From assembly GCF_002895485.1 (NCBI RefSeq), contig NZ_AZRK01000044.1, positions 124,001 to 188,000 on the forward strand: a stretch of 64,000 bases of DNA. The letters are read 5' to 3'. The position numbers and the translations under genes are program-made. Position 1 is the first letter of the stretch. Every line of letters starts with the position of its first letter. The DNA is from Petrotoga sp. 9PWA.NaAc.5.4. GTDB taxonomy: Bacteria > Thermotogota > Thermotogae > Petrotogales > Petrotogaceae. The notes beneath the pieces were generated by a model, which had not been told where the DNA came from, searched no databases, and was given only the letters and a program-made list of their open reading frames with translations. Shown one piece after another: positions 1 to 64,000 of this stretch.

Positions 1-120
1 GCTGCTGAGTTTCAACAAATTCAACAAGAACTTGAAAATGAATTTCAAAGGAAGCTTCAAGAATTAAGAAATCAATATCGTAGAATAGATATTCTTATTT
101 TAAGGCAAAGGGTCCGTTAA
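1..120 (+). CDS. C-terminal end of an upstream gene, possibly MotB
   Basis: The window opens inside an open frame that reads 39 codons to a TAA at 118-120. The peptide is glutamine- and glutamate-rich and probably coiled coil, and it ends in RRIDILILRQRVR. A basic NRR-like stretch followed by a hydrophobic strand is how OmpA/MotB peptidoglycan-binding domains usually end, and the next genes are fliL, fliM and fliY, where motA-motB commonly sit upstream. MotB is therefore a reasonable inference, but the diagnostic part of the protein lies outside the window. The 5' end is missing because of the window edge, not because of a deletion. Confidence 0.5.
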   Translation, partial: AAEFQQIQQELENEFQRKLQELRNQYRRIDILILRQRVR

Positions 121-146
121 AAGTGATGTTTTTAAAACCTATAGAT

Positions 147-217
147 ACTTTAGAAATGATGATTTTTAAAAATAGACTTTTTAATTTATAAAATGTGAAG
201 TTTAGAATTTCTGAAGG
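147..217 (+). repeat. Internally deleted copy of the leader repeat
   Basis: The sequence begins with ACTTTAGAAAT at 147-157 and ends with an AATTTCTGAAGG-like copy of the opposite end, as in the full elements, but the central hairpin portion is missing. Its inner end lies 33 nt before the fliL start, the same spacing and orientation seen for the full-length copies elsewhere. It is most simply read as a decayed or deleted member of the family. Confidence 0.5.
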
Positions 218-249
218 CAGTATTAAAACCTATGGTGGGGGGAAATACT

Positions 250-777
250 TTGAATAATGAAGAAAATGAAATTTTAGAAGAAAAGAATAAAAAAAAGAGT
301 TCTAATTTTATTACTACTTTGATATTGGTAATAGTAGTAGCTTTAGGTGTTTCAGCAATAACTTCTTTTTTTATAGTTCGTCTATTAACTTCAAACCTTG
401 GTCAAACAGGAAGAGCTTCCTCTCAAGTCAAATCAGATATGCCAATAAGGGTAACTTTAATTATGGAAGGTTCACGTTATCCAATGATGTTAAAAGGGGG
501 ATACGATATAGCTATTATAGATTCTTTGCATCTTACTGTGGCAAGTAGTGATGCTCGAGATAAAATTAGCATCTATCGTATGGAAATATTGGAAGCTATT
601 AGAATGATTTTTATGAATAAAACTCGGGCAGAAATATCTACTCCTCAAGGTTTAGAATTAACTAAAAGACAGATTAGGGATACAGTAAATGAAATTATTG
701 GATATACTGGGGAACGTAGTAATTTAGGAGTAACAAATGTTGTTTTAATCGTGCTAACTATTACTGCTGCTCAATAG
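250..777 (+). CDS. fliL: Flagellar basal body-associated protein FliL
   Basis: This is a bitopic membrane protein that sits around the stator units and supports motor torque. The sequence shows a short charged cytoplasmic N-terminus, one membrane segment at about residues 21-45, and a periplasmic domain typical of FliL, about 175 residues in total. An in-frame ATG exists at 232, but a strong Shine-Dalgarno GGTGGGGGG lies at 234-242 inside that extension, so the TTG at 250 is preferred. The gene is followed after 17 bp by fliM, so fliL-fliM-fliY form one operon. Identification rests on topology, length and context more than on a catalytic motif. Confidence 0.82.
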   Translation: MNNEENEILEEKNKKKSSNFITTLILVIVVALGVSAITSFFIVRLLTSNLGQTGRASSQVKSDMPIRVTLIMEGSRYPMMLKGGYDIAIIDSLHLTVASSDARDKISIYRMEILEAIRMIFMNKTRAEISTPQGLELTKRQIRDTVNEIIGYTGERSNLGVTNVVLIVLTITAAQ

Positions 778-794
778 TAAAAGAAGGTGAACGT

Positions 795-1874
795 ATGTCA
801 AACGAAGAAATGCTTTCTCAAGAAGAGATAGATAATATATTAAAGTCGATGGCTTTAGGAGAGTCCGCTGAAGATATATTTAAAGAATACGAGACAGAAG
901 AAAGAAGAATAAGAGAGTACGATTTTAGAAGGCCAATGAAATTTTCAAGAGAGCAGCTTCGAACACTGCAATTAGTTCATGAAAATTTTGCAAGAGAGCT
1001 TTCAACATATTTGTCAGGAAGATGTAGAACTTTTGTTGACGTGAAATACGCAAGTGTAGATCAAATAACTTTCTCGGAATTTCAGAAATCTCTCAGTTCT
1101 CCAACATTTATGGCCGTTTTTTCTGCAGACGTTTTTTCTGGAAGCTCTATTTTTCAAATGGGATTAGATATTGGATATGTAATCATAGATAGGTTATTGG
1201 GCGGGACCGGAAGTGTATTAGAAGAGTTAAGAACTCCAACTGAGTTAGAAATGAATATTTTGAGAAAAGAAACTGCGGTAATATTAAGGACTCTTTCAAG
1301 GTCATGGATGAACATAGAGGAATTTGAAGCAACATTAGAAAATTTAGAAACTAATCCACAATTTGTTCAAGTCGCTTCGTCAAATGAGATGACAATTCTT
1401 ATTACTTTATCAGTTACAATAAAAGATGTTCAAGGATTTGTAAATTTATGTTTTCCTTCTTCAACTTTGGAACCATTGACAGATAAATTGTCAACTCGTA
1501 TGTGGACAAAAGTTTATAAACGTCAAGAAATAACAAGAGAAAATTTAAAGCAAATTTTGTTATTGTCAAAATTAAAATTGACGGCCATTCTTGGAAGGAC
1601 CACATTAACTTTAAACGATATTTTGAATATGGAAGTCGGAGATGTGATACGTACCGATTCTTTTTTTAACGAACCGATTGATATAGAAATCCAAGGAGAA
1701 AAGGTTTTTAAAGCTCAAATAGGTAAAATTAAAGGATTCTATAGTGTAAAAATATTAAAAAAGGATAAAGAATTATTAGAAAAAATTTTGGTTGAAGAAA
1801 GTATTAAAGATCAACTAAAAAAACAAGAAGATACGGAAAATGTAAAATCAAAGGAGTTGAAAGAAAATGCCTGA
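795..1874 (+). CDS. fliM: Flagellar motor switch protein FliM
   Basis: FliM is the middle component of the C-ring and receives CheY-P to switch motor direction. The N-terminal motif LSQEEIDNILKSM (about residues 7-19) is the CheY-P docking peptide. The middle part (about 40-235) is the CheC-like domain and the end (about 250-330) is the SpoA domain that packs with FliN/FliY. The 359-residue length is normal. The ATG at 795 is preceded by GAAGGTG. The 3' end overlaps the next gene by 8 nt, which suggests translational coupling. Confidence 0.95.
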   Translation: MSNEEMLSQEEIDNILKSMALGESAEDIFKEYETEERRIREYDFRRPMKFSREQLRTLQLVHENFARELSTYLSGRCRTFVDVKYASVDQITFSEFQKSLSSPTFMAVFSADVFSGSSIFQMGLDIGYVIIDRLLGGTGSVLEELRTPTELEMNILRKETAVILRTLSRSWMNIEEFEATLENLETNPQFVQVASSNEMTILITLSVTIKDVQGFVNLCFPSSTLEPLTDKLSTRMWTKVYKRQEITRENLKQILLLSKLKLTAILGRTTLTLNDILNMEVGDVIRTDSFFNEPIDIEIQGEKVFKAQIGKIKGFYSVKILKKDKELLEKILVEESIKDQLKKQEDTENVKSKELKENA

Positions 1875-3021
1875 GCAAAATTCGGATAATTTCTTGAATC
1901 AAAGTGAATTGGATGCATTGTTAAAAGGAATGTCTACAAATACTAAAAATACTAATATTAATGAAAATATTGAAAATGTGGACGAGGATTTGGACTCTCT
2001 TTTAGACTTGATGGGAGAAATAGCTAACATTACTATGGGGTCTGCAGCTACAACTTTGTCCACGATTCTTAAAAGAAAAATAGATATTGAATATCCCGAT
2101 GTTAATATTATTAAGTTCAAAAATATAAAAACCAATTTTCAAGGAGAATATGTTGTAGTTACTGTAGAGTATAAAAGAGGTTTGTATGGGATGAATACGC
2201 TCGTACTTCCTTCTAATTTAACTAATATCATAGCAAATGTAATGCTTGGTAAGGATCCTTTTGAAACAATAGAAGAAATAAACGAAATAAGTTTAAGTGC
2301 TGTTTCTGAAGCGATGAATCAAATGATGGGAACTGCATCAACAGCCTTATCAGAATTTATAAAAACAAACATAGATATTTCACCGCCTGTCACTCAGACC
2401 TTAGATTTTTCTAACCCAACTACTGAGTTTCCACCGATAGAAACGGATAAAGAAGCGTATGTAATATCGATAAAATTTAAAGTTAAAATTACAGGAATCG
2501 CCGAAACCTTTTTCTGGCAATTTGTTCCAGTTAAATTCGCTAAAAAAATTAAAGATTTTGTGGATAAAGTATATCAAACCTCTAAAAATGAGGAAAAAGA
2601 AGTTTCGCCAGAAATTAGTAATGAATCTTATCAAGCAAAAAGAAAACAAACATCAAATTCTTCTAATTCTAAGATATCTAAGGAAGATACAGTAAAAGTT
2701 AATCCTGTAGAGTTCGAGGAATTTGGAAGACAGGAAGAAACTATTTCGCAAAAAATAGACTTTTCAAAATTGGAATTACTAATGGATGTTCCTTTAGAAA
2801 TAAAGGTAGAATTAGGGTCAGTTAAAATGACGCTTCGAGAAATATTAGAATTACACGAAGGCTCTCTAATACAACTAAATAAGTTAGCTGGCGAACCATT
2901 AGATATTTACGCAAATGAAAGGCTAATAGCCCGTGGTGAAGTTGTTGTAATAGATGAAAACTTTGGTATAAGGGTAACTGAAATAGTTTCTTTAAGAGAG
3001 AGAATGAAAACTCTAAGATAG
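1867..3021 (+). CDS. fliY: Flagellar switch phosphatase FliY
   Basis: This is a FliN paralogue with an added CheY-P phosphatase module. An N-terminal FliM-like peptide FLNQSELDALLKGM (about residues 8-22) is followed by a CheC-type domain and a C-terminal SpoA/FliN domain (about 300-384). Both CheC phosphatase signatures E-x-x-N are present, in GEIANITMG and SEAMNQMMG, so the protein is predicted to dephosphorylate CheY-P at the switch as shown for Thermotoga FliY. A low-complexity Ser/Asn/Lys linker at about 245-275 joins the two halves. The ribosome binding site AAAGGAG lies within the end of fliM. This is the last gene of the operon. Confidence 0.93.
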   Translation: MPEQNSDNFLNQSELDALLKGMSTNTKNTNINENIENVDEDLDSLLDLMGEIANITMGSAATTLSTILKRKIDIEYPDVNIIKFKNIKTNFQGEYVVVTVEYKRGLYGMNTLVLPSNLTNIIANVMLGKDPFETIEEINEISLSAVSEAMNQMMGTASTALSEFIKTNIDISPPVTQTLDFSNPTTEFPPIETDKEAYVISIKFKVKITGIAETFFWQFVPVKFAKKIKDFVDKVYQTSKNEEKEVSPEISNESYQAKRKQTSNSSNSKISKEDTVKVNPVEFEEFGRQEETISQKIDFSKLELLMDVPLEIKVELGSVKMTLREILELHEGSLIQLNKLAGEPLDIYANERLIARGEVVVIDENFGIRVTEIVSLRERMKTLR

Positions 3022-3029
3022 AAAATACT

Positions 3030-3041
3030 GCAAAATTTTGC
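3030..3041. other. 12-bp perfect palindrome between convergent genes
   Basis: GCAAAATTTTGC lies in the 36-bp gap between the ends of fliY and the MBL-fold gene. It has no loop and no good T tract, so it is only a weak candidate for a bidirectional transcription end signal. Confidence 0.25.
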
Positions 3042-3057
3042 CACATCTTTCGATGAT

Positions 3058-3789
3058 CTAAGTTAAATATGTTAATTCGGGTAACAAATACTGTGAGTAT
3101 TTTTTTTCTAAAGGAGTTCCTTTTTTCTTATCTTTTAAATATTTGATTTGTTCCTTTATTAGAGTCTTTGTGCCAACTTTACCGTGTCCGGGGAATACTT
3201 TTTCTATTTGTAGTTTTTCCATTTGTTGTAGCTTTGAAATCCATTCATCAAGGTTGGAGTTCAATATTTCGGCGTGTACATTAGAAAACACAAGATCGCC
3301 AGTTATTATATAATTTTGAGGCTTTATTACAAAAATCGTTGAATCAATAGTGTGACCATCCAAATTTTCTCCAATAATTATTTGATTGTGCAAAATTGAG
3401 TAAATAGATCTTTCAAATACATAAATATTTTTTTTATTTAAAGCTTCTTTTAAATTATTAAAATTAAAATCTGCTATTTGTGAGCTTTCTCTTAAAAATT
3501 CTTTGTCGATGTTTAAAGTTAATTCAAGAGTCTTGCTATTTATAAATATATCTGCATTTATTTTACTAAATAAGCATCCGAAGGTATGGTCTGGATGAAA
3601 ATGAGTAAAAAAGACTTTTTTTAATTTTTTAGAAGTTTTCTCTTCAATAACTTGAGACATTTCTTCAAATTTCTTTGGGTAAAGTGAACTATCAAACGCT
3701 ATTAATCCATCATCATACTCCAAAAAGGTAACCGAACTCGCTCCGTTTTCAAACCAAAAGTTATGAATTCCTTCGTAACTTTCTAACAA
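3058..3789 (-). CDS. Metallo-beta-lactamase fold hydrolase
   Basis: A stand-alone MBL-fold protein of about 243 residues. The metal-binding HFHPDH motif is present at about residues 62-67, followed by the later DGH, GD and GHG motifs (GENLDGH, ITGDLVF, FPGHGK) that supply the remaining ligands. No signal peptide is visible, so it is probably a cytoplasmic hydrolase of the glyoxalase II/QuiP-like group; the substrate cannot be read from sequence. A GTG lies at 3798, but the Shine-Dalgarno GAGGTGATT covers that codon, so the TTG at 3789 is the better start. A tandem repeat array sits immediately upstream. Confidence 0.85.
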   Translation of the reverse strand: MLESYEGIHNFWFENGASSVTFLEYDDGLIAFDSSLYPKKFEEMSQVIEEKTSKKLKKVFFTHFHPDHTFGCLFSKINADIFINSKTLELTLNIDKEFLRESSQIADFNFNNLKEALNKKNIYVFERSIYSILHNQIIIGENLDGHTIDSTIFVIKPQNYIITGDLVFSNVHAEILNSNLDEWISKLQQMEKLQIEKVFPGHGKVGTKTLIKEQIKYLKDKKKGTPLEKKYSQYLLPELTYLT

Positions 3790-3822
3790 CTTAATCACCT
3801 CTTGTTTTATTATACAATACTC

Positions 3823-4291
3823 ACCTTAGAAATTATGAAGCTAAGATTCTATAATTTTTTTGACGCTTAGTTTTTTTTAAAAATACTTCATCAGCTCTAA
3901 TCCTTACAAAATATGAATTTCTTTAATTTTTTGCTACGTGTAGCTAAAGAGAGGGGGGGAGGGCTCCGCCCTGAACCTGTTATAAATTCAAATGCTTATT
4001 TTTAAAAACGTTTCATTTCTAAAGTTCTTATCTAATCCTTACTAACTGTGAATCTCTTTAACTTTTTCGCTACATGTACCGAGAGAGGGGAGAGGGCTCC
4101 GCCCTGAACCCATTTTAAATTCAAATGCTTATTTTTAAAAATGTTTCATTTCTAAAGTTCTTATCTAATCCTTACTAACTGTGAATCTCTTTAACTTTTT
4201 CGCTACATGTACCGAGAGAGGGGAGAGGGCTCCACCCTGAACCCATTTAAAATTCAAAACTTCGTTTTTAGAAAATTCTCATTTCTAACGT
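3823..4291 (-). repeat. Leader repeat array, three units
   Basis: One longer unit (3823-4025) and two nearly identical 133-bp units (4026-4158 and 4159-4291) lie head to tail. Each ends in ATTTCTAAAGT or a one-base variant and contains the GGGCTCCGCCC core; the third core is changed to GGGCTCCACCC. The ACTTTAGAAAT-like end (ACCTTAGAAAT) lies 34 nt from the start of the MBL-fold gene. A further fragment of the family ends at about 4361. The 273-nt open frame over the third unit is a by-product of the repeat, not a gene. Confidence 0.85.
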
Positions 4292-4417
4292 TCTTATATT
4301 ATACAATACGCACTTTAATAATTCTAAAAATCTTATTTTCTGAAAAATCACCATTTCTAAAGTATTTATTGTTATTTTTTTGTAAAATAAAACCATATAA
4401 TCTTTCTATAAAATATA

Positions 4418-4446
4418 TTGATATTCCTTTTTATCAGTGGTATAAT
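4418..4446 (+). promoter_or_regulatory. Sigma-70-type promoter of the first ABC exporter operon
   Basis: TTGATA at 4418-4423 and TATAAT at 4441-4446 are separated by 17 bp. A TG dinucleotide one base before the -10 box gives an extended -10. It lies about 55 nt upstream of the first exporter gene. Confidence 0.75.
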
Positions 4447-4499
4447 TTTGTAAGTAATCCAAACTATAATTCGCAATAGACTTCAGGACGGTGAATTTT

Positions 4500-6221
4500 T
4501 TGATCAAAGAATTTTTAAAAAAATATTGGTGGAGATACTTAATAGGCATAGTTTTTTTAATAATTGTTGATATTATCCAAATATTCATTCCTCGGCAAAT
4601 TGGGAACATAGTGGACATCTTAGATACAACAACTCCTGATTTGGCACAAATAAAAATTTTAATATTAAGTATTTTAATGTTAGCCTTTGGTCTTGCAATT
4701 GGACGATTTTTCTGGAGAATATCTATAATAGGTGCTGCAAATCTTTTTGAATACAAAACGCTTAATAAAATGTTTTTTCATATAATCGATTTAGATCAAG
4801 ACTTCTTTGATAAATGGAGAACAGGAGACTTAATGACAAGGTTTACATCAGATGTATTGAGTTTAAAACGTTTAATGGGTTTTGGAATAATTATGCTTGT
4901 TGATACTTTAGTCATGACTGTAATGACATTATTTGCTATGGGGAATTTTATTAATTGGAAGCTAACTTTTATTTCGATACTTCCTCTTCCTATTATAGCT
5001 TTTATTTCTTTGTTTTTTGGAAGAGCTATACATAGAAGGTTTAAAGAGTTACAAGAGATTACGTCTGATCTATCTAATGTAACCGAGGAAAATATAGCGG
5101 GTGTTGACGTTGTAAAATTGTACGCAAACCATGAGATTATGGAAAACATTTTTGACAAAAAATCTCAAGATTTCTATAATTCCTATATAAAATTAGTTAA
5201 AATTTGGGGTCTAATGTTTCCTTTAGCTATGATGGTGGGTCAATTAGCGACGATATTTGTTTTCAATTTTGGTGGACCGATGGTTATAAGCAACGAAATT
5301 ACACTCGGAGATTTTATAATGGCTAATCAATACATAGGTATGTTAATATGGCCGATGATGGCATTTGGCAATCTTGTAAACCTTACTCAGAGATCAAAGG
5401 CTTCTTTAAAGAGAATTAAAGAAGTTCTCAATCAAGAGAATTCGGTTAAAGATCCTCCACGAGAAGAATTTGATTTTAAGGGGAATTATGATATTAGGAA
5501 TCTCACTTTTAAATATCCTAATACTCAACGTGAAGTTTTAAAGCAAATTAATATGAATATAAAAGAAGGAGAAATGGTTGCTTTTGTTGGGAAGATAGGT
5601 TCTGGTAAATCTACACTTGCTAAATTATTAGTAAAACTTTATCCTGTTGATAGAGGTATGATATTCGTTGATGGTAAAGATATTAACGATGTCAATGGAA
5701 GGTTTATCAGAGACAACGTGTCTTATGTGCCCCAAGATAGCTTCTTATTTTCAATGACGATAAGAGAAAATATAGCTTTTGCCGATGAAAAATTAGAAAA
5801 TTCGGTAGAAGAATTTGCAAAAATATCGAACGTTCATGAAGATATAATGAATCTTGAACAAAAATATGAAACTATAGTTGGTGAAAGAGGGGCAACATTA
5901 TCGGGAGGGCAAAGACAAAGAGTAACTATAGCAAGGGCTTTGGCTAAACAAGCTAAAGTAATCATATTAGATGATTGTTTGTCTGCTGTGGATACTGAGA
6001 CAGAAGAAAAAATTATTAAAAACTTGAGAGTAGAAACAAAAGGTAAAACTCTTATAGTAATATCTCATAGGTTGAAGGCTGTAAAAGATTCGGATTCAAT
6101 TTTTGTTTTCGATGATGGCAGAATAGTAGAAGAAGGAAGTCACTTGGAACTTATGGCAAAAGAAGGGATTTATTATTCCATGTACACAAAACAGCTGATT
6201 GAAGAAAAATTGGGGGAATAG
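4500..6221 (+). CDS. Heterodimeric ABC exporter subunit with degenerate ATP site (TM287-like)
   Basis: A half-transporter of about 573 residues: six membrane segments in the first 300 residues, then a nucleotide-binding domain. Visible motifs are Walker A GKIGSGKST (about 363-371), signature LSGGQRQR (about 466) and Walker B VIILDDCLSAVD. The residue after the Walker B Asp is Asp instead of the catalytic Glu. That substitution marks the degenerate-site partner of heterodimeric exporters such as TM287/TM288. The partner follows after 2 bp. The TTG at 4500 has GGTGA 5 nt upstream; a GTG at 4491 is the alternative start. Likely a multidrug or lipid exporter in the cytoplasmic membrane; substrate unknown. 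Confidence 0.9.
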   Translation: MIKEFLKKYWWRYLIGIVFLIIVDIIQIFIPRQIGNIVDILDTTTPDLAQIKILILSILMLAFGLAIGRFFWRISIIGAANLFEYKTLNKMFFHIIDLDQDFFDKWRTGDLMTRFTSDVLSLKRLMGFGIIMLVDTLVMTVMTLFAMGNFINWKLTFISILPLPIIAFISLFFGRAIHRRFKELQEITSDLSNVTEENIAGVDVVKLYANHEIMENIFDKKSQDFYNSYIKLVKIWGLMFPLAMMVGQLATIFVFNFGGPMVISNEITLGDFIMANQYIGMLIWPMMAFGNLVNLTQRSKASLKRIKEVLNQENSVKDPPREEFDFKGNYDIRNLTFKYPNTQREVLKQINMNIKEGEMVAFVGKIGSGKSTLAKLLVKLYPVDRGMIFVDGKDINDVNGRFIRDNVSYVPQDSFLFSMTIRENIAFADEKLENSVEEFAKISNVHEDIMNLEQKYETIVGERGATLSGGQRQRVTIARALAKQAKVIILDDCLSAVDTETEEKIIKNLRVETKGKTLIVISHRLKAVKDSDSIFVFDDGRIVEEGSHLELMAKEGIYYSMYTKQLIEEKLGE

Positions 6222-6223
6222 TC

Positions 6224-8155
6224 ATGGCATCAGTTCACGAAGAGATCTTTTTAGAAGAAAAAGAGAAAAGCGAAGGTGATTTTAAGACTTTCTTTAGGTT
6301 GTGGGCATACATAAAAAAATATAAGATGTTGTTGGCTTTAACATTTATAACTTTAGCTATCGCCACTGTGATAGAACTTGCTTTACCTTACTTAATAAGA
6401 TACGGCATAGACAATGTTATAAATGTTCAATATTTTTTTGATTTAGATTATGAAGGGAATTTTGTTCAAGATGACACGGGAAATTATTCTTTGAAAAAGA
6501 TCGATAACAATTACTTCATGGTAGATAGACAAACGCAAGAAATGATCCAAGTCAACGAATCTGAGTATGCTCATTACTTTGATGATGCTATTAAACGTAT
6601 AAGGGTTTTCAGTATAACTTTTATCTTTGTGTTAGTTGCACAACTTTTTATGAATTATGGGCAAGTATACTATGCTAATGTGGTTGGCCAAAAGGTTATA
6701 TATAATATAAGGAAAGATTTATTCAAACATATTTTGAAGATAGAATACAAATATTTTGAAAAAAATCCACCGGGAAAAGTTACAACAAGAGTTGTTAACG
6801 ATACTCAAAACCTTTCAGATTTTTTTAGTGATGTCGTTACCAGCTTATTAAAAGATATAGCAATAATAACAGGTGTGGTAATTCTAATGATGCTTTTAGA
6901 TTTACAATTGAGTTTATATACAATAATAATGTTTCCTGTTATAATTATTGCAGTTATTATATTTAGAAAATTTGACAGAAGAGCCTATGATAAAGTAAGA
7001 ACAAGAGTTTCTGCACTTAACTCTTATTTGGCTGAGAATTTATCAGGTAGTTCTGTAACCAAGCTTTTTAATCAGGAAGAAAGAAAGAAAAACGAGTTTA
7101 ATTATATGAGTAATAATTTATATAAAGCAAATGTAGAACAAATGTATGTTTTTGCAATTTTTAGGCCTTTAATGAATCTTTTGAACTATTTAACTTTAAG
7201 TTTGGTATTATGGTTTGGCTCACAACTTTTAACAGATGGTCAAACTACTTTTGGTACTATATATGCTTTTACAGCATATATAGACATGTTTTTTAGACCT
7301 TTATTCGATATTGCTGAAAAATACGATATCATGCAAAATGCTTTTGCTTCTGCCGGGAAAATTTTCAAGATTTTTGATCAAAAACAGGAAGAGTTAGGAA
7401 AGGGTCTTTATACCACAATTGAAAAGGGAAAAGTTGAATTTGAAAACGTTAAGTTTTCATATGATGGTAACAATGAAATCTTAAAAGGTGTAAGTTTTAA
7501 AATTGAGCCGAACGAAAGGGTTGCTATAGTAGGAGAAACTGGATCAGGAAAAACAACTATAATTAAATTGATCAGCGGACTCTATAAGTATCAAGAAGGC
7601 AGAATATTAATAGACGATAAAGAGTTATATGATTATGATTTAAATATGCTTCGTAAAAAAATAGCCGTTGTTCCCCAAGATGTCTTTTTATTTTCTGGAA
7701 CAATTTTGGAAAACATGAGATTGTTTAATAAGTCAATTTCTGAAGAAGAAGTTAGAAAAGTTTCAAAATTTGTGTACGCTGAAGAAATCATTTCAAAACT
7801 TCCTAAGGCTTATAATACTATAATAACTGAAAGAGGAAGCACTTTGTCTTCTGGTGAAAGGCAACTTATTGCTCTCACAAGAGCGGTATTGTTTGATTCT
7901 AAGATAATTATTTTAGACGAAGCTACTGCAAATATAGACGTAGAAACAGAGTTCCTTATACAAAAAGCTTTGAATAAGATCTCTCAAAGGGCTACGATAA
8001 TTTCAATAGCGCACAGATTATCGACGGTAAAGAATTCTAATAGAATAATAGTAGTTCACAAGGGTTTAGTTGTTGAAGAAGGTACACATAGTGAGCTTTT
8101 AAACAAAAAAGGTATTTATTATGATTTGTATAGATTACAATTTGAAAATATTTAA
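6224..8155 (+). CDS. Heterodimeric ABC exporter subunit with canonical Walker B (TM288-like)
   Basis: The 643-residue partner of the preceding subunit. It has a membrane domain and a nucleotide-binding domain with Walker A GETGSGKTT (about 437) and Walker B IIILDEATANID carrying the catalytic Glu. The signature motif is LSSGE rather than LSGGQ, which fits a dimer with one good and one degenerate ATP site. An insertion of about 50 residues rich in Asp, Asn and Tyr (about 70-120) separates the first two membrane segments, so a larger external loop than in the partner is expected. It lies 2 bp after its partner. Confidence 0.9.
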   Translation: MASVHEEIFLEEKEKSEGDFKTFFRLWAYIKKYKMLLALTFITLAIATVIELALPYLIRYGIDNVINVQYFFDLDYEGNFVQDDTGNYSLKKIDNNYFMVDRQTQEMIQVNESEYAHYFDDAIKRIRVFSITFIFVLVAQLFMNYGQVYYANVVGQKVIYNIRKDLFKHILKIEYKYFEKNPPGKVTTRVVNDTQNLSDFFSDVVTSLLKDIAIITGVVILMMLLDLQLSLYTIIMFPVIIIAVIIFRKFDRRAYDKVRTRVSALNSYLAENLSGSSVTKLFNQEERKKNEFNYMSNNLYKANVEQMYVFAIFRPLMNLLNYLTLSLVLWFGSQLLTDGQTTFGTIYAFTAYIDMFFRPLFDIAEKYDIMQNAFASAGKIFKIFDQKQEELGKGLYTTIEKGKVEFENVKFSYDGNNEILKGVSFKIEPNERVAIVGETGSGKTTIIKLISGLYKYQEGRILIDDKELYDYDLNMLRKKIAVVPQDVFLFSGTILENMRLFNKSISEEEVRKVSKFVYAEEIISKLPKAYNTIITERGSTLSSGERQLIALTRAVLFDSKIIILDEATANIDVETEFLIQKALNKISQRATIISIAHRLSTVKNSNRIIVVHKGLVVEEGTHSELLNKKGIYYDLYRLQFENI

Positions 8156-8174
8156 TAGATAAGCGGTGATTACT

Positions 8175-9329
8175 ATGAAAGTTGAAGAAGATAATATTCA
8201 TGTAAAAAAAAGAAAAAACAAAAACTCTGCTTACACAAAAATTTTGAAAAGTGCTGTGGATTTATTCTCAAAAAATTGGTATGAAACTGTTTCAGTTTCG
8301 CAAATATGCTCTAATGCAGATGTTTCAAACGGGACTTTTTACATTTATTTTCATAATAAAGAAGAACTTTTCAAAAAATTACTACAAAATTTTATTGAAA
8401 TAGTGGAAGAAGAGTTCAAATATTTAAAAGTAGTCGATATTGAAGATGGATTAGAAGAATTTTTAAATACTATTCACAAAATTAAAAAAGAATATAGTAA
8501 ATTAATAACTATTTTTAGAGAAGGACAGTATCGTTTTCCTGAGTTTGATAGAAAGATAAACGATATATATAAAAAATCAGCAGAAAAGATTTACAAAAGA
8601 GAGTTAACTCTTTCTGAGTATATTTATTTCATTTCTGGAATCCGTTTTTTGCTTATTAGATCGTTATATCAAAATATGCCTTCGGATAAAGAAATTGTGA
8701 AAAAAATCATTATGAACGGTTTTTTTGAAGAAAACTTAAAAATAAGAAGCAATTTATTTAAAGAGAATTTTATAATTCCTTTTGAAATTAATTTGGAAAA
8801 TACTCGTGAAAGACTTATACAATCTGGAATAGAATTGTTTGGGAAATACGGATTTTTTAACACGGACATTCATGACGTAGCAAAAAATGCCGGTTTTTCT
8901 GTTGGGACTTTTTATATACATTTTAATAGTAAAACAGAGTTTTTAAGTGAAATTGTTAGGTTGATTGGTAAGAGAACTCGCTGGTTTATTAGTTATAATT
9001 TAGACAATGGTTTGAATAGAGCAGAAAAAGAGTTACAAGGGCTTTATCTTTTTCTGAAATTTTTTGAAAATCATAGTGAATACTATTATATTTTAAGAGA
9101 AGCGGAGTTTATCGTTAATGATGTTGCTCAAGAATATTACGATAAATACGAAGAAGGTTATTCTAAAGACCTAAAGGAGATAAAATATCCCGAAATAAAG
9201 ATTATTTCAAATATGCTTATAGGATTGTCTCATTATTCAGGGATTGAATACATAATTTTAAAAAGGATCGAAAATCTGGAAAATTACCTTTTAGAGTTGG
9301 CTCCATTGTTATTAAATGGCTTAAAATAG
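8175..9329 (+). CDS. Tandem (double) TetR-family transcriptional regulator
   Basis: About 384 residues, roughly twice a normal TetR protein. Two TetR-type helix-turn-helix domains are visible, one near the N-terminus (ILKSAVDLFSKNWYETVSV ... NGTFYIYFHNKEELF) and one at about residues 209-255 (RLIQSGIELFGKYGFFNTDI ... VGTFYIHFNSKTEFL), each followed by its own helical ligand/dimerisation-like region. The gene is 19 nt downstream of the exporter pair on the same strand and probably regulates it. SD GGTGAT precedes the ATG at 8175; an in-frame GTG at 8166 overlaps that SD. The double arrangement is confirmed in sequence; the regulatory target is inferred. Confidence 0.88.
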   Translation: MKVEEDNIHVKKRKNKNSAYTKILKSAVDLFSKNWYETVSVSQICSNADVSNGTFYIYFHNKEELFKKLLQNFIEIVEEEFKYLKVVDIEDGLEEFLNTIHKIKKEYSKLITIFREGQYRFPEFDRKINDIYKKSAEKIYKRELTLSEYIYFISGIRFLLIRSLYQNMPSDKEIVKKIIMNGFFEENLKIRSNLFKENFIIPFEINLENTRERLIQSGIELFGKYGFFNTDIHDVAKNAGFSVGTFYIHFNSKTEFLSEIVRLIGKRTRWFISYNLDNGLNRAEKELQGLYLFLKFFENHSEYYYILREAEFIVNDVAQEYYDKYEEGYSKDLKEIKYPEIKIISNMLIGLSHYSGIEYIILKRIENLENYLLELAPLLLNGLK

Positions 9330-9373
9330 TTTTACAACTTCCAAGTAGATATATTTTTAACAGAGGTTTTAAA

Positions 9374-10138
9374 ATGTATATAAAAGCTTTTGGAAAAGTT
9401 AACTTATACCTTGATGTTTTAAATAAAAGAAGCGACGGGTATCATAATATATTGACTCTTTTTCAATCTATTGAAGAGTATGATGATATTTTTGTAGAAT
9501 TTTCTGAAAAAGAGTTTTTTGAGTCAAACATTGATTTACAGATACCTTGGCATAAAAATATACTAAAAAAAACCATCGACACATTTAAAAAAGAGACAGG
9601 AATAACGAATTTCAATTTAAATATAAAACTTATAAAGCGTCTTCCCATTGGAGGAGGAGTCGCAGGAGGAAGTGCTGATGCTGCTGCTGTATTGAGTTTT
9701 CTTAGCAAGGAGTTTAATATTTTGGAAAGCGATACTGTTAAAATAGCTGAGAATATAGGAAGTGACGTTCCTTTTTTGTTAAAAGGTGGAACGGCAATCG
9801 GAAAAGGCAAAGGAGAAATTTTAGAATTTCTCCAACCTTTAAAAATAAACATCGAACTATTCCCTATGGGTATAAGTATAGACACAAAAAAAGCGTATGA
9901 GAAATTAGATAAAAATTGGGAAAATATAATTCACAAAGGAGATCCATACGTGTTGTATAAAGCTTTAAAGGAAAATAATATTAAAGTTGCCCGAGAAAAT
10001 GCGTTTAACGTTTTTGAACAAATAGTATTTAAAGACTATCCAGAATTGAAAAGAAAAAAAGTATTAACGTCTCAAAAGAAAGGTACTATTTTTTCTTTGA
10101 TGACAGGATCCGGTAGTACTATCTTTAGAGTTTATTAA
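9374..10138 (+). CDS. ispE: 4-diphosphocytidyl-2-C-methyl-D-erythritol kinase
   Basis: A GHMP kinase of the non-mevalonate (MEP) isoprenoid pathway; it phosphorylates CDP-methylerythritol at the 2-hydroxyl. The start is typical (KAFGKVNLYLDVL, with the substrate Lys) and the ATP loop LPIGGGVAGGSADAAA at about residues 90-105 is diagnostic, followed by GSDVPFLLKGG with the catalytic Asp. At 254 residues it is slightly shorter than many family members, mainly at the C-terminus, but the last motif MTGSGSTIF is present. It is 44 nt after the TetR gene and may be co-transcribed. It converges with the next gene with 7 bp between stops. Confidence 0.95.
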   Translation: MYIKAFGKVNLYLDVLNKRSDGYHNILTLFQSIEEYDDIFVEFSEKEFFESNIDLQIPWHKNILKKTIDTFKKETGITNFNLNIKLIKRLPIGGGVAGGSADAAAVLSFLSKEFNILESDTVKIAENIGSDVPFLLKGGTAIGKGKGEILEFLQPLKINIELFPMGISIDTKKAYEKLDKNWENIIHKGDPYVLYKALKENNIKVARENAFNVFEQIVFKDYPELKRKKVLTSQKKGTIFSLMTGSGSTIFRVY

Positions 10139-10145
10139 TTAATAA

Positions 10146-10430
10146 TCAATAATCTTTGTAGTCGTTTAGCTGATATTTGTTGTCCATTTTATAGACAAAT
10201 GCGATAATTTCGGCTGCAATATCGTACAATTCAGGCGGGATTTCTTCTTCTAAATCTAATCCGTAGAACTCTTCTACAGCCTTCTCGCTTTTAATGATTG
10301 GGATATTTTCTTTTTGCGCAATTTCAATTATCTTTTCAGCTATTAGTTCCATCCCTTTAGCAACCACCTTAGGGGCCTCATCTATACCGCTTTTATACCT
10401 TAAAGCAACAACCTTCCGTTTTTCCTGCAT
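10146..10430 (-). CDS. Stand-alone FlhB C-terminal domain-like protein
   Basis: A 94-residue soluble protein resembling the cytoplasmic C-terminal domain of the flagellar export switch FlhB/Ysc[21 protein letters not shown] near the start and the pattern [16 protein letters not shown] match that domain after its autocleavage point. The cleavage tetrapeptide NPTH and all membrane helices are absent. Such proteins (FlhX or FhlB-like) occur alongside full FlhB in many flagellated bacteria, with a proposed role in export-gate function. It follows threonine aldolase by 2 nt and is translationally coupled to it, away from other flagellar genes. Confidence 0.82.
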
Positions 10431-10432
10431 AT

Positions 10433-11467
10433 TTAAACACTTCCTAAATATTCTCTCATAGTTTCAACTATATATTCTATATCCTTTCTGCTTACCCAGT
10501 AATTAGTAACAAACCTGAATTCCCCGTTTTCAGGTGGATTTATCTTGATACCTTTTTTCAAAAAGAAGCTTTCAATATTTTGAACATCAATTTCTTTGTT
10601 GATTTTAAAAAAGACCATATTTATATGAATATCTTCTAAATTTACAAGTATTTCAGGGATCTTCGCTAATTTTTCACCTAAGTATTTTGCATTTTCATGA
10701 TCTTCTTTTAAACGAAATCTCATTTTTTCTAAAGCTACTAATCCTGCAGCGGCTAAAAAGCCAGCTTGTCTTAATCCTCCACCCATCAACTTTCTTTTCT
10801 TTTTTGCCTTTTGAATAAACTCTTTACTGCCAGCTAAAACAGAACCAACCGGAGCACATAAACCTTTTGAAAGACAAAACATTACTGAATCACAATATTG
10901 GGTTATTTCTTTTGCATCTACTTTTAAATAAGTAGCAGCGTTGAAAACTCTTGCCCCATCTAAATGTACAGGCACATTTTTTTCTTTTGCAATTTTATAA
11001 ATTTCTCTCATATTTTCTAAAGGAACTACTCTACCATTAGAATGAGCGTTTTCGAGACATATTAAGCCTGTAGATGGAAAGTGTAGATCTTCTTCTCCTT
11101 TTCTTATTTTACTTTTTATTTCATTAGGAGACATTAATCCTTTCTCGCTTTTTATCGTTCTTAACTGTACTCCTGCAATTACTGAGGATGCACCAACTTC
11201 ATGAATTACGATATGGCAACTGTCATCCAATATCACTTCATTTCCTCTTTCACAATGGGTAAACAACGCAAGTTGATTTCCAAAAGTCCCACTCGGAACA
11301 AATAAAGCGTCTTCTTTTCCGATTACTTCTGCCGCATATTTTTCTAATCTTTTCATCGTAGGATCTTCTTCGTAGACATCGTCTCCTACTTCTGCTCTGT
11401 ACATCGCCTCTCTCATTTCTTGAGTTGGTTGGGTTACAGTATCGCTTCTAATATCAATATATCTCAC
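10433..11467 (-). CDS. ltaE: Low-specificity L-threonine aldolase
   Basis: A PLP enzyme of fold type I that cleaves threonine or allo-threonine to glycine and acetaldehyde. The N-terminus [19 protein letters not shown] and the segment [10 protein letters not shown] are typical of the family, and the PLP-binding Lys lies in [14 protein letters not shown] at about residue 198. Length (344) is normal. The start is GTG at 11467 with AAGGAGG upstream. A leader-repeat element ends 31 nt before the start. Confidence 0.94.
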
Positions 11468-11497
11468 AAGATGCCTCCTTAAAAATTTATTTTACTG

Positions 11498-11718
11498 TCT
11501 TTAGAAATTATAAATCTTTATTATATGTATATTTTAGCGTTTTATTATATGTATATTTTAGCGTTGATTCTTTTACAAAATACCTCCCCACTTCTAATCC
11601 TTACTAATTCATAATTTCTTTACCTTTTTCGGTACTTGTACCGAGAGGGGAGAGGGCTCCGCCCTGGACCCATCTTAAATTCAAAAACTTAATTTCTGAA
11701 AATTATCATTTCTAAAAT
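11498..11718 (-). repeat. Leader repeat element with an internal 24-bp tandem duplication
   Basis: A single full-length copy with CTTTAGAAAT and ATTTCTAAAAT ends. The hairpin CGGTACttGTACCG and the GGGCTCCGCCC core are both perfect. A perfect 24-bp direct duplication occupies 11517-11540 and 11541-11564 in the gene-proximal arm. The element lies 31 nt upstream of the threonine aldolase start. Confidence 0.85.
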
Positions 11719-11755
11719 ACCTAAATTTATTTGAATTTGTAAAGGATTCAAAACG

Positions 11756-12613
11756 TTATATAGAAATACTTTTTTGTTTTAATTTTTGACGTAAAAATTT
11801 GTCTATTTTGTTAGAAAACGAAGTCATAATAATCACTAAAATCATAATACTTGCCCCAATAATTTGAATGAAAGAAAACCTTTCTCCCAAAAACATAAAA
11901 GAAAACAAAGATGCAAAAATAGGTTCTCCAATAAAAATAAGTACAGTTGAATTAGAACCTATGACTTTCTGATATTTTACCTGAATAAAGTTAACTATTA
12001 TAGTTGCAAATATAGAAGTATAAAATGCAGTTAACCAAATTGATGAAGGTAAATACCAATTTGAATTAAAAGACATTGAGAAATTTATTATGGAGGCAAT
12101 CAAAAATTGATAAGCTAAAAGAGAAGTTTCTTTCACAATCTTTGAAAATTTTGTTATCAGAACAATATGCAAAGCAAATAATACGGCTCCTAATAAGGTT
12201 AAAAAATCACCGTAGTTGAATCCTAAAATACCGCCAAATAACATATAAGAGCCAACCAATGCTAATGGAAAACATAACCATTGAATTATATTTGGTTTTT
12301 CTTTCTCAATTAAATAAGATATTATAGGAGTTAAGGGAATGTATAAAGAAGTTATAAAACCACTTTTTGAAGCATCTGTAAAATTTATACCATAAGTTTG
12401 TAAAGCATGTGCTATACCAAGAACAATACCCAGTACAGCACCGTATTTAAAAGATTGCTTACGCCAAATAATAAATGAGAGTATACAAGCAATAAAAAAT
12501 CTGACAAACAGATATGGAAAAGTGTAAGCATCAGTCAAAACAATTTTATGAATAGGAAAAGTAGAGCCCCAGATTAAAGTAACTAATATAAGATTAAGAA
12601 AGGCTTTAACCAA
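11756..12613 (-). CDS. EamA/DMT-family transporter
   Basis: A membrane protein of about 285 residues with ten predicted hydrophobic segments in two EamA repeats. The first begins LVTLIWGSTFPIHKIV, the typical WGSxF signature of the drug/metabolite transporter superfamily. It probably exports or imports amino acids or small metabolites; the substrate cannot be told. An ATG at 12640 is open in frame, but the ribosome binding site GTGGAGGA falls inside that extension, so the TTG at 12613 is chosen. It is divergent from the YkuK-like gene. Confidence 0.87.
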   Translation of the reverse strand: MVKAFLNLILVTLIWGSTFPIHKIVLTDAYTFPYLFVRFFIACILSFIIWRKQSFKYGAVLGIVLGIAHALQTYGINFTDASKSGFITSLYIPLTPIISYLIEKEKPNIIQWLCFPLALVGSYMLFGGILGFNYGDFLTLLGAVLFALHIVLITKFSKIVKETSLLAYQFLIASIINFSMSFNSNWYLPSSIWLTAFYTSIFATIIVNFIQVKYQKVIGSNSTVLIFIGEPIFASLFSFMFLGERFSFIQIIGASIMILVIIMTSFSNKIDKFLRQKLKQKSISI

Positions 12614-12734
12614 AGATATTCCTCCACTCAAAAATTTCATTTTGAAAAATTATATCAAATATTATTCTTCACTATGTTAAAGTTCTAACTAACATAAATT
12701 AAAAATTCTTTATAAAAATAACTTGTTTTTGAGG

Positions 12735-12740
12735 TATAAT
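12735..12740 (+). promoter_or_regulatory. Putative -10 box before the YkuK-like gene
   Basis: TATAAT lies about 50 nt upstream of the gene. No convincing -35 hexamer is found 16-18 bp before it, so this is a partial promoter call. Confidence 0.4.
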
Positions 12741-12786
12741 TAAAAAGATACTTTAAATGTTTTAGAAATGTAACCTTAAACTCAAA

Positions 12787-13251
12787 TTGGAGGTGTTAGT
12801 TTTCACCCTTAAAAATCCAAAATTAGGTTTTGTTGATCCATATGAACTTCCAAAATTTATAGAAATCTTCTCAAAAAAAGGGAATTATAAAATATGGATT
12901 GGTACAGATAGCCACGCTAAAAATAGTAGCGTAATTTATGCAACTGCAATAGTAGTTTACAGAATAGGATCTGGAGGAACGTATTTTTATTATACTACTC
13001 GTGAAAGCAAATATTATGATATGTATTCTCGCTTGATAAAAGAGGCTGAAATTAGTTTAAAAACGGCTGAATTTATAGAAAAAATTTTAAAGTTGATGAA
13101 GCCAGAAATTCATCTTGATATAGGTTTAAATGGGAAGTCAAAAGAAGTTTATTATTCTATAACTGGTTATATAAGAGGTTTAGGTTATGATTATAAAACT
13201 AAGCCCTATTCTTTTGCTGCTACAAATATTGCACATCTATACACGAAATAA
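12787..13251 (+). CDS. YkuK family ribonuclease H-like protein (DUF458)
   Basis: About 150 residues with the features of the YkuK/DUF458 family: WIGTDSHAKNSS near the start (an acidic strand like that of RNase H folds), HLDIGLNGKSKE in the second half, and the end IRGLGYDYKTKPYSFAATNIAHLYT. Biochemical function is not established; the RNase H fold is family knowledge. The start is uncertain: GGAGGTG at 12789-12795 would be the binding site, but no ATG, GTG or TTG lies at the right distance in frame. The TTG at 12787 and GTG at 12793 are the only nearby in-frame choices; a rare start at about 12799 is possible. Confidence 0.82.
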   Translation: MEVLVFTLKNPKLGFVDPYELPKFIEIFSKKGNYKIWIGTDSHAKNSSVIYATAIVVYRIGSGGTYFYYTTRESKYYDMYSRLIKEAEISLKTAEFIEKILKLMKPEIHLDIGLNGKSKEVYYSITGYIRGLGYDYKTKPYSFAATNIAHLYTK

Positions 13252-13332
13252 TAATTAAATTTCTTTTAAATAATTTTCCAAAATTATAAATAAAAATATA
13301 CAGATATTTTACTTCTTTCAAATTAAAAGTAG

Positions 13333-13338
13333 TATAAT
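13333..13338 (+). promoter_or_regulatory. Putative -10 box of the V/A-ATPase operon
   Basis: TATAAT lies about 58 nt before the first ATPase gene, in an AT-rich 144-bp gap. The -35 region (TTTACT-like) is weak. Confidence 0.5.
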
Positions 13339-13395
13339 AGTATTTTGTATATTTTCAAAAATCGATAAAGACCTTGGTTTACAAGGAGTGATAAA

Positions 13396-13713
13396 ATGGA
13401 ATTGTCTGGTGAGGAGATAATTAAAAAAATTGTTGATGCTGAAATGCAAGCTAATAAAAAATTAAAAGATGCTCAAGAAAGCTTTGAGAAAGAGTTTAAA
13501 AGTAAAATTTCTGTATTAGAAAAAGAAAAAGAAGAAAAGATTAAAGAGATAGATAATACATGCAAAGAGATCATAGAAAAAGCACAAAATGAAGCTCAAA
13601 AGATTTTAGAAGAAACTCAAAAAGATATACTAAATATAAATAAAAAATTTGAAATAATAGAGAAAAACAAAAAAGATATCGCAAAAAAGATCGTTGAGAA
13701 ATTGATTTCGTAA
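13396..13713 (+). CDS. V/A-type ATPase peripheral stalk subunit H (G-like)
   Basis: A 105-residue, highly charged, almost wholly helical coiled-coil protein (Glu/Lys/Ile heptads throughout). As the first gene of the ATPase operon it fits the small stalk subunit that pairs with subunit E to hold A3B3 against subunit I. AAGGAGTG precedes the ATG. The low-complexity sequence alone would not prove identity; the operon position does most of the work. Confidence 0.8.
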   Translation: MELSGEEIIKKIVDAEMQANKKLKDAQESFEKEFKSKISVLEKEKEEKIKEIDNTCKEIIEKAQNEAQKILEETQKDILNINKKFEIIEKNKKDIAKKIVEKLIS

Positions 13714-13728
13714 TCGAGGCTGGTGTGA

Positions 13729-14769
13729 ATGAAACTCCCTGGTTTAATGACAAAAGTGAAAGCTTTAGACTCGAAAATTCTTAATGAAATAGACTATCAA
13801 AATTTAATAAACACAACATCAGTTACAGAAATAGTGGAGTATTTAAAAAACAATACCCATTATAGTAAATCCTTTGAAAATGTGGAAGTTTCTCTATTGC
13901 ATAGAAGAGATGTTGAAGTATTACTAAGAAAATCTATCCTTCAGGATTTTTACCACATTCATTTTTATCTTCCTATAAAAGAGCAAAAGCTTTTTAAATT
14001 AATAGTTAGAAGATTTGAAGTCGAAAATATAAAATTTATACTAAGATCTCTTCACGCCGAACATCCCGAATATGTAAAAAAAGAAAAGCTTTTTCCAGTT
14101 CCTTATAAAACAATAGATTTAGATTCTTTAATTTCTGTGAAAACTTTTGACGATGTATTGAATGTTTTAAGAAATAGCGCTTACAAATCTGTGATAGACT
14201 CTGCATACTCCAATTACCAAAAGACAAAAAAGTTACAATATCTACTAAACACTTTTGACTTTTGGTACTTTTCGCTACTAAAAGCAGAGTTTGAAAAAAG
14301 TAAAGAATTCAAAAAAAATTTAAGTTTTTTGTTTTTCGAACAAATGGACTTAATAAATGTACAATGGATATATAGAGCTAAAGTTCTGTTTAAACTATCA
14401 AGAGAAGAAGTTTTAAACCTTTTACTTCCATTTTCATTCAAATTAACTAGAAATGATATTGAAAATCTTGTTAATACAGAAAGCGTAGAAGATTTTATCA
14501 ATGTTATTTCGACTTCTTTTTATGGAAAATATTTTAAAAACAAGGATAAAAATATCTTTTCTTACATAATAGAAAGAATATGCGATAAAATATTATTAGA
14601 AGATTCAAAAAAATTAATGGCGAATACTATGAACGGTCTTTTTGCCATGAGTGGATATTTATACCTTCGAGAATATGAATACAAAGATTTAGTAACACTC
14701 ATAGAAGGGAAAAGATATCAGATTCCTAACGAAAAGATTCGAAATTTCTTACTTTTGGCAGGGGAGTGA
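13729..14769 (+). CDS. V/A-type ATPase subunit C (d-like)
   Basis: A 346-residue protein of the AC39/subunit C family, the socket that connects the central shaft to the membrane rotor. It begins MTKVKALDSKILN and is predicted to be nearly all helical in three similar bundles. It lies 15 nt after subunit H and 4 nt before subunit I. In most bacterial V/A operons C follows E; here it precedes I. Confidence 0.87.
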   Translation: MKLPGLMTKVKALDSKILNEIDYQNLINTTSVTEIVEYLKNNTHYSKSFENVEVSLLHRRDVEVLLRKSILQDFYHIHFYLPIKEQKLFKLIVRRFEVENIKFILRSLHAEHPEYVKKEKLFPVPYKTIDLDSLISVKTFDDVLNVLRNSAYKSVIDSAYSNYQKTKKLQYLLNTFDFWYFSLLKAEFEKSKEFKKNLSFLFFEQMDLINVQWIYRAKVLFKLSREEVLNLLLPFSFKLTRNDIENLVNTESVEDFINVISTSFYGKYFKNKDKNIFSYIIERICDKILLEDSKKLMANTMNGLFAMSGYLYLREYEYKDLVTLIEGKRYQIPNEKIRNFLLLAGE

Positions 14770-14773
14770 TTCA

Positions 14774-16630
14774 ATGCAAGAAAAATTAAAGCCATTTACT
14801 CTTATTTCACCTACGAATGATCTCGAAATAATTTCAAAAAAAATACTTGATTCTAAAAGTGTTGAAATTATTCCTTTGGAAAAGATAGTTGACTCTCAAA
14901 TCCTTCAGAACCTAAAAAGCGAAAGTTATAATCCATATAATGAAATTTATGAAAATTTTGTAGCTATTTTTAGTGCAGTTGATAAAAAGCCAGAACCTAA
15001 AAAAGAAGAAGTGACTTTTCCATATAAAATAAATTCAAAAGATATAGAAGAATTCTCAAAAAATTTAAAGAACGAAATGCAAAAGATAAATGAAAAAATG
15101 TATGAATTAAAAGAAAAAAATGAACTTTTAGAAAAACATTTGGATTTTTTCGAAAAACTAAAAGGTTTGAATTTCAATTTGGAGAATCTTCATCAAATGA
15201 ATATTTTAAAATATAAAATCGGTAAAATTAGCAGTGCGTATTATGAAAGGTTACTTGAAAGTATTAAAGATATGGATATTTTGATTGTAGAAATCACAAA
15301 AGAGGAAAATTTCGTCTGGATTTTTATTGTTTATGAATCGAATGTTCAAGTTGAAAAAGTGCTTTCTCTTGCAAATTTTGTCGAATATAGTATTCCTGAA
15401 GGCTATCAAGGTACAGCTGAAGAAATATTGTTTCAACTTCAAGATAAAAGAAAATCTTTAGAATATGAAATCAATATTTTGAATATGTCGCTTAGGAAAT
15501 TATTTTATGAGAATCGTAGAAGTATTTATCAATACTCTGATTATGTTTTTGTTATGAAAAATATATATGATTTAGTACAAAATTTTAAATTTACTGAGAA
15601 TTTTTTCATAATTTCGGGTTGGACAACAAAAGAATTTTTTTCTGAGTTATACGATTATTCAAATTCAAACAGTTATTCTTTGTTGCTTGACTATTCTTTT
15701 AAAGAAAAAGCTCCTACTCTTTTAAAAAACAAGGGGATTTTTAAGCGCTTTGAGTTTATAGTTAAAATGTTCAGTGTTCCTTCCAGTGATGAAATAGATC
15801 CTACACCTATTGTTACTGTTTTGTTTTTATTGTTTTTTGGAATGATGTTTGGAGATGTAGGGCATGGCTTGGTACTGTCACTGTTCGGATTTATTATAAA
15901 CAAAATAAGAAAAAGCGATTTTTTTTTCATTTTAGGAAGTGCAGGAATTTCATCTATGATTTTCGGTGTTTTGTATGGAAGTATATTTGGATATGAAAAT
16001 ATTATTAACTCATTATGGAAACGTCCTATGGACAATATTGATTATTTTTTATTAACCTCCATATATTTTGGAATATCAGTAGTTACATTGGCTATGATCT
16101 TGAACGTTATAAATAAGCTTAAAAATAAACAAAAGATCGAGGTTTTATTCGATCCTAACGGATTTTCAGGACTTGCTTTATATTGGATTGCAATAGGTAC
16201 TATATTCTATTATTTAAAAAACGGTATACTCTCAAAAGTTAGTTTGGGATTCATTGTTTCTTTAATTTTTGCTATATATATAAGAGGAGTTGTTTTTGAA
16301 AAAGGAAAGCTTGGAGAAAGAATGGTTCGTAGTTTTTTTGAACTTTTTGAATCACTTTTAGGATATTTAAGTAATACCTTATCGTTTATTAGGTTGGGAG
16401 CTTTTGCTCTAAACCACGCAGGTTTGTTTTTAGCTTTTTATATGATGTCTCAAATGGCAAAAAATCCTGCGGCTTCTTTTATTGTTTTACTCATAGGGAA
16501 TATTTTAATAATAGCTTTAGAAGGTCTTATAGTATTCATCCAAACATTAAGGCTAAATTATTATGAATTCTTTATGAAATTCTTTAAAGGCAATGGAAAG
16601 GAATTTAAACCCATTACATATAAGTTTTAA
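14774..16630 (+). CDS. V/A-type ATPase subunit I (a-like)
   Basis: The 618-residue membrane stator that forms the ion half-channels. The first about 330 residues are cytoplasmic with coiled-coil segments, followed by about seven membrane helices. The conserved segment LSNTLSFIRLGAFALNHAG near the C-terminus carries the essential Arg that faces the rotor carboxylates, and FFGMMFGDVGHG marks the first membrane part. The SD GGGGAGTG overlaps the end of subunit C. Confidence 0.93.
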   Translation: MQEKLKPFTLISPTNDLEIISKKILDSKSVEIIPLEKIVDSQILQNLKSESYNPYNEIYENFVAIFSAVDKKPEPKKEEVTFPYKINSKDIEEFSKNLKNEMQKINEKMYELKEKNELLEKHLDFFEKLKGLNFNLENLHQMNILKYKIGKISSAYYERLLESIKDMDILIVEITKEENFVWIFIVYESNVQVEKVLSLANFVEYSIPEGYQGTAEEILFQLQDKRKSLEYEINILNMSLRKLFYENRRSIYQYSDYVFVMKNIYDLVQNFKFTENFFIISGWTTKEFFSELYDYSNSNSYSLLLDYSFKEKAPTLLKNKGIFKRFEFIVKMFSVPSSDEIDPTPIVTVLFLLFFGMMFGDVGHGLVLSLFGFIINKIRKSDFFFILGSAGISSMIFGVLYGSIFGYENIINSLWKRPMDNIDYFLLTSIYFGISVVTLAMILNVINKLKNKQKIEVLFDPNGFSGLALYWIAIGTIFYYLKNGILSKVSLGFIVSLIFAIYIRGVVFEKGKLGERMVRSFFELFESLLGYLSNTLSFIRLGAFALNHAGLFLAFYMMSQMAKNPAASFIVLLIGNILIIALEGLIVFIQTLRLNYYEFFMKFFKGNGKEFKPITYKF

Positions 16631-16700
16631 AATATTAAAACTTTAGAAACTATGATTTTTATAAAATAAATATCTAAAAAATTTTGTGGAGGTGTTGACT

Positions 16701-17150
16701 TTGGGATATATTATTTCTTTATCAAGCCTGGCAATAATAACAATTATTTTGGGCTTTTACTTTACTAAAAATACAACAAAGGCAAAAAGGTTTGCAAAAA
16801 GTATCTTTGGAGGAAATATAGCGATTTTCGCAGTTATCATTATTTTTGCTTTAATCAGCTTTTTTCCAACAAGTGCATATGCCCAAACAATTGGGACTAC
16901 TAATGATAGTGCAAATGTCACAAATGATAGTACAAATGATATTGGTTTAGGTTTAATGGCTGCGGCTCTATCTACTGGTTTAGCTGCAATAGGTGCGGGT
17001 ATTGGAGTCGCTGTAGTTGGATCTGCCTCTGTTGGAGCAATAAGCGAAAAACCAGAACTACTTGGGAGCACTTTAATCTATGTTGGACTAGCCGAAGGAA
17101 TTGTTATTTATGGTTTGATTATTTCTATTATGATCTTAGGGAGGATATAA
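16701..17150 (+). CDS. V/A-type ATPase subunit K (rotor proteolipid)
   Basis: A 149-residue proteolipid of the c ring. An N-terminal hydrophobic segment precedes a charged loop, a second hydrophobic segment ending in TSAYAQ, a Thr/Asn/Asp-rich linker, and the c hairpin LAAIGAGIGVAVVGSASVGA ... LAEGIVIYGLI. The ion-carrying Glu is at about residue 132. The Gln seen in the sodium site of Enterococcus NtpK is not obvious, so the coupling ion is left open. GGAGGTG at 16688-16694 sets the start at TTG 16701 rather than the GTG at 16686. Confidence 0.92.
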   Translation: MGYIISLSSLAIITIILGFYFTKNTTKAKRFAKSIFGGNIAIFAVIIIFALISFFPTSAYAQTIGTTNDSANVTNDSTNDIGLGLMAAALSTGLAAIGAGIGVAVVGSASVGAISEKPELLGSTLIYVGLAEGIVIYGLIISIMILGRI

Positions 17151-17153
17151 TGA

Positions 17154-17468
17154 ATGAAATTCTTTCTAATTAGTGACAACATAGATACCGCAATCGGCTT
17201 AAGACTGAGCGGGGTTGTAGGAACGGTTGTTCATGAAAGAGAAGAAATATTAGAAGCTTTTAATAACGCTTTAAAAGAAGAAGAAATAGGTGTTTTGCTA
17301 ATTACCGAATTGGCGGCCCAAAAAATACCTCAAGAAATACGAAATCACAAACTGTCAGGAAAATTACCTTTAATTTTCCTTATACCCGATAGACACGGAT
17401 GGCGCGGTGAAAAAGATTTTATAACAAATTATGTAGAAGAAGCAATTGGAGTGAGAATAAATGAATGA
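17154..17468 (+). CDS. V/A-type ATPase subunit F
   Basis: The 104-residue central-stalk subunit with the short alternating alpha/beta fold of the family (FFLISDNIDTAIGLRLSGV near the start; LPLIFLIPDRHG later). It is preceded by GGGAGG, starts 3 nt after subunit K, and overlaps subunit E by 8 nt. Confidence 0.91.
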   Translation: MKFFLISDNIDTAIGLRLSGVVGTVVHEREEILEAFNNALKEEEIGVLLITELAAQKIPQEIRNHKLSGKLPLIFLIPDRHGWRGEKDFITNYVEEAIGVRINE

Positions 17469-18036
17469 AATAAACGACAAATTAGAAAATATGCTTAAAT
17501 TATTGGATAATAAATTTAAAGAAGAATATCAGAAATTAGAAAGTTATTATCAGCAAAAATTAGAAGAAGCACAAAAAAATATTGAAGAAGAAATAAAAAA
17601 TTATGAAAAGCAAAAGATTGAAGAAGCACGACAAAAAGCTGAAAATATAATAAAAACAGCACAGGCAAAATATGACTTAAGAATAAGACAAGAAAGATCA
17701 AAAAGGAAAAACGATTTAATAGAAGATATATTAGAGTTAATAAAAAATGAACTGCTAAATTTAGAGCCATCAAAGAAAAAACTTTTTTATCAAAAATTAT
17801 ATTTAAGCGCTGAAAATTTAGTAGAAGAGAATTTTACAGTTCTATGCAATAAAAACGACTATGAGATTGTAAAATCTATAGTTTTGGATCATAACGTTCA
17901 AGTAGAAGAAAATATTGAAGGTGGAATTATTTTACAAAGTAGACATTTTAGCATTAATAATACAATATCTTCTTATTTTGAAGAAAATAAAAATGAAATT
18001 GTTAGGCTTGTTTTGGAGGAAGTAGGTGATATTTAG
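17461..18036 (+). CDS. V/A-type ATPase subunit E (peripheral stalk)
   Basis: A 191-residue protein: an N-terminal coiled coil of about 90 residues that pairs with subunit H, then a globular alpha/beta end that docks on the A3B3 top (ENIEGGIILQSRHFSINNT is the conserved part). It overlaps F by 8 nt and A by 1 nt. Confidence 0.9.
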   Translation: MNEINDKLENMLKLLDNKFKEEYQKLESYYQQKLEEAQKNIEEEIKNYEKQKIEEARQKAENIIKTAQAKYDLRIRQERSKRKNDLIEDILELIKNELLNLEPSKKKLFYQKLYLSAENLVEENFTVLCNKNDYEIVKSIVLDHNVQVEENIEGGIILQSRHFSINNTISSYFEENKNEIVRLVLEEVGDI

Positions 18037-19790
18037 TGTACATTCAACAAATTAACGGACCTGTAGTTAAAGTTAAAGTCGAAGATACTGAAAAGTTGTT
18101 TATAAATGAGATGGTTAAGGTAGGAAAATTACACTTAACAGGAGAAGTTATATCGATTGATGAGAACATTGCTACTATACAAGTCTATGAAGAGACTTCG
18201 ATGTTAAAACCTTCTGAGCCCATTGAAGGAACAGGGAAGATGTTGTCTGTAGCTTTAGGGCCCGGGCTTCTTGGAAACATTTATGATGGTATTCAAAGAC
18301 CTTTGTTCAGATTAGAAGAAAGAACAGGATCTTTTATTGGAAGGGGAATTGAAGAATTTGGCTTAGATATCTCAAAAAGATGGGAAGTGACGTTTCTAAA
18401 AAAAGCTGGGGAAACTGTAAAGGGTGGAGATATAATTGCAAAAGTTCAAGAAACACAGAATATAGTTCATAAAATTATGATTCCTCCCAATTTGAGTGGA
18501 AGAATAGTAGAGATAAAACAAAACGACACCTATAGAATCTTAGATACTTTAGCAAAAATAAGGACGAAAGATGGAGTTGAAGAAATAAAGATGTTTCACG
18601 AATGGCCTGTGAGAATTCCTAGACCTATAAAAAGCAAACTTGAACCAAATATACCTTTAATTACTGGGCAAAGAGTTATAGATGTTTTCTTTCCAATAAG
18701 TAAAGGAGGTACAGCTGCTATACCGGGCGGATTTGGTACAGGAAAGACTATAACACAGCATCAATTAGCAAAATGGTCAGATGCAGACATTATTGTATAT
18801 ATTGGTTGTGGAGAACGTGGAAATGAAATGACAGAGGTATTAGAAGAATTTCCAAATTTGAAAGATCCTAAAAGTGATTCGCCGCTGATGGATAGGACAG
18901 TATTAATAGCTAACACATCTAATATGCCTGTTTCTGCGAGAGAGGCTTCTATATACACAGGAGTAACAATAGCTGAATATTATAGAGATATGGGATATAA
19001 CGTTGCAATAATGGCTGATTCAACATCACGTTGGGCAGAAGCGTTAAGAGAATTATCTGCACGTCTAGAAGAAATGCCTGCTGAAGAAGGGTTCCCTTCT
19101 TATCTTCCTTCTAGAATTGGTCAATTTTATGAGAGGGCAGGCTTAACAGAAAATTTAAACGGTACAAGTGGTTCTTTAACGATAATAGGTGCTGTATCAC
19201 CTCCAGGTGGAGATTTTTCGGATCCTGTAACTCAAAATACTACCCGATTTGTTAAGTGCTTCTGGGGGCTGGATAGGAACTTAGCTTATGCTCGACATTA
19301 CCCTTCAATAAATTGGATTACCAGTTATAGTGGATACGCTGAAGATTTAAAAGAATGGTTTACAAAAAATATATCAGATAATTGGGATCACTATAGAAGA
19401 AAAGCCATGGAACTTTTGAGTCAAGACGATGCTTTACAACAAACTATAAAAATCCTTGGAGAAGATGTTTTACCAGATAACCAAAAACTTATAGTATCTA
19501 TTGCAAGGATAATAAAAATTGGGATTTTACAGCAAAGTGCTTTTAGTGACGTTGACTCATACTGTCCTTTAGAAAAACAATTTCGGCTTCTTAAAATTGT
19601 TATTGATGTTTACAATAAAGCAACCGATTTTATCAAAAAATCGGTAGCTTTCACAAAGGTTTTACCTGCGGAAATAGTGTCCAAATTGTTAACTATGAAA
19701 GAGGAAATAAAAAATACCGAAGAATTTTATAACTTTGAAAATTTAATAAACAAACATTTTGAAGATCTTGAAAGGGAATATAGTAATTAA
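18036..19790 (+). CDS. V/A-type ATPase catalytic subunit A
   Basis: The 584-residue catalytic subunit. The P-loop GGFGTGKT is at about residues 230-237, followed by the catalytic Glu in GCGERGNEM (about 258) and the long non-homologous insert typical of V/A catalytic subunits (about 110-190). Further family motifs are [12 protein letters not shown] and ERAG. The start is GTG at 18036, sharing its G with the TAG stop of subunit E, with GGAGG upstream. Confidence 0.97.
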
Positions 19791-19800
19791 GAGGTGAAAA

Positions 19801-21171
19801 ATGCCAATAAAAGAATACCAAGAGATTTCTGAGATTAGAGGATCTCTTATTATAATTGAAAACACAAAAAATATCGGATACAACGAAGTTGTGGAAATAG
19901 AACAAGGCAATGAAAAAAGAATGGGAACGGTTATAATGGTTGATGAGAATATGGCTGTAGTCCAAGTTTTTGAAGGGACACAAGGTCTTTCTTTAAAAAA
20001 TGCGAAAATTAAATTTTTAGGGAAACCTCAACAGATTAATCTGTCTCCTGACATTTTAGGAAGAACTTTTAATGGTTTAGGAAAACCAATAGATAATTTA
20101 GGAGAAATACTTCCTTTAAAAACAGCAGATATTAACGGTTCAGCTATAAATCCTGTTTCTCGAACGTATCCAAGAAACTTTATTCAAACAGGAATTTCCG
20201 TAATTGATATAATGTTGACTTTAATCATTGGACAGAAGCTACCCATATTTTCAGGAAATGGATTATCACACAACAGATTGGCAGTACAAATTGCCAAGCA
20301 AGCTAAATTAACGATTCAAGAAGACTTCGTAGTTGTGTTTGCTGCTATAGGATTGAAGAAAGACGATGCAAATTTTATAATTAAAAGTTTCGAAGAAAGC
20401 GGAGCAATTAAAAATATGGTTGTATTTCTCAATTTAGCAAGTGATCCGGTAGTTGAAAGAATCGCAACTCCGAGAATAGCTTTAACAGCAGCTGAATATC
20501 TCGCTTTTGAACTTGGTAATCAGGTGCTGGTTATTTTAAATGATATGACTAATTATTGTGAAGCTTTGAGGGAACTATCAAATTATAAAGGTGAATTACC
20601 TGGAAGAAAAGGATTTCCCGGCTATCTTTATTCAGATTTGGCTTCTCTTTACGAACGAGCCGGAATAATAAAAGATAAGATTGGATCGATAACTCAATTG
20701 CCTATTTTAACGATGCCAAATGATGATATAACTCACCCTATTCCAGATTTGACAGGGTACATTACCGAAGGCCAAATAGTTTTATCGCGTGAGCTTTTTA
20801 GAAAAGGCATATATCCTCCTATAAACAGTTTAACTTCTTTATCAAGATTAATGAAAGATGGAATTGGTAAAGGATATACAAGAGAAGATCATCCTTCTGT
20901 AGCTTCACAACTATTTGCTTGTTATTCAAGAGTTTTTGAGATAAGATCGCTTGCTTCTATAATAGGTGAAGATGACCTTTCAGAGATTGACAAACTTTAT
21001 TTGAAATTTGGAGAAGAGTTTGAAAATACATTTTTAAACCAAGGCTTTGAAGAAGAAAGGTCTTTAGAAGAATCGCTTAATATAGCATGGCAAGTACTTT
21101 CTATTTTTCCTGATTCAGAATTAACAAGGATTGAAAAAGAATATATTGAAAAATATTATGTTAAAAAGTAA
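19801..21171 (+). CDS. V/A-type ATPase regulatory subunit B
   Basis: The 456-residue non-catalytic nucleotide-binding homologue. The P-loop is replaced by [11 protein letters not shown] (about residues 152-162), as in all B subunits. [13 protein letters not shown] and [13 protein letters not shown] are strongly conserved. GAGGTG precedes the ATG. It alternates with A in the A3B3 headpiece. Confidence 0.97.
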
Positions 21172-21188
21172 TTTTTGGAGATGAGAAA

Positions 21189-21800
21189 ATGATTTTTGAT
21201 CAGACAGTTCCTACAAAAGGCAATTTAATAAATTTAAAACAACAATATCAATTTTCTCAACAAGGCCATGACTTGTTAGAAAGAAAAAGAAATATTATAA
21301 TGAAAGAATTGGTTGATCTAATAGAACAAGCTAAAGAAATTCAAGAAAGAATATTGATTATATTTGCTAAAGCTTATGAAGCTCTACAATTAGCTAATTT
21401 AGATCTTGGCATTGAAAACGTGGAAGAATATGCTGATGGAATTCCCGAATACGAAGAGCTTAAAATAAGGTTTAGAAGTGTTATGGGAGTAGAAGTCCCT
21501 GAGATCTTTAGAGAAGAGAAACCAAAAATAGAAATACCTTATGAAATATACAGGACAGATGCCGCTCTTGATGAAGCATATATATCGTTTAAAACAGTTT
21601 TGTCATTAATTATTGAGGCTGCCATGATAGAAAATAAAGTTTACAAGCTTGCTTATGAAGCTCAAAAGACTAAAAAGAGAGTTTCGGCTCTCGAAAATAT
21701 AGTAATACCCCAATTGAAACAATCTATCAAATTTATTCAAGATACATTGGAAGAACTTGACAGAGAAGAGTTTTTCAAACTAAAAATGATAAAAAGATAA
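21189..21800 (+). CDS. V/A-type ATPase central shaft subunit D
   Basis: The 203-residue rotor shaft, mostly two long antiparallel helices. The N-terminal PTKGNLINLKQQYQFSQQGH and the C-terminal KKRVSALENIVIPQLKQSI are typical. This is the last gene of the operon and is followed directly by an intrinsic terminator. Confidence 0.95.
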   Translation: MIFDQTVPTKGNLINLKQQYQFSQQGHDLLERKRNIIMKELVDLIEQAKEIQERILIIFAKAYEALQLANLDLGIENVEEYADGIPEYEELKIRFRSVMGVEVPEIFREEKPKIEIPYEIYRTDAALDEAYISFKTVLSLIIEAAMIENKVYKLAYEAQKTKKRVSALENIVIPQLKQSIKFIQDTLEELDREEFFKLKMIKR

Positions 21801-21814
21801 AGATAAAAATAATT

Positions 21815-21835
21815 AAAGCCCATTTCTGGGCTTTT
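21815..21835 (+). terminator. Intrinsic terminator of the V/A-ATPase operon
   Basis: AAAGCCCA and TGGGCTTT form an 8-bp stem around a TTTC loop, followed by a short T run. It starts 15 nt after the stop of subunit D. Confidence 0.88.
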
Positions 21836-21904
21836 AGGTTTATTTAAATACTTGTTGATATTTTTCTTTCATCTTTATAGCTATAAAAAGTATTTTCATC
21901 TTTT

Positions 21905-22885
21905 CTATTTTTTTACTTTTGCTAACCTCAACTCATGCGCATCATCTTCTCTAACAAATTCATAATAATACCATATTTCATCGTCTTTCTCTAAGAAATC
22001 TACGTATCTTACAGAATGTGTGCTATATGGAGATTCTAAAATTGGCCCATTAGGAGTAATACTTTCAAATGATTTTAAATCAAAACTCATACATAGTCCG
22101 CATCTTTCTTCATAATTTTCTTTTTCTGATGCGCTTCCATCGTAAAAACCTATGAAAACAGGAGGAACATAAATTACTGAATTTATACGTGCTTGATACT
22201 TGTCCCAGCCATTTTCAGATACTTCTAATATCTTACCTTCCCATTTCCAATTTATGCCATCCAAACTCGTTGCAAGACCTGTAGGATGTTTTGTAAGTCC
22301 GGTTGTGTAAACGTCTCCATTTTGATGAAGCTTTTCTTGGATATCTGGAGAAGGATTTTTAAGAGCTTCGGCATAGCTTACTATCATATAATACTTTCTC
22401 CCTACAATAAAAACATAAGGATCTTTTATTCCCTCAATGCCTAAATCTTCCGCAGTGAATATTTTTCTTCTATTTTCTACCTTGAAATTTTTAGGATGGT
22501 TTGCTTCCATCATATCGATACGCCATTTTCTTGTTTGGGGGTCTACATAACTTATATACATTCTATAAACTCCATCTAAACATCTTAAAAAAGAAGATCT
22601 TTCGATGGACTCGCTATCTAACTGTTCCTTTTTTATTGTCAAAATATCATCAAATTTTACTCCATCATCACTTTGAGCAATTCTAACTTCGCCACCTCTG
22701 ATAGGTTTAGGTTTCCTTATTCTATAATACAAAAAGAATTTATTCAGTATATGATCATAAAAAACATACGGTGCTCCAACCCAATAACCATTTCCTTTGC
22801 CATAAGGTTCTTTTATCATTATTCCTTCTACAGGGTCAAACAAAGGTAAATTTGCAAAATATTTAGATGTAAAAGTGTTTTTCAT
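21905..22885 (-). CDS. Putative glycosidase with five-bladed beta-propeller fold (GH43/GH130-like)
   Basis: A 326-residue cytoplasmic protein with repeated Trp/Tyr-rich blades (WVGAPYVFYDHILNKFFLYY, GVYRMYISYVD, KYYMIVSYAEA, GFYDGS, EIWYYYEFVRED). This spacing is typical of the beta-propeller glycosidase and phosphorylase clans (GH43, GH62, GH68, GH130). The assignment to one family and the catalytic residues cannot be fixed by eye. It lies downstream of a sugar ABC transporter on the same strand, separated from it by a leader repeat, so processing of the imported sugar is likely. GGGAGG precedes the ATG. Confidence 0.7.
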   Translation of the reverse strand: MKNTFTSKYFANLPLFDPVEGIMIKEPYGKGNGYWVGAPYVFYDHILNKFFLYYRIRKPKPIRGGEVRIAQSDDGVKFDDILTIKKEQLDSESIERSSFLRCLDGVYRMYISYVDPQTRKWRIDMMEANHPKNFKVENRRKIFTAEDLGIEGIKDPYVFIVGRKYYMIVSYAEALKNPSPDIQEKLHQNGDVYTTGLTKHPTGLATSLDGINWKWEGKILEVSENGWDKYQARINSVIYVPPVFIGFYDGSASEKENYEERCGLCMSFDLKSFESITPNGPILESPYSTHSVRYVDFLEKDDEIWYYYEFVREDDAHELRLAKVKK

Positions 22886-22917
22886 AATATAACCTCCCTA
22901 ATTTTTAAATTTTACTG

Positions 22918-23082
22918 TCTTTGTAAATTTTAAACTTCTTATTATTGTATGTATGTTTTAAATTTGAATTATTATATAATATTGATTCTCGTTACTTGTA
23001 GCTAAGGAAGGTGGAGAGGGCTCCGCCCCGGGCACATTTTAAATTCAAAAGCTTATTTTTCGAAAATTTTTATTTCTAAAGC
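22918..23082 (-). repeat. Leader repeat element, diverged
   Basis: The GGGCTCCGCCC core and the ATTTCTAAAG end are present; the gene-proximal end has changed to CTTTGTAAAT. The element is 33 nt upstream of the glycosidase start. A second half-copy of the proximal arm (ACTGTCTTTATAAATTATAA) follows at about 23099-23120. Nothing else is seen in this 298-bp gap. Confidence 0.75.
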
Positions 23083-23183
23083 GTTTAGTTTTTAATATAC
23101 TGTCTTTATAAATTATAAAATTTATATTTTATCAAAATTTTAATGTTTAATTCTTCATGAAATGTCTCCTTATTTTTAGTATT

Positions 23184-24014
23184 TTAGTATTTCGTTGCTC
23201 CAGCAGTTAAACCGCTTATTATATATTTTTGAAATAGTAAAGTTAATAAGATTATGGGGATAATTGCCAAAATTATAGCACTACTAATTAGCTCCCAAGG
23301 GAATGAATATTCGCCAGGGTATAAAGAGATGCCTACAACAACGGTTCTCATTTCATTTTTTGATAATAGAACTAACGAAAGAAGAAATTCGTTCCAAGAA
23401 AATACGAAAGTAATCAAACCTGCTGCAACTAATCCCGGCAAAGACATAGGTAGCAAGATTCTAAAAATCATCTGTATCGGGGTACAACCATCAATTAATG
23501 CTGAATCTTCAATATTTCTTGGTAGAGTTCTAAAATAGTTTGTCAAGATCCATATTGCTAAAGGTAGATATAAAGCAGTATGTCCTAATATTAAACTTAT
23601 ATAAGTATTTATTAAACCAAGATTTCTAAAAATTAAGAACAATGGTGGAACAACGGCAACGGATGGAAATAGTAGTAGTGCCAAAATAATCATCATCAAA
23701 GTTCTTTTCCCCTTAAAATTAATCCTTGCAAATGAATAGGCAGCTAAAGTCCCCGTTATTAGTATAAGAATGGTGGCACTTCCAGAAACTATAACACTGT
23801 TTAAAAAGTATCTTCCAAAATCACCTCTCTGTAAAAGATTTATATAATTCTGAAAAGTAGGTTTTGATGGGAAATATTTAATTGGCCAACTATAAATTTC
23901 ACTTGTAGGTTTTAATGAGGTTAAAAGTAACCACAGAATTGGAAATATAGAAAATAAAACCAGAACAATTGCAATAATATAGTCAAATATCCTAAAAATT
24001 TTTGATTTACTCAT
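23184..24014 (-). CDS. Sugar ABC transporter permease, MalG-like
   Basis: About 276 residues with six membrane segments and the CUT1 permease loop EDSALIDGCTPIQMIFRILLP (the EAA motif that contacts the ATPase). It ends KYIISGLTAGATKY, a typical MalG C-terminus. It overlaps the upstream permease by 8 nt; the ATG at 24014 has AAGGTGGG at a good distance. No ATPase gene is in this locus, so a shared MsiK-like ATPase elsewhere is expected. Confidence 0.92.
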   Translation of the reverse strand: MSKSKIFRIFDYIIAIVLVLFSIFPILWLLLTSLKPTSEIYSWPIKYFPSKPTFQNYINLLQRGDFGRYFLNSVIVSGSATILILITGTLAAYSFARINFKGKRTLMMIILALLLFPSVAVVPPLFLIFRNLGLINTYISLILGHTALYLPLAIWILTNYFRTLPRNIEDSALIDGCTPIQMIFRILLPMSLPGLVAAGLITFVFSWNEFLLSLVLLSKNEMRTVVVGISLYPGEYSFPWELISSAIILAIIPIILLTLLFQKYIISGLTAGATKY

Positions 24015-24867
24015 AGACATCCCACCTTAAAGTTCTTAAATAAAATACTGCCAAAACGAGTAATATTAAAAACTGAACAAGAGCAACAGTTGAAGAGTAG
24101 CTAAAATCAAGATATTGGAAAAAATTATTGTAAGCATAAACTGATAAAGTCATAGTAGAATTAACCGGGCCACCACCTGTTAAATTATAAGGTAATTCGA
24201 ACGCTCTGAAAGCGTCACCAGTTCTAAAAAGTAAGGAAACCATTATTGAAGGCATAACTAAAGGAATTGTAATTTTCCTTAAAGACTGCCAACTTGAGGC
24301 TCCATCAATTTTAGCTGCTTCATATAATTCGGAAGGAATAGTTTGTAAACCTGTTAAAATAAGTAAAGCCATGAAGGAACTTGTTTTCCAAATCGATTCT
24401 ATCATCATCGAAATCATAGCTAAAGGTATTTGTCCCAACCAATTAATTGGATTATCTATGATACTTAAATTGATCAATATAGAATTGAATAGACCATAAT
24501 CTGTATTGTACATCCATCTCCACGCTAAAGCATCAAGCGCAGCTGGTAAAGCCCATGGAATAAGCAAGGCTACTCTTATTAAAGCTCTGCCTTTAATAGC
24601 TCTATTTGCAACTAAAGCTAAAACGAAACCTAAAACCAATTCTATAGGAACGGTTACTCCTACAAAGATTAACGTATTGAAAAAAGAGGTCCAAAAATTA
24701 GGGTCATTCACTAATCTAATAAAATTGTTCATCCCAACAAATTGAATTCCTGACATAGAATACGAAGAAAAACTTAATACAATAGTATAAATGGTTGGTC
24801 CAATAAAAATAGCTATTAAAATAATAAAAGCAGGTAATATCAATAGTAACCCTGTTCTTTTACTCAC
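24007..24867 (-). CDS. Sugar ABC transporter permease, MalF-like
   Basis: About 286 residues, six membrane segments, with the EAA loop ELYEAAKIDGASSWQSLRKI at about residue 190 and the downstream GGGPVNSTMTL signature of MalF-type permeases. GGGAGG fits the GTG at 24867; a GTG at 24873 is also possible. It lies between the intercistronic hairpin and the MalG-like gene. Confidence 0.92.
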   Translation of the reverse strand: MSKRTGLLLILPAFIILIAIFIGPTIYTIVLSFSSYSMSGIQFVGMNNFIRLVNDPNFWTSFFNTLIFVGVTVPIELVLGFVLALVANRAIKGRALIRVALLIPWALPAALDALAWRWMYNTDYGLFNSILINLSIIDNPINWLGQIPLAMISMMIESIWKTSSFMALLILTGLQTIPSELYEAAKIDGASSWQSLRKITIPLVMPSIMVSLLFRTGDAFRAFELPYNLTGGGPVNSTMTLSVYAYNNFFQYLDFSYSSTVALVQFLILLVLAVFYLRTLRWDVYE

Positions 24868-24888
24868 CCTCACATACCTCCCAAAGGT

Positions 24889-24913
24889 GGCCCTTAGAAA
24901 AAATCTAAGGGCC
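24889..24913 (-). terminator. Intercistronic hairpin between binding protein and permease genes
   Basis: GGCCCTTAGA and TCTAAGGGCC form a perfect 10-bp stem with an AAAAA loop 10 nt after the binding-protein stop. No long T tract follows. It fits a leaky terminator or mRNA-stabilising end that lets the binding protein be made in excess of the permeases. Confidence 0.72.
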
Positions 24914-24922
24914 CAACATTAG

Positions 24923-26182
24923 TTATTTCAGTAAAGGAGCTATTTGTTTTGCGGCATCATTTAAAGCTTTCTCTGGAGTTTTCAAACGAAGTAAAGCGGC
25001 TTGAATCTCTTGCTGCATTATTTCAGAAACTCTTGTATAGGTTTCTCCTAACTGTGCTGATGGCCGAACGTTACCTACCATAAAATCTTCAAATTGTTTA
25101 TTTGCAGTAGGGAACTGTTCAAGTAATTTTGGATCATCGTATACAGATTTTCTTGTAGGTAGGGAACCAGTTACAACTGCGGTCTTAAGCTGTGCTTCAT
25201 GAGAGGTTAAATATTCTATAAATTTCCATGCTTCTTCTTTATATTTTGAATTTACATTAATACCTAATAACCAACCACCTAAACATACTGTATATGTATC
25301 AGGGTGACCTTCAAAGTATGGAACCCTTTTAAAATCAACTTTGTCACGTACTATAGAATCAGGAGCGGTTAACATTGGCCAAACAAAATCTTGAACAACC
25401 ATAAAAACTGCTCTTCCCTGTTGAAATAAAATTCTTGCATCATCAGGAGTATATGTTACAATACTTTGAGGAGCTAATTTATATTTGTATATCATATCCA
25501 CCATGAATTGTAAAGCTTCAATTGCTTCCCTACTTGTTATATTTAAATTACCGTTTTCATCGAAAAAGTCTCCGCCTTTGCCCCATAGGAACTGTAAATA
25601 GTTCATAAAAAGTCCTTCTATTTTCCCCCACATACTTATATATCCATACAAGTTAGGATCATTTTCATGTTCAACAATATAAGTAGCTTGCTTAACAACT
25701 TCTTCCCACGTATCCGGAGGGTTAAAACCGTATTTTTCTAATAAATCTGTCCTATAATAGAAATGAAGTCCATTAATATATAATGGCACCCCATAGACAC
25801 TTCCATTGTATTTTGCCGCTTCTATCATATTTTCTATAAACTCTCCTTGCTCAGATGGTGGGAAAAATCTATCAAGAGGTTCCAACCATCCTCTTGAAGC
25901 AAATTCGCCTGGCCAAATAATATCCATTGCTATGATGTCAGGTTTATCGCTTTTCCCAAAAAACAAAGTTACATACTGGCTATGTTGCTGCCCAGGTACT
26001 CCTGGAACTTTTAACCATTTGATATTTATATTTGGATTTTGAGCTTCGAAATTTGCAATATGTTCATCCATTACAGCCCCTATTTCTCTTGTTGACAAAC
26101 CAATTTCTATAGATACCTGAGCTGTTGCAAAAACCACAACTAACATCAATACCATCAAACTAAAAACTTTTCTCAATGCCAT
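24923..26182 (-). CDS. Extracellular solute-binding protein, sugar ABC transporter
   Basis: About 419 residues. A signal peptide (MALRKVFSLMVLMLVVVFATAQ) with an Ala-x-Ala-like cleavage site and no lipobox Cys is followed by a family 1 solute-binding fold (TYTVCLGGWLLGINVNSKYK and EEAWKFIEYLTS near the C-terminus). It probably binds an oligosaccharide. A frame open upstream to 26230 is ignored because AAAGGAGG directly precedes the ATG at 26182. It is the first gene of the transporter part, 33 nt after a leader repeat. Confidence 0.92.
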   Translation of the reverse strand: MALRKVFSLMVLMLVVVFATAQVSIEIGLSTREIGAVMDEHIANFEAQNPNINIKWLKVPGVPGQQHSQYVTLFFGKSDKPDIIAMDIIWPGEFASRGWLEPLDRFFPPSEQGEFIENMIEAAKYNGSVYGVPLYINGLHFYYRTDLLEKYGFNPPDTWEEVVKQATYIVEHENDPNLYGYISMWGKIEGLFMNYLQFLWGKGGDFFDENGNLNITSREAIEALQFMVDMIYKYKLAPQSIVTYTPDDARILFQQGRAVFMVVQDFVWPMLTAPDSIVRDKVDFKRVPYFEGHPDTYTVCLGGWLLGINVNSKYKEEAWKFIEYLTSHEAQLKTAVVTGSLPTRKSVYDDPKLLEQFPTANKQFEDFMVGNVRPSAQLGETYTRVSEIMQQEIQAALLRLKTPEKALNDAAKQIAPLLK

Positions 26183-26214
26183 AATAAAACCTCCTTTTAA
26201 AGTAAAGTATACCC

Positions 26215-26413
26215 GCTTTAGAAATTCCAAAATCCTTATTTTATATATGTTTTAGATTTGAATTTTTATATAATACCTCTCTGTTTATAATCCCTATTAA
26301 TTCCTATTTTTTTAACTTTTTGGTACTTGAACTGAAGGAAAAGGGAGAGAACTCCAACCTGGATCCATTTTAAATTCAAAATTCTATTTTTAGAAAATTA
26401 TCATTTCTAAAAT
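26215..26413 (-). repeat. Leader repeat element, core degenerate
   Basis: The ends CTTTAGAAAT and ATTTCTAAAA are kept, but the core reads GAACTCCAACCTGG, so the GC hairpin is lost. It lies 33 nt upstream of the binding-protein start, between it and the ROK gene. Confidence 0.7.
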
Positions 26414-26425
26414 TCCTACTTATTC

Positions 26426-27616
26426 TCATCTAAATATATCTTCTAAAACAATAGAAGCTGCTCCTATAGCTGTTATTTCATCGCCAAGTTTAGATAGTTG
26501 TATAGTTATATTTTTTCTTACCAAATCTAATGCTGTTTCATTTAGTCCTCTATAAAAATCATTTTCAAGAATATCCCAATATTCAATGATTTCTCCACCA
26601 AATACTACAGTTTCGAGGTTTATAATATTTAGGGTATTACCTATAACTTTTCCAAGATAAAATCCCGAATCTCGTATTATTTTAATAGCTATTTCATCGC
26701 CTTTTCTTGCTTTTTTTACAATTGTATCGATGTTAAACTTTTTATCTAAATTTTTTCCAGACAATTCATAATATTTTTTTACTATGCTTCTTACAGAAGA
26801 AAAGGTTTCTAAGCAACCTCTCATACCACAACTGCAAACATCACCATCTTCTACCACTTTTACATGTCCTATTTCTCCCGTTAAATTATATTTTCCTCTA
26901 AATAATTGGCCATTTATTATCAAGCCAGCTCCAATTCCATAACTTACATTTACAAATAAAAAATTGTTAAATTCTTTGCCTATTCCATAAATGAGTTCTC
27001 CTAAAGCCTTCATATTTGCATTGTTATCTATTATTATAGGTATATCTAATTTTTCAGAAAATTTTTCTATAGATTGAAAATCAAAGTATTGCTCCAAATT
27101 TGGGGTAAAAGAAATAGATTTATTTTTATGACTAACTAAACCAGGTAAAGCAACACCTATGCCTCTTATTGCATCATTAGAAATGTTTAATTCTTTTTTT
27201 ATACTTTCAATAGATTTATAAAACGATTTCACTATCAATTCAATATTTTGAATTGATATCAATTCTTTTAAAGGCAAAAAAGAACTTTTTTTCACTATAT
27301 CTCCTTTTAAATTCATCACTATTAACTTAGAATTAGTGATTGTTAAATCGTAACCAATAACATAAAATTTTTCATTCTCTCCACTAAGCAAGATAGCTTT
27401 TTTACCAGGTCCTTCTTTTTTTTCTTCTTTATTCATTTCCTTAACAAGTCCTTCTTCAATTAGTTTTTCAACTAATTGTGAAACAGTGGATCTAGTAAGA
27501 TGAGTTCTTTTTGAAATATCAGCACGTGAAATAGGTCCATTTTGAAGGATTTCCATAAGAACTAATTTTAGATTATTGTTTTTTATTTTTTTATTAGAAT
27601 ATTTTTGTGAAGGCAT
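26426..27616 (-). CDS. ROK-family transcriptional repressor (XylR/NagC type)
   Basis: A 396-residue regulator: an N-terminal winged helix (GPISRADISKRTHLTRSTV) at about residues 29-47, then a sugar-kinase-like ROK domain with the conserved zinc motif CSCGMRGCLE at about residue 260 and EIGHVKV just before it. It is upstream of and co-directional with the binding-protein and permease genes and is likely to control them in response to the imported sugar. GAGGTGATT precedes the ATG. Confidence 0.93.
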   Translation of the reverse strand: MPSQKYSNKKIKNNNLKLVLMEILQNGPISRADISKRTHLTRSTVSQLVEKLIEEGLVKEMNKEEKKEGPGKKAILLSGENEKFYVIGYDLTITNSKLIVMNLKGDIVKKSSFLPLKELISIQNIELIVKSFYKSIESIKKELNISNDAIRGIGVALPGLVSHKNKSISFTPNLEQYFDFQSIEKFSEKLDIPIIIDNNANMKALGELIYGIGKEFNNFLFVNVSYGIGAGLIINGQLFRGKYNLTGEIGHVKVVEDGDVCSCGMRGCLETFSSVRSIVKKYYELSGKNLDKKFNIDTIVKKARKGDEIAIKIIRDSGFYLGKVIGNTLNIINLETVVFGGEIIEYWDILENDFYRGLNETALDLVRKNITIQLSKLGDEITAIGAASIVLEDIFR

Positions 27617-27638
27617 TTAAGAATCACCTCAGATATTA

Positions 27639-27657
27639 GTTTGTTTTCTATACAAAC
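27639..27657 (-). promoter_or_regulatory. Inverted repeat before the ROK gene, candidate operator
   Basis: GTTTGT and ACAAAC arms flank a 7-nt centre, 23-41 nt before the ROK start. Directly upstream, TATAAT on the minus strand (27664-27659) is a likely -10 box, so the inverted repeat would overlap the transcription start. Autoregulation is inferred. Confidence 0.5.
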
Positions 27658-27691
27658 AATTATAATCCAAAAATTTAAAAAATAAAAATGT

Positions 27692-27746
27692 GATTATCAA
27701 CGATTACAGATGATTAAAAATAATTACGAGTGATTAAATATAATTA
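27692..27746. repeat. Six GATTA/AATTA boxes spaced exactly 10 bp apart
   Basis: GATTA at 27692, 27702 and 27712, AATTA at 27722, GATTA at 27732 and AATTA at 27742, each preceded by T or C. The period is exactly 10 bp, close to one helical turn, and the block lies just upstream of the presumed ROK promoter. Confidence 0.7.
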
Positions 27747-27872
27747 AATATTTTTTTCTTAATTTTTCATAAATTTTATAAAAAAGACACACAATTATTT
27801 TGAGTATTGTAATTATGAATGAGCATGTAATTCTTTTAAAACTTAAAATACCGACTTCAATATTTCTAATAA

Positions 27873-28275
27873 TTAACTATATGAATAATTAAAAAACTCT
27901 TTATAAGATTCACAATAGTAATACTTCCCATTTTCGTACCTATATCTTTTACATCCATTTCTGCATAGAGAATACCATTCACAATTCTTACATTCATTTG
28001 GTATATTCATTGAAGATAAAACAAAGCTTTGACCTTTTTGATTTTTTAATATTTCATTGAAATTTTCTATCCTGAAATGCAAAAGTACAAGCATAATCAA
28101 AATAATCAATAATCTTTTTAACAACATTTTCAAGTGTTCTATATAATTCATCTTTCCATAAGACTGTTTTTCCCTTTTAATTGATATATCGTTGTAAAAG
28201 CAATACTTACAGTTGAGATTACAGTTACCGGGAACCGGCTTGATCAGTAAACTAATGTTTTGTATAAAATTTCTC
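27873..28275 (-). pseudogene. Anaerobic sulfatase-maturating enzyme, internally deleted pseudogene
   Basis: Reading the minus strand from about 28275, the frame gives LLIKPVPGNCNLNCKYCFYND, with the CxxxCxxC radical-SAM motif and the CFY typical of formylglycine-generating maturases. After SYGKM the match continues in the next frame (DELYRTLENVVKKIIDYFDY then ACTFAFQ), so there is a frameshift. At FAFQ it jumps straight to the C-terminal part RIENFNEIL and the SPASM motif CKNCEWYSLCRNGCKRYR ... YYCESYKEFF. Roughly 250 codons are missing. The 92-residue open frame inside is a remnant, not a gene. No sulfatase gene is in the window. Confidence 0.8.
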
Positions 28276-28381
28276 CATAAGAAAACAAAGATAATATAAT
28301 TATTTAAATTTCTAATTTTAGTTAATAAAAATAAAGATTCGATGATAATTATAACGTCTTTTCATTTTGTATTCGAAATAC

Positions 28382-28410
28382 TTGACTTACTTTTATTTTT
28401 TTGATATACT
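28382..28410 (+). promoter_or_regulatory. Consensus promoter of the gntR-chr operon
   Basis: TTGACT at 28382-28387 and TATACT at 28405-28410 with 17 bp spacing. The operator begins on the last base of the -10 box. Confidence 0.8.
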
Positions 28411-28437
28411 TTGTGTATACAAACTTGTATACACAAA
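28410..28437. promoter_or_regulatory. GntR-type operator, perfect 13-bp inverted repeat
   Basis: TTTGTGTATACAA and TTGTATACACAAA flank a 2-nt centre (AC) without mismatch. A further half-site CTTGTGTAC follows at 28438-28446. The position over the transcription start predicts repression, most simply by the GntR-family protein encoded 31 nt downstream. Confidence 0.82.
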
Positions 28438-28468
28438 CTTGTGTACTTAATAGGAGGGGTGTAACCAG

Positions 28469-29173
28469 ATGTCAGACGATAAATTACCCATATATAAAAC
28501 AATAGCAGACGAAATAACTTCTCGCATATATGATGGTGAATATCCTTTAAATTCCTTTCTTCCATCGGAAAATGAGTTAGCACAAGAGTTTCATGTAACA
28601 CGAACAACTATTAGAAAAGTTTTAAGCTTGTTAAAGCAACAAGGTACCATAAAAAGTTATCAAGGAAAAGGTTATAAAGTGCAAAGTTTGTTTTGGGAAC
28701 AAAGCTTGCTAAAATTTTACAGCTTTGGAAAAAGCATAGCAACTCAGCTTGAAAATTCAAAAACAAAACTTATTTCTATTAGAAAGGAAGAAGGGTTAGA
28801 AGACTTAGGAGAATATAAAAAAATAGAGTTATGGGAAATAACTAGATTAAGATTAGTTGGTGAAATTCCCCTTATTTTAGAAACTTCCTATATTCCATGT
28901 GAATATTTTAAAAAAATTGATAAGAAAAAGCTCGAATCTAAATCACTATACGACTTACTTGAAAGAGAAGGAATTAGATGCGTAAAAGCAAGAGAATATC
29001 TTGAGCCTACTTTACCTTCTATTGAAGCACAGGAACTTTTAGAAATCGAAGAAAATATACCTCTTTTTCAGACTACGAGGTACACTTATGATCCTGACGA
29101 TCGATTAGTTGAATTCAGAGAAAGTTTAATAAGAGCAGATCATTTTAGGTTTTTTACAGAATTAAATCTTTGA
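28469..29173 (+). CDS. GntR-family (HutC/UTRA type) transcriptional regulator
   Basis: A 234-residue regulator with an N-terminal winged helix (LPSENELAQEFHVTRTTIRK at about residues 31-50) and a C-terminal UTRA ligand domain (KIELWEITRLRLV ... ETSYIP ... FRESLIRADHFRF). GGAGGGG precedes the ATG. It is followed after 15 nt by two chromate-type transporter genes and preceded by a perfect palindrome at its own promoter, so it probably represses the whole operon. The ligand is unknown; UTRA domains often bind sugars or small acids, so chromate is not a given. Confidence 0.92.
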   Translation: MSDDKLPIYKTIADEITSRIYDGEYPLNSFLPSENELAQEFHVTRTTIRKVLSLLKQQGTIKSYQGKGYKVQSLFWEQSLLKFYSFGKSIATQLENSKTKLISIRKEEGLEDLGEYKKIELWEITRLRLVGEIPLILETSYIPCEYFKKIDKKKLESKSLYDLLEREGIRCVKAREYLEPTLPSIEAQELLEIEENIPLFQTTRYTYDPDDRLVEFRESLIRADHFRFFTELNL

Positions 29174-29188
29174 GAAGGTTGCATAATA

Positions 29189-29749
29189 ATGAGAAAACAA
29201 AAAGACTTTATAAAAACTATAGAGATATTTGTCACCTTTTTGAAAATTGGACTTTTCACTTTTGGGGGAGGATATGCCATGATTCCCCTAATGGAAAAAG
29301 AAGTTGTTGAAAATAAAAAATGGCTTTCTAAAGACAAGTTCTCTGATACTGTATCTTTGACACAAACTATTCCTGGAGCGGTAGCTATTAATATGTCTAT
29401 CTTGGTTGGATATAATATAAAAGGCATTTTAGGGGCAATAATATCCATGATTGGTGTTTCTGTTCCGTCTTTTATTATTATATTATTAATAGCTATTCTT
29501 CTCACGAAAAGTGGGGGCCTTTCTATTTTAGAAAGTGCTTTTGAAGGTATCAGACCGGCAATAGCTGCCTTAATTGTGTATGCTGCAATTAGTTTATCGA
29601 AATCGATAAAATGGTCATATATAGTTTTATTGTTTTTTTTAGGATCATTTTTACTAACTGGAATCCTCAAAATAAATCCTATTTATATAATAGTAATAAC
29701 TTTTATCATAGGTACTCTTGCGGGAATGAACAAGAAAAATAAAGATTAG
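29189..29749 (+). CDS. Half-size chromate transporter (CHR family), first of pair
   Basis: 186 residues, about half a full ChrA, with five to six membrane segments. FLKIGLFTFGGGYAMIPLM at the start and LTQTIPGAVAINMSILVGY are the family signatures. Short CHR proteins function in pairs, and the second half is the next gene. Substrate is annotated as chromate by family but is unproven here. Confidence 0.88.
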   Translation: MRKQKDFIKTIEIFVTFLKIGLFTFGGGYAMIPLMEKEVVENKKWLSKDKFSDTVSLTQTIPGAVAINMSILVGYNIKGILGAIISMIGVSVPSFIIILLIAILLTKSGGLSILESAFEGIRPAIAALIVYAAISLSKSIKWSYIVLLFFLGSFLLTGILKINPIYIIVITFIIGTLAGMNKKNKD

Positions 29750-29761
29750 GAGATTAAAGTT

Positions 29762-30277
29762 ATGAGAACTTTGTTAAGTTTGTTCTTTTCTTTTTTTGAA
29801 ATTGGTCTATTTGGATTTGGTGGAGGATATGCAATGATTCCACTTATACAAACTCATTTAGAACGTAAAAATTGGATGAGTATAGAAGAATTTCTTGACT
29901 TAATAGCTATAGCGGAAGTTACTCCCGGACCAATAGCTATAAACAGCGCTACTTTTGTTGGATACAAAGTGGCTGGTTTTTTAGGAGCGTTGGTTGCAAC
30001 TTTGGCAGTAGTCACTCCCTCCTTGATAATCGGTCTATTCATTGCTCAGTATTTTAAAAACGGTAATGGCATAATTCAACAAAATATCCTTAAATTTTTG
30101 AAACCTGTTGTTATAGGATTAATTTTAGGTTCAGCCTTTACAATTGGTATGACTAATATTTCCAATTTAACAAACTTTCTCATTTTTTTAATAGTGTTGT
30201 TAGCCTTGCTATTTACCAAAATAAGCCCAATAATTATTATCTTAGCAACAGGAATTTTTGGTATTATTTTTTATTAA
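29762..30277 (+). CDS. Half-size chromate transporter (CHR family), second of pair
   Basis: 171 residues with the same signatures in diverged form (FFEIGLFGFGGGYAMIPLI, IAEVTPGPIAINSATFVGY). It follows its partner by 12 nt. The pair together covers the two homologous halves of a long ChrA. Confidence 0.88.
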   Translation: MRTLLSLFFSFFEIGLFGFGGGYAMIPLIQTHLERKNWMSIEEFLDLIAIAEVTPGPIAINSATFVGYKVAGFLGALVATLAVVTPSLIIGLFIAQYFKNGNGIIQQNILKFLKPVVIGLILGSAFTIGMTNISNLTNFLIFLIVLLALLFTKISPIIIILATGIFGIIFY

Positions 30278-30369
30278 ATTATTACTTTAAAAAACTAAGC
30301 TTTCTTATTCTAATTGCTTCAAAATGAAATTACTCCTTTCTATCTTTCTACTACTTTTAAATTTCACAT

Positions 30370-30398
30370 TTGACTTTCTTTGAAATATTCTTTATAAT
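30370..30398 (+). promoter_or_regulatory. Consensus promoter of the 5'-nucleotidase gene
   Basis: TTGACT at 30370-30375 and TATAAT at 30393-30398, 17 bp apart. This gives a leader of about 125 nt before the GTG start; no clear structure was noticed in that leader. Confidence 0.78.
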
Positions 30399-30530
30399 AT
30401 ACTTCTTAATAAAACTTTTATATTTTTTATTAAATTAAAAAAAAGTATTTATAATTTTATTTTATACTTTAAAAATGAAGCGGACAAGTACCGAATTCGA
30501 AAAAATTATTCTTAGGAAGGGGTGATTTTT

Positions 30531-32453
30531 GTGAAGAGTAAGGTCAAAAAAAGTATTTTATTTTTAATTGTTTTTTGTCTAAGTATTTTTTCTATTGCTT
30601 TTGCAGTTGATGATTACATAGAATTACAAATTTTAGCCACTTCTGATTTGCATGGGCGCTTTCTGCCTTATGATTATGCTTTAAATCAGGTTAACGACAG
30701 TGGGAGTTTAGCTCAAGTGGCAACGATCGTTAAAGAGCTAAGGAGCAAATATCCTAACAATACTATCTTAATCGACAATGGTGATACGATTCAAGAAAAT
30801 TTATCAAACATCTTTATTGAAGACGCCCTTCATCCCATGGTTTTTGCTATGAATGAAATGGAATATGATGTATGGGTTCTTGGGAATCATGAATTTAATT
30901 ATGGAGTGCCTACTCTTAAAAAGATTATGAGACAGTTTATTCCAGGAGATTGGAGCTATGATGCTGTTTTGAGTGGGAATGTATATAATCCTGATGGAAC
31001 AAGATTAGCTGCCCCTTATAAAATAGTTACAACTAATGATGGAATAAAAGTTGGGATAATAGGAATGGTTACACCAAACATTACAAGATGGGATGCAGCT
31101 AATTTAAAAGATTATATTGTTGTAGATCCTGTTGATGAAGTTAGAGTTGCTGTTGCCCAATTAAAGGGTAAGGTGGATGTTATTGTAGGTGCGTTCCATT
31201 TGGGATACGATCAGGAATATGGGACCTACGGTTCTGGAGCAATAGATATTTTAAAAGCTTCTCCAGATTTAGATGTTGTGATATTAGGGCATGCTCACCA
31301 AAAAATTTCTGAAACTTATTACTATAATGGTAAATTGTATCAATCAATTAATGGGAAAATCTTTGATGAAGAAGAAAACGATATTACTCAAGAAGTTAAA
31401 TTAAACGGTACTTTGATAGTGGAACCTGGGAACTGGGGAAGGACTTTATCTCAAGTTGTTTTAACCCTTAAAAAAGAAGGAGATAAATATACTATAATAG
31501 ACAAAAGTTCAAACAATTTTGACGTAAAAACTTCAAGTGGAACTGTTTTGTCTGACAAAGAATTAGAAAGAAAATTGCAGCCATTTCATTATAAAGCTCT
31601 TGATTATGCTAATGAAGTTATTGGTGAGTTAAAAGGCGGAGATTTGGTACCTAAGGACGAAATTAAAGGAATTCCTCAGGTTTGGATTCAACCAACTGCT
31701 ATGATAGATTTGATAAATTCTGTTCAAATGTATTATGGTGAACAGGTTATAGGCAAAAAAATTGACGTATCAGGTGCAGCACCATTCAGAGAAGATGCCA
31801 ACATAAAGGAAGGTCCAATAAAAAGATCTGATATATCCTTAATTTACAGATACGATAACACTTTGTATGTTCTTGAAGTAACTGGAGCTCAGCTCAAAAG
31901 ATATATGGAATGGTCTGTAGCTTTTTACAATCAATTTAGCTCTGGAGATTTAACTATATCTTTTAATCAAAAAATCCCTGGCTACAACTATGATATATTC
32001 AAGGGTGTTTCTTATGAAATTGATATATCTAAGCCTGCTGGAGAAAGAATCGTTAATCTAAGGAAAAATGACGGTACACCTATCAAAGACGATGATGTAT
32101 TGACTTTAGCGGTAAACAATTACAGAGCAAATACGCAATTACTGAATTACGGACCAATTTTTAAAGAAGGAGAAAAACTTCCAAAATTATTAGGAAGAAC
32201 GGAGGATATGCCAGAATTTTCAGCGATAAGTGGAGGAGATATGAGAAAATTAATCGAAAAATATATTATTGAAGTTAAAAAAGGCGTTCTCACTCCTGAT
32301 TTTGAAAATAATTGGAAGATAATAGGAAATGAATGGGATGAAGATCTTCACGAATTGGTTAAAAATCTGGCAAATGAAGGAAAGATAAATATAAACAAAT
32401 ATAAACCAGTAAGAGTAGAAGATATTCAGTCTTTTGTAGAAATTAGTATGTAA
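30531..32453 (+). CDS. Exported 5'-nucleotidase / 2',3'-cyclic-nucleotide phosphodiesterase (UshA/CpdB family)
   Basis: About 640 residues. A signal peptide (first about 25 residues, ending IAFA) leads into a calcineurin-like phosphoesterase domain with ATSDLHGRF, LIDNGDTIQ, LGNHEFNYG and GHAH metal-binding motifs, and then a 5'-nucleotidase C-terminal domain (ISLIYRYDNTLYVLEVTG, AVNNYRAN). The extra C-terminal tail of about 60 residues has no obvious motif. It releases phosphate and nucleosides outside the cytoplasmic membrane. AAGGGGTGATT fixes the GTG at 30531 rather than the GTG at 30522. It is a single-gene transcript with its own promoter and terminator. Confidence 0.92.
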   Translation: MKSKVKKSILFLIVFCLSIFSIAFAVDDYIELQILATSDLHGRFLPYDYALNQVNDSGSLAQVATIVKELRSKYPNNTILIDNGDTIQENLSNIFIEDALHPMVFAMNEMEYDVWVLGNHEFNYGVPTLKKIMRQFIPGDWSYDAVLSGNVYNPDGTRLAAPYKIVTTNDGIKVGIIGMVTPNITRWDAANLKDYIVVDPVDEVRVAVAQLKGKVDVIVGAFHLGYDQEYGTYGSGAIDILKASPDLDVVILGHAHQKISETYYYNGKLYQSINGKIFDEEENDITQEVKLNGTLIVEPGNWGRTLSQVVLTLKKEGDKYTIIDKSSNNFDVKTSSGTVLSDKELERKLQPFHYKALDYANEVIGELKGGDLVPKDEIKGIPQVWIQPTAMIDLINSVQMYYGEQVIGKKIDVSGAAPFREDANIKEGPIKRSDISLIYRYDNTLYVLEVTGAQLKRYMEWSVAFYNQFSSGDLTISFNQKIPGYNYDIFKGVSYEIDISKPAGERIVNLRKNDGTPIKDDDVLTLAVNNYRANTQLLNYGPIFKEGEKLPKLLGRTEDMPEFSAISGGDMRKLIEKYIIEVKKGVLTPDFENNWKIIGNEWDEDLHELVKNLANEGKININKYKPVRVEDIQSFVEISM

Positions 32454-32501
32454 AAACGAAAGTTTGTAGCTAAAGTTCCTGTTTAAAGTTTCGAACAAAT
32501 A

Positions 32502-32545
32502 AATTAGGGTAATGCCACAGTAATTTTTGTAGCATTACCCTAATT
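32502..32545. terminator. Bidirectional terminator hairpin
   Basis: A perfect 14-bp stem (AATTAGGGTAATGC / GCATTACCCTAATT) with a 16-nt loop lies between convergent genes and can end transcription from both sides. Confidence 0.82.
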
Positions 32546-32567
32546 CTTATAAAAAACCTACTTATTA

Positions 32568-33497
32568 TTAACTCACTATCACCTTAAGTCTTTTTGGATA
32601 TATTTTAAAATAAAATGGACAATGGCCTAAGGATTCTCCATCTACTTCTAAGTATAGTTTTTCTTTGGATGTTATTTCTACATTTTTAGCTTTGAAATTT
32701 TTTACAGCATCATTGTTTATAAAAGAACCATCGTATATTTTTCTTAAATTAATTAAAATCTTAAAAATCGAAATTTTATCAATAACGGTTATATCAAATA
32801 ATCCATCGTCATATATTGCATTTGGAGTAAACATCATTCCACCACCACTGTATTTACAGATGCCGACATTTAAAGTCAAGCTTTTATCTTCATAAACCTT
32901 TTTGCCATCGATTTTAATTTCAATATACGGATCATTAAATGAGAATAACGTACTAAATAAATTAATGAAATAAACAAATTTTTTGAAATAATGCTTTTTT
33001 CTTGAATTAGCTTTATAAGTAACAACTGCGTCAAAACCCATTCCTGCAACATTTATAAAAAATCGTGATTTTTCTTGGCCATTTTGAAAATAATTAACTT
33101 TTCCTACATCCTGTAAGATATACTTCCCTTCCTTGATAACCTTTATTGCTTGTTCGTAATCCTTTGGAATCCCTACCGTTTTTCTCCAATCATTTCCGGT
33201 ACCTGTTCCGATAGAGCCTAAGGTTATTTCGACCGAATCTATTACGCTTTGGGTCAGAATTGCATTAGCTATTTCATTAACTGTTCCATCGCCACCAACT
33301 GAAATCAGCTTTCTATAGCCTTTTTTAATACCATCAAGAGCAAGTTCAAAAGCATCGAAAGGTTTTGTTGTGAATTCGTAATCAAAAGAAAAATTTTCCT
33401 TTTTTAAAAGAGGATAAATTTTTTTATTCCAATCTTTTAATGTTTTTCCACCTGAAGCCGCAGGATTAATTATGAATAGGATTTCATGGTTCTTCAT
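32568..33497 (-). CDS. Diacylglycerol kinase-family lipid kinase (YegS/DgkB-like)
   Basis: 309 residues of the DAGK catalytic family. FIINPAASGG at the start, the nucleotide loop SVGGDGTVNEIANAI (about residues 66-80) and GTGTGNDWRKTVGIP are clear, and the end has the usual beta-sandwich domain (YLEVDGESLG). It phosphorylates a lipid or sphingoid-type substrate; which one cannot be told. No good Shine-Dalgarno sequence lies at the ATG; instead a strong AAGGAGG sits about 45 nt upstream without a start codon, with a hairpin between. Confidence 0.9.
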   Translation of the reverse strand: MKNHEILFIINPAASGGKTLKDWNKKIYPLLKKENFSFDYEFTTKPFDAFELALDGIKKGYRKLISVGGDGTVNEIANAILTQSVIDSVEITLGSIGTGTGNDWRKTVGIPKDYEQAIKVIKEGKYILQDVGKVNYFQNGQEKSRFFINVAGMGFDAVVTYKANSRKKHYFKKFVYFINLFSTLFSFNDPYIEIKIDGKKVYEDKSLTLNVGICKYSGGGMMFTPNAIYDDGLFDITVIDKISIFKILINLRKIYDGSFINNDAVKNFKAKNVEITSKEKLYLEVDGESLGHCPFYFKIYPKRLKVIVS

Positions 33498-33505
33498 CTA
33501 AAATT

Positions 33506-33537
33506 GGGCAAATATAACTGGTTGGAAAGAGTTGCCC
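33506..33537 (-). other. Leader hairpin and orphan Shine-Dalgarno before the lipid kinase
   Basis: GGGCAA and TTGCCC arms (20-nt loop) lie 9-40 nt before the kinase start. Just upstream on the minus strand is AAAAGGAGGTAAGG with no start codon in range. It may be a translational control structure or a trace of a lost gene start. Confidence 0.3.
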
Positions 33538-33604
33538 TTACCTCCTTTTCAAGAAATATGTGCTTTTTAGTTAAAAATCTAAAATGTTATCATCAAAAAT
33601 AATA

Positions 33605-34435
33605 TCAATCTTTCAAACTTCCTTGAGTAAGTCCGGATATAATATACTTTTGTGCGAAAGCAAATACTATAATGGTTGGTAAAAGAGCTATTACAATACC
33701 TGCAGCTAAAACATTCCACTGAACCCCTGCTTTTGATACAATAGAGTATAATCCTACAGGTACGGTGTATTTATCCGAAGTGTTTAAAAACATTACAGCG
33801 GTGAACAGCTCATTCCAATTATTTACAAAAGAAAAACTAAGTATGGCGGATAATCCAGGAACCATTAGAGGTAAGGTAATTTTGAATAGAGATTGGACTT
33901 CATTACAACCGTCGATTAAGGCTGCCTCTTCTATGCTTCTTGGAATTCTATCAAAAAAACCCTTTGCCATAATTGTACTAAAAGCAGCTCCAAATCCACT
34001 ATATATGATAATTAGACTTGCAAGTTTATTGATTAAATTTAGTTTTAGAAACATAGTATATTGAGGAACCATGATCAAATAAGTTGGAATCATTTGAGAA
34101 AAAAACAAAAACAAAATAATAGGGTACTTCCATTTGAATTCACCCCTTGATAAGATATAACCACTCAACATAGCAAATATTGTTGAAACAAATGAAGCAC
34201 TTAAAGATACTATTATACTATTTAAAAAATAGCGTTGAAAATTAACAAATTCAAATAATTTCTTATAACCATATAAGCTAGGATTATTTGTCCAATACCT
34301 AATCGGAAAAGAATATAATTCATGTGTGGGTTTTAATGAAGTTAATATAATCCAATATAACGGAAAAATCGCAAAAACAAAAAAGATAATTAATAAAATT
34401 ATGCGTATAATACTTTTGAAAGTTTTCTTTTTCAT
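33605..34435 (-). CDS. Sugar ABC transporter permease, MalG-like (second system)
   Basis: 276 residues, six membrane segments, EAA loop IEEAALIDGCNEVQSLFKIT and the C-terminus KYIISGLTQGSLKD. It overlaps the MalF-like gene by 4 nt (ATGA), showing tight coupling. Confidence 0.92.
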   Translation of the reverse strand: MKKKTFKSIIRIILLIIFFVFAIFPLYWIILTSLKPTHELYSFPIRYWTNNPSLYGYKKLFEFVNFQRYFLNSIIVSLSASFVSTIFAMLSGYILSRGEFKWKYPIILFLFFSQMIPTYLIMVPQYTMFLKLNLINKLASLIIIYSGFGAAFSTIMAKGFFDRIPRSIEEAALIDGCNEVQSLFKITLPLMVPGLSAILSFSFVNNWNELFTAVMFLNTSDKYTVPVGLYSIVSKAGVQWNVLAAGIVIALLPTIIVFAFAQKYIISGLTQGSLKD

Positions 34436-35307
34436 AAACTGAACTCCTGTTTTGAAGTTAATCTTAAGTACATGATTGTATAAATGAAAAGAATTGAAAC
34501 GATAACAACTCCATGGGCAGCTGCTTTACTATAGTCTGATTCATAAAAAACAGTATTTATCATTTTAACGGATAAAATTTCTGTACTTCCTGCTGGCCCA
34601 CCACGCGTCATGCCATAAATTATATCCGGAAAATTCATAATCCATATCGTTCTCAACAAAATGGTATTTATCAAAGTAGGTTTTATATATGGAATAGTAA
34701 TGTGAAAAAGTTTAGTAAAATAACCCGCTCCATCAATTTCTGCGGCATCATAAAGTGAATCGGGTACAGTTTGTAATGAAGCTAAAATCATAATAGCAAA
34801 AAAAGGTATTCCATACCATACATTAACTAAAATAACTGAAAACATAGCTAAAGAAGGATCTGAAAGAAAATTGATGCCTTCATTTATAAATCCGATTTTC
34901 ATCAGTATATCATTAATAACTCCAAATTGTCCGTTTAAAAGCCAAGACCAACTTAAGCCTATAGCAAAACCTGAAATAGCCCAAGGATAAAACACGAAAC
35001 CAGCATATATTCCTCTTCCTTTAAAAGGTTCTTTCATTAAAAGAGCTAATATAAAACCCAATATCAATTGAAAAAATACAGAAAAAACAACCCATTTCAC
35101 AGTATTCCAAATAATATTACCATAAAAAGGATCGGAAAAGATTTCCTTGAAATTGTCAAAACCTATCCATTCAATATTTTTAAAATTAAAAAGAGAGTAA
35201 TTTTTAAAAGATAACAAAACCCCACTTATAGTGGGGTAAAAAATAATAAATAAAATTAAAAGAAAAGTAGGTAATAACATAAAAAAGATAAATTTTCTTT
35301 TCTTCAT
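34432..35307 (-). CDS. Sugar ABC transporter permease, MalF-like (second system)
   Basis: 291 residues with six membrane segments and the EAA loop SLYDAAEIDGAGYFTKLFHI; TRGGPAGSTEILS follows as in other MalF proteins. AAGGTGG precedes the ATG. It is 13 nt after the binding-protein gene, with no hairpin between, unlike the other two transporters here. Confidence 0.92.
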   Translation of the reverse strand: MKKRKFIFFMLLPTFLLILFIIFYPTISGVLLSFKNYSLFNFKNIEWIGFDNFKEIFSDPFYGNIIWNTVKWVVFSVFFQLILGFILALLMKEPFKGRGIYAGFVFYPWAISGFAIGLSWSWLLNGQFGVINDILMKIGFINEGINFLSDPSLAMFSVILVNVWYGIPFFAIMILASLQTVPDSLYDAAEIDGAGYFTKLFHITIPYIKPTLINTILLRTIWIMNFPDIIYGMTRGGPAGSTEILSVKMINTVFYESDYSKAAAHGVVIVSILFIYTIMYLRLTSKQEFSL

Positions 35308-35320
35308 TAAACCACCTTTT

Positions 35321-36583
35321 TTATTTAATTCCGGCCTTTTTCCAAAAGTCAGCCCATTCTTTCAAGCAACTTTCTACAGAAAGTTTTCCAAGCAATACTT
35401 GCTGCATGGTCTTTTCTTGGAATTCATTCCACTTTCCCCAATTTTCATTATCTAACGGATATTGTGTAAATTGGTAATGTTCACTATCTTCAAACATCTT
35501 TGTCCACCCTTCAAAAATATCTGAACTAAAATATGAATCGTATGTATAAACTGATTTTAGTATTGGTAAAGCACCATAACTTTTACTCCAATAACCATTA
35601 ATTTCGGCTGAGCTAACAAATTTAATGAATTTCCAAGCCAAATCTTTATGTTCAGAATAGGTAGGGATTCCCCACCCAACAAATCCAAATGTTGGGTATA
35701 TCTTTTCACTTACCCCCAATGGAATGGGAGCAGTTTTATATTGACCAGGTTCAAGCATTTCGTTCAACATGCCTGTAGTATCAGGATCTTGAAATAATAA
35801 AGGCGTAATGCCAGAAACAAAGGCGTTAATTTGTTCATCCCAACCCCAATTAATAGAATCTTTTGGAGCTGTATCTTTATATAAACTAACGTAGAAATTT
35901 AATCCTTCAATGGCTCTTGGATCTTCAAAAATAATTTCTCCAGATGTAGTTAGGTACATATTATTTGGATCGATATCATCAAAGAATGAAGTGAGAACAA
36001 TATCAATGAATGCTGTCGGATATCCTTTACCTCTAAAATCAAAACCATATTGATTTTTACCAGATTCTGTTAATTTTTTTGCCGTATCATACATTTCTGG
36101 CATAGTTTTTGGATAACTCTTAAAACCATATTTCTCTAAAATATCTGGTCTATAAAAAAGTGCTTTTACAAAAACACCATGTGGTAATAAATAAGGAATA
36201 TCTTGATAAGTTTTTGCTGCTTCTAAAACTCCTTCGATCATATCGTCCTTTTCATGCCAAGAATCGATATAACTCGATAAATCTTCTAATTTTCCCATTG
36301 CAGCTAAAGCACTTAAATTCCAATCTCCAATTTCCACAATATCAAGTGGTTGTTCTGTACTTATCATCAAATTAATTTTTTGATAAGCCGTTTCATATGG
36401 TGGTGAGATAACATTAATTTTTACTCCAGGATTTAAAGTTTCAAAAATTTGTATAATATTTTTTAAAGTAGGTGTTCTGTATGGACTTGAAAATGCTTCG
36501 ATCAAATTTAAAGTTATAACGTCTTCAGAGAAAAGAAGTAAACTGAACAATAAAATACAAGTTATAATAGCAATCTTTTTCAT
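35321..36583 (-). CDS. Extracellular solute-binding protein, sugar ABC transporter (second system)
   Basis: 420 residues with a signal peptide (MKKIAIITCILLFSLLLFSE, Ser-containing end rather than a lipobox) and the family 1 binding fold (NPGVKINVISPPYETAYQKI; FGFVGWGIPTYSEHKDLAWK). AAGGGGG lies before the ATG. It is the first gene of a three-gene transporter operon divergent from the ROK gene at 37002, which may regulate it. The sugar is unknown. Confidence 0.91.
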   Translation of the reverse strand: MKKIAIITCILLFSLLLFSEDVITLNLIEAFSSPYRTPTLKNIIQIFETLNPGVKINVISPPYETAYQKINLMISTEQPLDIVEIGDWNLSALAAMGKLEDLSSYIDSWHEKDDMIEGVLEAAKTYQDIPYLLPHGVFVKALFYRPDILEKYGFKSYPKTMPEMYDTAKKLTESGKNQYGFDFRGKGYPTAFIDIVLTSFFDDIDPNNMYLTTSGEIIFEDPRAIEGLNFYVSLYKDTAPKDSINWGWDEQINAFVSGITPLLFQDPDTTGMLNEMLEPGQYKTAPIPLGVSEKIYPTFGFVGWGIPTYSEHKDLAWKFIKFVSSAEINGYWSKSYGALPILKSVYTYDSYFSSDIFEGWTKMFEDSEHYQFTQYPLDNENWGKWNEFQEKTMQQVLLGKLSVESCLKEWADFWKKAGIK

Positions 36584-36610
36584 AATAACAACCCCCTTAC
36601 ATAATTTTTT

Positions 36611-36690
36611 TTACTGTATTTAAAAATTTAAAATCCATTTTTATATGCGCTTTAGATTTAAATTTTTTCAAAAAACCTCTTCAATTGGAA
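36611..36690 (-). repeat. Partial leader repeat (proximal arm only)
   Basis: TACTGTATTTAAAAATTTAAAATCC and the following T-rich run to CAAAAAACCTCTTC correspond to the gene-proximal arm of the repeat. The hairpin core is absent. It lies about 28 nt before the second binding-protein gene. Confidence 0.45.
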
Positions 36691-36712
36691 ACACACATAT
36701 AGGTCATATACA

Positions 36713-36726
36713 TTGGAGACGTCCAA
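36713..36726. promoter_or_regulatory. Candidate operator TTGGA-N4-TCCAA
   Basis: A short inverted repeat (TTGGAgacgTCCAA) lies 25-38 bp downstream of the minus-strand -10 box of the transporter operon. A second TTGGA occurs at 36685 and an ATTGG just after. It could bind the divergent ROK protein. Confidence 0.4.
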
Positions 36727-36750
36727 ATTGGTTGTTTTAATTTATACTAT

Positions 36751-36779
36751 ATTTTAATATATTTTTCTAATTAAGTCAA
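36751..36779 (-). promoter_or_regulatory. Promoter of the second transporter operon
   Basis: On the minus strand TTGACT (36779-36774) and TAAAAT (36756-36751) are 17 bp apart. Confidence 0.6.
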
Positions 36780-36919
36780 ACTATTATATCTCTATTTACA
36801 ATTGTATGTAAGGAAGTAAATTCAAGCAAAAATAATCATAAAAGATTTGATTTTGTAAGTTAACTGTGTCTAATTCAAGATATTTTCTTTTAATATTTAA
36901 AATCTGTCGATTTTGGACC

Positions 36920-36948
36920 TTGACATTTATTAAAAGTTATATTAGAAT
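36920..36948 (+). promoter_or_regulatory. Promoter of the mannoside-locus ROK gene
   Basis: A perfect TTGACA at 36920-36925 and TAGAAT at 36943-36948 are 17 bp apart, about 54 nt before the gene. Confidence 0.7.
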
Positions 36949-37001
36949 CAAATTAATAAAGAAGACTTACTTATTAACCTAAATTTAATTAGGAGTTGAA
37001 T

Positions 37002-38147
37002 TTGAATTTGAAAACACAAAACGAATCTATAAGAATAAATAATTCTTTAAAAGTTTTAGATCTTTTATTCAATAAAGAAATGTCAAGAATAGAACTTGCC
37101 TATCAAACTGGATTAACTAAAACTACTATAGGCGAGATAGTCAGAGATTTCCTTAAAATCGGATTTATAGAAGAAGTCAAAAGTAATCCTAATGGAATTG
37201 GAAGACCCTCTATTACTCTAAAATTTGTAAAAAACTTTGCTCATGTAATTGGAATAGGAATAATGCGCGACGGTGTAAATGGCTCTCTTATTGATTGTGA
37301 AGGAACGGAAATCTATAGCATGAAATATCCTTTCAAAGAGGGAATACCACAAATAAATATGGTATACCAAGTTATTGATGAACTTATGAGAAAAGCGGAA
37401 CTTACTAACAAGAAAGTAAAAGTAGTATCTTTTGGGGTTCCGGGACCTTTAGATACTGAAAAAGGGGTTATTAAAGAACCACCAAAACTTCCTGAATTCG
37501 TGAATTTTCCTTTGATATACAAAATAAAGGAAAGATACAATGTTTTTGCATGTTTAGAAAATGATGCTGATATGGGAGCTATGGGTGAAAAATATTATGG
37601 AAAAGGAAAAGATTTAGATTCTTTTATATATATCCTCTATGATAAAGGTATTGGGGCAGGAATAATAATAAATAATCAACTTTATCATGGCATCAATGGA
37701 TATGCAGGAGAGATTGGACATACTCTTATTTATAACAATGGGAATTTTAAATTTTTTGAAAATGAATACGGAATAGATAATGTTATTCAAAAATTAAACA
37801 AAATATCAAAAAAACAAATAAAATCCATCAATGAGTTAGAATCTATTTCAGAAACTGAAAATAAACAAATAAAAGACTTTAAAATAGAACTTTCCAAATA
37901 TTTTGGTTCAATAATACTATCTTTAATACATTATTTTGGAATTTCAAATATTTTAATAGATGGTAGAACAAGATATTTAGGTAAAGATTTTTTAATTCAA
38001 TTAAATTCTTTTGTAAAGGAACATTTGTTTCACAAGCATCCAATAAATATATCTTATTCAAACTTAGATGAATATGCAGTTTCAAAAGGCGCTGCAAAAT
38101 TCGGATTAATAAAATTTCTTAAAGATGAAATTATTAGTAACATTTGA
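37002..38147 (+). CDS. ROK-family regulator lacking the zinc motif
   Basis: About 381 residues: a winged helix at the N-terminus (MSRIELAYQTGLTKTTIGEI) and a ROK domain (GAGIIINNQLYHGINGYAGE then IGHTLIY). Where ROK proteins carry CxCGxxGCxE, this one reads NNGNFKFFENEYG, with no cysteines, so the structural zinc site is lost. It heads the mannoside locus on the same strand and is divergent from the second transporter, so it could control both. AGGAG fits the TTG at 37002; TTG 36996 and 37008 are also in frame. Confidence 0.88.
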   Translation: MNLKTQNESIRINNSLKVLDLLFNKEMSRIELAYQTGLTKTTIGEIVRDFLKIGFIEEVKSNPNGIGRPSITLKFVKNFAHVIGIGIMRDGVNGSLIDCEGTEIYSMKYPFKEGIPQINMVYQVIDELMRKAELTNKKVKVVSFGVPGPLDTEKGVIKEPPKLPEFVNFPLIYKIKERYNVFACLENDADMGAMGEKYYGKGKDLDSFIYILYDKGIGAGIIINNQLYHGINGYAGEIGHTLIYNNGNFKFFENEYGIDNVIQKLNKISKKQIKSINELESISETENKQIKDFKIELSKYFGSIILSLIHYFGISNILIDGRTRYLGKDFLIQLNSFVKEHLFHKHPINISYSNLDEYAVSKGAAKFGLIKFLKDEIISNI

Positions 38148-38171
38148 ATATTTAGAAGGGAGGAGATTAAA

Positions 38172-38180
38172 ATGAAATAA
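38172..38180 (+). other. Two-codon minigene with strong ribosome binding site
   Basis: AAGGGAGGAGATTAAA is followed by ATG AAA TAA. It sits in the 96-nt gap between the ROK gene and the binding-protein gene, 64 nt before the latter. It may be a remnant gene start or a ribosome-loading site in the leader. Confidence 0.4.
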
Positions 38181-38243
38181 CACATTAAGGTATTAAAATG
38201 TTTCTGGTTCAATATTTTAATAAATTTCAAAGGAGGAAGAGTT

Positions 38244-39548
38244 ATGAAGAGGATCGGAGTTTTAGTTATATTTGCCATTTTATTAATCAGTTTTTTGGAA
38301 GCAGAACCTGTAAAAATAGTTTTTTGGCATAATATGTCAAATCCTGTGGATCGTAAATCTATCGAAGAAAGTGTTCAAATATTTAATGAAAGGAATCCCA
38401 ATATTCAGGTAGAAATTATTTTAGTACCTGGGTCTGAAACTGAAGCAACTAAATTAATGACAGCTATTGCAGGAGGGACTGGACCAGATGTTTACTATTT
38501 AGACAGATTTACAGTTGCCCAAAGAGCTTATTACCAACAATTAGAACCTTTAGGCAAGTATCTGGAACAAATTGGGATAGACATTGAAAGCTTGAAAAAA
38601 CAATATGTAGATTTTGCAATTGAAGAATGTATATGGAATGAAACTTTATATGCGTTACCCTGGGATACCGATGCACGTGTTTTATATTATAATAAAAAAC
38701 ATTTTAAAGAAGCTGGTCTAGACCCAGAGAAGCCCCCTAAAACTATTGAAGAACTAGATGAATATGCTGATAAATTAACTAAAAAGGCTGGAAATAGATA
38801 CTTAAGAATAGGTTTTGTACCATGGGTTGGTCAAGGATGGCCTTACACATGGGGATGGGCATTTGATGGAGAGTTCTATGATCCTGAAAATCAAAAGTTA
38901 ATATTTGCTGAAGATGAAAATATTATAAAATCTCTTGAATGGCAAAAAACATACGCTGATAAATATGGGATTAAAGAATTAGAAGCTTTTTTCTCTGCTT
39001 TTGGTATGAGTTTTACTGGAGCAAATGTTGGAAGTGCAGCTCCTATTGACCCTTTCTTACAAGGTCAATTATCAATGAGAATAGACGGGAATTGGCTTCT
39101 CGCACAAATTAGAGAATTAGCACCAAAAGATTTTGAATATGGAATTGCTCCTATACCATATCCAGAAGAGCTCGGACAATCAACTACTTGGGCAGGAGGT
39201 TGGAGTCTTGTAATTCCTAAAGGTGCAAAACACCCGAAAGAAGCGGCTGAGTTTATACATTATATGGCTACAGAAGGGCAAATTAAGTATGCTGTTGATA
39301 CTGCTCATTTACCGACAATAAAAGAGGCAATTCCTGAATTTGTTGAAAATTATCCTGAGCAAAAATTGTTTGCTGATCTATTAACAGTTGCCAAAAGTAG
39401 ACCTCCTTTACCAGTAGGAGCATTATTGTGGGATGAATTAGTGGATGCCAGAAATTATGTTTTATATGGTGAAAAAGATGCTGCGACTGCATTAAAAGAT
39501 GCACAAGATAAAGTACAATCGGAATTAGACAAGATGTTAGGAAAATAA
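38244..39548 (+). CDS. Extracellular solute-binding protein of the mannoside transporter
   Basis: 434 residues with a signal peptide (MKRIGVLVIFAILLISFLEA) and the family 1 binding fold (IVFWHNMSNPVDRKSIEE; GTGPDVYYLDRFT; TWAGGWSLVIPKGAKHPKEA). AAAGGAGGAAG precedes the ATG. It is the first structural gene of a locus ending in two alpha-mannosidases, so a mannose-containing oligosaccharide is the likely ligand (inference from context). Confidence 0.92.
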   Translation: MKRIGVLVIFAILLISFLEAEPVKIVFWHNMSNPVDRKSIEESVQIFNERNPNIQVEIILVPGSETEATKLMTAIAGGTGPDVYYLDRFTVAQRAYYQQLEPLGKYLEQIGIDIESLKKQYVDFAIEECIWNETLYALPWDTDARVLYYNKKHFKEAGLDPEKPPKTIEELDEYADKLTKKAGNRYLRIGFVPWVGQGWPYTWGWAFDGEFYDPENQKLIFAEDENIIKSLEWQKTYADKYGIKELEAFFSAFGMSFTGANVGSAAPIDPFLQGQLSMRIDGNWLLAQIRELAPKDFEYGIAPIPYPEELGQSTTWAGGWSLVIPKGAKHPKEAAEFIHYMATEGQIKYAVDTAHLPTIKEAIPEFVENYPEQKLFADLLTVAKSRPPLPVGALLWDELVDARNYVLYGEKDAATALKDAQDKVQSELDKMLGK

Positions 39549-39563
39549 AGGTAAATTATTATT

Positions 39564-39589
39564 GGGCCTCGGATAAATAAGCGAGGCCC
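39564..39589 (+). terminator. Intercistronic hairpin after the binding-protein gene
   Basis: GGGCCTCG and CGAGGCCC form a perfect 8-bp stem with a 10-nt loop, 15 nt after the binding-protein stop and 25 nt before the permease start. It is followed by a short TACTTTT run. It has the same position as the hairpin in the first sugar operon. Confidence 0.7.
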
Positions 39590-39614
39590 TACTTTTGAAA
39601 GGAGGTTTTCATAA

Positions 39615-40490
39615 TTGTCTCATAGTAAAAAAAGAGCTTGGATAGGAGTGTTATTCGCATTACCAGCTATTTTAGGATTAGTTATTTTAAAAATTTATCC
39701 CATCATTGCTTCTGGTTTTTATAGTTTAACAGAGTACCATATAACTGATTCTCCAGAATGGGTGGGTTTTGAAAATTATAAAAATCTATTTTCCGATCCT
39801 TTGTTTATAAAATCTTTTTCCAATACAATGTATTATTTAGTATTGCTAGTTCCATTAGGGTTAGTTGTTGGAATCTGCTTAGCTTTACTTTTGGTAAAAG
39901 ATATAAAAGGGATAAGCTTTTTTAGATCAATGGTTTACCTTCCCAGCATAGTTCCGGTATATGCTTTTGCTACTGTAGCTTTATGGTTCTTCAATCCATA
40001 TTTTGGCTTGGTAAATGGGTTACTAGCAAGGGTTGGAATTAATGGTCCTCTGTGGATTGCTGATGAAAGTTGGGTAAAGTTTACATTGGTATTAGCAGCA
40101 CAATGGGGTGCAGGTCCAACAGCTTTACTTTTTATGGCTAGTATGAAGGATATTCCTAGAGAATTGTATGAAGCAGCAACATTAGACGGAGCAAATGCTT
40201 GGCAAAAATTTTGGAGGATTACTTTCCCATTTATTAGTCCTGTTACACTATATTATTTGATAACTTCATCTATACAAGCACTTCAATTTTTTGATATGCC
40301 AAACATTATGACAGGAGGAGGGCCAAACAATGCTTCATTATCATTAGGAATGTATATTTATAGAAATGCTTTTCGTTACACAAATATGGGGTATGCCTCT
40401 GCAATGTCATGGATAATATTTATAATTGCTTTGATTTTGTCTTTTGTTCTTTTTAGGACATCTATGAAATGGGTTTTTTATGGAGAATAA
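39615..40490 (+). CDS. Sugar ABC transporter permease, MalF-like (mannoside locus)
   Basis: 291 residues with six membrane segments, EAA loop ELYEAATLDGANAWQKFWRI and TGGGPNNASLSLG. The start is TTG at 39615 with AAAGGAGG upstream. Confidence 0.92.
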   Translation: MSHSKKRAWIGVLFALPAILGLVILKIYPIIASGFYSLTEYHITDSPEWVGFENYKNLFSDPLFIKSFSNTMYYLVLLVPLGLVVGICLALLLVKDIKGISFFRSMVYLPSIVPVYAFATVALWFFNPYFGLVNGLLARVGINGPLWIADESWVKFTLVLAAQWGAGPTALLFMASMKDIPRELYEAATLDGANAWQKFWRITFPFISPVTLYYLITSSIQALQFFDMPNIMTGGGPNNASLSLGMYIYRNAFRYTNMGYASAMSWIIFIIALILSFVLFRTSMKWVFYGE

Positions 40491-40583
40491 CTTTTATAAA
40501 AATTAAAAAAAATTTGTATATTAAGGAATGATTGATTTTGTAAGAGTACATAAATGATTAGAAACCAGGGAGGAAAGGTCTTT

Positions 40584-41423
40584 ATGAAAAGCAAAAAGAA
40601 GAGTTTTATAATTTCAACTGTAATTAGTTTAATATTATTGATAATTGTTACAATTATTTATATGTTGCCTTTTTTTTGGATGGTATCCACTTCATTTAAA
40701 GCTGATCATGAACTATACGAATATCCTACCCCTTTATGGCCTGATAAATTAATGTTTGAAAATTACAAACACGCCGTAACATATTTTCCTTTTTTTAAAT
40801 ACTTTCGAAATAGCGTAATAATTACAGCCGGTTCAGTAATTGGAGTTTTGTTTTCCTGTCCTTTAGCAGCTTACAGTTTTGCACAATTAAAATGGAAAGG
40901 AAGAGATATTATATTCTATTCACTTATTGCCACTATGATGTTGCCGAATTTTGTTACACTTATACCTCTTTTTGTTATATTTGCAAGATTAAATTTAGTT
41001 AATACATTTTGGCCTTTAATAATTCCTTCATTTTTAGGACAACCTTTTTTTATCTTTTTATTAAGACAGTTTTTTCGATCTTTACCTACAAGTTTATTTG
41101 ATGCTGCACGTATTGACGGAGCCTCAGAATTTCAGATTTATACTAGAATTGCACTACCATTAATAAAACCTGCACTTTTGGTAGTAGGATTATTTCAATT
41201 TTTAGCTTCATGGAATGATTATTTAGGACCTCTTATTTATTTAACAAATGAAAACAAATATCCTCTTTCATTGGGATTACCTCAATTTTTGGATCAATAC
41301 GGTACTCACTGGAATTGGATGATGGCAGCTGCAACAATTACAGTAATTCCCGTTTTGATTTTCTTTATACTCACACAAAAACAATTAATTGAAGGAATTA
41401 AGTTTACTGGCAGCAAAGGGTAA
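40584..41423 (+). CDS. Sugar ABC transporter permease, MalG-like (mannoside locus)
   Basis: About 279 residues, six membrane segments, EAA loop SLFDAARIDGASEFQIYTRI and C-terminus KQLIEGIKFTGSKG. An ATG at 40554 is open, but GGGAGGAAAGG lies between it and the ATG at 40584, which is therefore chosen. Confidence 0.92.
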   Translation: MKSKKKSFIISTVISLILLIIVTIIYMLPFFWMVSTSFKADHELYEYPTPLWPDKLMFENYKHAVTYFPFFKYFRNSVIITAGSVIGVLFSCPLAAYSFAQLKWKGRDIIFYSLIATMMLPNFVTLIPLFVIFARLNLVNTFWPLIIPSFLGQPFFIFLLRQFFRSLPTSLFDAARIDGASEFQIYTRIALPLIKPALLVVGLFQFLASWNDYLGPLIYLTNENKYPLSLGLPQFLDQYGTHWNWMMAAATITVIPVLIFFILTQKQLIEGIKFTGSKG

Positions 41424-41465
41424 AAATGCATATTCGTTAAAACAGGAATGGAGGTTGAATATTTT

Positions 41466-42452
41466 ATGAAATATGTAAATCTTGGTAAAAGTGGTTTAAA
41501 AGTATCTGAAGTTTCTTTAGGGACAATGACATTTGGAAGAGAAGCAGATGAGAAAGAAGCAAATAAAATTTTGGAATATTATTTTGATAATGGTGGAAAC
41601 TTTATAGATACAGCGAACGTATATGCAGAAGGGAAATCAGAAGAAATTCTTGGGCGTGCCTTAAGAGGAAAACGAAATAATATTGTTCTTGCGACAAAAG
41701 TGTTTTTCCCAACAGGGAAAGATTTTAATGAAAAGGGGGTTTCAAGAAATAATATTTTAAGAGCTGTTGAAAATAGCTTGAAAAGACTACAGACTGATTA
41801 TATAGATCTTTATCAAATACATTGTTGGGATTATTTCACTCCAATAGAAGAAACTCTTTCTGCCTTAGATTACCTAATAAATAAGGGATATGTTAGATAT
41901 ATTGGGATTTCGAATTTTTCAGGCTGGCAAATTGAAAAGGCATTGAAAGTATCTGAAGTTAACAGGTATGAAAAAATAATTTCAGCTCAAATGCAGTATA
42001 GCCTAGTTGTAAGAGATATAGAAATGGAAGTTATGCCTGTTTGTAACGCAGAAGGTATAAGTCTTGTGGCTTGGGGACCATTAGGAGGAGGATTTTTAAG
42101 TGGAAAATATAAAGCTGGAGAAAAGCCAAAAGAAGGAAGAATTGCAGTAGCTGAAAATGATTGGGAAGAATCTTGGGACAAAAGAGCAACGGAAAAAAAC
42201 TTCAAAATACTTGAAAAATTAGAAGGAATTGCTAAAGCTCGAAATAAAACGGTAGCTCAGATTTCACTTAATTGGATTATTTCGAGAAATGTTATTCCTA
42301 TTTTAGGAATAAGAACTTTGAAACAAATTGAAGATAATATGGGGGCAGTGGGTTGGGAACTCACTCAAGATGAACTAAATGAGTTAAATTCAATTAGTGA
42401 ACCAGAAGAAAGATATCCTTACAGATTCATTAAATCTGCGAATAAAAGATAA
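41466..42452 (+). CDS. Aldo/keto reductase
   Basis: About 328 residues of the aldo/keto reductase superfamily (voltage-channel beta-subunit/YrpG-like branch). The catalytic tetrad parts are visible: Asp and Tyr in FIDTANVYAEGKSEE, Lys in LATKVFF and His in YQIHCWD. It oxidises or reduces a carbonyl with NADP(H). Its position between the permeases and the mannosidases suggests use on a sugar from the imported glycan. GGAGGTTG fits the ATG at 41466. Confidence 0.92.
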   Translation: MKYVNLGKSGLKVSEVSLGTMTFGREADEKEANKILEYYFDNGGNFIDTANVYAEGKSEEILGRALRGKRNNIVLATKVFFPTGKDFNEKGVSRNNILRAVENSLKRLQTDYIDLYQIHCWDYFTPIEETLSALDYLINKGYVRYIGISNFSGWQIEKALKVSEVNRYEKIISAQMQYSLVVRDIEMEVMPVCNAEGISLVAWGPLGGGFLSGKYKAGEKPKEGRIAVAENDWEESWDKRATEKNFKILEKLEGIAKARNKTVAQISLNWIISRNVIPILGIRTLKQIEDNMGAVGWELTQDELNELNSISEPEERYPYRFIKSANKR

Positions 42453-42520
42453 TACGAAATTCTAATTCAAAAGTAGCTAACATGTTCATCTAACAAACAT
42501 TAAAGGAGCAAATTGATATT

Positions 42521-45442
42521 ATGATGAATATAGAAAAATTTAAATTAAAGGAAATAAAAAAACAGAATCCTGCAGGTTATTGGGTAAAAGATGAAATTAT
42601 TCGTAATAAAGACATTTTGTTTTCCGGAACTCTTTTAGGGTCGCAATCTCAATCTTGGTACTGGAGTAACAGAATTATTTCTCAGATTGAATATGCCATG
42701 GAATTAAATAAAATATTTGATGCCAATTACAATAAAATTCTGAACTCAGCAATAGATTTTCTTTATGAAAACTATAGGAAAGAAAAAAGTATTACCAAAA
42801 CCGTAGCTCTAGAAACAGAAAAGTTATTACTTCCGTTATCTCAAATATCAAAATCTTTTAAAATATTATGTGTTGCTCATGCACATATTGACATGAATTG
42901 GATGTGGAGATATGATGAAACAGTATCAGTGGTCCTTGAAACGTTTCGTACAGTTCTAAAACTAATGTCTGAGTATCCAAAATTCAAATTTTCTCAATCT
43001 CAGGCATCTGTATATAAAATTCTTGAAGAATTCGATCTTGAAATGTTAGAAGAAGTAAAAAAAAGAATTAAAGAAGGAAAATTGGAAGTAACTGCTTCTA
43101 CATGGGTCGAGCATGATAAAAATATGCCTGGTAGTGAAAGTATGGTTAGGCAAATTCTTTATACAAAACAATATCTTTCAAAGATATTAGAAATTGATTC
43201 AGAATCTTTACAAATTGATTTTGAACCCGATACTTTTGGACATAGTATAAACATTCCGGAACTTCTGTTTAATGCAGGAATAAAATATTATTATCATTGT
43301 CGCGGGTACAAAGGTTATAATATATATAAGTGGTTAGCTCCATCTGGAAATTATATTATTGCATACAACGAACCTTTCTGGTATAATTCACCGATTGATT
43401 CATCTGCTGCAATAAATGTTCCACATTTTTGTACCAAGTACAACATTGATACGATGCTTAAGGTATATGGAATAGGTGATCATGGTGGTGGACCTACCAG
43501 AAGAGATATTGAAAGAATAATTGATATGAATGATTGGCCTGTTTTTCCAGAATTTCGGTTTGGTACTTATCATGAATATTTTTCATTGTTGGATAAAAAC
43601 TCATCAAACATGCAGGAAGTAAAAAAAGAATTAAATTTTGTTTTTACAGGGTGTTATACTTCACAAAGTAAGTTAAAACAAGCCAATAGGATATCTGAAA
43701 AGACATTAAATGAAGCAGAGATGTTTAGCACTTTTTCTTGCTTATTAACTTCTTCTTCAAAATATCCTTCATTAGACTTTTCAAAGGCTTGGGAAAATGT
43801 ATTATTTAATCAATTTCATGATATACTACCTGGGTCCTGTACAGGTGGTTCTCAAGAATATGCTATGGGATTATTTCAAAAAACTATGGCGATTACTAAC
43901 ACGCATCTATCTTACGCATTACGCCATATTACGGGAAGAATAGATACCGAAGGTATCTTTCAACAAAACAAAAAGGTAAACAAAGAAAGTATCTCAGAGG
44001 GTGCTGGAGCAGGATATGGAGTTGAAAATTTCAAGGTTATACAATCAGAACAAAATAGCGAAAAAGAAAGGATTTTCCATGTATTTAATTCTGCTACTTT
44101 TATTAGAAGAGAAGTTGTTGAAATTACTATCTGGGATTGGGATGGTGATCTTGAGAAAATTATTATAAAAAATGAGAAGGGTAAAATCATAACCCATCAG
44201 TTAATTGATAGAACTTTCCAAAGCTATTGGGGCCATAATTATTTTCGATTACTCATCAATGCCGAAGTTCCTTCTTGCGGGTATTCAACTTATATAATGA
44301 GTGAAATGGAGGAGAACGATTTAGAATTTAGTAAAGAAGAAATGTTTAATGTCTTGGCTCCTAGAATCGAAAAACCTGATGAGTTCATTATGGAAAATGA
44401 ATATATAAAAGTTACTTTTGATTCCAAAAATTTGTCTATCAATTCTCTAATAGATAAGGAAAATAATCAGGAAATAGTAGATAAATCTCATCCATCTGGG
44501 ATATTTAGATTAATTGAAGAAGAAGGTAAGCATGAAGGAACTGCTTGGGTTGTCGGAAGATACATGAATATAAAAAATCTTTTAAACGATATAAAAGTTA
44601 AAGATGTGTGTTTAGACGAGAATATTAGTAAAAGTATAACTTATGAATTATCTTTTATGAATTCTTTATTAAAGATTAAAATATCATTGGATCAAGATTC
44701 TCCTACTTTGACGTATGATGTACAATGCGAATGGAAAGAATTTGGAAAAGTTGGAGAAAGTGTCCCTCAGCTTAACTTCTTTTTACCTCTTTCATATTCA
44801 CCTATTACCTTTAAATACGATGTGCCTTTTGGTGTTATTGAAAGAAAAGGTGCGAATATGGATGTACCTGCAAATAGTTTTGCTGTAGGGGTTAATCAAA
44901 AAGCAGATAACAAATCTGTGATGCTTGTAACGAATTCAAAATATGGGTTTCGTTGTAATAATAATGTTATGTCGGTTTCTCTTATAAGGAGTTCAACGGA
45001 TCCTGATCCTTATCCAGAAGTTGGATCACATAAATTTAGATTAGGGATATCTTTAGTTAATGTTATCTCAAATAAAGATTTAATAGATAAAGCATATACT
45101 TTTAATCATCCTCTTAACTCCTTTTACGGGACTTTTCATAAAGGAACGCTGCCCCTTTCTAAGGGCTTTATGTCACTGAAAAGTAAAAACGTTGTAGTTT
45201 CTGGAATAAAAATGCCAGAAAAAAATAGTTTTAATAGACTGATTATAAGGTTATATGAAGTTAATGGTGAAGAAGAGAACGTGGAATTATCCTTTTTTTG
45301 GAAAGTAAAAAATGCCTATATGATTGATATTAATGAAAAAATTATGCCGGAAAGAAATGATATTTCATTTATTAACAATAACGTATCTTTTAAAACAAAA
45401 CCATATTTCCTAAGTTCGCTCTTGGTAGAATTTGATAATTAA
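42521..45442 (+). CDS. Alpha-mannosidase, glycoside hydrolase family 38 (first)
   Basis: 973 residues without signal peptide, so cytoplasmic. GH38 motifs: zinc site VAHAHIDMNWMWRYDE (about 118), nucleophile Asp in FEPDTFGHS (about 236), GDHGGGPTRRDI, and the zinc His in FNQFHDILPGS (about 430), followed by the middle three-helix and C-terminal beta domains. It removes alpha-linked mannose from the imported oligosaccharide. The N-terminal part is about 125 residues shorter than in the second mannosidase. AAAGGAG lies 13 nt before the ATG pair at 42521/42524. Confidence 0.93.
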   Translation: MMNIEKFKLKEIKKQNPAGYWVKDEIIRNKDILFSGTLLGSQSQSWYWSNRIISQIEYAMELNKIFDANYNKILNSAIDFLYENYRKEKSITKTVALETEKLLLPLSQISKSFKILCVAHAHIDMNWMWRYDETVSVVLETFRTVLKLMSEYPKFKFSQSQASVYKILEEFDLEMLEEVKKRIKEGKLEVTASTWVEHDKNMPGSESMVRQILYTKQYLSKILEIDSESLQIDFEPDTFGHSINIPELLFNAGIKYYYHCRGYKGYNIYKWLAPSGNYIIAYNEPFWYNSPIDSSAAINVPHFCTKYNIDTMLKVYGIGDHGGGPTRRDIERIIDMNDWPVFPEFRFGTYHEYFSLLDKNSSNMQEVKKELNFVFTGCYTSQSKLKQANRISEKTLNEAEMFSTFSCLLTSSSKYPSLDFSKAWENVLFNQFHDILPGSCTGGSQEYAMGLFQKTMAITNTHLSYALRHITGRIDTEGIFQQNKKVNKESISEGAGAGYGVENFKVIQSEQNSEKERIFHVFNSATFIRREVVEITIWDWDGDLEKIIIKNEKGKIITHQLIDRTFQSYWGHNYFRLLINAEVPSCGYSTYIMSEMEENDLEFSKEEMFNVLAPRIEKPDEFIMENEYIKVTFDSKNLSINSLIDKENNQEIVDKSHPSGIFRLIEEEGKHEGTAWVVGRYMNIKNLLNDIKVKDVCLDENISKSITYELSFMNSLLKIKISLDQDSPTLTYDVQCEWKEFGKVGESVPQLNFFLPLSYSPITFKYDVPFGVIERKGANMDVPANSFAVGVNQKADNKSVMLVTNSKYGFRCNNNVMSVSLIRSSTDPDPYPEVGSHKFRLGISLVNVISNKDLIDKAYTFNHPLNSFYGTFHKGTLPLSKGFMSLKSKNVVVSGIKMPEKNSFNRLIIRLYEVNGEEENVELSFFWKVKNAYMIDINEKIMPERNDISFINNNVSFKTKPYFLSSLLVEFDN

Positions 45443-45494
45443 ATGGATATGAAGATTCAGTATTAAAAAATTTATGAGGAGGAGTTTTAATTTT

Positions 45495-45671
45495 ATGTTA
45501 TTAAAAAAGATAAAAAGAAAAACATTTTGATCTTTATTGAAAAAAGCCAGAATTGTACAAAGAGATGATGAAAAAGAAAATTTAAAGATTATAGGTGATG
45601 GATTAGGAGATAAAGGGTATAGAGGATTTAGCATAGCAAATTATATGAAACACAATTATAAAATTTATTAG
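45495..45671 (+). pseudogene. Possible gene remnant with early stop
   Basis: A strong GAGGAGG is followed by ATG at 45495, but the frame stops after 11 codons (TGA at 45528). The same frame then continues open for 46 codons to a TAG at 45669, reading ... IIGDGLGDKGYRGFSIANYM ... . This has normal protein composition. I do not recognise the family. It may be the stump of a gene truncated when the adjacent repeat inserted at 45674. Confidence 0.4.
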
Positions 45672-45673
45672 GG

Positions 45674-45874
45674 ACTTTAGAAATGAGAATTTTCTAAAAA
45701 TGGAATTTTGAATTTAAACTGGGTCTAGGGCGGAGCCCTCTCCCCCTCCTTCGGTAAAAATACCGAAAAAGTTAAAAAAATTAAGAATTAGTAAGAATTA
45801 GAAGTGGAAAGGTATTTTTGGAGAAACTAAACGTCAAAACATTTATAGAATCTGTGTTTCATAATTTCTAAAGT
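45674..45874 (+). repeat. Leader repeat element, full length 201 bp
   Basis: Perfect 11-bp ends ACTTTAGAAAT and ATTTCTAAAGT, the GGGCGGAGCCC core, and the hairpin CGGTAttttTACCG read in this orientation. An extra diverged proximal arm runs on to about 45966, ending 31 nt before the second mannosidase. GTAGGGAGGTAACTAC at 45890-45905 within it is an orphan Shine-Dalgarno-like site. Confidence 0.88.
45818..45871 (+). other. Short open frame inside the repeat (17 codons)
   Basis: AAAGG then TTG at 45818 opens a frame reading MEKLNVKTFIESVFHNF and stops at the TAA inside the repeat end. The copy at 52731-52784 has the same length and 14 of 17 residues the same. The three nucleotide differences are all non-synonymous, so coding is not supported by substitution pattern. 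Confidence 0.25.
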
Positions 45875-45996
45875 GAGTAACATTATAACGTAGGGAGGTA
45901 ACTACTTCAAACACAAGATATTAAAAGTTAGTTAAATTCTGTGTCTTAGAATTTCTGAAGTCAGTAAAAAATTTATAAGTAGGAGGAAACAAATCA

Positions 45997-48900
45997 ATGC
46001 TAAAAAACATTACTAAAAAGAAAATCCAAAATGGTTTGAAAGAGGTAAAAAAACTCTCAGTTAAAGAAAGCTTTGAAATAGATACTCTTGAGTATTTTGA
46101 AGATGAAGAAAAAAGATTTAAACCTCAATTCAGTGAACAATTCTCTTGGAAAACTATAAAAGTTGGAGAACGTTGGGGTGGGTACGACAAGATATATTGG
46201 TTCAGAAAAACCGTTCAATTACCTAATGATTTCAAAGGTGAAAAACTTTTTTTGAAAATTAATTTGGAAAAGGATGGAGATTTAGATGTTGTTCCAAATT
46301 ATCCAGAATCGTTGTTATTTGTTAATGATAAATTTATTCAAGGAATAGATAAATATCATAAAGAAGCAATAATTTCCTCAGAAGTTGCCGAAGATGGGAA
46401 ATTAGAAATTTATATAAGATCTTGGACAGGTTTAAAAGGGGATTTGAGCTATACTTTAGCGGGATTAGAATTGTATATTATAGATGAATATTCACAAAAA
46501 TATTATTTTTTAGCCAAAAATATTCTAAACACATTAGAGGAACTCGATGAAAACAATATAGTGAATATTAAATTGTTTGATATTCTGAACAATTCATACA
46601 ATAAAATCAATTTCATCAAACCAAAATCGGATGAGTATTATAACTCAATAAAAGATAGTTACAATTACCTAAGAACAGAATTAGAGAAATTAGATAATTT
46701 TAAATTAGATACTCCAAAAGTGGTTTTAACAGGTCATTCCCATATTGATATGGCATGGCTTTGGAGAATAAAACATACAAGGGAAAAAGCGCAGCGTACT
46801 TTTTCAACAGTTTTAAACCTAATGAAAGAATATCCAGAATATACGTTTATGCATTCATCACCCGCACTGTATAAATTTTTGAAAGATGATTATCCAGAAT
46901 TATATGAAAAAGTAAAAGAAAAGATAAAAGAAGGAAGATGGGAAGCAACAGGAGGTATGTGGGTAGAATCTGATTCTAATATATCACCTGGTGAATTTCT
47001 AATAAGGCAGATTCTATTTGGTAAAAGATTTTTAAAAGAAGAGTTTGGTATAGATTCTAAAGTAATTTGGTTGCCAGATGCATTTGGATACACGTATTCA
47101 TTACCCCAGATAATAAAAAAATCTGGAATGAAGTACTTTGCAACAACAAAGATAAGTTGGAACGAAATTAACAGATTTCCCTACGATACATTTTGGTGGA
47201 AAGGGTTAGATGGAACAAAAATATTAGCTCATTTTATTACTACTCCTGATGAACACAATTATTTTTACACGTATAACGGTATGTTAGAACCTTTTACGGT
47301 GAAAGGTATATGGGATAATTACAAACAAAAAGATATAAACGAAGAATTACTTCTTGTATATGGTTGGGGAGATGGAGGAGGAGGTCCAACTTATGAGATG
47401 CTTGAAAACTACCGTGCCATAAAAGACATACCAGGACTTCCTACAGTAGAAACGGGAAAGGTAGAAGATTACTTTGATAGACTGGAAAAAAGAATAGTAG
47501 GTAAAAACGTCCCCTTGTGGGACAACGAACTATACTTTGAATTACATCGAGGTACGTACACTTCTCAAGCTTTCATAAAGAGGGAAAACAGAAAATCTGA
47601 AGTAGCTTATCACAACGCAGAGTTTTTAAATTCACTAGCTAAATCTTTACTCAGAGATTTTGAATATCCACAAAAGTCTTTAAACGAAGGATGGGAGTTG
47701 TTACTTTTAAACCAGTTTCACGATATACTTCCAGGTTCATCAATAAGGGAAGTGTATGAAGATGCTAGAAAAGATTACAAAAAGATAAAAGAAATAGCGA
47801 ACAAAGAGATTGAAAAAGCTGTTTCTATTATTTCAAAAGTCATAAAAACTGATGAAGATAGTGTTGTTGTTTTTAACACTTTGCCTTTTGAACGAAACGA
47901 GTTGATAGAAATAGAAGAAGGTAAAAATCTTTTAATAAAAAATATACCACCACTTGGGTACAAAGTTGTTAAAAAATCAAAATTAGATAAAGAGCAAGAA
48001 GAAAACATAATAGTAAAAGAAAATTATATAGAAAACAAATATTATACAATAGAATTCAACGAAGTTGGACAGATAAAAAGATTATACGATAAAGAAAACA
48101 AAAGAGAAGTATTAGAAGATGGGAAGTTTGGAAATGTTCTTCAAACTTTTGAAGATAAACCATATTTCTTTGATGCATGGGATATATCACCATACTTCAA
48201 AGAAAAGATGAAGGAAGTTAACGAATTAATTGAGGTTAAAGTACTGGAAAGTTCTTCATTAAAAGGTGTTTTGAAATTCAAATGGCGATTTTATGATTCA
48301 ACCATAGAACAAAAAGTCATCGTATACAATCATTCAAGAAGAATAGATTTTGAAACTCATATAGATTGGAAAGAGAAACAACTTTTACTAAAAGCAGCTT
48401 TTCCAGTAAATATAAGAAGTACAAAAGCAACTTACAACATACAGTTTGGTAACATAGAGAGAAGTGCGACGAACAACACAAGTTGGGATATAGCACAATT
48501 TGAAGTACCTGCACAAAAATGGGCTGATCTTTCTGAAGGAAATTATGGAGTGTCTTTATTGAATGATTCTAAATATGGTTATGATATAAAAGGCAATTTA
48601 ATGAGAATAACTCTTTTAAAGTCTCCTATAGAACCTGATGAAACAGCTGATAGAGGAGAACATACATTTACTTATTCGCTTTTACCCCACTTTGGGACAT
48701 GGAGAGATTCAGAAGTTATGAAAGAATCTTACCAACTTAATTATCCAATTATTGTTAAAAAGTCACAAAAAAATTCAGAAGGTAAACTCCCTAATAGATT
48801 TTCTTTTGCAATTATTGATGATCCATCAATAATAATCGAAACTATTAAAAAGTCGGAGGATGATGATTCGATAGTTATAAGGGTATATGAAAGCGAAGGG

Positions 48901-49065
48901 AATAGAAAAAACGGCGCTGAAATAATTTTCTTCAAAGAAATAAAGAAAGCATATGAAACTAACTTGATAGAAGAAGAGCCAAAAGAAATAAATATAATAA
49001 ACAAGAACTCTTTCAAATTTGATATTACTCCATATGAAATAAAAACTTTTAAGGTTTGTTTTTGA
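45997..49065 (+). CDS. Alpha-mannosidase, glycoside hydrolase family 38 (second)
   Basis: 1022 residues, no signal peptide. It carries an N-terminal beta-rich domain of about 240 residues before the catalytic domain, as in the Thermotoga and yeast-vacuolar-type enzymes. Motifs: LTGHSHIDMAWLWR (about 245), nucleophile Asp in IWLPDAFGYTYSLP (about 358), GWGDGGGGPTYEM and NQFHDILPGSSI (about 572). AGGAGGAAAC precedes the ATG. It is the last gene of the mannoside locus and is separated from the first mannosidase by a repeat and a gene stump, so it may have its own leader. Confidence 0.95.
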   Translation: MLKNITKKKIQNGLKEVKKLSVKESFEIDTLEYFEDEEKRFKPQFSEQFSWKTIKVGERWGGYDKIYWFRKTVQLPNDFKGEKLFLKINLEKDGDLDVVPNYPESLLFVNDKFIQGIDKYHKEAIISSEVAEDGKLEIYIRSWTGLKGDLSYTLAGLELYIIDEYSQKYYFLAKNILNTLEELDENNIVNIKLFDILNNSYNKINFIKPKSDEYYNSIKDSYNYLRTELEKLDNFKLDTPKVVLTGHSHIDMAWLWRIKHTREKAQRTFSTVLNLMKEYPEYTFMHSSPALYKFLKDDYPELYEKVKEKIKEGRWEATGGMWVESDSNISPGEFLIRQILFGKRFLKEEFGIDSKVIWLPDAFGYTYSLPQIIKKSGMKYFATTKISWNEINRFPYDTFWWKGLDGTKILAHFITTPDEHNYFYTYNGMLEPFTVKGIWDNYKQKDINEELLLVYGWGDGGGGPTYEMLENYRAIKDIPGLPTVETGKVEDYFDRLEKRIVGKNVPLWDNELYFELHRGTYTSQAFIKRENRKSEVAYHNAEFLNSLAKSLLRDFEYPQKSLNEGWELLLLNQFHDILPGSSIREVYEDARKDYKKIKEIANKEIEKAVSIISKVIKTDEDSVVVFNTLPFERNELIEIEEGKNLLIKNIPPLGYKVVKKSKLDKEQEENIIVKENYIENKYYTIEFNEVGQIKRLYDKENKREVLEDGKFGNVLQTFEDKPYFFDAWDISPYFKEKMKEVNELIEVKVLESSSLKGVLKFKWRFYDSTIEQKVIVYNHSRRIDFETHIDWKEKQLLLKAAFPVNIRSTKATYNIQFGNIERSATNNTSWDIAQFEVPAQKWADLSEGNYGVSLLNDSKYGYDIKGNLMRITLLKSPIEPDETADRGEHTFTYSLLPHFGTWRDSEVMKESYQLNYPIIVKKSQKNSEGKLPNRFSFAIIDDPSIIIETIKKSEDDDSIVIRVYESEGNRKNGAEIIFFKEIKKAYETNLIEEEPKEINIINKNSFKFDITPYEIKTFKVCF

Positions 49066-49070
49066 ATTAA

Positions 49071-49094
49071 AAAGGGTGGAGAAATCCACCCTTT
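49071..49094. terminator. Terminator between the mannoside locus and the hydrogenase operon
   Basis: AAAGGGTGGA and TCCACCCTTT form a perfect 10-bp stem with a GAAA loop, followed by TATTTTA. It lies between convergent genes and can serve both. Confidence 0.85.
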
Positions 49095-49097
49095 ATT

Positions 49098-50834
49098 TTA
49101 TAGCCACTCTCTTTCTAAATATTTAGTGTGCAACAAGTGATGTGCTTTTTCACTACCTGGTTTTTCTAGATATTCGTTGTAAAGTCTAACAATCGATGGA
49201 TTTTCGTGAGATTTTCTAATCAATTTTGTTCTATCAATTACATTTAATGCGTCTATACGTTTTTTGATTATGGTGAAGTTCCCATGATGATAAGGTTGTC
49301 CCCCTCCACCAACGCATCCTCCAGGGCAAGCCATGATTTCTATTAAGTGAAGTTGAATCTTTCCATTTCTAATATCTTCTAAAAGTTTGCGAGCATTGCC
49401 TAAACCATAAGCAACACCTACTCTAATAATCTTTCCATTGATTTCAATTTCTGCGACTCTTGTAGATTCATAACCATGTAAAGCAGTGAATTCAACAGCT
49501 TTTAATTCTTTACCGGTGATCCATTCATAAGCAGTTCTTAAGGCTGCTTCAGCTACTCCCCCTGTTCTACCAAATATTGCAGCAGCTCCTGTTGATTCTC
49601 CTAATGGGCTATCGTATTCCATTTCTTGAACTGCTTTGAAATTAAACCCGGCTTCTTTTATCATTTTTGCTAATTCTCTGGTGGTTAATACATAATCTAC
49701 ATCTTTGTAGTCGGGACTAGAATTTATCTCATCTCTTGCTGATTCATATTTTTTTGCCAAACAAGGCATAATAGAAACAACGGTCATATCTTTTGGATCG
49801 ATATTCTTTTTTTGAGCATAATAACTCTTTGCTATAGCGCCAAACATTTGTTGTGGAGACTTAGCGGAAGAAGGCATCTCAATCAAATCTGGAAATTGAT
49901 GTTCAAGAAACTTAACCCATCCTGGACAACAAGATGTTAACATAGGCATAAAACCACCAGTTTCTAACCTTTCTTTAAATTCAGTAGCTTCTTCCATTAT
50001 GGTTAAATCGGCGCCAAAATTTGTATCAAATACCGCATCAAAACCCATCAATTTTAAAATTCCCACTAATTTACCAGTAGAAATAGTTCCGGGTTCATAT
50101 CCAAATTCTTCTGCTAAAGCAACTCTTACAGCTGGAGCGGTTTGCACGACAACGTGCTTTTTCTCATCTTCAAGCTCTTTCCATACTTCGTCTATATAAG
50201 ATCTCTCAACTAAAGCACCTGTGGGGCAAACTGCCACACATTGGCCGCAGAATGTGCATGCAGTTTCTTCAAGCGGTAAATCAAATGTTGGTTTAATAAC
50301 CGCATTAAATCCTCTGTCCATAGCAGATAATACTCCAACAGTCTGAAACTTATTACACATAGTTTCACATTTTCTACACATGATGCATTTATTCGGATCC
50401 CTTATAATAGCTGCTGAAATATCTTCTTTATAATCGGAAGTTTTTCCAAAAAAAGGATTTTTAACAATATTGAGTTCAGACGCTATTCTTTGAAGATCAC
50501 ATTCCCCATTTTTTGAACATTTTAAACAATCTTGAGGATGATCAGATAATAACAGTTGAACAGCCGTTCTTCTTGCTTCCACAGCCTTCCGTGAATGTGT
50601 TCGAATTTTTAAACCTTCAGATACAGGTGTTGTACACGCTGGAGCAAGTGTTCTTCTCCCCTCTATTTCTACCATGCATACTCTACATGAAGAAGGCTTG
50701 TTTTCTATATTAATATCCTTCAAATTCATATAACACAAAGTTGGAATATATCCTCCAAATTTTTGTACTGCCATTAAAACCGTGTCGTTTTCAGATGCTT
50801 CAAATTCATTATCATTTATATAAATTTTTGGCAT
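49098..50834 (-). CDS. hydA: [FeFe]-hydrogenase catalytic subunit HydA
   Basis: 578 residues. N-terminal [2Fe-2S] plant-type domain (CYMNL ... SCRVCMVEIEG), a His-ligated cluster segment (DHPQDCLKCSKNGEC), two [4Fe-4S] clusters (CIMCRKCETMCNK and CTFCGQCVAVCPTGA) and the H-cluster domain with L1 TSCCPGWVKF (about 300), L2 MPCLAKKYE (about 354) and L3 MACPGGCVGGGGQPY (about 500). It lacks the extra C-terminal [2Fe-2S] domain of the 645-residue Thermotoga maritima HydA. With the NuoF- and NuoE-like genes upstream it forms a probably bifurcating NADH/ferredoxin hydrogenase. Confidence 0.95.
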   Translation of the reverse strand: MPKIYINDNEFEASENDTVLMAVQKFGGYIPTLCYMNLKDINIENKPSSCRVCMVEIEGRRTLAPACTTPVSEGLKIRTHSRKAVEARRTAVQLLLSDHPQDCLKCSKNGECDLQRIASELNIVKNPFFGKTSDYKEDISAAIIRDPNKCIMCRKCETMCNKFQTVGVLSAMDRGFNAVIKPTFDLPLEETACTFCGQCVAVCPTGALVERSYIDEVWKELEDEKKHVVVQTAPAVRVALAEEFGYEPGTISTGKLVGILKLMGFDAVFDTNFGADLTIMEEATEFKERLETGGFMPMLTSCCPGWVKFLEHQFPDLIEMPSSAKSPQQMFGAIAKSYYAQKKNIDPKDMTVVSIMPCLAKKYESARDEINSSPDYKDVDYVLTTRELAKMIKEAGFNFKAVQEMEYDSPLGESTGAAAIFGRTGGVAEAALRTAYEWITGKELKAVEFTALHGYESTRVAEIEINGKIIRVGVAYGLGNARKLLEDIRNGKIQLHLIEIMACPGGCVGGGGQPYHHGNFTIIKKRIDALNVIDRTKLIRKSHENPSIVRLYNEYLEKPGSEKAHHLLHTKYLEREWL

Positions 50835-50847
50835 TAATTATTCCCTC

Positions 50848-52305
50848 CTAAACTATATTGATAGCGTTAAATCTGCAAGTTGAATAACAAGAACCACATT
50901 TAATACATTTTTCTTGGTTAATAAAGTGTGGCTTTCTTAATTCGCCTTCTATCGCCTCTGTCGGACATACCCTAGCACATGCAGTACATCCAGTACATAC
51001 ATCAGGGATTATTTCATATTTTATTAAATTCTTGCAGACTCCTGCTGGACAGTCTCTATCTAAAATATGAGCACGATATTCATCTGCAAAATAAGTATAT
51101 GTCGAAATAATTGGATTTGGAGACGTCTGTCCTAATCCGCAAAGTGAGGCATTCTTTACAACGTTAGCCAAGGAAATCATCCTGTCTAAGTCTTCCAACT
51201 CAGCATTCCCCGAAGTAATCTTTTCTAAAATTTCTAAAAGCCTTACATTACCAATACGGCAAGTTGTACATTTACCGCAAGATTCGTCAACAGAAAATTG
51301 AAGATAAAATTTTGCTACGTCTACCATACAAGTATATTCATCCATGACTATCATACCGCCAGAACCCATCATGGAACCCAACTTTTGAAGACTATCGTAA
51401 TCTATAGGAGTATCTAAATATTCAGCTGGTATACAACCACCAGATGGGCCGCCAGTTTGCACAGCTTTGAATTTTTTATCTTCTTTTATACCCCCACCTA
51501 TGTCATAAATAATTTCTCTTAACGTTGTTCCCATAGGGACTTCTACTAAACCGACATTTTTAACGTCTCCGGCTAATGCAAATACCTTAGTACCGGAAGA
51601 AGTTTCTGTACCAAATTGTCGGAACCATTCAGCACCGTTAAGTACGATAGGAGGAATATTAGCAAGTGTTTCTACATTATTTATTAGAGTAGGTTTTCCC
51701 CATAACCCTTTGTTTGCAGGAAAGGGTGGTTTATTTGTAGGTTCACCTCTTGATCCTTCTATGGAATGAATTAAAGCAGTTTCTTCACCACATACAAAAG
51801 CCCCAGCACCAAGCCTGATTTCTATATTAAAAGAAAAATTAGTGCCCAATATATTCTCCCCTAAAAAACCATATTCTTCTGCTTGAGCAATAGCTGTTTT
51901 CAATCTTGAAACAGCGAGAGGATATTCTGCTCTGATATATATAATTCCCTTTTTTGCACCAATTACGTAAGCTGCTATAGTCATTCCTTCTAAAACAGAA
52001 TGAGGATCTCCTTCAAGTACTGATCTATCCATAAAGGCTCCTGGATCTCCTTCGTCTGCATTACATATTACATATTTTTCATCACCTTTAGCTTGCATTG
52101 TGAATTTCCATTTTAATCCTGTAGGAAATCCACCGCCTCCACGTCCTCTCAAATTGGAAGACATAACGGTTTCCAATATATCTTCTCTCCGTGACTCTAA
52201 TGCTTTGGCAAGGGCTAAATAGCCATCGTTTTTTAAATAATCTTCAATTTTTTCTGGATCAATGTTTCCAGCATTTCGTAAAACAATTCTAACCTGCTCG
52301 GCCAT
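50848..52305 (-). CDS. hydB: Hydrogenase NADH-binding subunit HydB (NuoF-like)
   Basis: 485 residues: NADH/FMN-binding Rossmann part ([18 protein letters not shown] and [18 protein letters not shown]), the [4Fe-4S] motif [11 protein letters not shown], and a C-terminal ferredoxin with [12 protein letters not shown] and [12 protein letters not shown]. The N-terminal [2Fe-2S] domain found in the 626-residue T. maritima HydB is encoded separately just upstream. The ATG shares its A with the TAA of that gene. Confidence 0.95.
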
Positions 52306-52694
52306 TATCTTCCCTCCAATTGAAGAGCATTTTTATGTGTTTCTTTTATTACCAAATCTTCTAATATTTTCCCTTCTATTAGATGAGTTTTTACTAAATC
52401 ATTAACTTTTTTTTCAGTCACATTCCCGTATAGAATTGGTTTTTTACCTGGTTCGTCAATTTCTACAGTTGGCTCTGCGTAACAATATCCAAGACATCCC
52501 GTTTTTATAACTTTTACGTTTGATAGTTTTTTCTCTTGTATTATTTTTAAAAGTTCGTTGTAAGTGTCTTCGGCACCAGAAGAAACTCCACATGTTCCTA
52601 AGGCAACTTTTAAATAAATGCTTTCCTTGTCTTTTTTTTCTTTTAATTCCTTAATTAATTTTCTTAATTCATCTGTGTTTTTCAACTTAGGCAT
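52305..52694 (-). CDS. [2Fe-2S] thioredoxin-like ferredoxin, split-off N-terminal part of HydB
   Basis: 129 residues with the thioredoxin-like [2Fe-2S] fold: [18 protein letters not shown] and [18 protein letters not shown] hold the conserved cysteines. In T. maritima this domain is the start of HydB; here it ends with a TAA that overlaps the hydB ATG by one base. The combined length (614) matches the fused form. TAGGAGGAAT precedes the ATG, and a repeat element lies 34 nt upstream. Confidence 0.9.
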
Positions 52695-52727
52695 AATATA
52701 TTCCTCCTAAATTATTTGTATTTACTC

Positions 52728-52928
52728 ACTTTAGAAATTATGAAACTCAGATTCTATAAATGTTTTGAACTTTAGTTTCTCCAAAAATACATCCCCATTT
52801 CTAATTTTCACTAATTCTTAACTTTTTTAACTTTTTCGGTATTTATACCGAAGGAAGGGGAGAGGGCTCCGCCCTGGACCCATTTTAAATTCAAATGCTT
52901 ATTTTTAGAAACGCTTCATTTCTAAAGT
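52728..52928 (-). repeat. Leader repeat element inside the hydrogenase operon, 201 bp
   Basis: The best-preserved copy: perfect ACTTTAGAAAT (52728-52738) and ATTTCTAAAGT (52918-52928) ends, stem TTCGGTA/TACCGAA at 52835-52852, and stem AGGGC/GCCCT at 52863-52875. It interrupts the gap between hydC and the [2Fe-2S] gene, which would otherwise be about 95 bp. Confidence 0.9.
52731..52784 (-). other. Short open frame inside the repeat (17 codons)
   Basis: TTG at 52784 with GGGGATG upstream reads MEKLKFKTFIESEFHNF and stops in the repeat end. It matches the frame at 45818 in length and most residues. Translation is unproven. Confidence 0.25.
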
Positions 52929-52990
52929 TCTATATTTGTATTTTACCAAACCAAACCGATATAATTCGAGAGTTTGCAAAAGTAAAATCT

Positions 52991-53500
52991 TTAAGCTTGC
53001 TTTTCTTTTGTTTTATATTCTCTAATTATTCTTAGCACATCAGTTGTTTTTAATCTACCGTAGACCTTTTCACCGATCTTTACTACAGGAGCTAATCCAC
53101 ATGCTCCCAAGCATCTAACCGGATGAATAGAAAATAATCCATCTTCTGTTACTTCTTCTTCTCCAATATTCAAAATTTTCTTGAATTCATCCAATATTTG
53201 ATTGGCTCCCCCTACATAACAAGCAGTTCCTAAACAAATACTTATAGGATATTTACCTTTTGGCTTTGTAGAAAAGAAGTTGTAGAAGGTAACTACGCCA
53301 TATACTTCTGAAGCAGGTAGCCTCAACTTTGCAGCAACCATTTTTTGTACTTCCAGCGGGATATATCCTAAAGTTTCCTGAACTTTATGCAACACTTCTA
53401 TAAGATAACTTCTACGTTTTTGTTCGGAATTTTCATTCAAATCTAGGGAATCAAGAAATTCATTTATTTTGGTTAATTTTGAATCAAGAATATCTTCCAT
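52991..53500 (-). CDS. hydC: Hydrogenase subunit HydC (NuoE-like [2Fe-2S] protein)
   Basis: About 169 residues: helical N-terminus and a thioredoxin-like [2Fe-2S] domain with CLGTACYVGGANQI and RCLGACGLAPVVKIGEKVYG. It transfers electrons between HydB and HydA in the trimer. A frame open to 53536 is ignored because GAAGGGAGGAC precedes the ATG at 53500. Gene order hydC-hydB-hydA is as in Thermotoga, but with a repeat inserted after hydC. Confidence 0.94.
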   Translation of the reverse strand: MEDILDSKLTKINEFLDSLDLNENSEQKRRSYLIEVLHKVQETLGYIPLEVQKMVAAKLRLPASEVYGVVTFYNFFSTKPKGKYPISICLGTACYVGGANQILDEFKKILNIGEEEVTEDGLFSIHPVRCLGACGLAPVVKIGEKVYGRLKTTDVLRIIREYKTKEKQA

Positions 53501-53534
53501 TTTTAACGTCCTCCCTTCCATAGTTAATATACTC

Positions 53535-53940
53535 ACTTTAGAAATTATGAAATTCAGATTCTATCTTAGTTTTTTCAAAAATACTTCCTAAACGCTAATT
53601 CTTAAAAAATATGAATTTCTTTGACTTCTTCTCTACGTATAGCTAAGGAGAGGGGGAAGGGCTCTGCCCTGGACCCATTTAAATTCAAAAGCTCATTTTT
53701 AGAAAATCATTATTTCTAAAGTTCCCATTTAATTCTTTTAACTTCTTGGCTACGCGCAACTAAAAAGAAAGAAGAGGGCTCTGCCCTGGACCCATTTAAA
53801 TTCAAAAGCTCATTTTTAGAAAATCATTATTTCTAAAGTTTCAATTTAATTCTTTTAACTTCTTGGCTACGCACAACTAAAAAGAGAGAAGAAGGCTCTG
53901 CCCTGGACCCATTTAAATTTAAAAGATTATTTTCTAAAAT
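53535..53940 (-). repeat. Leader repeat array, three units
   Basis: Units at 53535-53722, 53723-53839 (117 bp) and 53840-53940, each with GGCTCTGCCC-type cores and TTTCTAAAGT-type ends. The gene-proximal end starts 35 nt before hydC. From 53941 to 54084 only AT-rich sequence is seen. Confidence 0.85.
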
Positions 53941-54089
53941 CCCCAATAGTTAAAAAATTCACAGATATACCATAACCATCTTTCTTTTTCATCTTATTAT
54001 ATCATATGTAAAAACAAAAACATTTAAAAACAATTAAAATGCTTGTTTCTTTTTTCACAAAATGTAACTAAATTTATCGGCATTAAAAA

Positions 54090-54105
54090 AGGGGCGAGAG
54101 CCCCT
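54090..54105 (-). terminator. Terminator of the dehydrogenase gene
   Basis: AGGGGC and GCCCCT form a 6-bp stem with a GAGA loop (minus-strand reading), followed on that strand by a T6 run, 8 nt after the stop codon. Confidence 0.85.
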
Positions 54106-54112
54106 ATTAATT

Positions 54113-55258
54113 TTAAAATTCTATCCATGTACAATTTTTATTCGCACTTTCCAAACATTTTTCAATAAATTTCATTCCAATCACTCCCTGTTCAACTGTA
54201 GGAAAGTCTAAATCTTCTTGGGTTAATATTTCACCTTTTTTTCTTTTGATAATTGCGTTTATAAACTTTTCATAAATTCTTGCAAAAGCCTCTATGTAAC
54301 CTTCTTGATGGCCACCAGGAGTAACATAATCTTGTTTTATGTATTCACTAATTTCTTTACTACCTCTTGACAATCTCAAAAAAGGATGGTCAATAGTAGA
54401 AATTTTTAAATAATTAGCTTGTTCTTGCGACCATTCAATAGAACCTTTAGTTCCGTATATACCAAAGTTTAAATTGTTTTCGTGTCCTATTGCAATTTGG
54501 GAAGTCCAGTATATACCTTCAGCTCCATTATCAAAATTCACTAATATGGAGGCATTATCATCCAGTTTATTTTTTTCTATGAACTTATCCATTCTTGCAC
54601 ACAATGATTTTATCTTCAAACCTGTTATAAAAGATACTAAATTTTCAACATGAACTCCTATATCAGCTACACAGTTTGACAATCCTGAAAATTTAGGATC
54701 AGAACGCCATTCATGTCGAGGGATTTTACCCTCAAAAGGAACTTTAGCCATCCAATCACTTATGTACTGTGCATTTACAAACCTGATATCTCCTATTTTT
54801 CCGCTTCTTACTAAATCTCTTGCAAATCTTACCATAGAATAACCGGTATAGGAGTAAGCTACCGCAAATATGAGTTTATTATTTTTAGCTATGTTACTTA
54901 ACTCATTTGCTTGATCTAAAGTTACAGTTAAGGGTTTTTCACACATTACATTTATGCCACTTTCCAAAAATTTTTTTGCTATTTCGTAATGTGATACATT
55001 AGGAGTAACTATAGAAACAAAATCTATTTTATCAGGTCTTTTAGATTCTTCTTCAGCCATTTCTTCGTAGTTTCTGTAAAGCCTTTTTTCTTCCAATTTC
55101 AGTTCTTTGCCAGTGATCAAAGTATTTTTAAAATCTCTGGAAAACGCACCACACACTAATTCAGCGTTATTGTGCAAATTAATTGCTTTTCTATGAACTA
55201 TACCTATTTGAGAATTTTTTCCGCCTCCAACCATACCGTAAGTCAATTTTTTACTCAT
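54113..55258 (-). CDS. Gfo/Idh/MocA-family sugar dehydrogenase
   Basis: 381 residues. A Rossmann NAD(P) domain starts MVGGGKNSQIGIVHR, and the catalytic Lys lies in VMCEKPLTV (about residue 99), followed by the alpha/beta substrate domain with GVHVENLVSF (His about 204). It oxidises or reduces a sugar or inositol-type alcohol; the exact substrate is unknown. AAAGGGGG precedes the ATG. It is 75 nt downstream of the esterase gene on the same strand and probably co-transcribed. Confidence 0.92.
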   Translation of the reverse strand: MSKKLTYGMVGGGKNSQIGIVHRKAINLHNNAELVCGAFSRDFKNTLITGKELKLEEKRLYRNYEEMAEEESKRPDKIDFVSIVTPNVSHYEIAKKFLESGINVMCEKPLTVTLDQANELSNIAKNNKLIFAVAYSYTGYSMVRFARDLVRSGKIGDIRFVNAQYISDWMAKVPFEGKIPRHEWRSDPKFSGLSNCVADIGVHVENLVSFITGLKIKSLCARMDKFIEKNKLDDNASILVNFDNGAEGIYWTSQIAIGHENNLNFGIYGTKGSIEWSQEQANYLKISTIDHPFLRLSRGSKEISEYIKQDYVTPGGHQEGYIEAFARIYEKFINAIIKRKKGEILTQEDLDFPTVEQGVIGMKFIEKCLESANKNCTWIEF

Positions 55259-55333
55259 ATTTTAAACCCCCTTTTACTTTTATAAATAAGTACTCTTATT
55301 CCAAAAAACTTCTTTTTTAAATTATCAAACTTT

Positions 55334-56161
55334 TTAATATAGCTCTATAACCTCTGTAAAAAACCTTAAAACTTCCTTTATCTCTTCTTTCCATAAAAGC
55401 CAATTATGTTCTCCATCTCTAATATACAATCGTGAGGGGATGTTCTTCAATCTTAATTGATGATGTAAATCACAAGTTCCTAAATAGAGATAAAAATAAT
55501 CATTGTTACCACATGATAAATAAACAGGCAACTCCAGATCATTTTTTTTCACGTTATCTATAAAGTTGAAAATATTTTCTTTTTCCCAAAAATCTGCATC
55601 AAATGGCCAACCAAATGCATCGTGATAAAAATCTTCATGGATGTTAATTTCGTTTCCCTCTAAATCTATATCTTTTTCTGGTGGAGCTTCTTGCATTATT
55701 GCTCCACTTAGGCTTGCTACAGCCAAGAACTTTTCAGGATATTTAAAAGCAAATTTTAAAGCACCATATCCACCCATAGATAAACCTGCAATAAACCGGT
55801 TAGATCTATCAGTATAAACTTTATACTGCATTTCTATGTGGTTCATAAGATCGTTTATAATCGCACTTTCATATTTCTGACCATTTGGAGAATCCACATA
55901 CCAACTATTTTTTGCATCTGGCATAACTGCAACGAAAGGAGCAATTTCATAATTTTTTATCATAGAATCCAAAGTTTGATCTATATGTCCTTTTCTAATC
56001 CAGCTTAACTCATTTCCATTATGACCGTGCAATAAATAAATCACAGGATATTTTCGAGAATCTTTAGAATATTTAGGAGGAAGATATATAGAATAGTTCA
56101 TATTATTTTTCAATGTATTACTAAAAAATGAAACTGATTGATAAAGAATTCCATCCGTCAA
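55334..56161 (-). CDS. Esterase D/feruloyl esterase-like alpha/beta hydrolase
   Basis: About 275 residues of the putative-esterase family. Nucleophile Ser in GLSMGGYGALKFA (about residue 127), acid and His in the second half (YFYLYLGTCDLHH and DGEHNWLLWKEE, the latter carrying the catalytic His). The oxyanion strand is VIYLLHGHNGNELSW. No signal peptide, so intracellular; possibly deacylates imported oligosaccharides. AAGGAG precedes a run ATG ATG GTT TTG; the TTG at 56161 has the best spacing, though the ATGs at 56170/56167 are possible. Confidence 0.88.
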   Translation of the reverse strand: MTDGILYQSVSFFSNTLKNNMNYSIYLPPKYSKDSRKYPVIYLLHGHNGNELSWIRKGHIDQTLDSMIKNYEIAPFVAVMPDAKNSWYVDSPNGQKYESAIINDLMNHIEMQYKVYTDRSNRFIAGLSMGGYGALKFAFKYPEKFLAVASLSGAIMQEAPPEKDIDLEGNEINIHEDFYHDAFGWPFDADFWEKENIFNFIDNVKKNDLELPVYLSCGNNDYFYLYLGTCDLHHQLRLKNIPSRLYIRDGEHNWLLWKEEIKEVLRFFTEVIELY

Positions 56162-56189
56162 AACCATCATCTCCTTATGGATCAATTTT

Positions 56190-56839
56190 AAATTAAAAGT
56201 TTATTTTCGAAGCTGCTCTTTTCAAAAATACCTCCATAGTTTTAATTTCGACTAATTCTATATTTTTTAGCTTCTTAGGTAACTTGTGGCCAGAAAAGGG
56301 GAGAGGGCTCCGCCCTGGACCCATTTTAAATTCAAACGCTTATTTTTAAAAAGTTCTTATTTCTAAAGTCCACATTTAATTTCTTTAACCTTTTTGGTAC
56401 TTGTAGACAGAAAAGGGGGAAGGGCTCCGCCCTGAACCCATTTTAAATTCAAACGCTTATTTTTAAAAAGTTCTTATTTCTAAAGTCCACATTTAATTTC
56501 TTTTATCTTTTTTGGTACTTGTAGCCAGAAAAAGGGGAAGGGCTCTGCCCTGGACCCAATTTAAATTCAAAAGCTTATTTTTAAAAAGTTCTTATTTCTA
56601 AAGTCCACATTTAATTTCTTTAACCTTTTTGGTACTTGTGGCCAGAAAAGGGCAGAGGGCTCTGCCCTGGACCCAATTTAAATTCATACGCTTATTTTTA
56701 AAAAGTTCTTATTTCTAAAGTCCACATTTAATTTCTTTAACCTTTTTTGGTACTTGTAGCCAGAAAAGGGGGAAGGGCTCTGCCCTGGACCCAATTTAAA
56801 TTCAAACGCTTATTTTTAAAAAGTTCTTATTTCTAAAGT
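56190..56839 (-). repeat. Leader repeat array, five units of about 117 bp
   Basis: Unit ends fall at 56369, 56486, 56604, 56721 and 56839, giving a 117/118-bp period after a longer proximal unit. Each unit has a GGGCTCCGCCC or GGGCTCTGCCC core and ends ATTTCTAAAGT. In the proximal arm, GGAGGTATTTTTG opens a 10-codon frame (56225-56193, minus strand). This is the largest array in the window and lies before the esterase gene. Confidence 0.9.
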
Positions 56840-57012
56840 TCCTAAAAATGTTTATAGTTTTTAACTTTCGTAAAAGCAAACTTTTATGAATCTTTGAGAA
56901 TATTATATCATAATTTTCTTATATAAATTGTATGAGTTCATCCGATAAACATAAGACTGAAGCGAACAAATAAAGATGATTGTTAAATATTAACATATAA
57001 ATCATTAAAAAA

Positions 57013-57041
57013 TTGACTTTTTTTAAAATTTGGATTATAAT
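57013..57041 (+). promoter_or_regulatory. Consensus promoter of the marR-ABC operon
   Basis: TTGACT at 57013-57018 and TATAAT at 57036-57041 with 17 bp between. The start codon is about 390 nt downstream, beyond two repeat units. Confidence 0.82.
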
Positions 57042-57070
57042 ATATTGGTTAGCTTACTAACTAATATATT
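57039..57070. promoter_or_regulatory. MarR-type operator over the -10 box and start point
   Basis: AATATATTGGTTAG and CTAACTAATATATT form a 14-bp inverted repeat with one mismatch and a 4-nt centre. The TTAG...CTAA core is common in MarR-family sites. Overlap with the promoter predicts autorepression. Confidence 0.8.
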
Positions 57071-57071
57071 G

Positions 57072-57412
57072 GAGATTTTAGAAGTGCAAGCCTTTAAAAA
57101 ATAATGTTTTGAATTTAAAACGGGTTCGGGGCGGAGCCCTCCCTCTCTCCTTAGTTGCACGTAGCTAAGAGGTTAAAGAAATTCATATTTTGTGAGAATG
57201 AGATATAGACTTTAGAAATGATAATTTTTTAAAAATAGAATTTTGAATTTAAAATGGGTTTAGGGCGGAGCCCTCTCCCCCTTCCTTGGCTACAAGTACC
57301 AAAAAAGGTAAAGAAATTAGGAATTAGTAAGGATTAGAAGCGGGGAGGTATTTTTGAAAAAACTAAAATTCAAGACAATTATGCAACCTAAGTTTTAGAA
57401 TTTCTAAAAATA
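57072..57412 (+). repeat. Two leader repeat units between promoter and marR
   Basis: Units at about 57072-57208 and 57209-57412, both with GGGCGGAGCCC cores. The second starts with a perfect ACTTTAGAAAT and ends 29 nt before the MarR start. GGGGAGG then TTG at 57354 opens a 14-codon frame ending at 57398 (MKKLKFKTIMQPKF). Confidence 0.87.
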
Positions 57413-57440
57413 TTAAAATATTTGAAGAAAGGAGATTTAA

Positions 57441-57938
57441 ATGAAAAAAGAAGAAACTTATTGCGAAGACGAATTATTTGAAGATATAGAGCCTTTAAAA
57501 GTAGAAGTCGTTAGAGAACTATTCCAAGTTATCAAATTAGAAGGTCAAATGAATTTTAAAATATTAACAGAAAAAGGGCTCTACCCGGCTCAAGCTGTAT
57601 GCTTGTGGTATATAAGCAAGAACGAAGGGATAAACCAAAAAACGCTGGCAGAACAAATAGTGGTAGCTGCTCCTACAGTTTCTATGATCATTAAAAAATT
57701 AGAAAGGAATGGGTTTATAGAAAGAAAGCCTTCGACAGAAGATATGCGAACGTTACAACTATTTCTAACAGAAAAAGGTAAAAACATTATTGGTAGTTTG
57801 AGAATATCTTTTTCAAAAATAATGAATATAGCATTAGATGGGTTTAATGAAAATGAACTAAAAATTTTTAAAGAATTACTCAAAAAACTTGATTTTAACA
57901 TTTCAAATTACTTACAAGAAGGTGAGGTTAATAAATGA
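57441..57938 (+). CDS. MarR-family transcriptional regulator
   Basis: 165 residues with the MarR winged helix (VVAAPTVSMIIKKLERNGF, IERKPSTEDMRTLQLFLTEK) flanked by dimerisation helices. AAAGGAG precedes the ATG. Its stop overlaps the start of the next gene by 4 nt (ATGA), so it is cotranslated with the ABC exporter it most likely controls. A near-perfect palindrome at the operon promoter fits binding by this protein. Confidence 0.93.
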   Translation: MKKEETYCEDELFEDIEPLKVEVVRELFQVIKLEGQMNFKILTEKGLYPAQAVCLWYISKNEGINQKTLAEQIVVAAPTVSMIIKKLERNGFIERKPSTEDMRTLQLFLTEKGKNIIGSLRISFSKIMNIALDGFNENELKIFKELLKKLDFNISNYLQEGEVNK

Positions 57939-59665
57939 AAAATTTACTAAAATATTTGAAGCCATACTATAAAGAAATTATTGTTGCTATTATTTTACTT
58001 GTTATCCAAGGAATTTCAAATCTGTTTTTGCCGAGTTTGAATGCGGATATTATCAACAATGGAGTTGCAAAAGGTGATTTAGATTATATTGTTAGAACAG
58101 GAGGTATAATGCTTCTTTATACACTTCTTCTTTCTGGAGCAGCCATTGTTGCTACTTATTTTAGTTCTAAAGTTGCAGCGTCATTTGGTAAAGATATTCG
58201 TAAGAATCTATATTACAAAGCTTTAAGTTTTTCTCAAGAAGAAGTTGATAAATTTGGAAATGCTTCTCTTATTACAAGAAATACCAACGATGTTCAGCAA
58301 GTTCAAATGATGGTTCTCATGGGGCTAAATATTATAATAATGGCACCAATCATGGCGATTGGTGGGATTATTATGGCAATACGACAAGATGTTGTGCTTT
58401 CTTCATCTATTATTATAGTTGTTCCAATAATAGGATTAGTTGTATTTTTTCTTATGAGAAAAGCAGTTCCGCTTTTTAAAGCTATGCAGGTTAAATTAGA
58501 TAAAGTAAATAAGATTCTTCGTGAAAAATTAATGGGAGTAAGAGTTATAAGAGCATTTGTAAAGGATGAATATGAAGCAAAAAGATTTGATGAAGCAAAT
58601 AAAGATTTGACTCAAACAGCTTTAAGAGTCAACAGGATTTTGGCTTTAGGGATGCCTTTACTTATGTTAGTTATGAATTTATCTTCGGTGAGTATAATAT
58701 GGTTTGGATCTATTCGTATAGATAATGGAGCTATGCCTATAGGTAATTTAACTGCTTTCCTCACATATGTAATAGAAATACTAGTATCTATTATGATGGC
58801 TATGGCAATATTTATTATGTTGCCTCGTGCAGAAGCTTCTGCAGAACGTATAAATCAAGTATTAATTGTAGAGCCAAAAATAAAAGACCCACAAGAGCCT
58901 AAAACTTTGACTGAAAAACATGGGGTTATAGAATTTAAAAACGTTACTTTTAAGTATCCGGAAGCAGAATCGCCTGTATTAAGTAATATCTCATTTGTAG
59001 CTAAACCAGGAGAAACAACAGCTATAGTTGGAAGTACTGGTTGTGGAAAAAGTACACTTATTAATTTAATTCCAAGATTTTATGATATTACGGAAGGAAA
59101 AATAGAAATAGATGGTATAGATATCAGAGAAATGACGCTTGAAAGTTTGAGAGATATGGTTGGTTTTGTTCCACAAAAAGCGTACCTTTTTAGTGGAACG
59201 ATTTCAGATAACCTGAGATACGGTAAAGAAGACGCGACTGAAGAAGAAATGTGGAATGCACTTGAAATAGCCCAAGCAAAGGATTTTGTTAGTAAATTGC
59301 CTCAAAAGCTTGATGCGCCTGTAGATCAAGGAGGAACAAATTTTTCAGGAGGGCAAAGACAACGTTTATCAATTGCAAGGGCAATAATTAAAAGACCAAA
59401 CATTTATATTTTTGATGATAGTTTTTCTGCTTTAGATAATAAAACAGATTTACGTCTTAGAAAAGCTTTAGAAAAAGAAACCGAAGACGCTACTGTTATA
59501 ATAGTTGCGCAAAGAGTAAGCACTATTTTAAGTGCAGATCAGATAATTGTTATGAACGATAATGGAACAATAGCAGGAATAGGAACGCATAAAGAACTTT
59601 TAAAAACATGCAAAGTTTATCAAGAAATTGTTTATTCACAGTTACCTAAGGGGGAAATCGCATGA
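57935..59665 (+). CDS. Heterodimeric ABC exporter subunit with degenerate ATP site (second system)
   Basis: 576 residues: six membrane segments then a nucleotide-binding domain with Walker A GSTGCGKST (about 365), signature FSGGQRQR (about 470) and Walker B IYIFDDSFSALD, where Asp replaces the catalytic Glu. This is the same degenerate-site pattern as the exporter at 4500. It overlaps both neighbours by 4 nt. Probably a drug exporter under MarR control. Confidence 0.92.
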   Translation: MKNLLKYLKPYYKEIIVAIILLVIQGISNLFLPSLNADIINNGVAKGDLDYIVRTGGIMLLYTLLLSGAAIVATYFSSKVAASFGKDIRKNLYYKALSFSQEEVDKFGNASLITRNTNDVQQVQMMVLMGLNIIIMAPIMAIGGIIMAIRQDVVLSSSIIIVVPIIGLVVFFLMRKAVPLFKAMQVKLDKVNKILREKLMGVRVIRAFVKDEYEAKRFDEANKDLTQTALRVNRILALGMPLLMLVMNLSSVSIIWFGSIRIDNGAMPIGNLTAFLTYVIEILVSIMMAMAIFIMLPRAEASAERINQVLIVEPKIKDPQEPKTLTEKHGVIEFKNVTFKYPEAESPVLSNISFVAKPGETTAIVGSTGCGKSTLINLIPRFYDITEGKIEIDGIDIREMTLESLRDMVGFVPQKAYLFSGTISDNLRYGKEDATEEEMWNALEIAQAKDFVSKLPQKLDAPVDQGGTNFSGGQRQRLSIARAIIKRPNIYIFDDSFSALDNKTDLRLRKALEKETEDATVIIVAQRVSTILSADQIIVMNDNGTIAGIGTHKELLKTCKVYQEIVYSQLPKGEIA

Positions 59666-61650
59666 GCCAAAATAATACTCAAAATGCTCATAAAACAAGA
59701 AGGCATGAACACAGACCCATGGGTGGTGGGTTTAGAGCTGGAATGGCTCCTGTAGAAAAACCAAAAAATTTTGGTAGATCTTTTAGGAGATTGCTTGGAT
59801 ATTTAAAACCCCAAATTTTACCTTTAATATTTGTAGTAATTTTCGCCGTAGCAGGAACAACTTTTATGATATTAGCGCCGAAAACTATGGGAAATGCAAC
59901 TAATGTTTTATTTGAAGGTATTATTGGGAAGAATATGCCAGAAGGGATGACTAAAGATGAAGTTATTACTATGCTTAATCTATCTGGGCAAGAGCAGTTA
60001 GCTGAAATGTTGGGACCAATGAACGTGATCCCTGGAAAAGGAGTTGATTTTAGTAGACTTTTCTCAATTTTGATTATTTTGTTAATCATGTACAGTTTAT
60101 CTGCTCTCTTTAATTGGATGCAGCAATACCTCATGGCAGGTGTTTCTCAAAAAACGGTTTATAAACTGAGAAAAGAAGTTGACGAAAAACTATCGAAACT
60201 TCCTCTTAAATACTTTGATAGTCATCCACACGGTGATTTGCTAAGTAGGGTTACTAACGATATAGATAATATTGGTCATACACTTCAACAAACGCTTGTA
60301 CAAATTATTACTGCTTTAGTAACAGTTGTGGGTGTAATTATAATGATGTTCACAATAAGTCCCTTGTTGGCATTAATTGCTTTAACAGTGATTCCTTTAT
60401 CGCTTGTTGCCACAATGTTGATAGCAAAAAGGTCACAAAAGCAGTTTGAAGCACAATGGGCAAGTACCGGAAGATTGAATGGTCATATAGAAGAAACGTA
60501 TACAGGGCATAATATAGTGAAAGTATTTAATAGGCAAAAAGATGCAAAGAAAAGATTTGACGAAGAAAATGAAAAATTATACCAAGCAACTTTTAAAGCT
60601 CAATTTATTTCCGGTATAATTAGACCAATAATAGGATTGGTTAATAATTTAAATTATGTTTTAATAAGTGTTGTAGGAGGATTACGTGTAGCAAATGGTT
60701 TAATTACCTTAGGAGAAGTACAAGCTTTTATACAATACTCAAGACAATTCAATCAACCATTAGTTCAAACTGCAAGTATAATAAACATTTTACAATCGAC
60801 AATTGCTTCTGCAGAAAGGGTATTCGAATTGCTTGATGAAGAAAACGAAGTATCTGATCCACAGGATCCTGTAGTATTAGAAGATGTAAAAGGACATATT
60901 AAATTTGAGAATGTTTATTTTAGTTATAATCCTGATGAACCATTAATAGAAAACTTGAATTTAGAAGTAATGCCGGGTGAAAATGTTGCTATAGTTGGAC
61001 CAACAGGTGCCGGAAAAACAACACTTGTAAACCTGTTGATGCGATTTTATGATATTAACGATGGTAGAATAACCGTAGACGGTGTTGATATTAAAAAAAT
61101 GCGAAGATCTGACCTAAGAAAAATCTACGGTATGGTTCTTCAAGACACATGGATATTTGGAGGAACGATAAAAGAGAATATTGCATATGGTAAAGAAGAT
61201 GCAACCGAAGAAGAAATTTTAGATGCAGCGAAAATGGCGTATGTTGATCATTTTGTAAGAGCTCTACCGCATGGTTATGAAACAGTTATAGATGAAGACG
61301 CTTCGAATATTTCTCAGGGTCAACGTCAACTTATAACAATAGCACGCGCATTCTTAGCAAATCCAAGAGTTTTAATTTTAGACGAAGCAACGAGTTCAGT
61401 CGACACTCGTACGGAACTATTGATTCAAAAAGCTATGGAAAAGCTTATGAAAGGTCGTACAAGTTTCGTTATAGCGCATAGATTATCAACAATTAAAAAT
61501 GCTGATATTATACTTGTGATGAATCAGGGACAGATAGTAGAACAAGGTAATCATGAAGAGTTGATGAAAAAAAGAGGATTTTACTATGATCTGTATATGA
61601 GTCAATTTCTTGGAAGTGAATTTGAAGAAGAATCAGAAGTACGAACCTAA
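59662..61650 (+). CDS. Heterodimeric ABC exporter subunit with canonical Walker B (second system)
   Basis: 662 residues. A basic N-terminal tail of about 40 residues (KTRRHEHRPMGGGFR) precedes the membrane domain, which has an insertion of about 45 residues after the first helix (MPEGMTKDEVITMLNLSGQE region). Walker A GPTGAGKTT (about 445), signature ISQGQRQL (about 549, third position not Gly) and Walker B VLILDEATSSVD with the catalytic Glu. It pairs with the previous gene. Confidence 0.92.
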   Translation: MSQNNTQNAHKTRRHEHRPMGGGFRAGMAPVEKPKNFGRSFRRLLGYLKPQILPLIFVVIFAVAGTTFMILAPKTMGNATNVLFEGIIGKNMPEGMTKDEVITMLNLSGQEQLAEMLGPMNVIPGKGVDFSRLFSILIILLIMYSLSALFNWMQQYLMAGVSQKTVYKLRKEVDEKLSKLPLKYFDSHPHGDLLSRVTNDIDNIGHTLQQTLVQIITALVTVVGVIIMMFTISPLLALIALTVIPLSLVATMLIAKRSQKQFEAQWASTGRLNGHIEETYTGHNIVKVFNRQKDAKKRFDEENEKLYQATFKAQFISGIIRPIIGLVNNLNYVLISVVGGLRVANGLITLGEVQAFIQYSRQFNQPLVQTASIINILQSTIASAERVFELLDEENEVSDPQDPVVLEDVKGHIKFENVYFSYNPDEPLIENLNLEVMPGENVAIVGPTGAGKTTLVNLLMRFYDINDGRITVDGVDIKKMRRSDLRKIYGMVLQDTWIFGGTIKENIAYGKEDATEEEILDAAKMAYVDHFVRALPHGYETVIDEDASNISQGQRQLITIARAFLANPRVLILDEATSSVDTRTELLIQKAMEKLMKGRTSFVIAHRLSTIKNADIILVMNQGQIVEQGNHEELMKKRGFYYDLYMSQFLGSEFEEESEVRT

Positions 61651-61676
61651 AAAAGAGCCTTTTAAAGGCTCTTTTT
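61650..61676. terminator. Bidirectional terminator between the ABC operon and miaB
   Basis: AAAAAGAGCC and GGCTCTTTTT arms enclose a TTTTAAA loop. A/T runs on both sides allow termination in both directions. It begins at the exporter stop codon and ends at the miaB stop. Confidence 0.88.
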
Positions 61677-62997
61677 ATTTACTTAGAACTTCTTTAATTT
61701 CACCGTAAAACGGACCTGCTGTGACTTTATTTATCTTTATATTCAATAGTTGGCCATTTAGCTCTTCTTTGCTTTCATAAATAATCAATTTATTGTTTAT
61801 AGTTCTTCCCATAAACGTACTATCTTTGCCGGCCTTTCCTTCCTGAATTATCGTTAATACTTTTCCAAGATACTTTTCATTTTCTTGAAGATTTATTAAT
61901 TTTTGTACTTCCATCAAGTATTGCAGTCTTTTGTTTTTTATTTCTTTTGGTACGTTATCTTCTTGATATTTGTAAGCTATAGTGCCTTCTCTTGGAGAAT
62001 ACTCGGCAATATTTATACGTTCAAATCGGCATTTTTTTATTAAATCCACCGTTTCTTCAAAATCATCATCGGTTTCTCCAGGAAAACCAGTTATAAAATC
62101 ACTGCTTATAGTTACGTCCTCGACCTCTTTTTTTATCTTTTGAACAAGGTCTATGAAAGTTTCTTTTGTATATCTTCTGTTCATAGCTTTAAGTATCTTG
62201 TTACTTCCCGATTGAGCGGGTAAATGGAAATATTTTGCCGCTTTTTCTTCATTAGCTATCGTTTCTATTAAAGAATCTGTTATATCAGTTGGATAAGAAG
62301 TCATAAACCAAATTCTTTGAATAGGATCAATCTTTGCCGCTTCTCTTATTAAAATATCCAGCTTTGGTTTTTTATCTCCAAAATCTTTTCCGTAAGAATC
62401 AACGTTTTGTCCCAAAAAAGTAATTTCTTTATAGCCACTTTGTGCATAATTTTTAACTTCATTTATTATGTCATCCATGGGTCTACTCTTTTCAAAACCT
62501 CTTGTATAAGGTACTATGCAATAAGTACAATATTTGTTACAACCATATATTATCGTTACCCATGCATGGTGTTTACTAAAAGGCATTTTTGGAATATCGT
62601 ATTTAACTTCATTCAACTTATCGCTAAAATCTGCGAACCTTTCTCTATTCATTGCGCGCTTTACCAAATTATGTATATCTATAACGTTTCTGGTACCAAA
62701 TACAAAATCTATGTGTTTAAATCTTTTTAGTAGCTCTTCTCTTTCTTTTTCTGAAGAACAACCTCCAACACCAATTATTAAATTTTTATTTGTTTCTTTG
62801 AGTTTTCCATATCCACCAATTGCGCCGTACATCTTATTTTCTGCTTTTTCTCTTACTGAACAACTATTTATTATTATTATATCGGCTTCTTTTGGATTTT
62901 CTGTCCAATCGAAACCCTCATTTGAAAGCAAACCAGCCATGATTTCACTTTCATTTATATTCATTTGACATCCAAATGTTCTTATATAAAATTTCAA
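61675..62997 (-). CDS. miaB: tRNA-2-methylthio-N6-dimethylallyladenosine synthase MiaB
   Basis: About 440 residues. An N-terminal UPF0004 domain with three cluster cysteines (FGCQMN, NSCSVREKAENK, VGGCSSEKE), the radical-SAM motif GCNKYCTYCIVPYTRG at about residue 150, and a C-terminal TRAM domain. It methylthiolates i6A37 of tRNAs reading UNN codons. The GTG at 63006 is covered by the binding site GGAAGGTGAT, so the TTG at 62997 is preferred. Confidence 0.95.
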   Translation of the reverse strand: MKFYIRTFGCQMNINESEIMAGLLSNEGFDWTENPKEADIIIINSCSVREKAENKMYGAIGGYGKLKETNKNLIIGVGGCSSEKEREELLKRFKHIDFVFGTRNVIDIHNLVKRAMNRERFADFSDKLNEVKYDIPKMPFSKHHAWVTIIYGCNKYCTYCIVPYTRGFEKSRPMDDIINEVKNYAQSGYKEITFLGQNVDSYGKDFGDKKPKLDILIREAAKIDPIQRIWFMTSYPTDITDSLIETIANEEKAAKYFHLPAQSGSNKILKAMNRRYTKETFIDLVQKIKKEVEDVTISSDFITGFPGETDDDFEETVDLIKKCRFERINIAEYSPREGTIAYKYQEDNVPKEIKNKRLQYLMEVQKLINLQENEKYLGKVLTIIQEGKAGKDSTFMGRTINNKLIIYESKEELNGQLLNIKINKVTAGPFYGEIKEVLSK

Positions 62998-63022
62998 ATA
63001 TATCACCTTCCTCTTTCTAAAA

Positions 63023-63047
63023 AAATTCCGGGATATCCCCGGAATTT
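63023..63047 (-). terminator. Terminator after rpsB
   Basis: AAATTCCGGG and CCCGGAATTT arms with a 5-nt loop; on the minus strand the hairpin is followed by a T7 run. It separates rpsB from miaB. Confidence 0.87.
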
Positions 63048-63064
63048 ATATTTATTATTTTTAA

Positions 63065-63922
63065 TTAAAATCTATCTTCTTCCTCTTCATCATCACTCAC
63101 ATCAAATAATTCTTCTTCTTCTTCCTCTTCTTCGACTTCTTCTATATACTTTTCATATTTTTCTTCGGCTTTAAGTTTTTCTTCAATATGATCTTCTGTT
63201 GATAATGATTCTTCGGTTCCTTCTTCTAAAGTTTCAATTCTTCCTTCTTTTGCTTCTATTACAGCATCAGCCATTTTAGAAGTTATTAACATTATTGCCC
63301 TTATTGCATCATCATTAGCTGGAATAACATAATCTATAACCTCAGGATCACAATTTGTATCGACCATTGCAATTATAGGGATTTTTAACATGTTTGCTTC
63401 TTTCACAGCTATTTCTTCTTTTTTAGGATCAACTACAAACAATACTTCAGGTACTTTATTCAAACCTCTTAGACCACCTAAGTTCTTTTCTAACTTTTCT
63501 AAATTACGTCTTATAGTTGCTTGTTCTTTTTTAGGTAACTTTGCAAATTCTTCACTTTCCACAAATTCTATTAATTCTTCTAACTTGTCTATCCTTTTTT
63601 TGATAGTTTTAAAATTAGTCAAAAGTCCACCAAGCCATCTGTTATTAACATAAAATTCTCCACATCTGCGAGCCTCGTCTGCTACTATCTGTTGAGCCTG
63701 TTTTTTAGTACCAACAAAGAGAACTCTCTTTCTCTCCAACACGGCGTTTTTCAAAAAATCATAAGCTTCGTCTATACTTTTTAGAGTTTTTTGTAAATCA
63801 ATAATGTGAATACCTTTGCGTTCAGCAAAGATATAAGGCTGCATCTTTGGATTCCATCTTCTCGTTCTATGTCCAAAATGAGCCCCAGATTCTAACAATT
63901 GTTTCATGCTAACTACCGACAC
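63065..63922 (-). CDS. rpsB: 30S ribosomal protein S2 with acidic C-terminal tail
   Basis: About 285 residues. The first 225 are a standard S2 ([54 protein letters not shown]). The last about 55 residues are an unusually acidic extension with long Glu runs ([20 protein letters not shown]). A frame open to 63943 is set aside because GGAGGTG lies before the GTG at 63922. The 78 bp upstream to the window edge hold its leader; no gene is seen there. Confidence 0.95.
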
Positions 63923-64000
63923 AACATGCACCTCCATAAACATTTGATTTGGTTTTTAACCTCCAGCCGTCTTTTTTACACCGACCCTTTTAATATCGGG

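Follow-up and report, generated by a model that had tools for sequence, protein, structure and literature searches.

Repeats before genes of a Petrotogaceae genome are a ~210-nt MITE whose likely target is a Shine-Dalgarno-like sequence

Correia, RUP and ERIC repeats are short, non-coding MITEs with terminal inverted repeats, many intergenic copies and ends that they share with insertion sequences (ISs). We know of no MITE of this type that has both a fixed orientation and a fixed distance from the Shine-Dalgarno (SD) sequence. The ISAjo2 type of IS (IS1202 family, Acinetobacter), ~1.5 kb in length, occurs in one orientation and 5 bp from the XerC site of pdif/dif (PMC10132070), and IS1272, of the IS1182 family, replaces inverted repeats and leaves no duplication (PMC5678879). 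The IS1272 precedent shows that transposases related to the one described here can have unusual targets. A review of prokaryotic MITEs (PMC10969869), searched by text, makes no mention of the SD, ribosome binding, a same orientation or the start codon. No SD-targeting IS was found in the literature that could be searched; as ISfinder and most subscription journals lie outside it, this negative result is no proof.

The repeats described here were met in a 64-kb window (the whole stretch of DNA that was analysed, 64,000 nt), which is part of contig C43 of a 2.22-Mb draft genome, the source genome. The element is ~210 nt long, has no conserved open reading frame in the alignment and carries no transposase gene. 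Read in the sense of the gene, its order is TAGGGACTTTAGAAATGA..TTTTCTAAAAATAAGCTTTTGAATTTAAAATGGGTCCAGGGCGGAGCCCTCTCCCC..CGGTACAAGTACCG..AATTAGTAAGGATTAGAAGTGGGGAGGTATTTT..AATTTCTAAAGTGAGTA, and terminal inverted repeats (ACTTTAGAAAT ... ATTTCTAAAGT) are present at its two ends. Small hairpins (AGGGCGGAGCCCT, CGGTACAAGTACCG) occur in many copies. A 17-codon leader ORF in one subfamily was dropped as a candidate feature, its reading frame being broken in other subfamilies. A DNA search returned 77 matches to the element genome-wide, and the 17-nt 3' end AATTTCTAAAGTGAGTA, allowing up to 3 mismatches, has 414 occurrences in the genome vs 27 for the reversed control, an abundance beyond chance. 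The copies are diverged; they are hundreds of small, mostly decayed relatives of one bacterial mobile element.

All eleven places at which a sequence-only reading had reported the same element end facing a gene are present in the window (Table 1), with amendments to the make-up of several. The repeat reported at 45674 is in fact two stacked elements, a full MITE (45669-45878) and a solo IS left end (45890-45965), the latter nearly identical to the left end at locus L186; the site at 22918 holds two copies, not one; the copy at 56190 has lost its last ~35 nt; and the copy before fliL (at 147 in that reading) lies at 143-221 as an internally deleted form of ~80 nt, where the ATG called at 232 falls inside the apparent target duplication. 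The spacing of 28-35 nt before the start codon given in the same reading was nearly right: window sites whose 3' end is intact have 25-30 nt between that end and the called start codon, and in the larger sample described below most distances are 24-33 nt (mode 27-28).

Table 1. Copies and remnants of the element, and of its parent IS, in the 64-kb window.
Feature	Position	Strand	Basis or distance
Internally deleted MITE, ~80 nt (fusion of 5' ~48 nt with 3' ~38 nt), before fliL-like gene	143..221	+	profile matches 143-190, 184-221
Flanks of the fliL copy: TTAAAACCTA on either side, ending 5 nt before GGGGG	143..221	+	read from sequence
Full MITE before MBL gene (3058-3789)	3819..4029	-	profile; 3' end 28 nt from start
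Head-to-tail pair of 5'-only units (model 2-135) with nested-insertion junctions	4031..4295	-	profile
Further remnant upstream in MBL array	4310-4364		
MITE before threonine aldolase gene	11494..11723	-	profile; 25 nt from start
MITE before glycosidase gene, diverged 3' end	22913..23082	-	profile; 27 nt from start
Older second copy, 3' half (model 135-211), upstream of glycosidase MITE	23099..23175	-	profile
Full MITE before binding-protein gene	26211..26417	-	profile; 27 nt from start
MITE 3' half before second binding-protein gene	36618..36688	-	profile; 28 nt from start
Full MITE inserted before GGGAGG of older IS left end; no gene start there	45669..45878	+	profile
Solo left end of parent IS before mannosidase 2	45879..45965 (IS-end sequence 45890-45965)	+	30 nt from start
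Full MITE before hydB [2Fe-2S] gene, duplication AATACAAATA	52724..52930	-	profile, flank test
Full MITE before hydC	53531..53725	-	profile; 29 nt from start
Two partial units (117-nt type) upstream of hydC MITE	53730..53940	-	profile
MITE without last ~35 nt (model 4-175) before esterase gene	56201..56371	-	profile
Four 117-nt partial units, head to tail	56376..56844	-	profile
5'-only unit (model 3-135), ending at nested-insertion junction	57072..57203	+	profile
Full MITE before marR (57441)	57207..57408	+	profile

Placement was measured in an unbiased sample made up of nearly all of contig C1 (300 kb) and the window, 364 kb in total or ~16% of the genome, in which genes were called with a simple in-house codon/SD model and the element was scanned by profile (E <= 0.05). 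The 110 profile matches cover 4.7% of this sequence, and none of them (0/110) lies inside a gene. A match is present in the 75 nt upstream of 60 of 325 genes (~18%), in all 60 cases on the strand of the gene, and when the 17-nt motif is used with up to 2 mismatches, the next gene is co-oriented for 46 of 47 matches. Copies in both orientations, inside genes or at random distances, the outcome that the sequence-only reading had named as its refutation, were absent from this sample. One C1 copy (183645-183855) is an exception, lying at GGGAAG without a called gene on its strand.

That reading had also placed the element just upstream of the ribosome binding site, and the SD is indeed a tighter anchor than the start codon. 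In 32 of 41 cases, 18-19 nt separate the element 3' end from the last G of GGAGG, and the standard deviation of this distance is 1.2 vs 1.9 for the distance to the start codon. The SD distance is independent of SD-to-start spacing (r = 0.09) whereas the start-codon distance depends on it (r = 0.78), so it is the SD rather than the start codon that anchors the element. AGGAGG is occupied at 30 of 92 SDs and at 1 of 26 other intergenic sites, though 14 of these 26 sit within MITEs; within genes the count is 0 of 92, which fits purging of intragenic insertions. The target is likely an SD-like sequence. The far higher occupancy at SDs than at other intergenic AGGAGG, and a polarity that follows the gene, are also what would be seen if transcription or translation context were the target, an open promoter, an R-loop or a 30S subunit at the SD recruiting the transposase in place of a DNA motif. 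We consider context targeting unlikely, given that position tracks the motif rather than the start codon and that the spacing rule described below holds as well at GGAG(G) in a gene remnant and inside other MITE and IS copies.

The source genome encodes one intact DDE_Tnp_1 transposase of 417 aa (G000:C2:50663-51913, locus L183), flanked by ACTTTAGAAAT repeats identical to the MITE ends within an IS of ~1.6 kb. The gene-facing end of the MITE equals the IS left end at 21/21 nt and its other end equals the IS right end at 13/13 nt, which suggests that the MITE is mobilised in trans by this IS. Pfam domains PF01609 (DDE_Tnp_1) and PF05598 (DUF772) are detected in the transposase at 34-37 and 37.5 bits, against a gathering threshold of 23, and by our own reading the putative DDE-type motifs are CIDSYP, LADAAYDS and YNKRTLIESIFSK. 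The nearest curated NCBIfam models are IS1182 (55.9 and 73.5 bits vs a cut-off of 270) and IS5 (best 40.8 bits vs 140); both scores are well below cut-off and place the protein in neither family. The L183 IS itself follows this placement: its left end is turned towards the SD of an apt-like gene, the IS is flanked on either side by an identical 10 nt (ATATATATAA), and the transposase gene points away from the gene downstream of that end. Left ends at L186, L187, L189, L190, L198 and L207 lie ~14-18 nt before GGAGG, as do those of more distant relatives (L191, L193, L195, L197 and L202, to ~34% transposase identity). Two distant IS copies depart from the pattern, L206 in facing GGAGC and L208 in lying ~5 nt further away. 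Relatives of the transposase are present in 13 of 103 Thermotogota genomes, representing 7 genera, and the IS left ends there face GGAGG at nearly the same distance; the MITE was found only within the same family as the source genome. The plasmid records searched contained no related transposase.

Flanking sequences carry the marks of insertion. In a first, independent flank test, 37% of 51 copies reached the direct-repeat score compared with 1.6% of mismatched flank pairs; target duplications of 8-13 nt were then identified in 42 of 88 full MITEs vs 1.8% of random flank pairs, about half of the 88 copies having no visible duplication. Among the 38 that have a GGAGG-like motif, 35 show exactly 5 nt between the duplication end and the motif (two have 6 nt and one has 7 nt). 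A logo of the flanks has GGAGG at +15 to +19 and otherwise little except A/T at the first two positions. In the Petrotoga-type genomes G012 and G016, a near-consensus copy (L032), flanked by the duplication AGAGTTATTT, precedes GGAG by 5 nt at a site without a gene start. A related uninterrupted sequence in G008 (L220) reads as a protein-coding stretch, and we take the G012/G016 site as a gene remnant because its left flank departs from L220. The elements are also nested in one another, and the nested junctions obey the 5-nt rule: seven 5'-only units end at model position 135, 5 nt before the element's own internal GGAGG, which starts at 141, and at L010, L018 and L028 the remainder of an older element begins after the same gap. 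Successive copies in arrays are separated by a duplication of ~10 nt. The 117-nt array units have no GGAGG where the nested-insertion rule needs one, and they are therefore taken as products of tandem amplification. The target thus resembles a motif rather than a gene. If insertion were random and selection then retained those copies whose orientation and distance let them act as a promoter or leader, this would accord with the absence of copies inside genes and with their all facing the gene, and promoters can in general be carried by MITEs. Selection for expression does not, however, predict that duplications should stop precisely 5 nt short of GGAGG (as in 35 of 38 copies), that nested sites and a gene remnant should follow this rule too, or that the long IS, with its transposase directed away from the gene, should be placed identically; we judge this origin of the pattern very improbable.

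Comparison with relatives, whose genus labels (such as Petrotoga-type) are provisional, identified both filled and empty sites. The argG-argH spacer holds an element in the source genome and none in six Petrotoga-type (g3) genomes; of the two g4 genomes, one has a diverged copy there and the other a remnant. The element at htpG in the source genome is found in 0 of the 11 relatives in which htpG was located. Within genus g3, insertions of a diverged subfamily before pyrH and another gene vary between species, some of which lack them. Petrotoga-type stretches totalling 360 kb yielded few elements. Where the 3' end is readable, these lie mostly before GGAGG or a G-rich SD, and three apparently opposite matches are 5'-only remnants at one orthologous place. 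Flank repeats and empty sites in relatives indicate that the element has moved, and it is very likely a mobile element.

The sequence-only reading had offered two interpretations, a cis-regulatory RNA and a MITE-like element with strict target choice. Terminal repeats shared with an IS, target duplications and a fixed GGAGG 5 nt from the duplication bear out the latter. The former would have a riboswitch, thermometer or attenuator spread by recombination as a conserved 5' leader, in keeping with the fixed orientation and distance and with the small hairpins of many copies. No Rfam 15 family was detected at the gathering threshold, and a relaxed threshold gave only chance-level matches; RNAalifold retains 4 pairs over 63 copies; and the mean folding z is no better in sense (-1.3) than in antisense (-1.6). 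The genes behind the element are unrelated and share no pathway, and a regulatory leader accounts neither for the target duplications nor for the ends common with the IS. The description of the repeat as structured is weak, and the small hairpins make no case for a conserved regulatory RNA, a reading to which we assign hardly any probability. The repeats are a ~210-nt MITE rather than a conserved RNA leader. As a secondary role, the left end of the MITE may act as an outward promoter, such that copies that arrived as parasites would now drive many genes. In several subfamilies an AT-rich stretch with TATAAT-like sequences lies near the gene-facing end, and native upstream DNA is displaced by ~0.2 kb; on the other hand, the -10-like boxes differ between subfamilies, and neither a consensus sigma-70 promoter nor a terminator was found in the one copy scanned. 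We regard the promoter role as a tentative possibility.

We think it highly probable that the MITE copies are mobilised in trans by a DDE-type IS (of the IS4/IS5/IS1182 kind) that cuts at a fixed place relative to an SD-like motif. The terminal repeats common with the IS, the duplications, the 5-nt rule, the polarity, the same placement of MITE and IS across genera and the empty sites, all read from sequence, point in this direction. In such a mechanism, the transposase would pair both element ends and engage GGAGG, cutting one strand 5 nt before the motif and the other at a point 8-13 nt upstream of that cut. Joining would place the left end, which is the MITE 3' end, on the motif side, and filling in of the stagger would give the target duplication. 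The gene would retain its SD and start codon, while a MITE would push its native upstream DNA 0.2 kb away and an IS 1.6 kb. Insertions within genes would be lost, and those before SDs would persist and decay; repeated insertion at one SD, together with nested insertion at the internal GGAGG, would produce many of the head-to-tail arrays. We infer that the transposase itself reads the motif in DNA, with the pattern reflecting insertion preference plus purging: surviving copies would lie before genes in one orientation and at one distance because most intergenic GGAGG are SDs and intragenic insertions are purged. Insertion at such a site may be harmless to the host.

Several observations speak against this explanation, namely the half of full copies that are without visible duplication, the occupancy of 1/26 at non-SD AGGAGG, the single intact transposase and the divergence of the copies, to which are added the C1 copy at GGGAAG and the deviating L206 and L208.

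Mobile elements need abundant, harmless sites, and the SD would be one in many bacteria. If the rule holds, the transposase combines a short recognition motif with fixed polarity, which is directly testable and might help to insert DNA immediately before translation starts. The repeats also show how the leaders of many genes (~18% in the 364-kb sample) can be rewritten by a single MITE family, a point of importance for annotation and expression work in Petrotogaceae. A broader proposal, which we hold to be doubtful, is that an IS clade has evolved an SD-directed rule, with the cut 5 nt before GGAGG and the left end towards the gene, at a gene-sparing site that most translated genes possess. 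Its MITEs would have replaced the 5' leaders of about one-fifth of all genes in one genome, many of which would now draw promoters or regulation from them.

By way of comparison, ISAjo2 offers the best behavioural parallel, with its single orientation, its position 5 bp from a short recognition site and a transposase of similar length (PMC10132070). It differs in having a dif/pdif target, 5-bp duplications and a TnsB-like transposase with HTH domains, where the present system has an SD motif, duplications of 8-13 nt and DUF772 plus DDE_Tnp_1; the duplications beside GGAGG are thus not the 5-bp duplications beside dif/pdif that characterize the IS1202/ISAjo2 type. The IS1182 family supplies the nearest curated transposase model and has members known for structured targets, but unlike IS1272 the present elements make target duplications, and the score is 56-74 bits vs a cut-off of 270. 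The IS5 family shares the DUF772 and DDE_Tnp_1 domains and gives weaker model matches, and its duplications are about 4 bp compared with 8-13 nt here. In being short and non-coding, with terminal inverted repeats, many intergenic copies and IS-shared ends, the repeats themselves resemble other bacterial MITEs (reviewed in PMC10969869) such as Correia, RUP and ERIC.

Two copies on a 300-kb contig of the same genome (C1) lie back to back and point apart. The left one has its target duplication, but at the site GGGAAG, and no gene called by the simple gene caller lies nearby on its strand; it is the sole copy of such kind in C1 and the window. A remnant holding only the 5' part, which does not reveal its original orientation, occupies a position common to three species and lies near an opposite-strand gene. 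The head-to-tail arrays of 117-nt units in the window resemble a minisatellite and look like products of tandem amplification rather than of insertion.

Positions of MITE copies and partial units
Feature	Sequence	Position
Back-to-back pair, left copy	C1	183645-183855
Back-to-back pair, right copy	C1	183862-183980
5'-only remnant	L164, L170, L176 (G012, G018, G014; Petrotoga-type)	~24,500
Head-to-tail 117-nt units, 5' part of MITE	window	53730-53940
Head-to-tail 117-nt units, 5' part of MITE	window	56376-56844
Gene-remnant site hosting a MITE	L032/L033 (G012, G016)	~1440-1800

An inverted repeat (TTTTATCCCTGCAA ... TTGCAGGGATAAAA) brackets the MITE-bearing gene-remnant site; in genome G008, the related stretch (L220) looks protein-coding.

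In the Petrotoga-type genus (L037-L039), the ends of the MITE are conserved whereas the middle differs and has a different set of GC-rich hairpins; the interior looks as though it had been swapped between MITE subfamilies. After its internal GAGGAGGTATT, one subfamily (window 52724-52930 and others) carries a short open frame of ~17 codons, TTG AAA AAA CTA ... TAA, which is interrupted in other subfamilies.

At the locus of the parent IS (L183), CCTCCTTACGAT ... ATCGTAAGGAGG lies upstream of the transposase, whose own SD could pair with a CCTCC stretch preceding it. Such pairing may reduce translation of the transposase from read-through transcripts, which is limited likewise in some other IS elements.

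Follow-up and report, generated by a model that had tools for sequence, protein, structure and literature searches.

The target choice of most bacterial insertion sequences (ISs) is loose. Tn7 at attTn7, the yeast elements Ty1 and Ty3, and Dictyostelium TRE5 upstream of tRNA genes keep a set distance from a functional site when they insert and spare the gene, for which they rely on a dedicated targeting protein or on Pol III factors. The system described here differs from these in having a single transposase gene and in using a generic motif that is available at hundreds of sites. In its composition it resembles MITEAba12 and ISAba12 (PMC6382973), where a short, non-coding element present in many copies likewise has terminal inverted repeats (TIRs) common to a co-resident IS, and the 9-bp duplication of MITEAba12 is near the ∼10 bp observed here. 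However, the targets of MITEAba12 show an AT preference and no sequence trend (PMC6382973), whereas for the present MITE both the distance and the orientation relative to GGAGG are fixed. Nezha and its ISNpu3-like partner, as cited in PMC3049150, are also a bacterial MITE and a known partner IS. Correia elements, BOX and RUP (Neisseria, pneumococcus) are likewise abundant small repeats often found just upstream of genes, and BOX forms modular arrays as does the present MITE; in the passages searched on them, a fixed distance to the Shine-Dalgarno sequence was not found. The closest named family to the partner IS by profile is IS1182 (DUF772 and DDE_Tnp_1), which includes IS1272 and has the same type of catalytic domain. 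IS1272 takes the place of inverted repeats without producing a duplication (PMC5678879). The present IS does leave one, of ∼10 bp, and its targets do not have the palindromic character of those of IS1272.

The window, meaning the whole stretch of 64,000 nucleotides of Petrotoga DNA that was analysed, was reported in a preliminary description to contain two 201-bp units, at 52728-52928 and 45674-45874, with identical 11-bp inverted ends. Both copies are present at these positions with the ends described; each measures 201 bp, and they align without gaps at 89% identity in opposite orientations. The length of exactly 201 bp is valid for the core and not as the limit of the full element, since the conserved ends run further outward. 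Aligned with their flanks, the left end reads TACTC-ACTTTAGAAATT and the right end ATTTCTAAAGT-NCCTA, with TACTC at the left and ∼4–5 nt ending in TA at the right lying beyond the 201-bp unit (left and right ends were sorted by a one-base rule, which mis-sorted a few). A direct repeat of ∼10 bp lies outside the extended ends. The preliminary description saw no target-site duplication by eye, but TATTTGTATT is present on both sides of 52728-52928 (Table 1). An exact repeat of at least 8 bp occurs at the predicted place in only 17 of 47 elements, some of the others being older or rearranged, compared with a mean of 0.86 and a maximum of 5 when flanks were swapped between elements (500 shuffles).

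Table 1. Features of the window, in order of position (+, − and. denote strand; gene strands are given in brackets).
Feature	Positions	Strand	Remarks
71-bp minimal derivative	142..222	-	both ends present; target duplication ATAGGTTTTAA; toward SD-like GGGGGG and TTG start
Array	3818..4296	+	full unit and two 128-bp right-part units; SD of gene 3058-3798(-) at the usual left-end distance
Single copy	11493..11722	+	toward gene 10433-11467(-); target duplication AAATTTATTT
Single copy	26210..26418	+	toward gene 24923-26230(-)
Target duplication of composite	45660..45668	.	AAAATTTAT
Composite with second 201-bp copy	45669..45966	-	unit 45674-45874 nested in left part of another element (own left end core 45951-45961); toward gene 45997-49065(+)
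Target duplication of composite, gene side	45968..45976	.	AAAATTTAT
Shine-Dalgarno GGAGG (CCTCC on +)	52703..52707	-	of gene 52305-52694(-)
Target duplication, left copy	52713..52722	.	TATTTGTATT
MITE copy of the preliminary description, true ends	52723..52932	+	TACTC + 201-bp core + TCTA; left end toward gene 52305-52694(-)
Stem 2 region	52836..52851	.	CGGTAT-TT-ATACCG; in other copies CGCTAC-GT-GTAGCG
Stem 1	52862..52874	.	AGGGC-TCC-GCCCT
Target duplication, right copy	52933..52942	.	TATTTGTATT
Copy and right-part units	53530..53938	+	toward gene 52991-53536(-)
Tandem right-part units	56223..56839	+	period 117-118 bp; upstream of start of gene 55334-56185(-)
Full unit 57209-57410 and upstream right-part unit	57077..57415	-	toward gene 57441-57938(+)

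As was stated initially, the unit contains no transposase gene; it is short and bounded by TIRs, as is a MITE. The suggested search for an IS transposase with matching ends elsewhere in the genome identified an IS of 1.6 kb (contig C2, L094:10419-12043), whose frame of 442 codons is intact and is the one DDE_Tnp_1 match in the genome. The ends of the IS are TAGTCACTTTAGAAATTCTAAAAC (left) and TACCCACTTTAGAAATGAC (right), and its transposase lies between TACCCACTTTAGAAAT and TAGTCACTTTAGAAAT, outside which ATATATATAA is present on each side as a 10-bp duplication. The IS and the MITE have common asymmetric ends (left, TA[C/G]TCACTTTAGAAATTCTAAAAC; right, TACCCACTTTAGAAATGA), and their likeness is limited to these ends (24 bp left, 13–16 bp right), each MITE end matching its counterpart in the IS. 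The same ends are found in homologous ISs of other species. The transposase contains DUF772 (PF05598) and DDE_Tnp_1 (PF01609) domains, both above the Pfam cut-offs, and residues D140, D249 and E355, invariant in A1, are likely to be the DDE catalytic triad. It scores 55.9 bits with the IS1182 family profile NF033551, below the cut-off of 270; a search by sequence gave no solved structural relative, and a structural model with a mean pLDDT of 43 was discarded. From the common asymmetric ends we infer that the DDE transposase of the IS mobilises the MITE in trans. Decayed copies of the transposase occur in the same genome (G000) at C34:8737-9366 and C45:1346-2160, with 89% and, in pieces, 58–94% identity. 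In Fervidobacterium sp. UBA5837 (L168), a related IS is accompanied by an extra right-end unit, whose outer right end pairs with the duplication TATTATCATTT.

The preliminary description had left the choice between a MITE and a REP/REPIN-type element mobilised by a Y1 (RAYT) transposase, for which a short, palindromic, intergenic and clustered repeat would be suitable. The proposed search for a Y1 transposase gave no Y1_Tnp (PF01797) match in the genome, and as controls 5 of 14 genomes were positive, Thermotoga maritima among them. A REP/RAYT origin is excluded on this ground. The target duplications, and TIRs common to a DDE IS, also point elsewhere, and the probability of such an origin is negligible. 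Hence, the MITE half of the original assignment is retained and the REP/REPIN half is not.

The family is large. The 201-bp unit gave 77 scored BLAST matches in its own genome (2.22 Mb, 45 contigs), and the 16-nt end pattern TANNNACTTTAGAAAT, with at most one mismatch, gave 354 + 338 = 692 genomic matches compared with 27 + 22 = 49 for the reversed control, that is, ∼640 end sequences above background in the 2.2-Mb genome. Extrapolating the left-end density of 464 kb, we estimate that the whole genome contains roughly 300–350 elements. The MITE family was found in part of the same taxonomic family; none was seen in the remainder of the class, and there was no match among the phages or plasmids searched. 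Hundreds of REP-like repeats, whose motif differs from those of other phyla, are listed for Defluviitoga tunisiensis by a REP-finding tool (PMC12306157); these may be the MITE family of the present study.

What sets this element apart from an ordinary MITE is measured, oriented insertion beside Shine-Dalgarno (SD) sequences, a fixed distance that went unmentioned in the preliminary description. From the left end outward, in the direction of the gene, NAGTA is followed by ∼14 variable AT-rich bases, GGAGG and the start codon. The SD sequence at 52703-52707 is separated from the target duplication by 5 nt and from the TA end of the element by 15 nt. The 464 kb of the genome contain 86 outer left-type ends; a GGAGG or AGGAG lies within 50 nt of 55 of them, and for 39 of the 55 the motif starts at index 19–20 from the end core. 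Most of the remaining left-type ends are without the expected first bases and look like chance matches of a loose search. The motif accompanies 1 of 126 right ends. An element at the rule distance is carried by 23% (40 of 174) of the GGAGG motifs that precede a reading frame in the 464 kb, and by none of 327 inside genes. The position of the element varies less relative to the SD sequence (s.d. 1.3 nt) than relative to the start codon (s.d. 1.9 nt), and so the anchor would appear to be GGAGG and not the start codon. The surroundings of the target are AT-rich DNA adjoining GGAGG, with the ∼10-bp duplication. We know of no described bacterial transposon with measured, oriented insertion beside SD sequences. 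In the open-access literature searched, which is a partial library, no report of SD-directed insertion was found.

The rule was derived in the genome of the window and then checked with a preset window in two species of another genus (G003 and G009). An SD motif fell within it for 23 of 29 left ends, compared with a background of 3.1%; the failing left ends include three right-type or chance ends, and two 'right' ends that passed are left ends mis-sorted by one base. All nine left ends in loci of other relatives follow the rule, five of them being ends of IS copies. In ISs whose transposases are 43% (L105) and 37% (L107/L169) identical, the ends differ (TAGAATCTTTCGAAAT and TAGGGTCTTTCAAAAT) and the CCTCC spacing is unchanged, with the duplication not confirmed for the IS with the 37% identical transposase.

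At the level of sequence, the ends, the duplications, the ends shared with the IS, the empty sites described below and the fixed spacing and orientation are established. Very probably, the 201-bp unit is a MITE moved by the IS transposase, which targets GGAGG DNA at a fixed spacing and orientation, and we infer that the motif is read directly in the DNA. The transposase would join the element to its target by a ∼10-bp staggered cut ∼5 nt upstream of GGAGG, and in every case it is the left end that would face the motif. As the GGAGG motifs found outside genes are for the most part SD sequences in a genome this rich in AT, the element would land in the 5′ leader and would disturb neither the start codon nor the ribosome-binding site. 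The unoccupied GGAGG motifs inside genes could reflect purifying selection, and they are also compatible with a role of transcription or translation in targeting. As an alternative, insertion could be random, with survival only just upstream of SD sequences, where it is harmless; this would accommodate the 0 of 327 motifs occupied in genes and the intergenic location of the elements. If harmlessness were all that mattered, however, elements in leaders and intergenic regions would be tolerated at all distances and in both orientations. What is observed is an SD sequence within ∼2 nt of one position, at the left end only; IS copies of other genera have the same spacing, as do insertions at the internal GGAGG of the element, where no gene is present. 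We therefore consider random insertion improbable.

Targeting through the gene-expression machinery (the ribosome, nascent mRNA, an R-loop or RNA polymerase paused at the SD sequence) instead of GGAGG DNA deserves somewhat more weight, as real SD sequences are occupied at 23% and coding GGAGG never. If true, this Thermotogota transposon clade would be a bacterial counterpart of the retrotransposons that home to tRNA promoters. It is nevertheless unlikely, since a plain DNA motif together with purging of in-gene insertions suffices for the distribution, and nested insertions occur at the internal GGAGG of the element (for example, at window position 45874) with no conserved frame after it. The family appears to take the translation start signal as a landing mark and to settle ∼20 nt upstream of it. 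In the portion of the genome analysed, about one quarter of the ribosome-binding sites of GGAGG type are occupied in this way, and the natural leaders of many genes have been replaced. The effect of hundreds of replaced 5′ leaders on expression, and the means by which a transposase gauges its distance from a short motif, thus become open to direct test. A transposase that inserted in a single orientation upstream of SD sequences would, in addition, be of use in the laboratory as a means of putting promoters before genes.

Both hairpins of the preliminary description were recovered. The GC stem (stem 1) is nearly invariant across copies, and the second stem has a G–C to C–G exchange in 8 of 32 sequences. 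The fold of the 201-bp unit is not exceptional (z about −1.5), the stems being real as palindromes. Stem pairing is 91.7% compared with 90.7% in shuffles, and covariation is weak apart from one pair and not clearly above shuffles; no Rfam family matched the 201-bp repeat. The stems may matter for the element. Given two stems, the double change in stem 2 and the fixed place before the SD sequence, the repeat could be regarded as a conserved 5′-leader RNA regulator inherited with its genes and not mobile. The downstream genes are unrelated, however, the copies are flanked by target duplications and, together with the covariation and Rfam results, the absence of the repeat from orthologous genes in relatives makes such a regulator very improbable. 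At the locus of the copy at 52728-52928, eight relatives have the same adjacent gene pair with no element between, and at the IS locus galE is directly followed by apt in the g3 and g4 relatives compared, whereas in the genome of the window a MITE and the IS lie between galE and apt with both genes intact. The comparison of empty and filled sites proposed in the preliminary description therefore found both loci empty in the same-family relatives compared, and this insertion polymorphism of the hydC-like and galE–apt loci is as expected of a MITE.

If insertion spares the GGAGG on one side, the site would be reusable, resulting in arrays of the form element-duplication-element-duplication. The target would survive each insertion, so that units added later at this site would come to lie head to tail, separated by the same duplication. 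Such arrays are observed: at C1:63626-64131, TATAATCCTT occurs three times, with a single change in the third copy, and C1:198410-199049 contains four copies of ATTAAATTT. For most arrays, an origin by simple tandem duplication was rejected: in five of eight neighbouring tandem pairs the units have the duplication in common, yet are clearly less alike than each is to its best match elsewhere, and being more like distant copies than neighbours they are separate insertions. Two tandem pairs (95.5% and 99%) may be duplications. The left part of the element itself carries CCTCC + 5 nt + TCTAATCCTT, and in many arrays of 117–133 bp the junctions read right end + NNCTA + TCTAATCCTT, with the break exactly at CCTCC + 5 nt inside the element. 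These junctions are the expected product of insertion at the internal motif followed, presumably, by recombination between repeats; the internal GGAGG of the MITE would then also serve as a target and give rise to nested arrays. The left part, for example 52739-52795 on the minus strand, has an internal GGAGG-like motif and, in one subfamily, a 16-codon frame ending inside the terminal repeat. This frame was rejected as coding, as it is open in one subfamily (TTGAAAAAACTA...TAA) and closed at once in another (TTGTAA). The relative G009 contains arrays of right-part units at C22:173821-174337 and C27:65278-65832, with periods of 81 bp and 90 bp.
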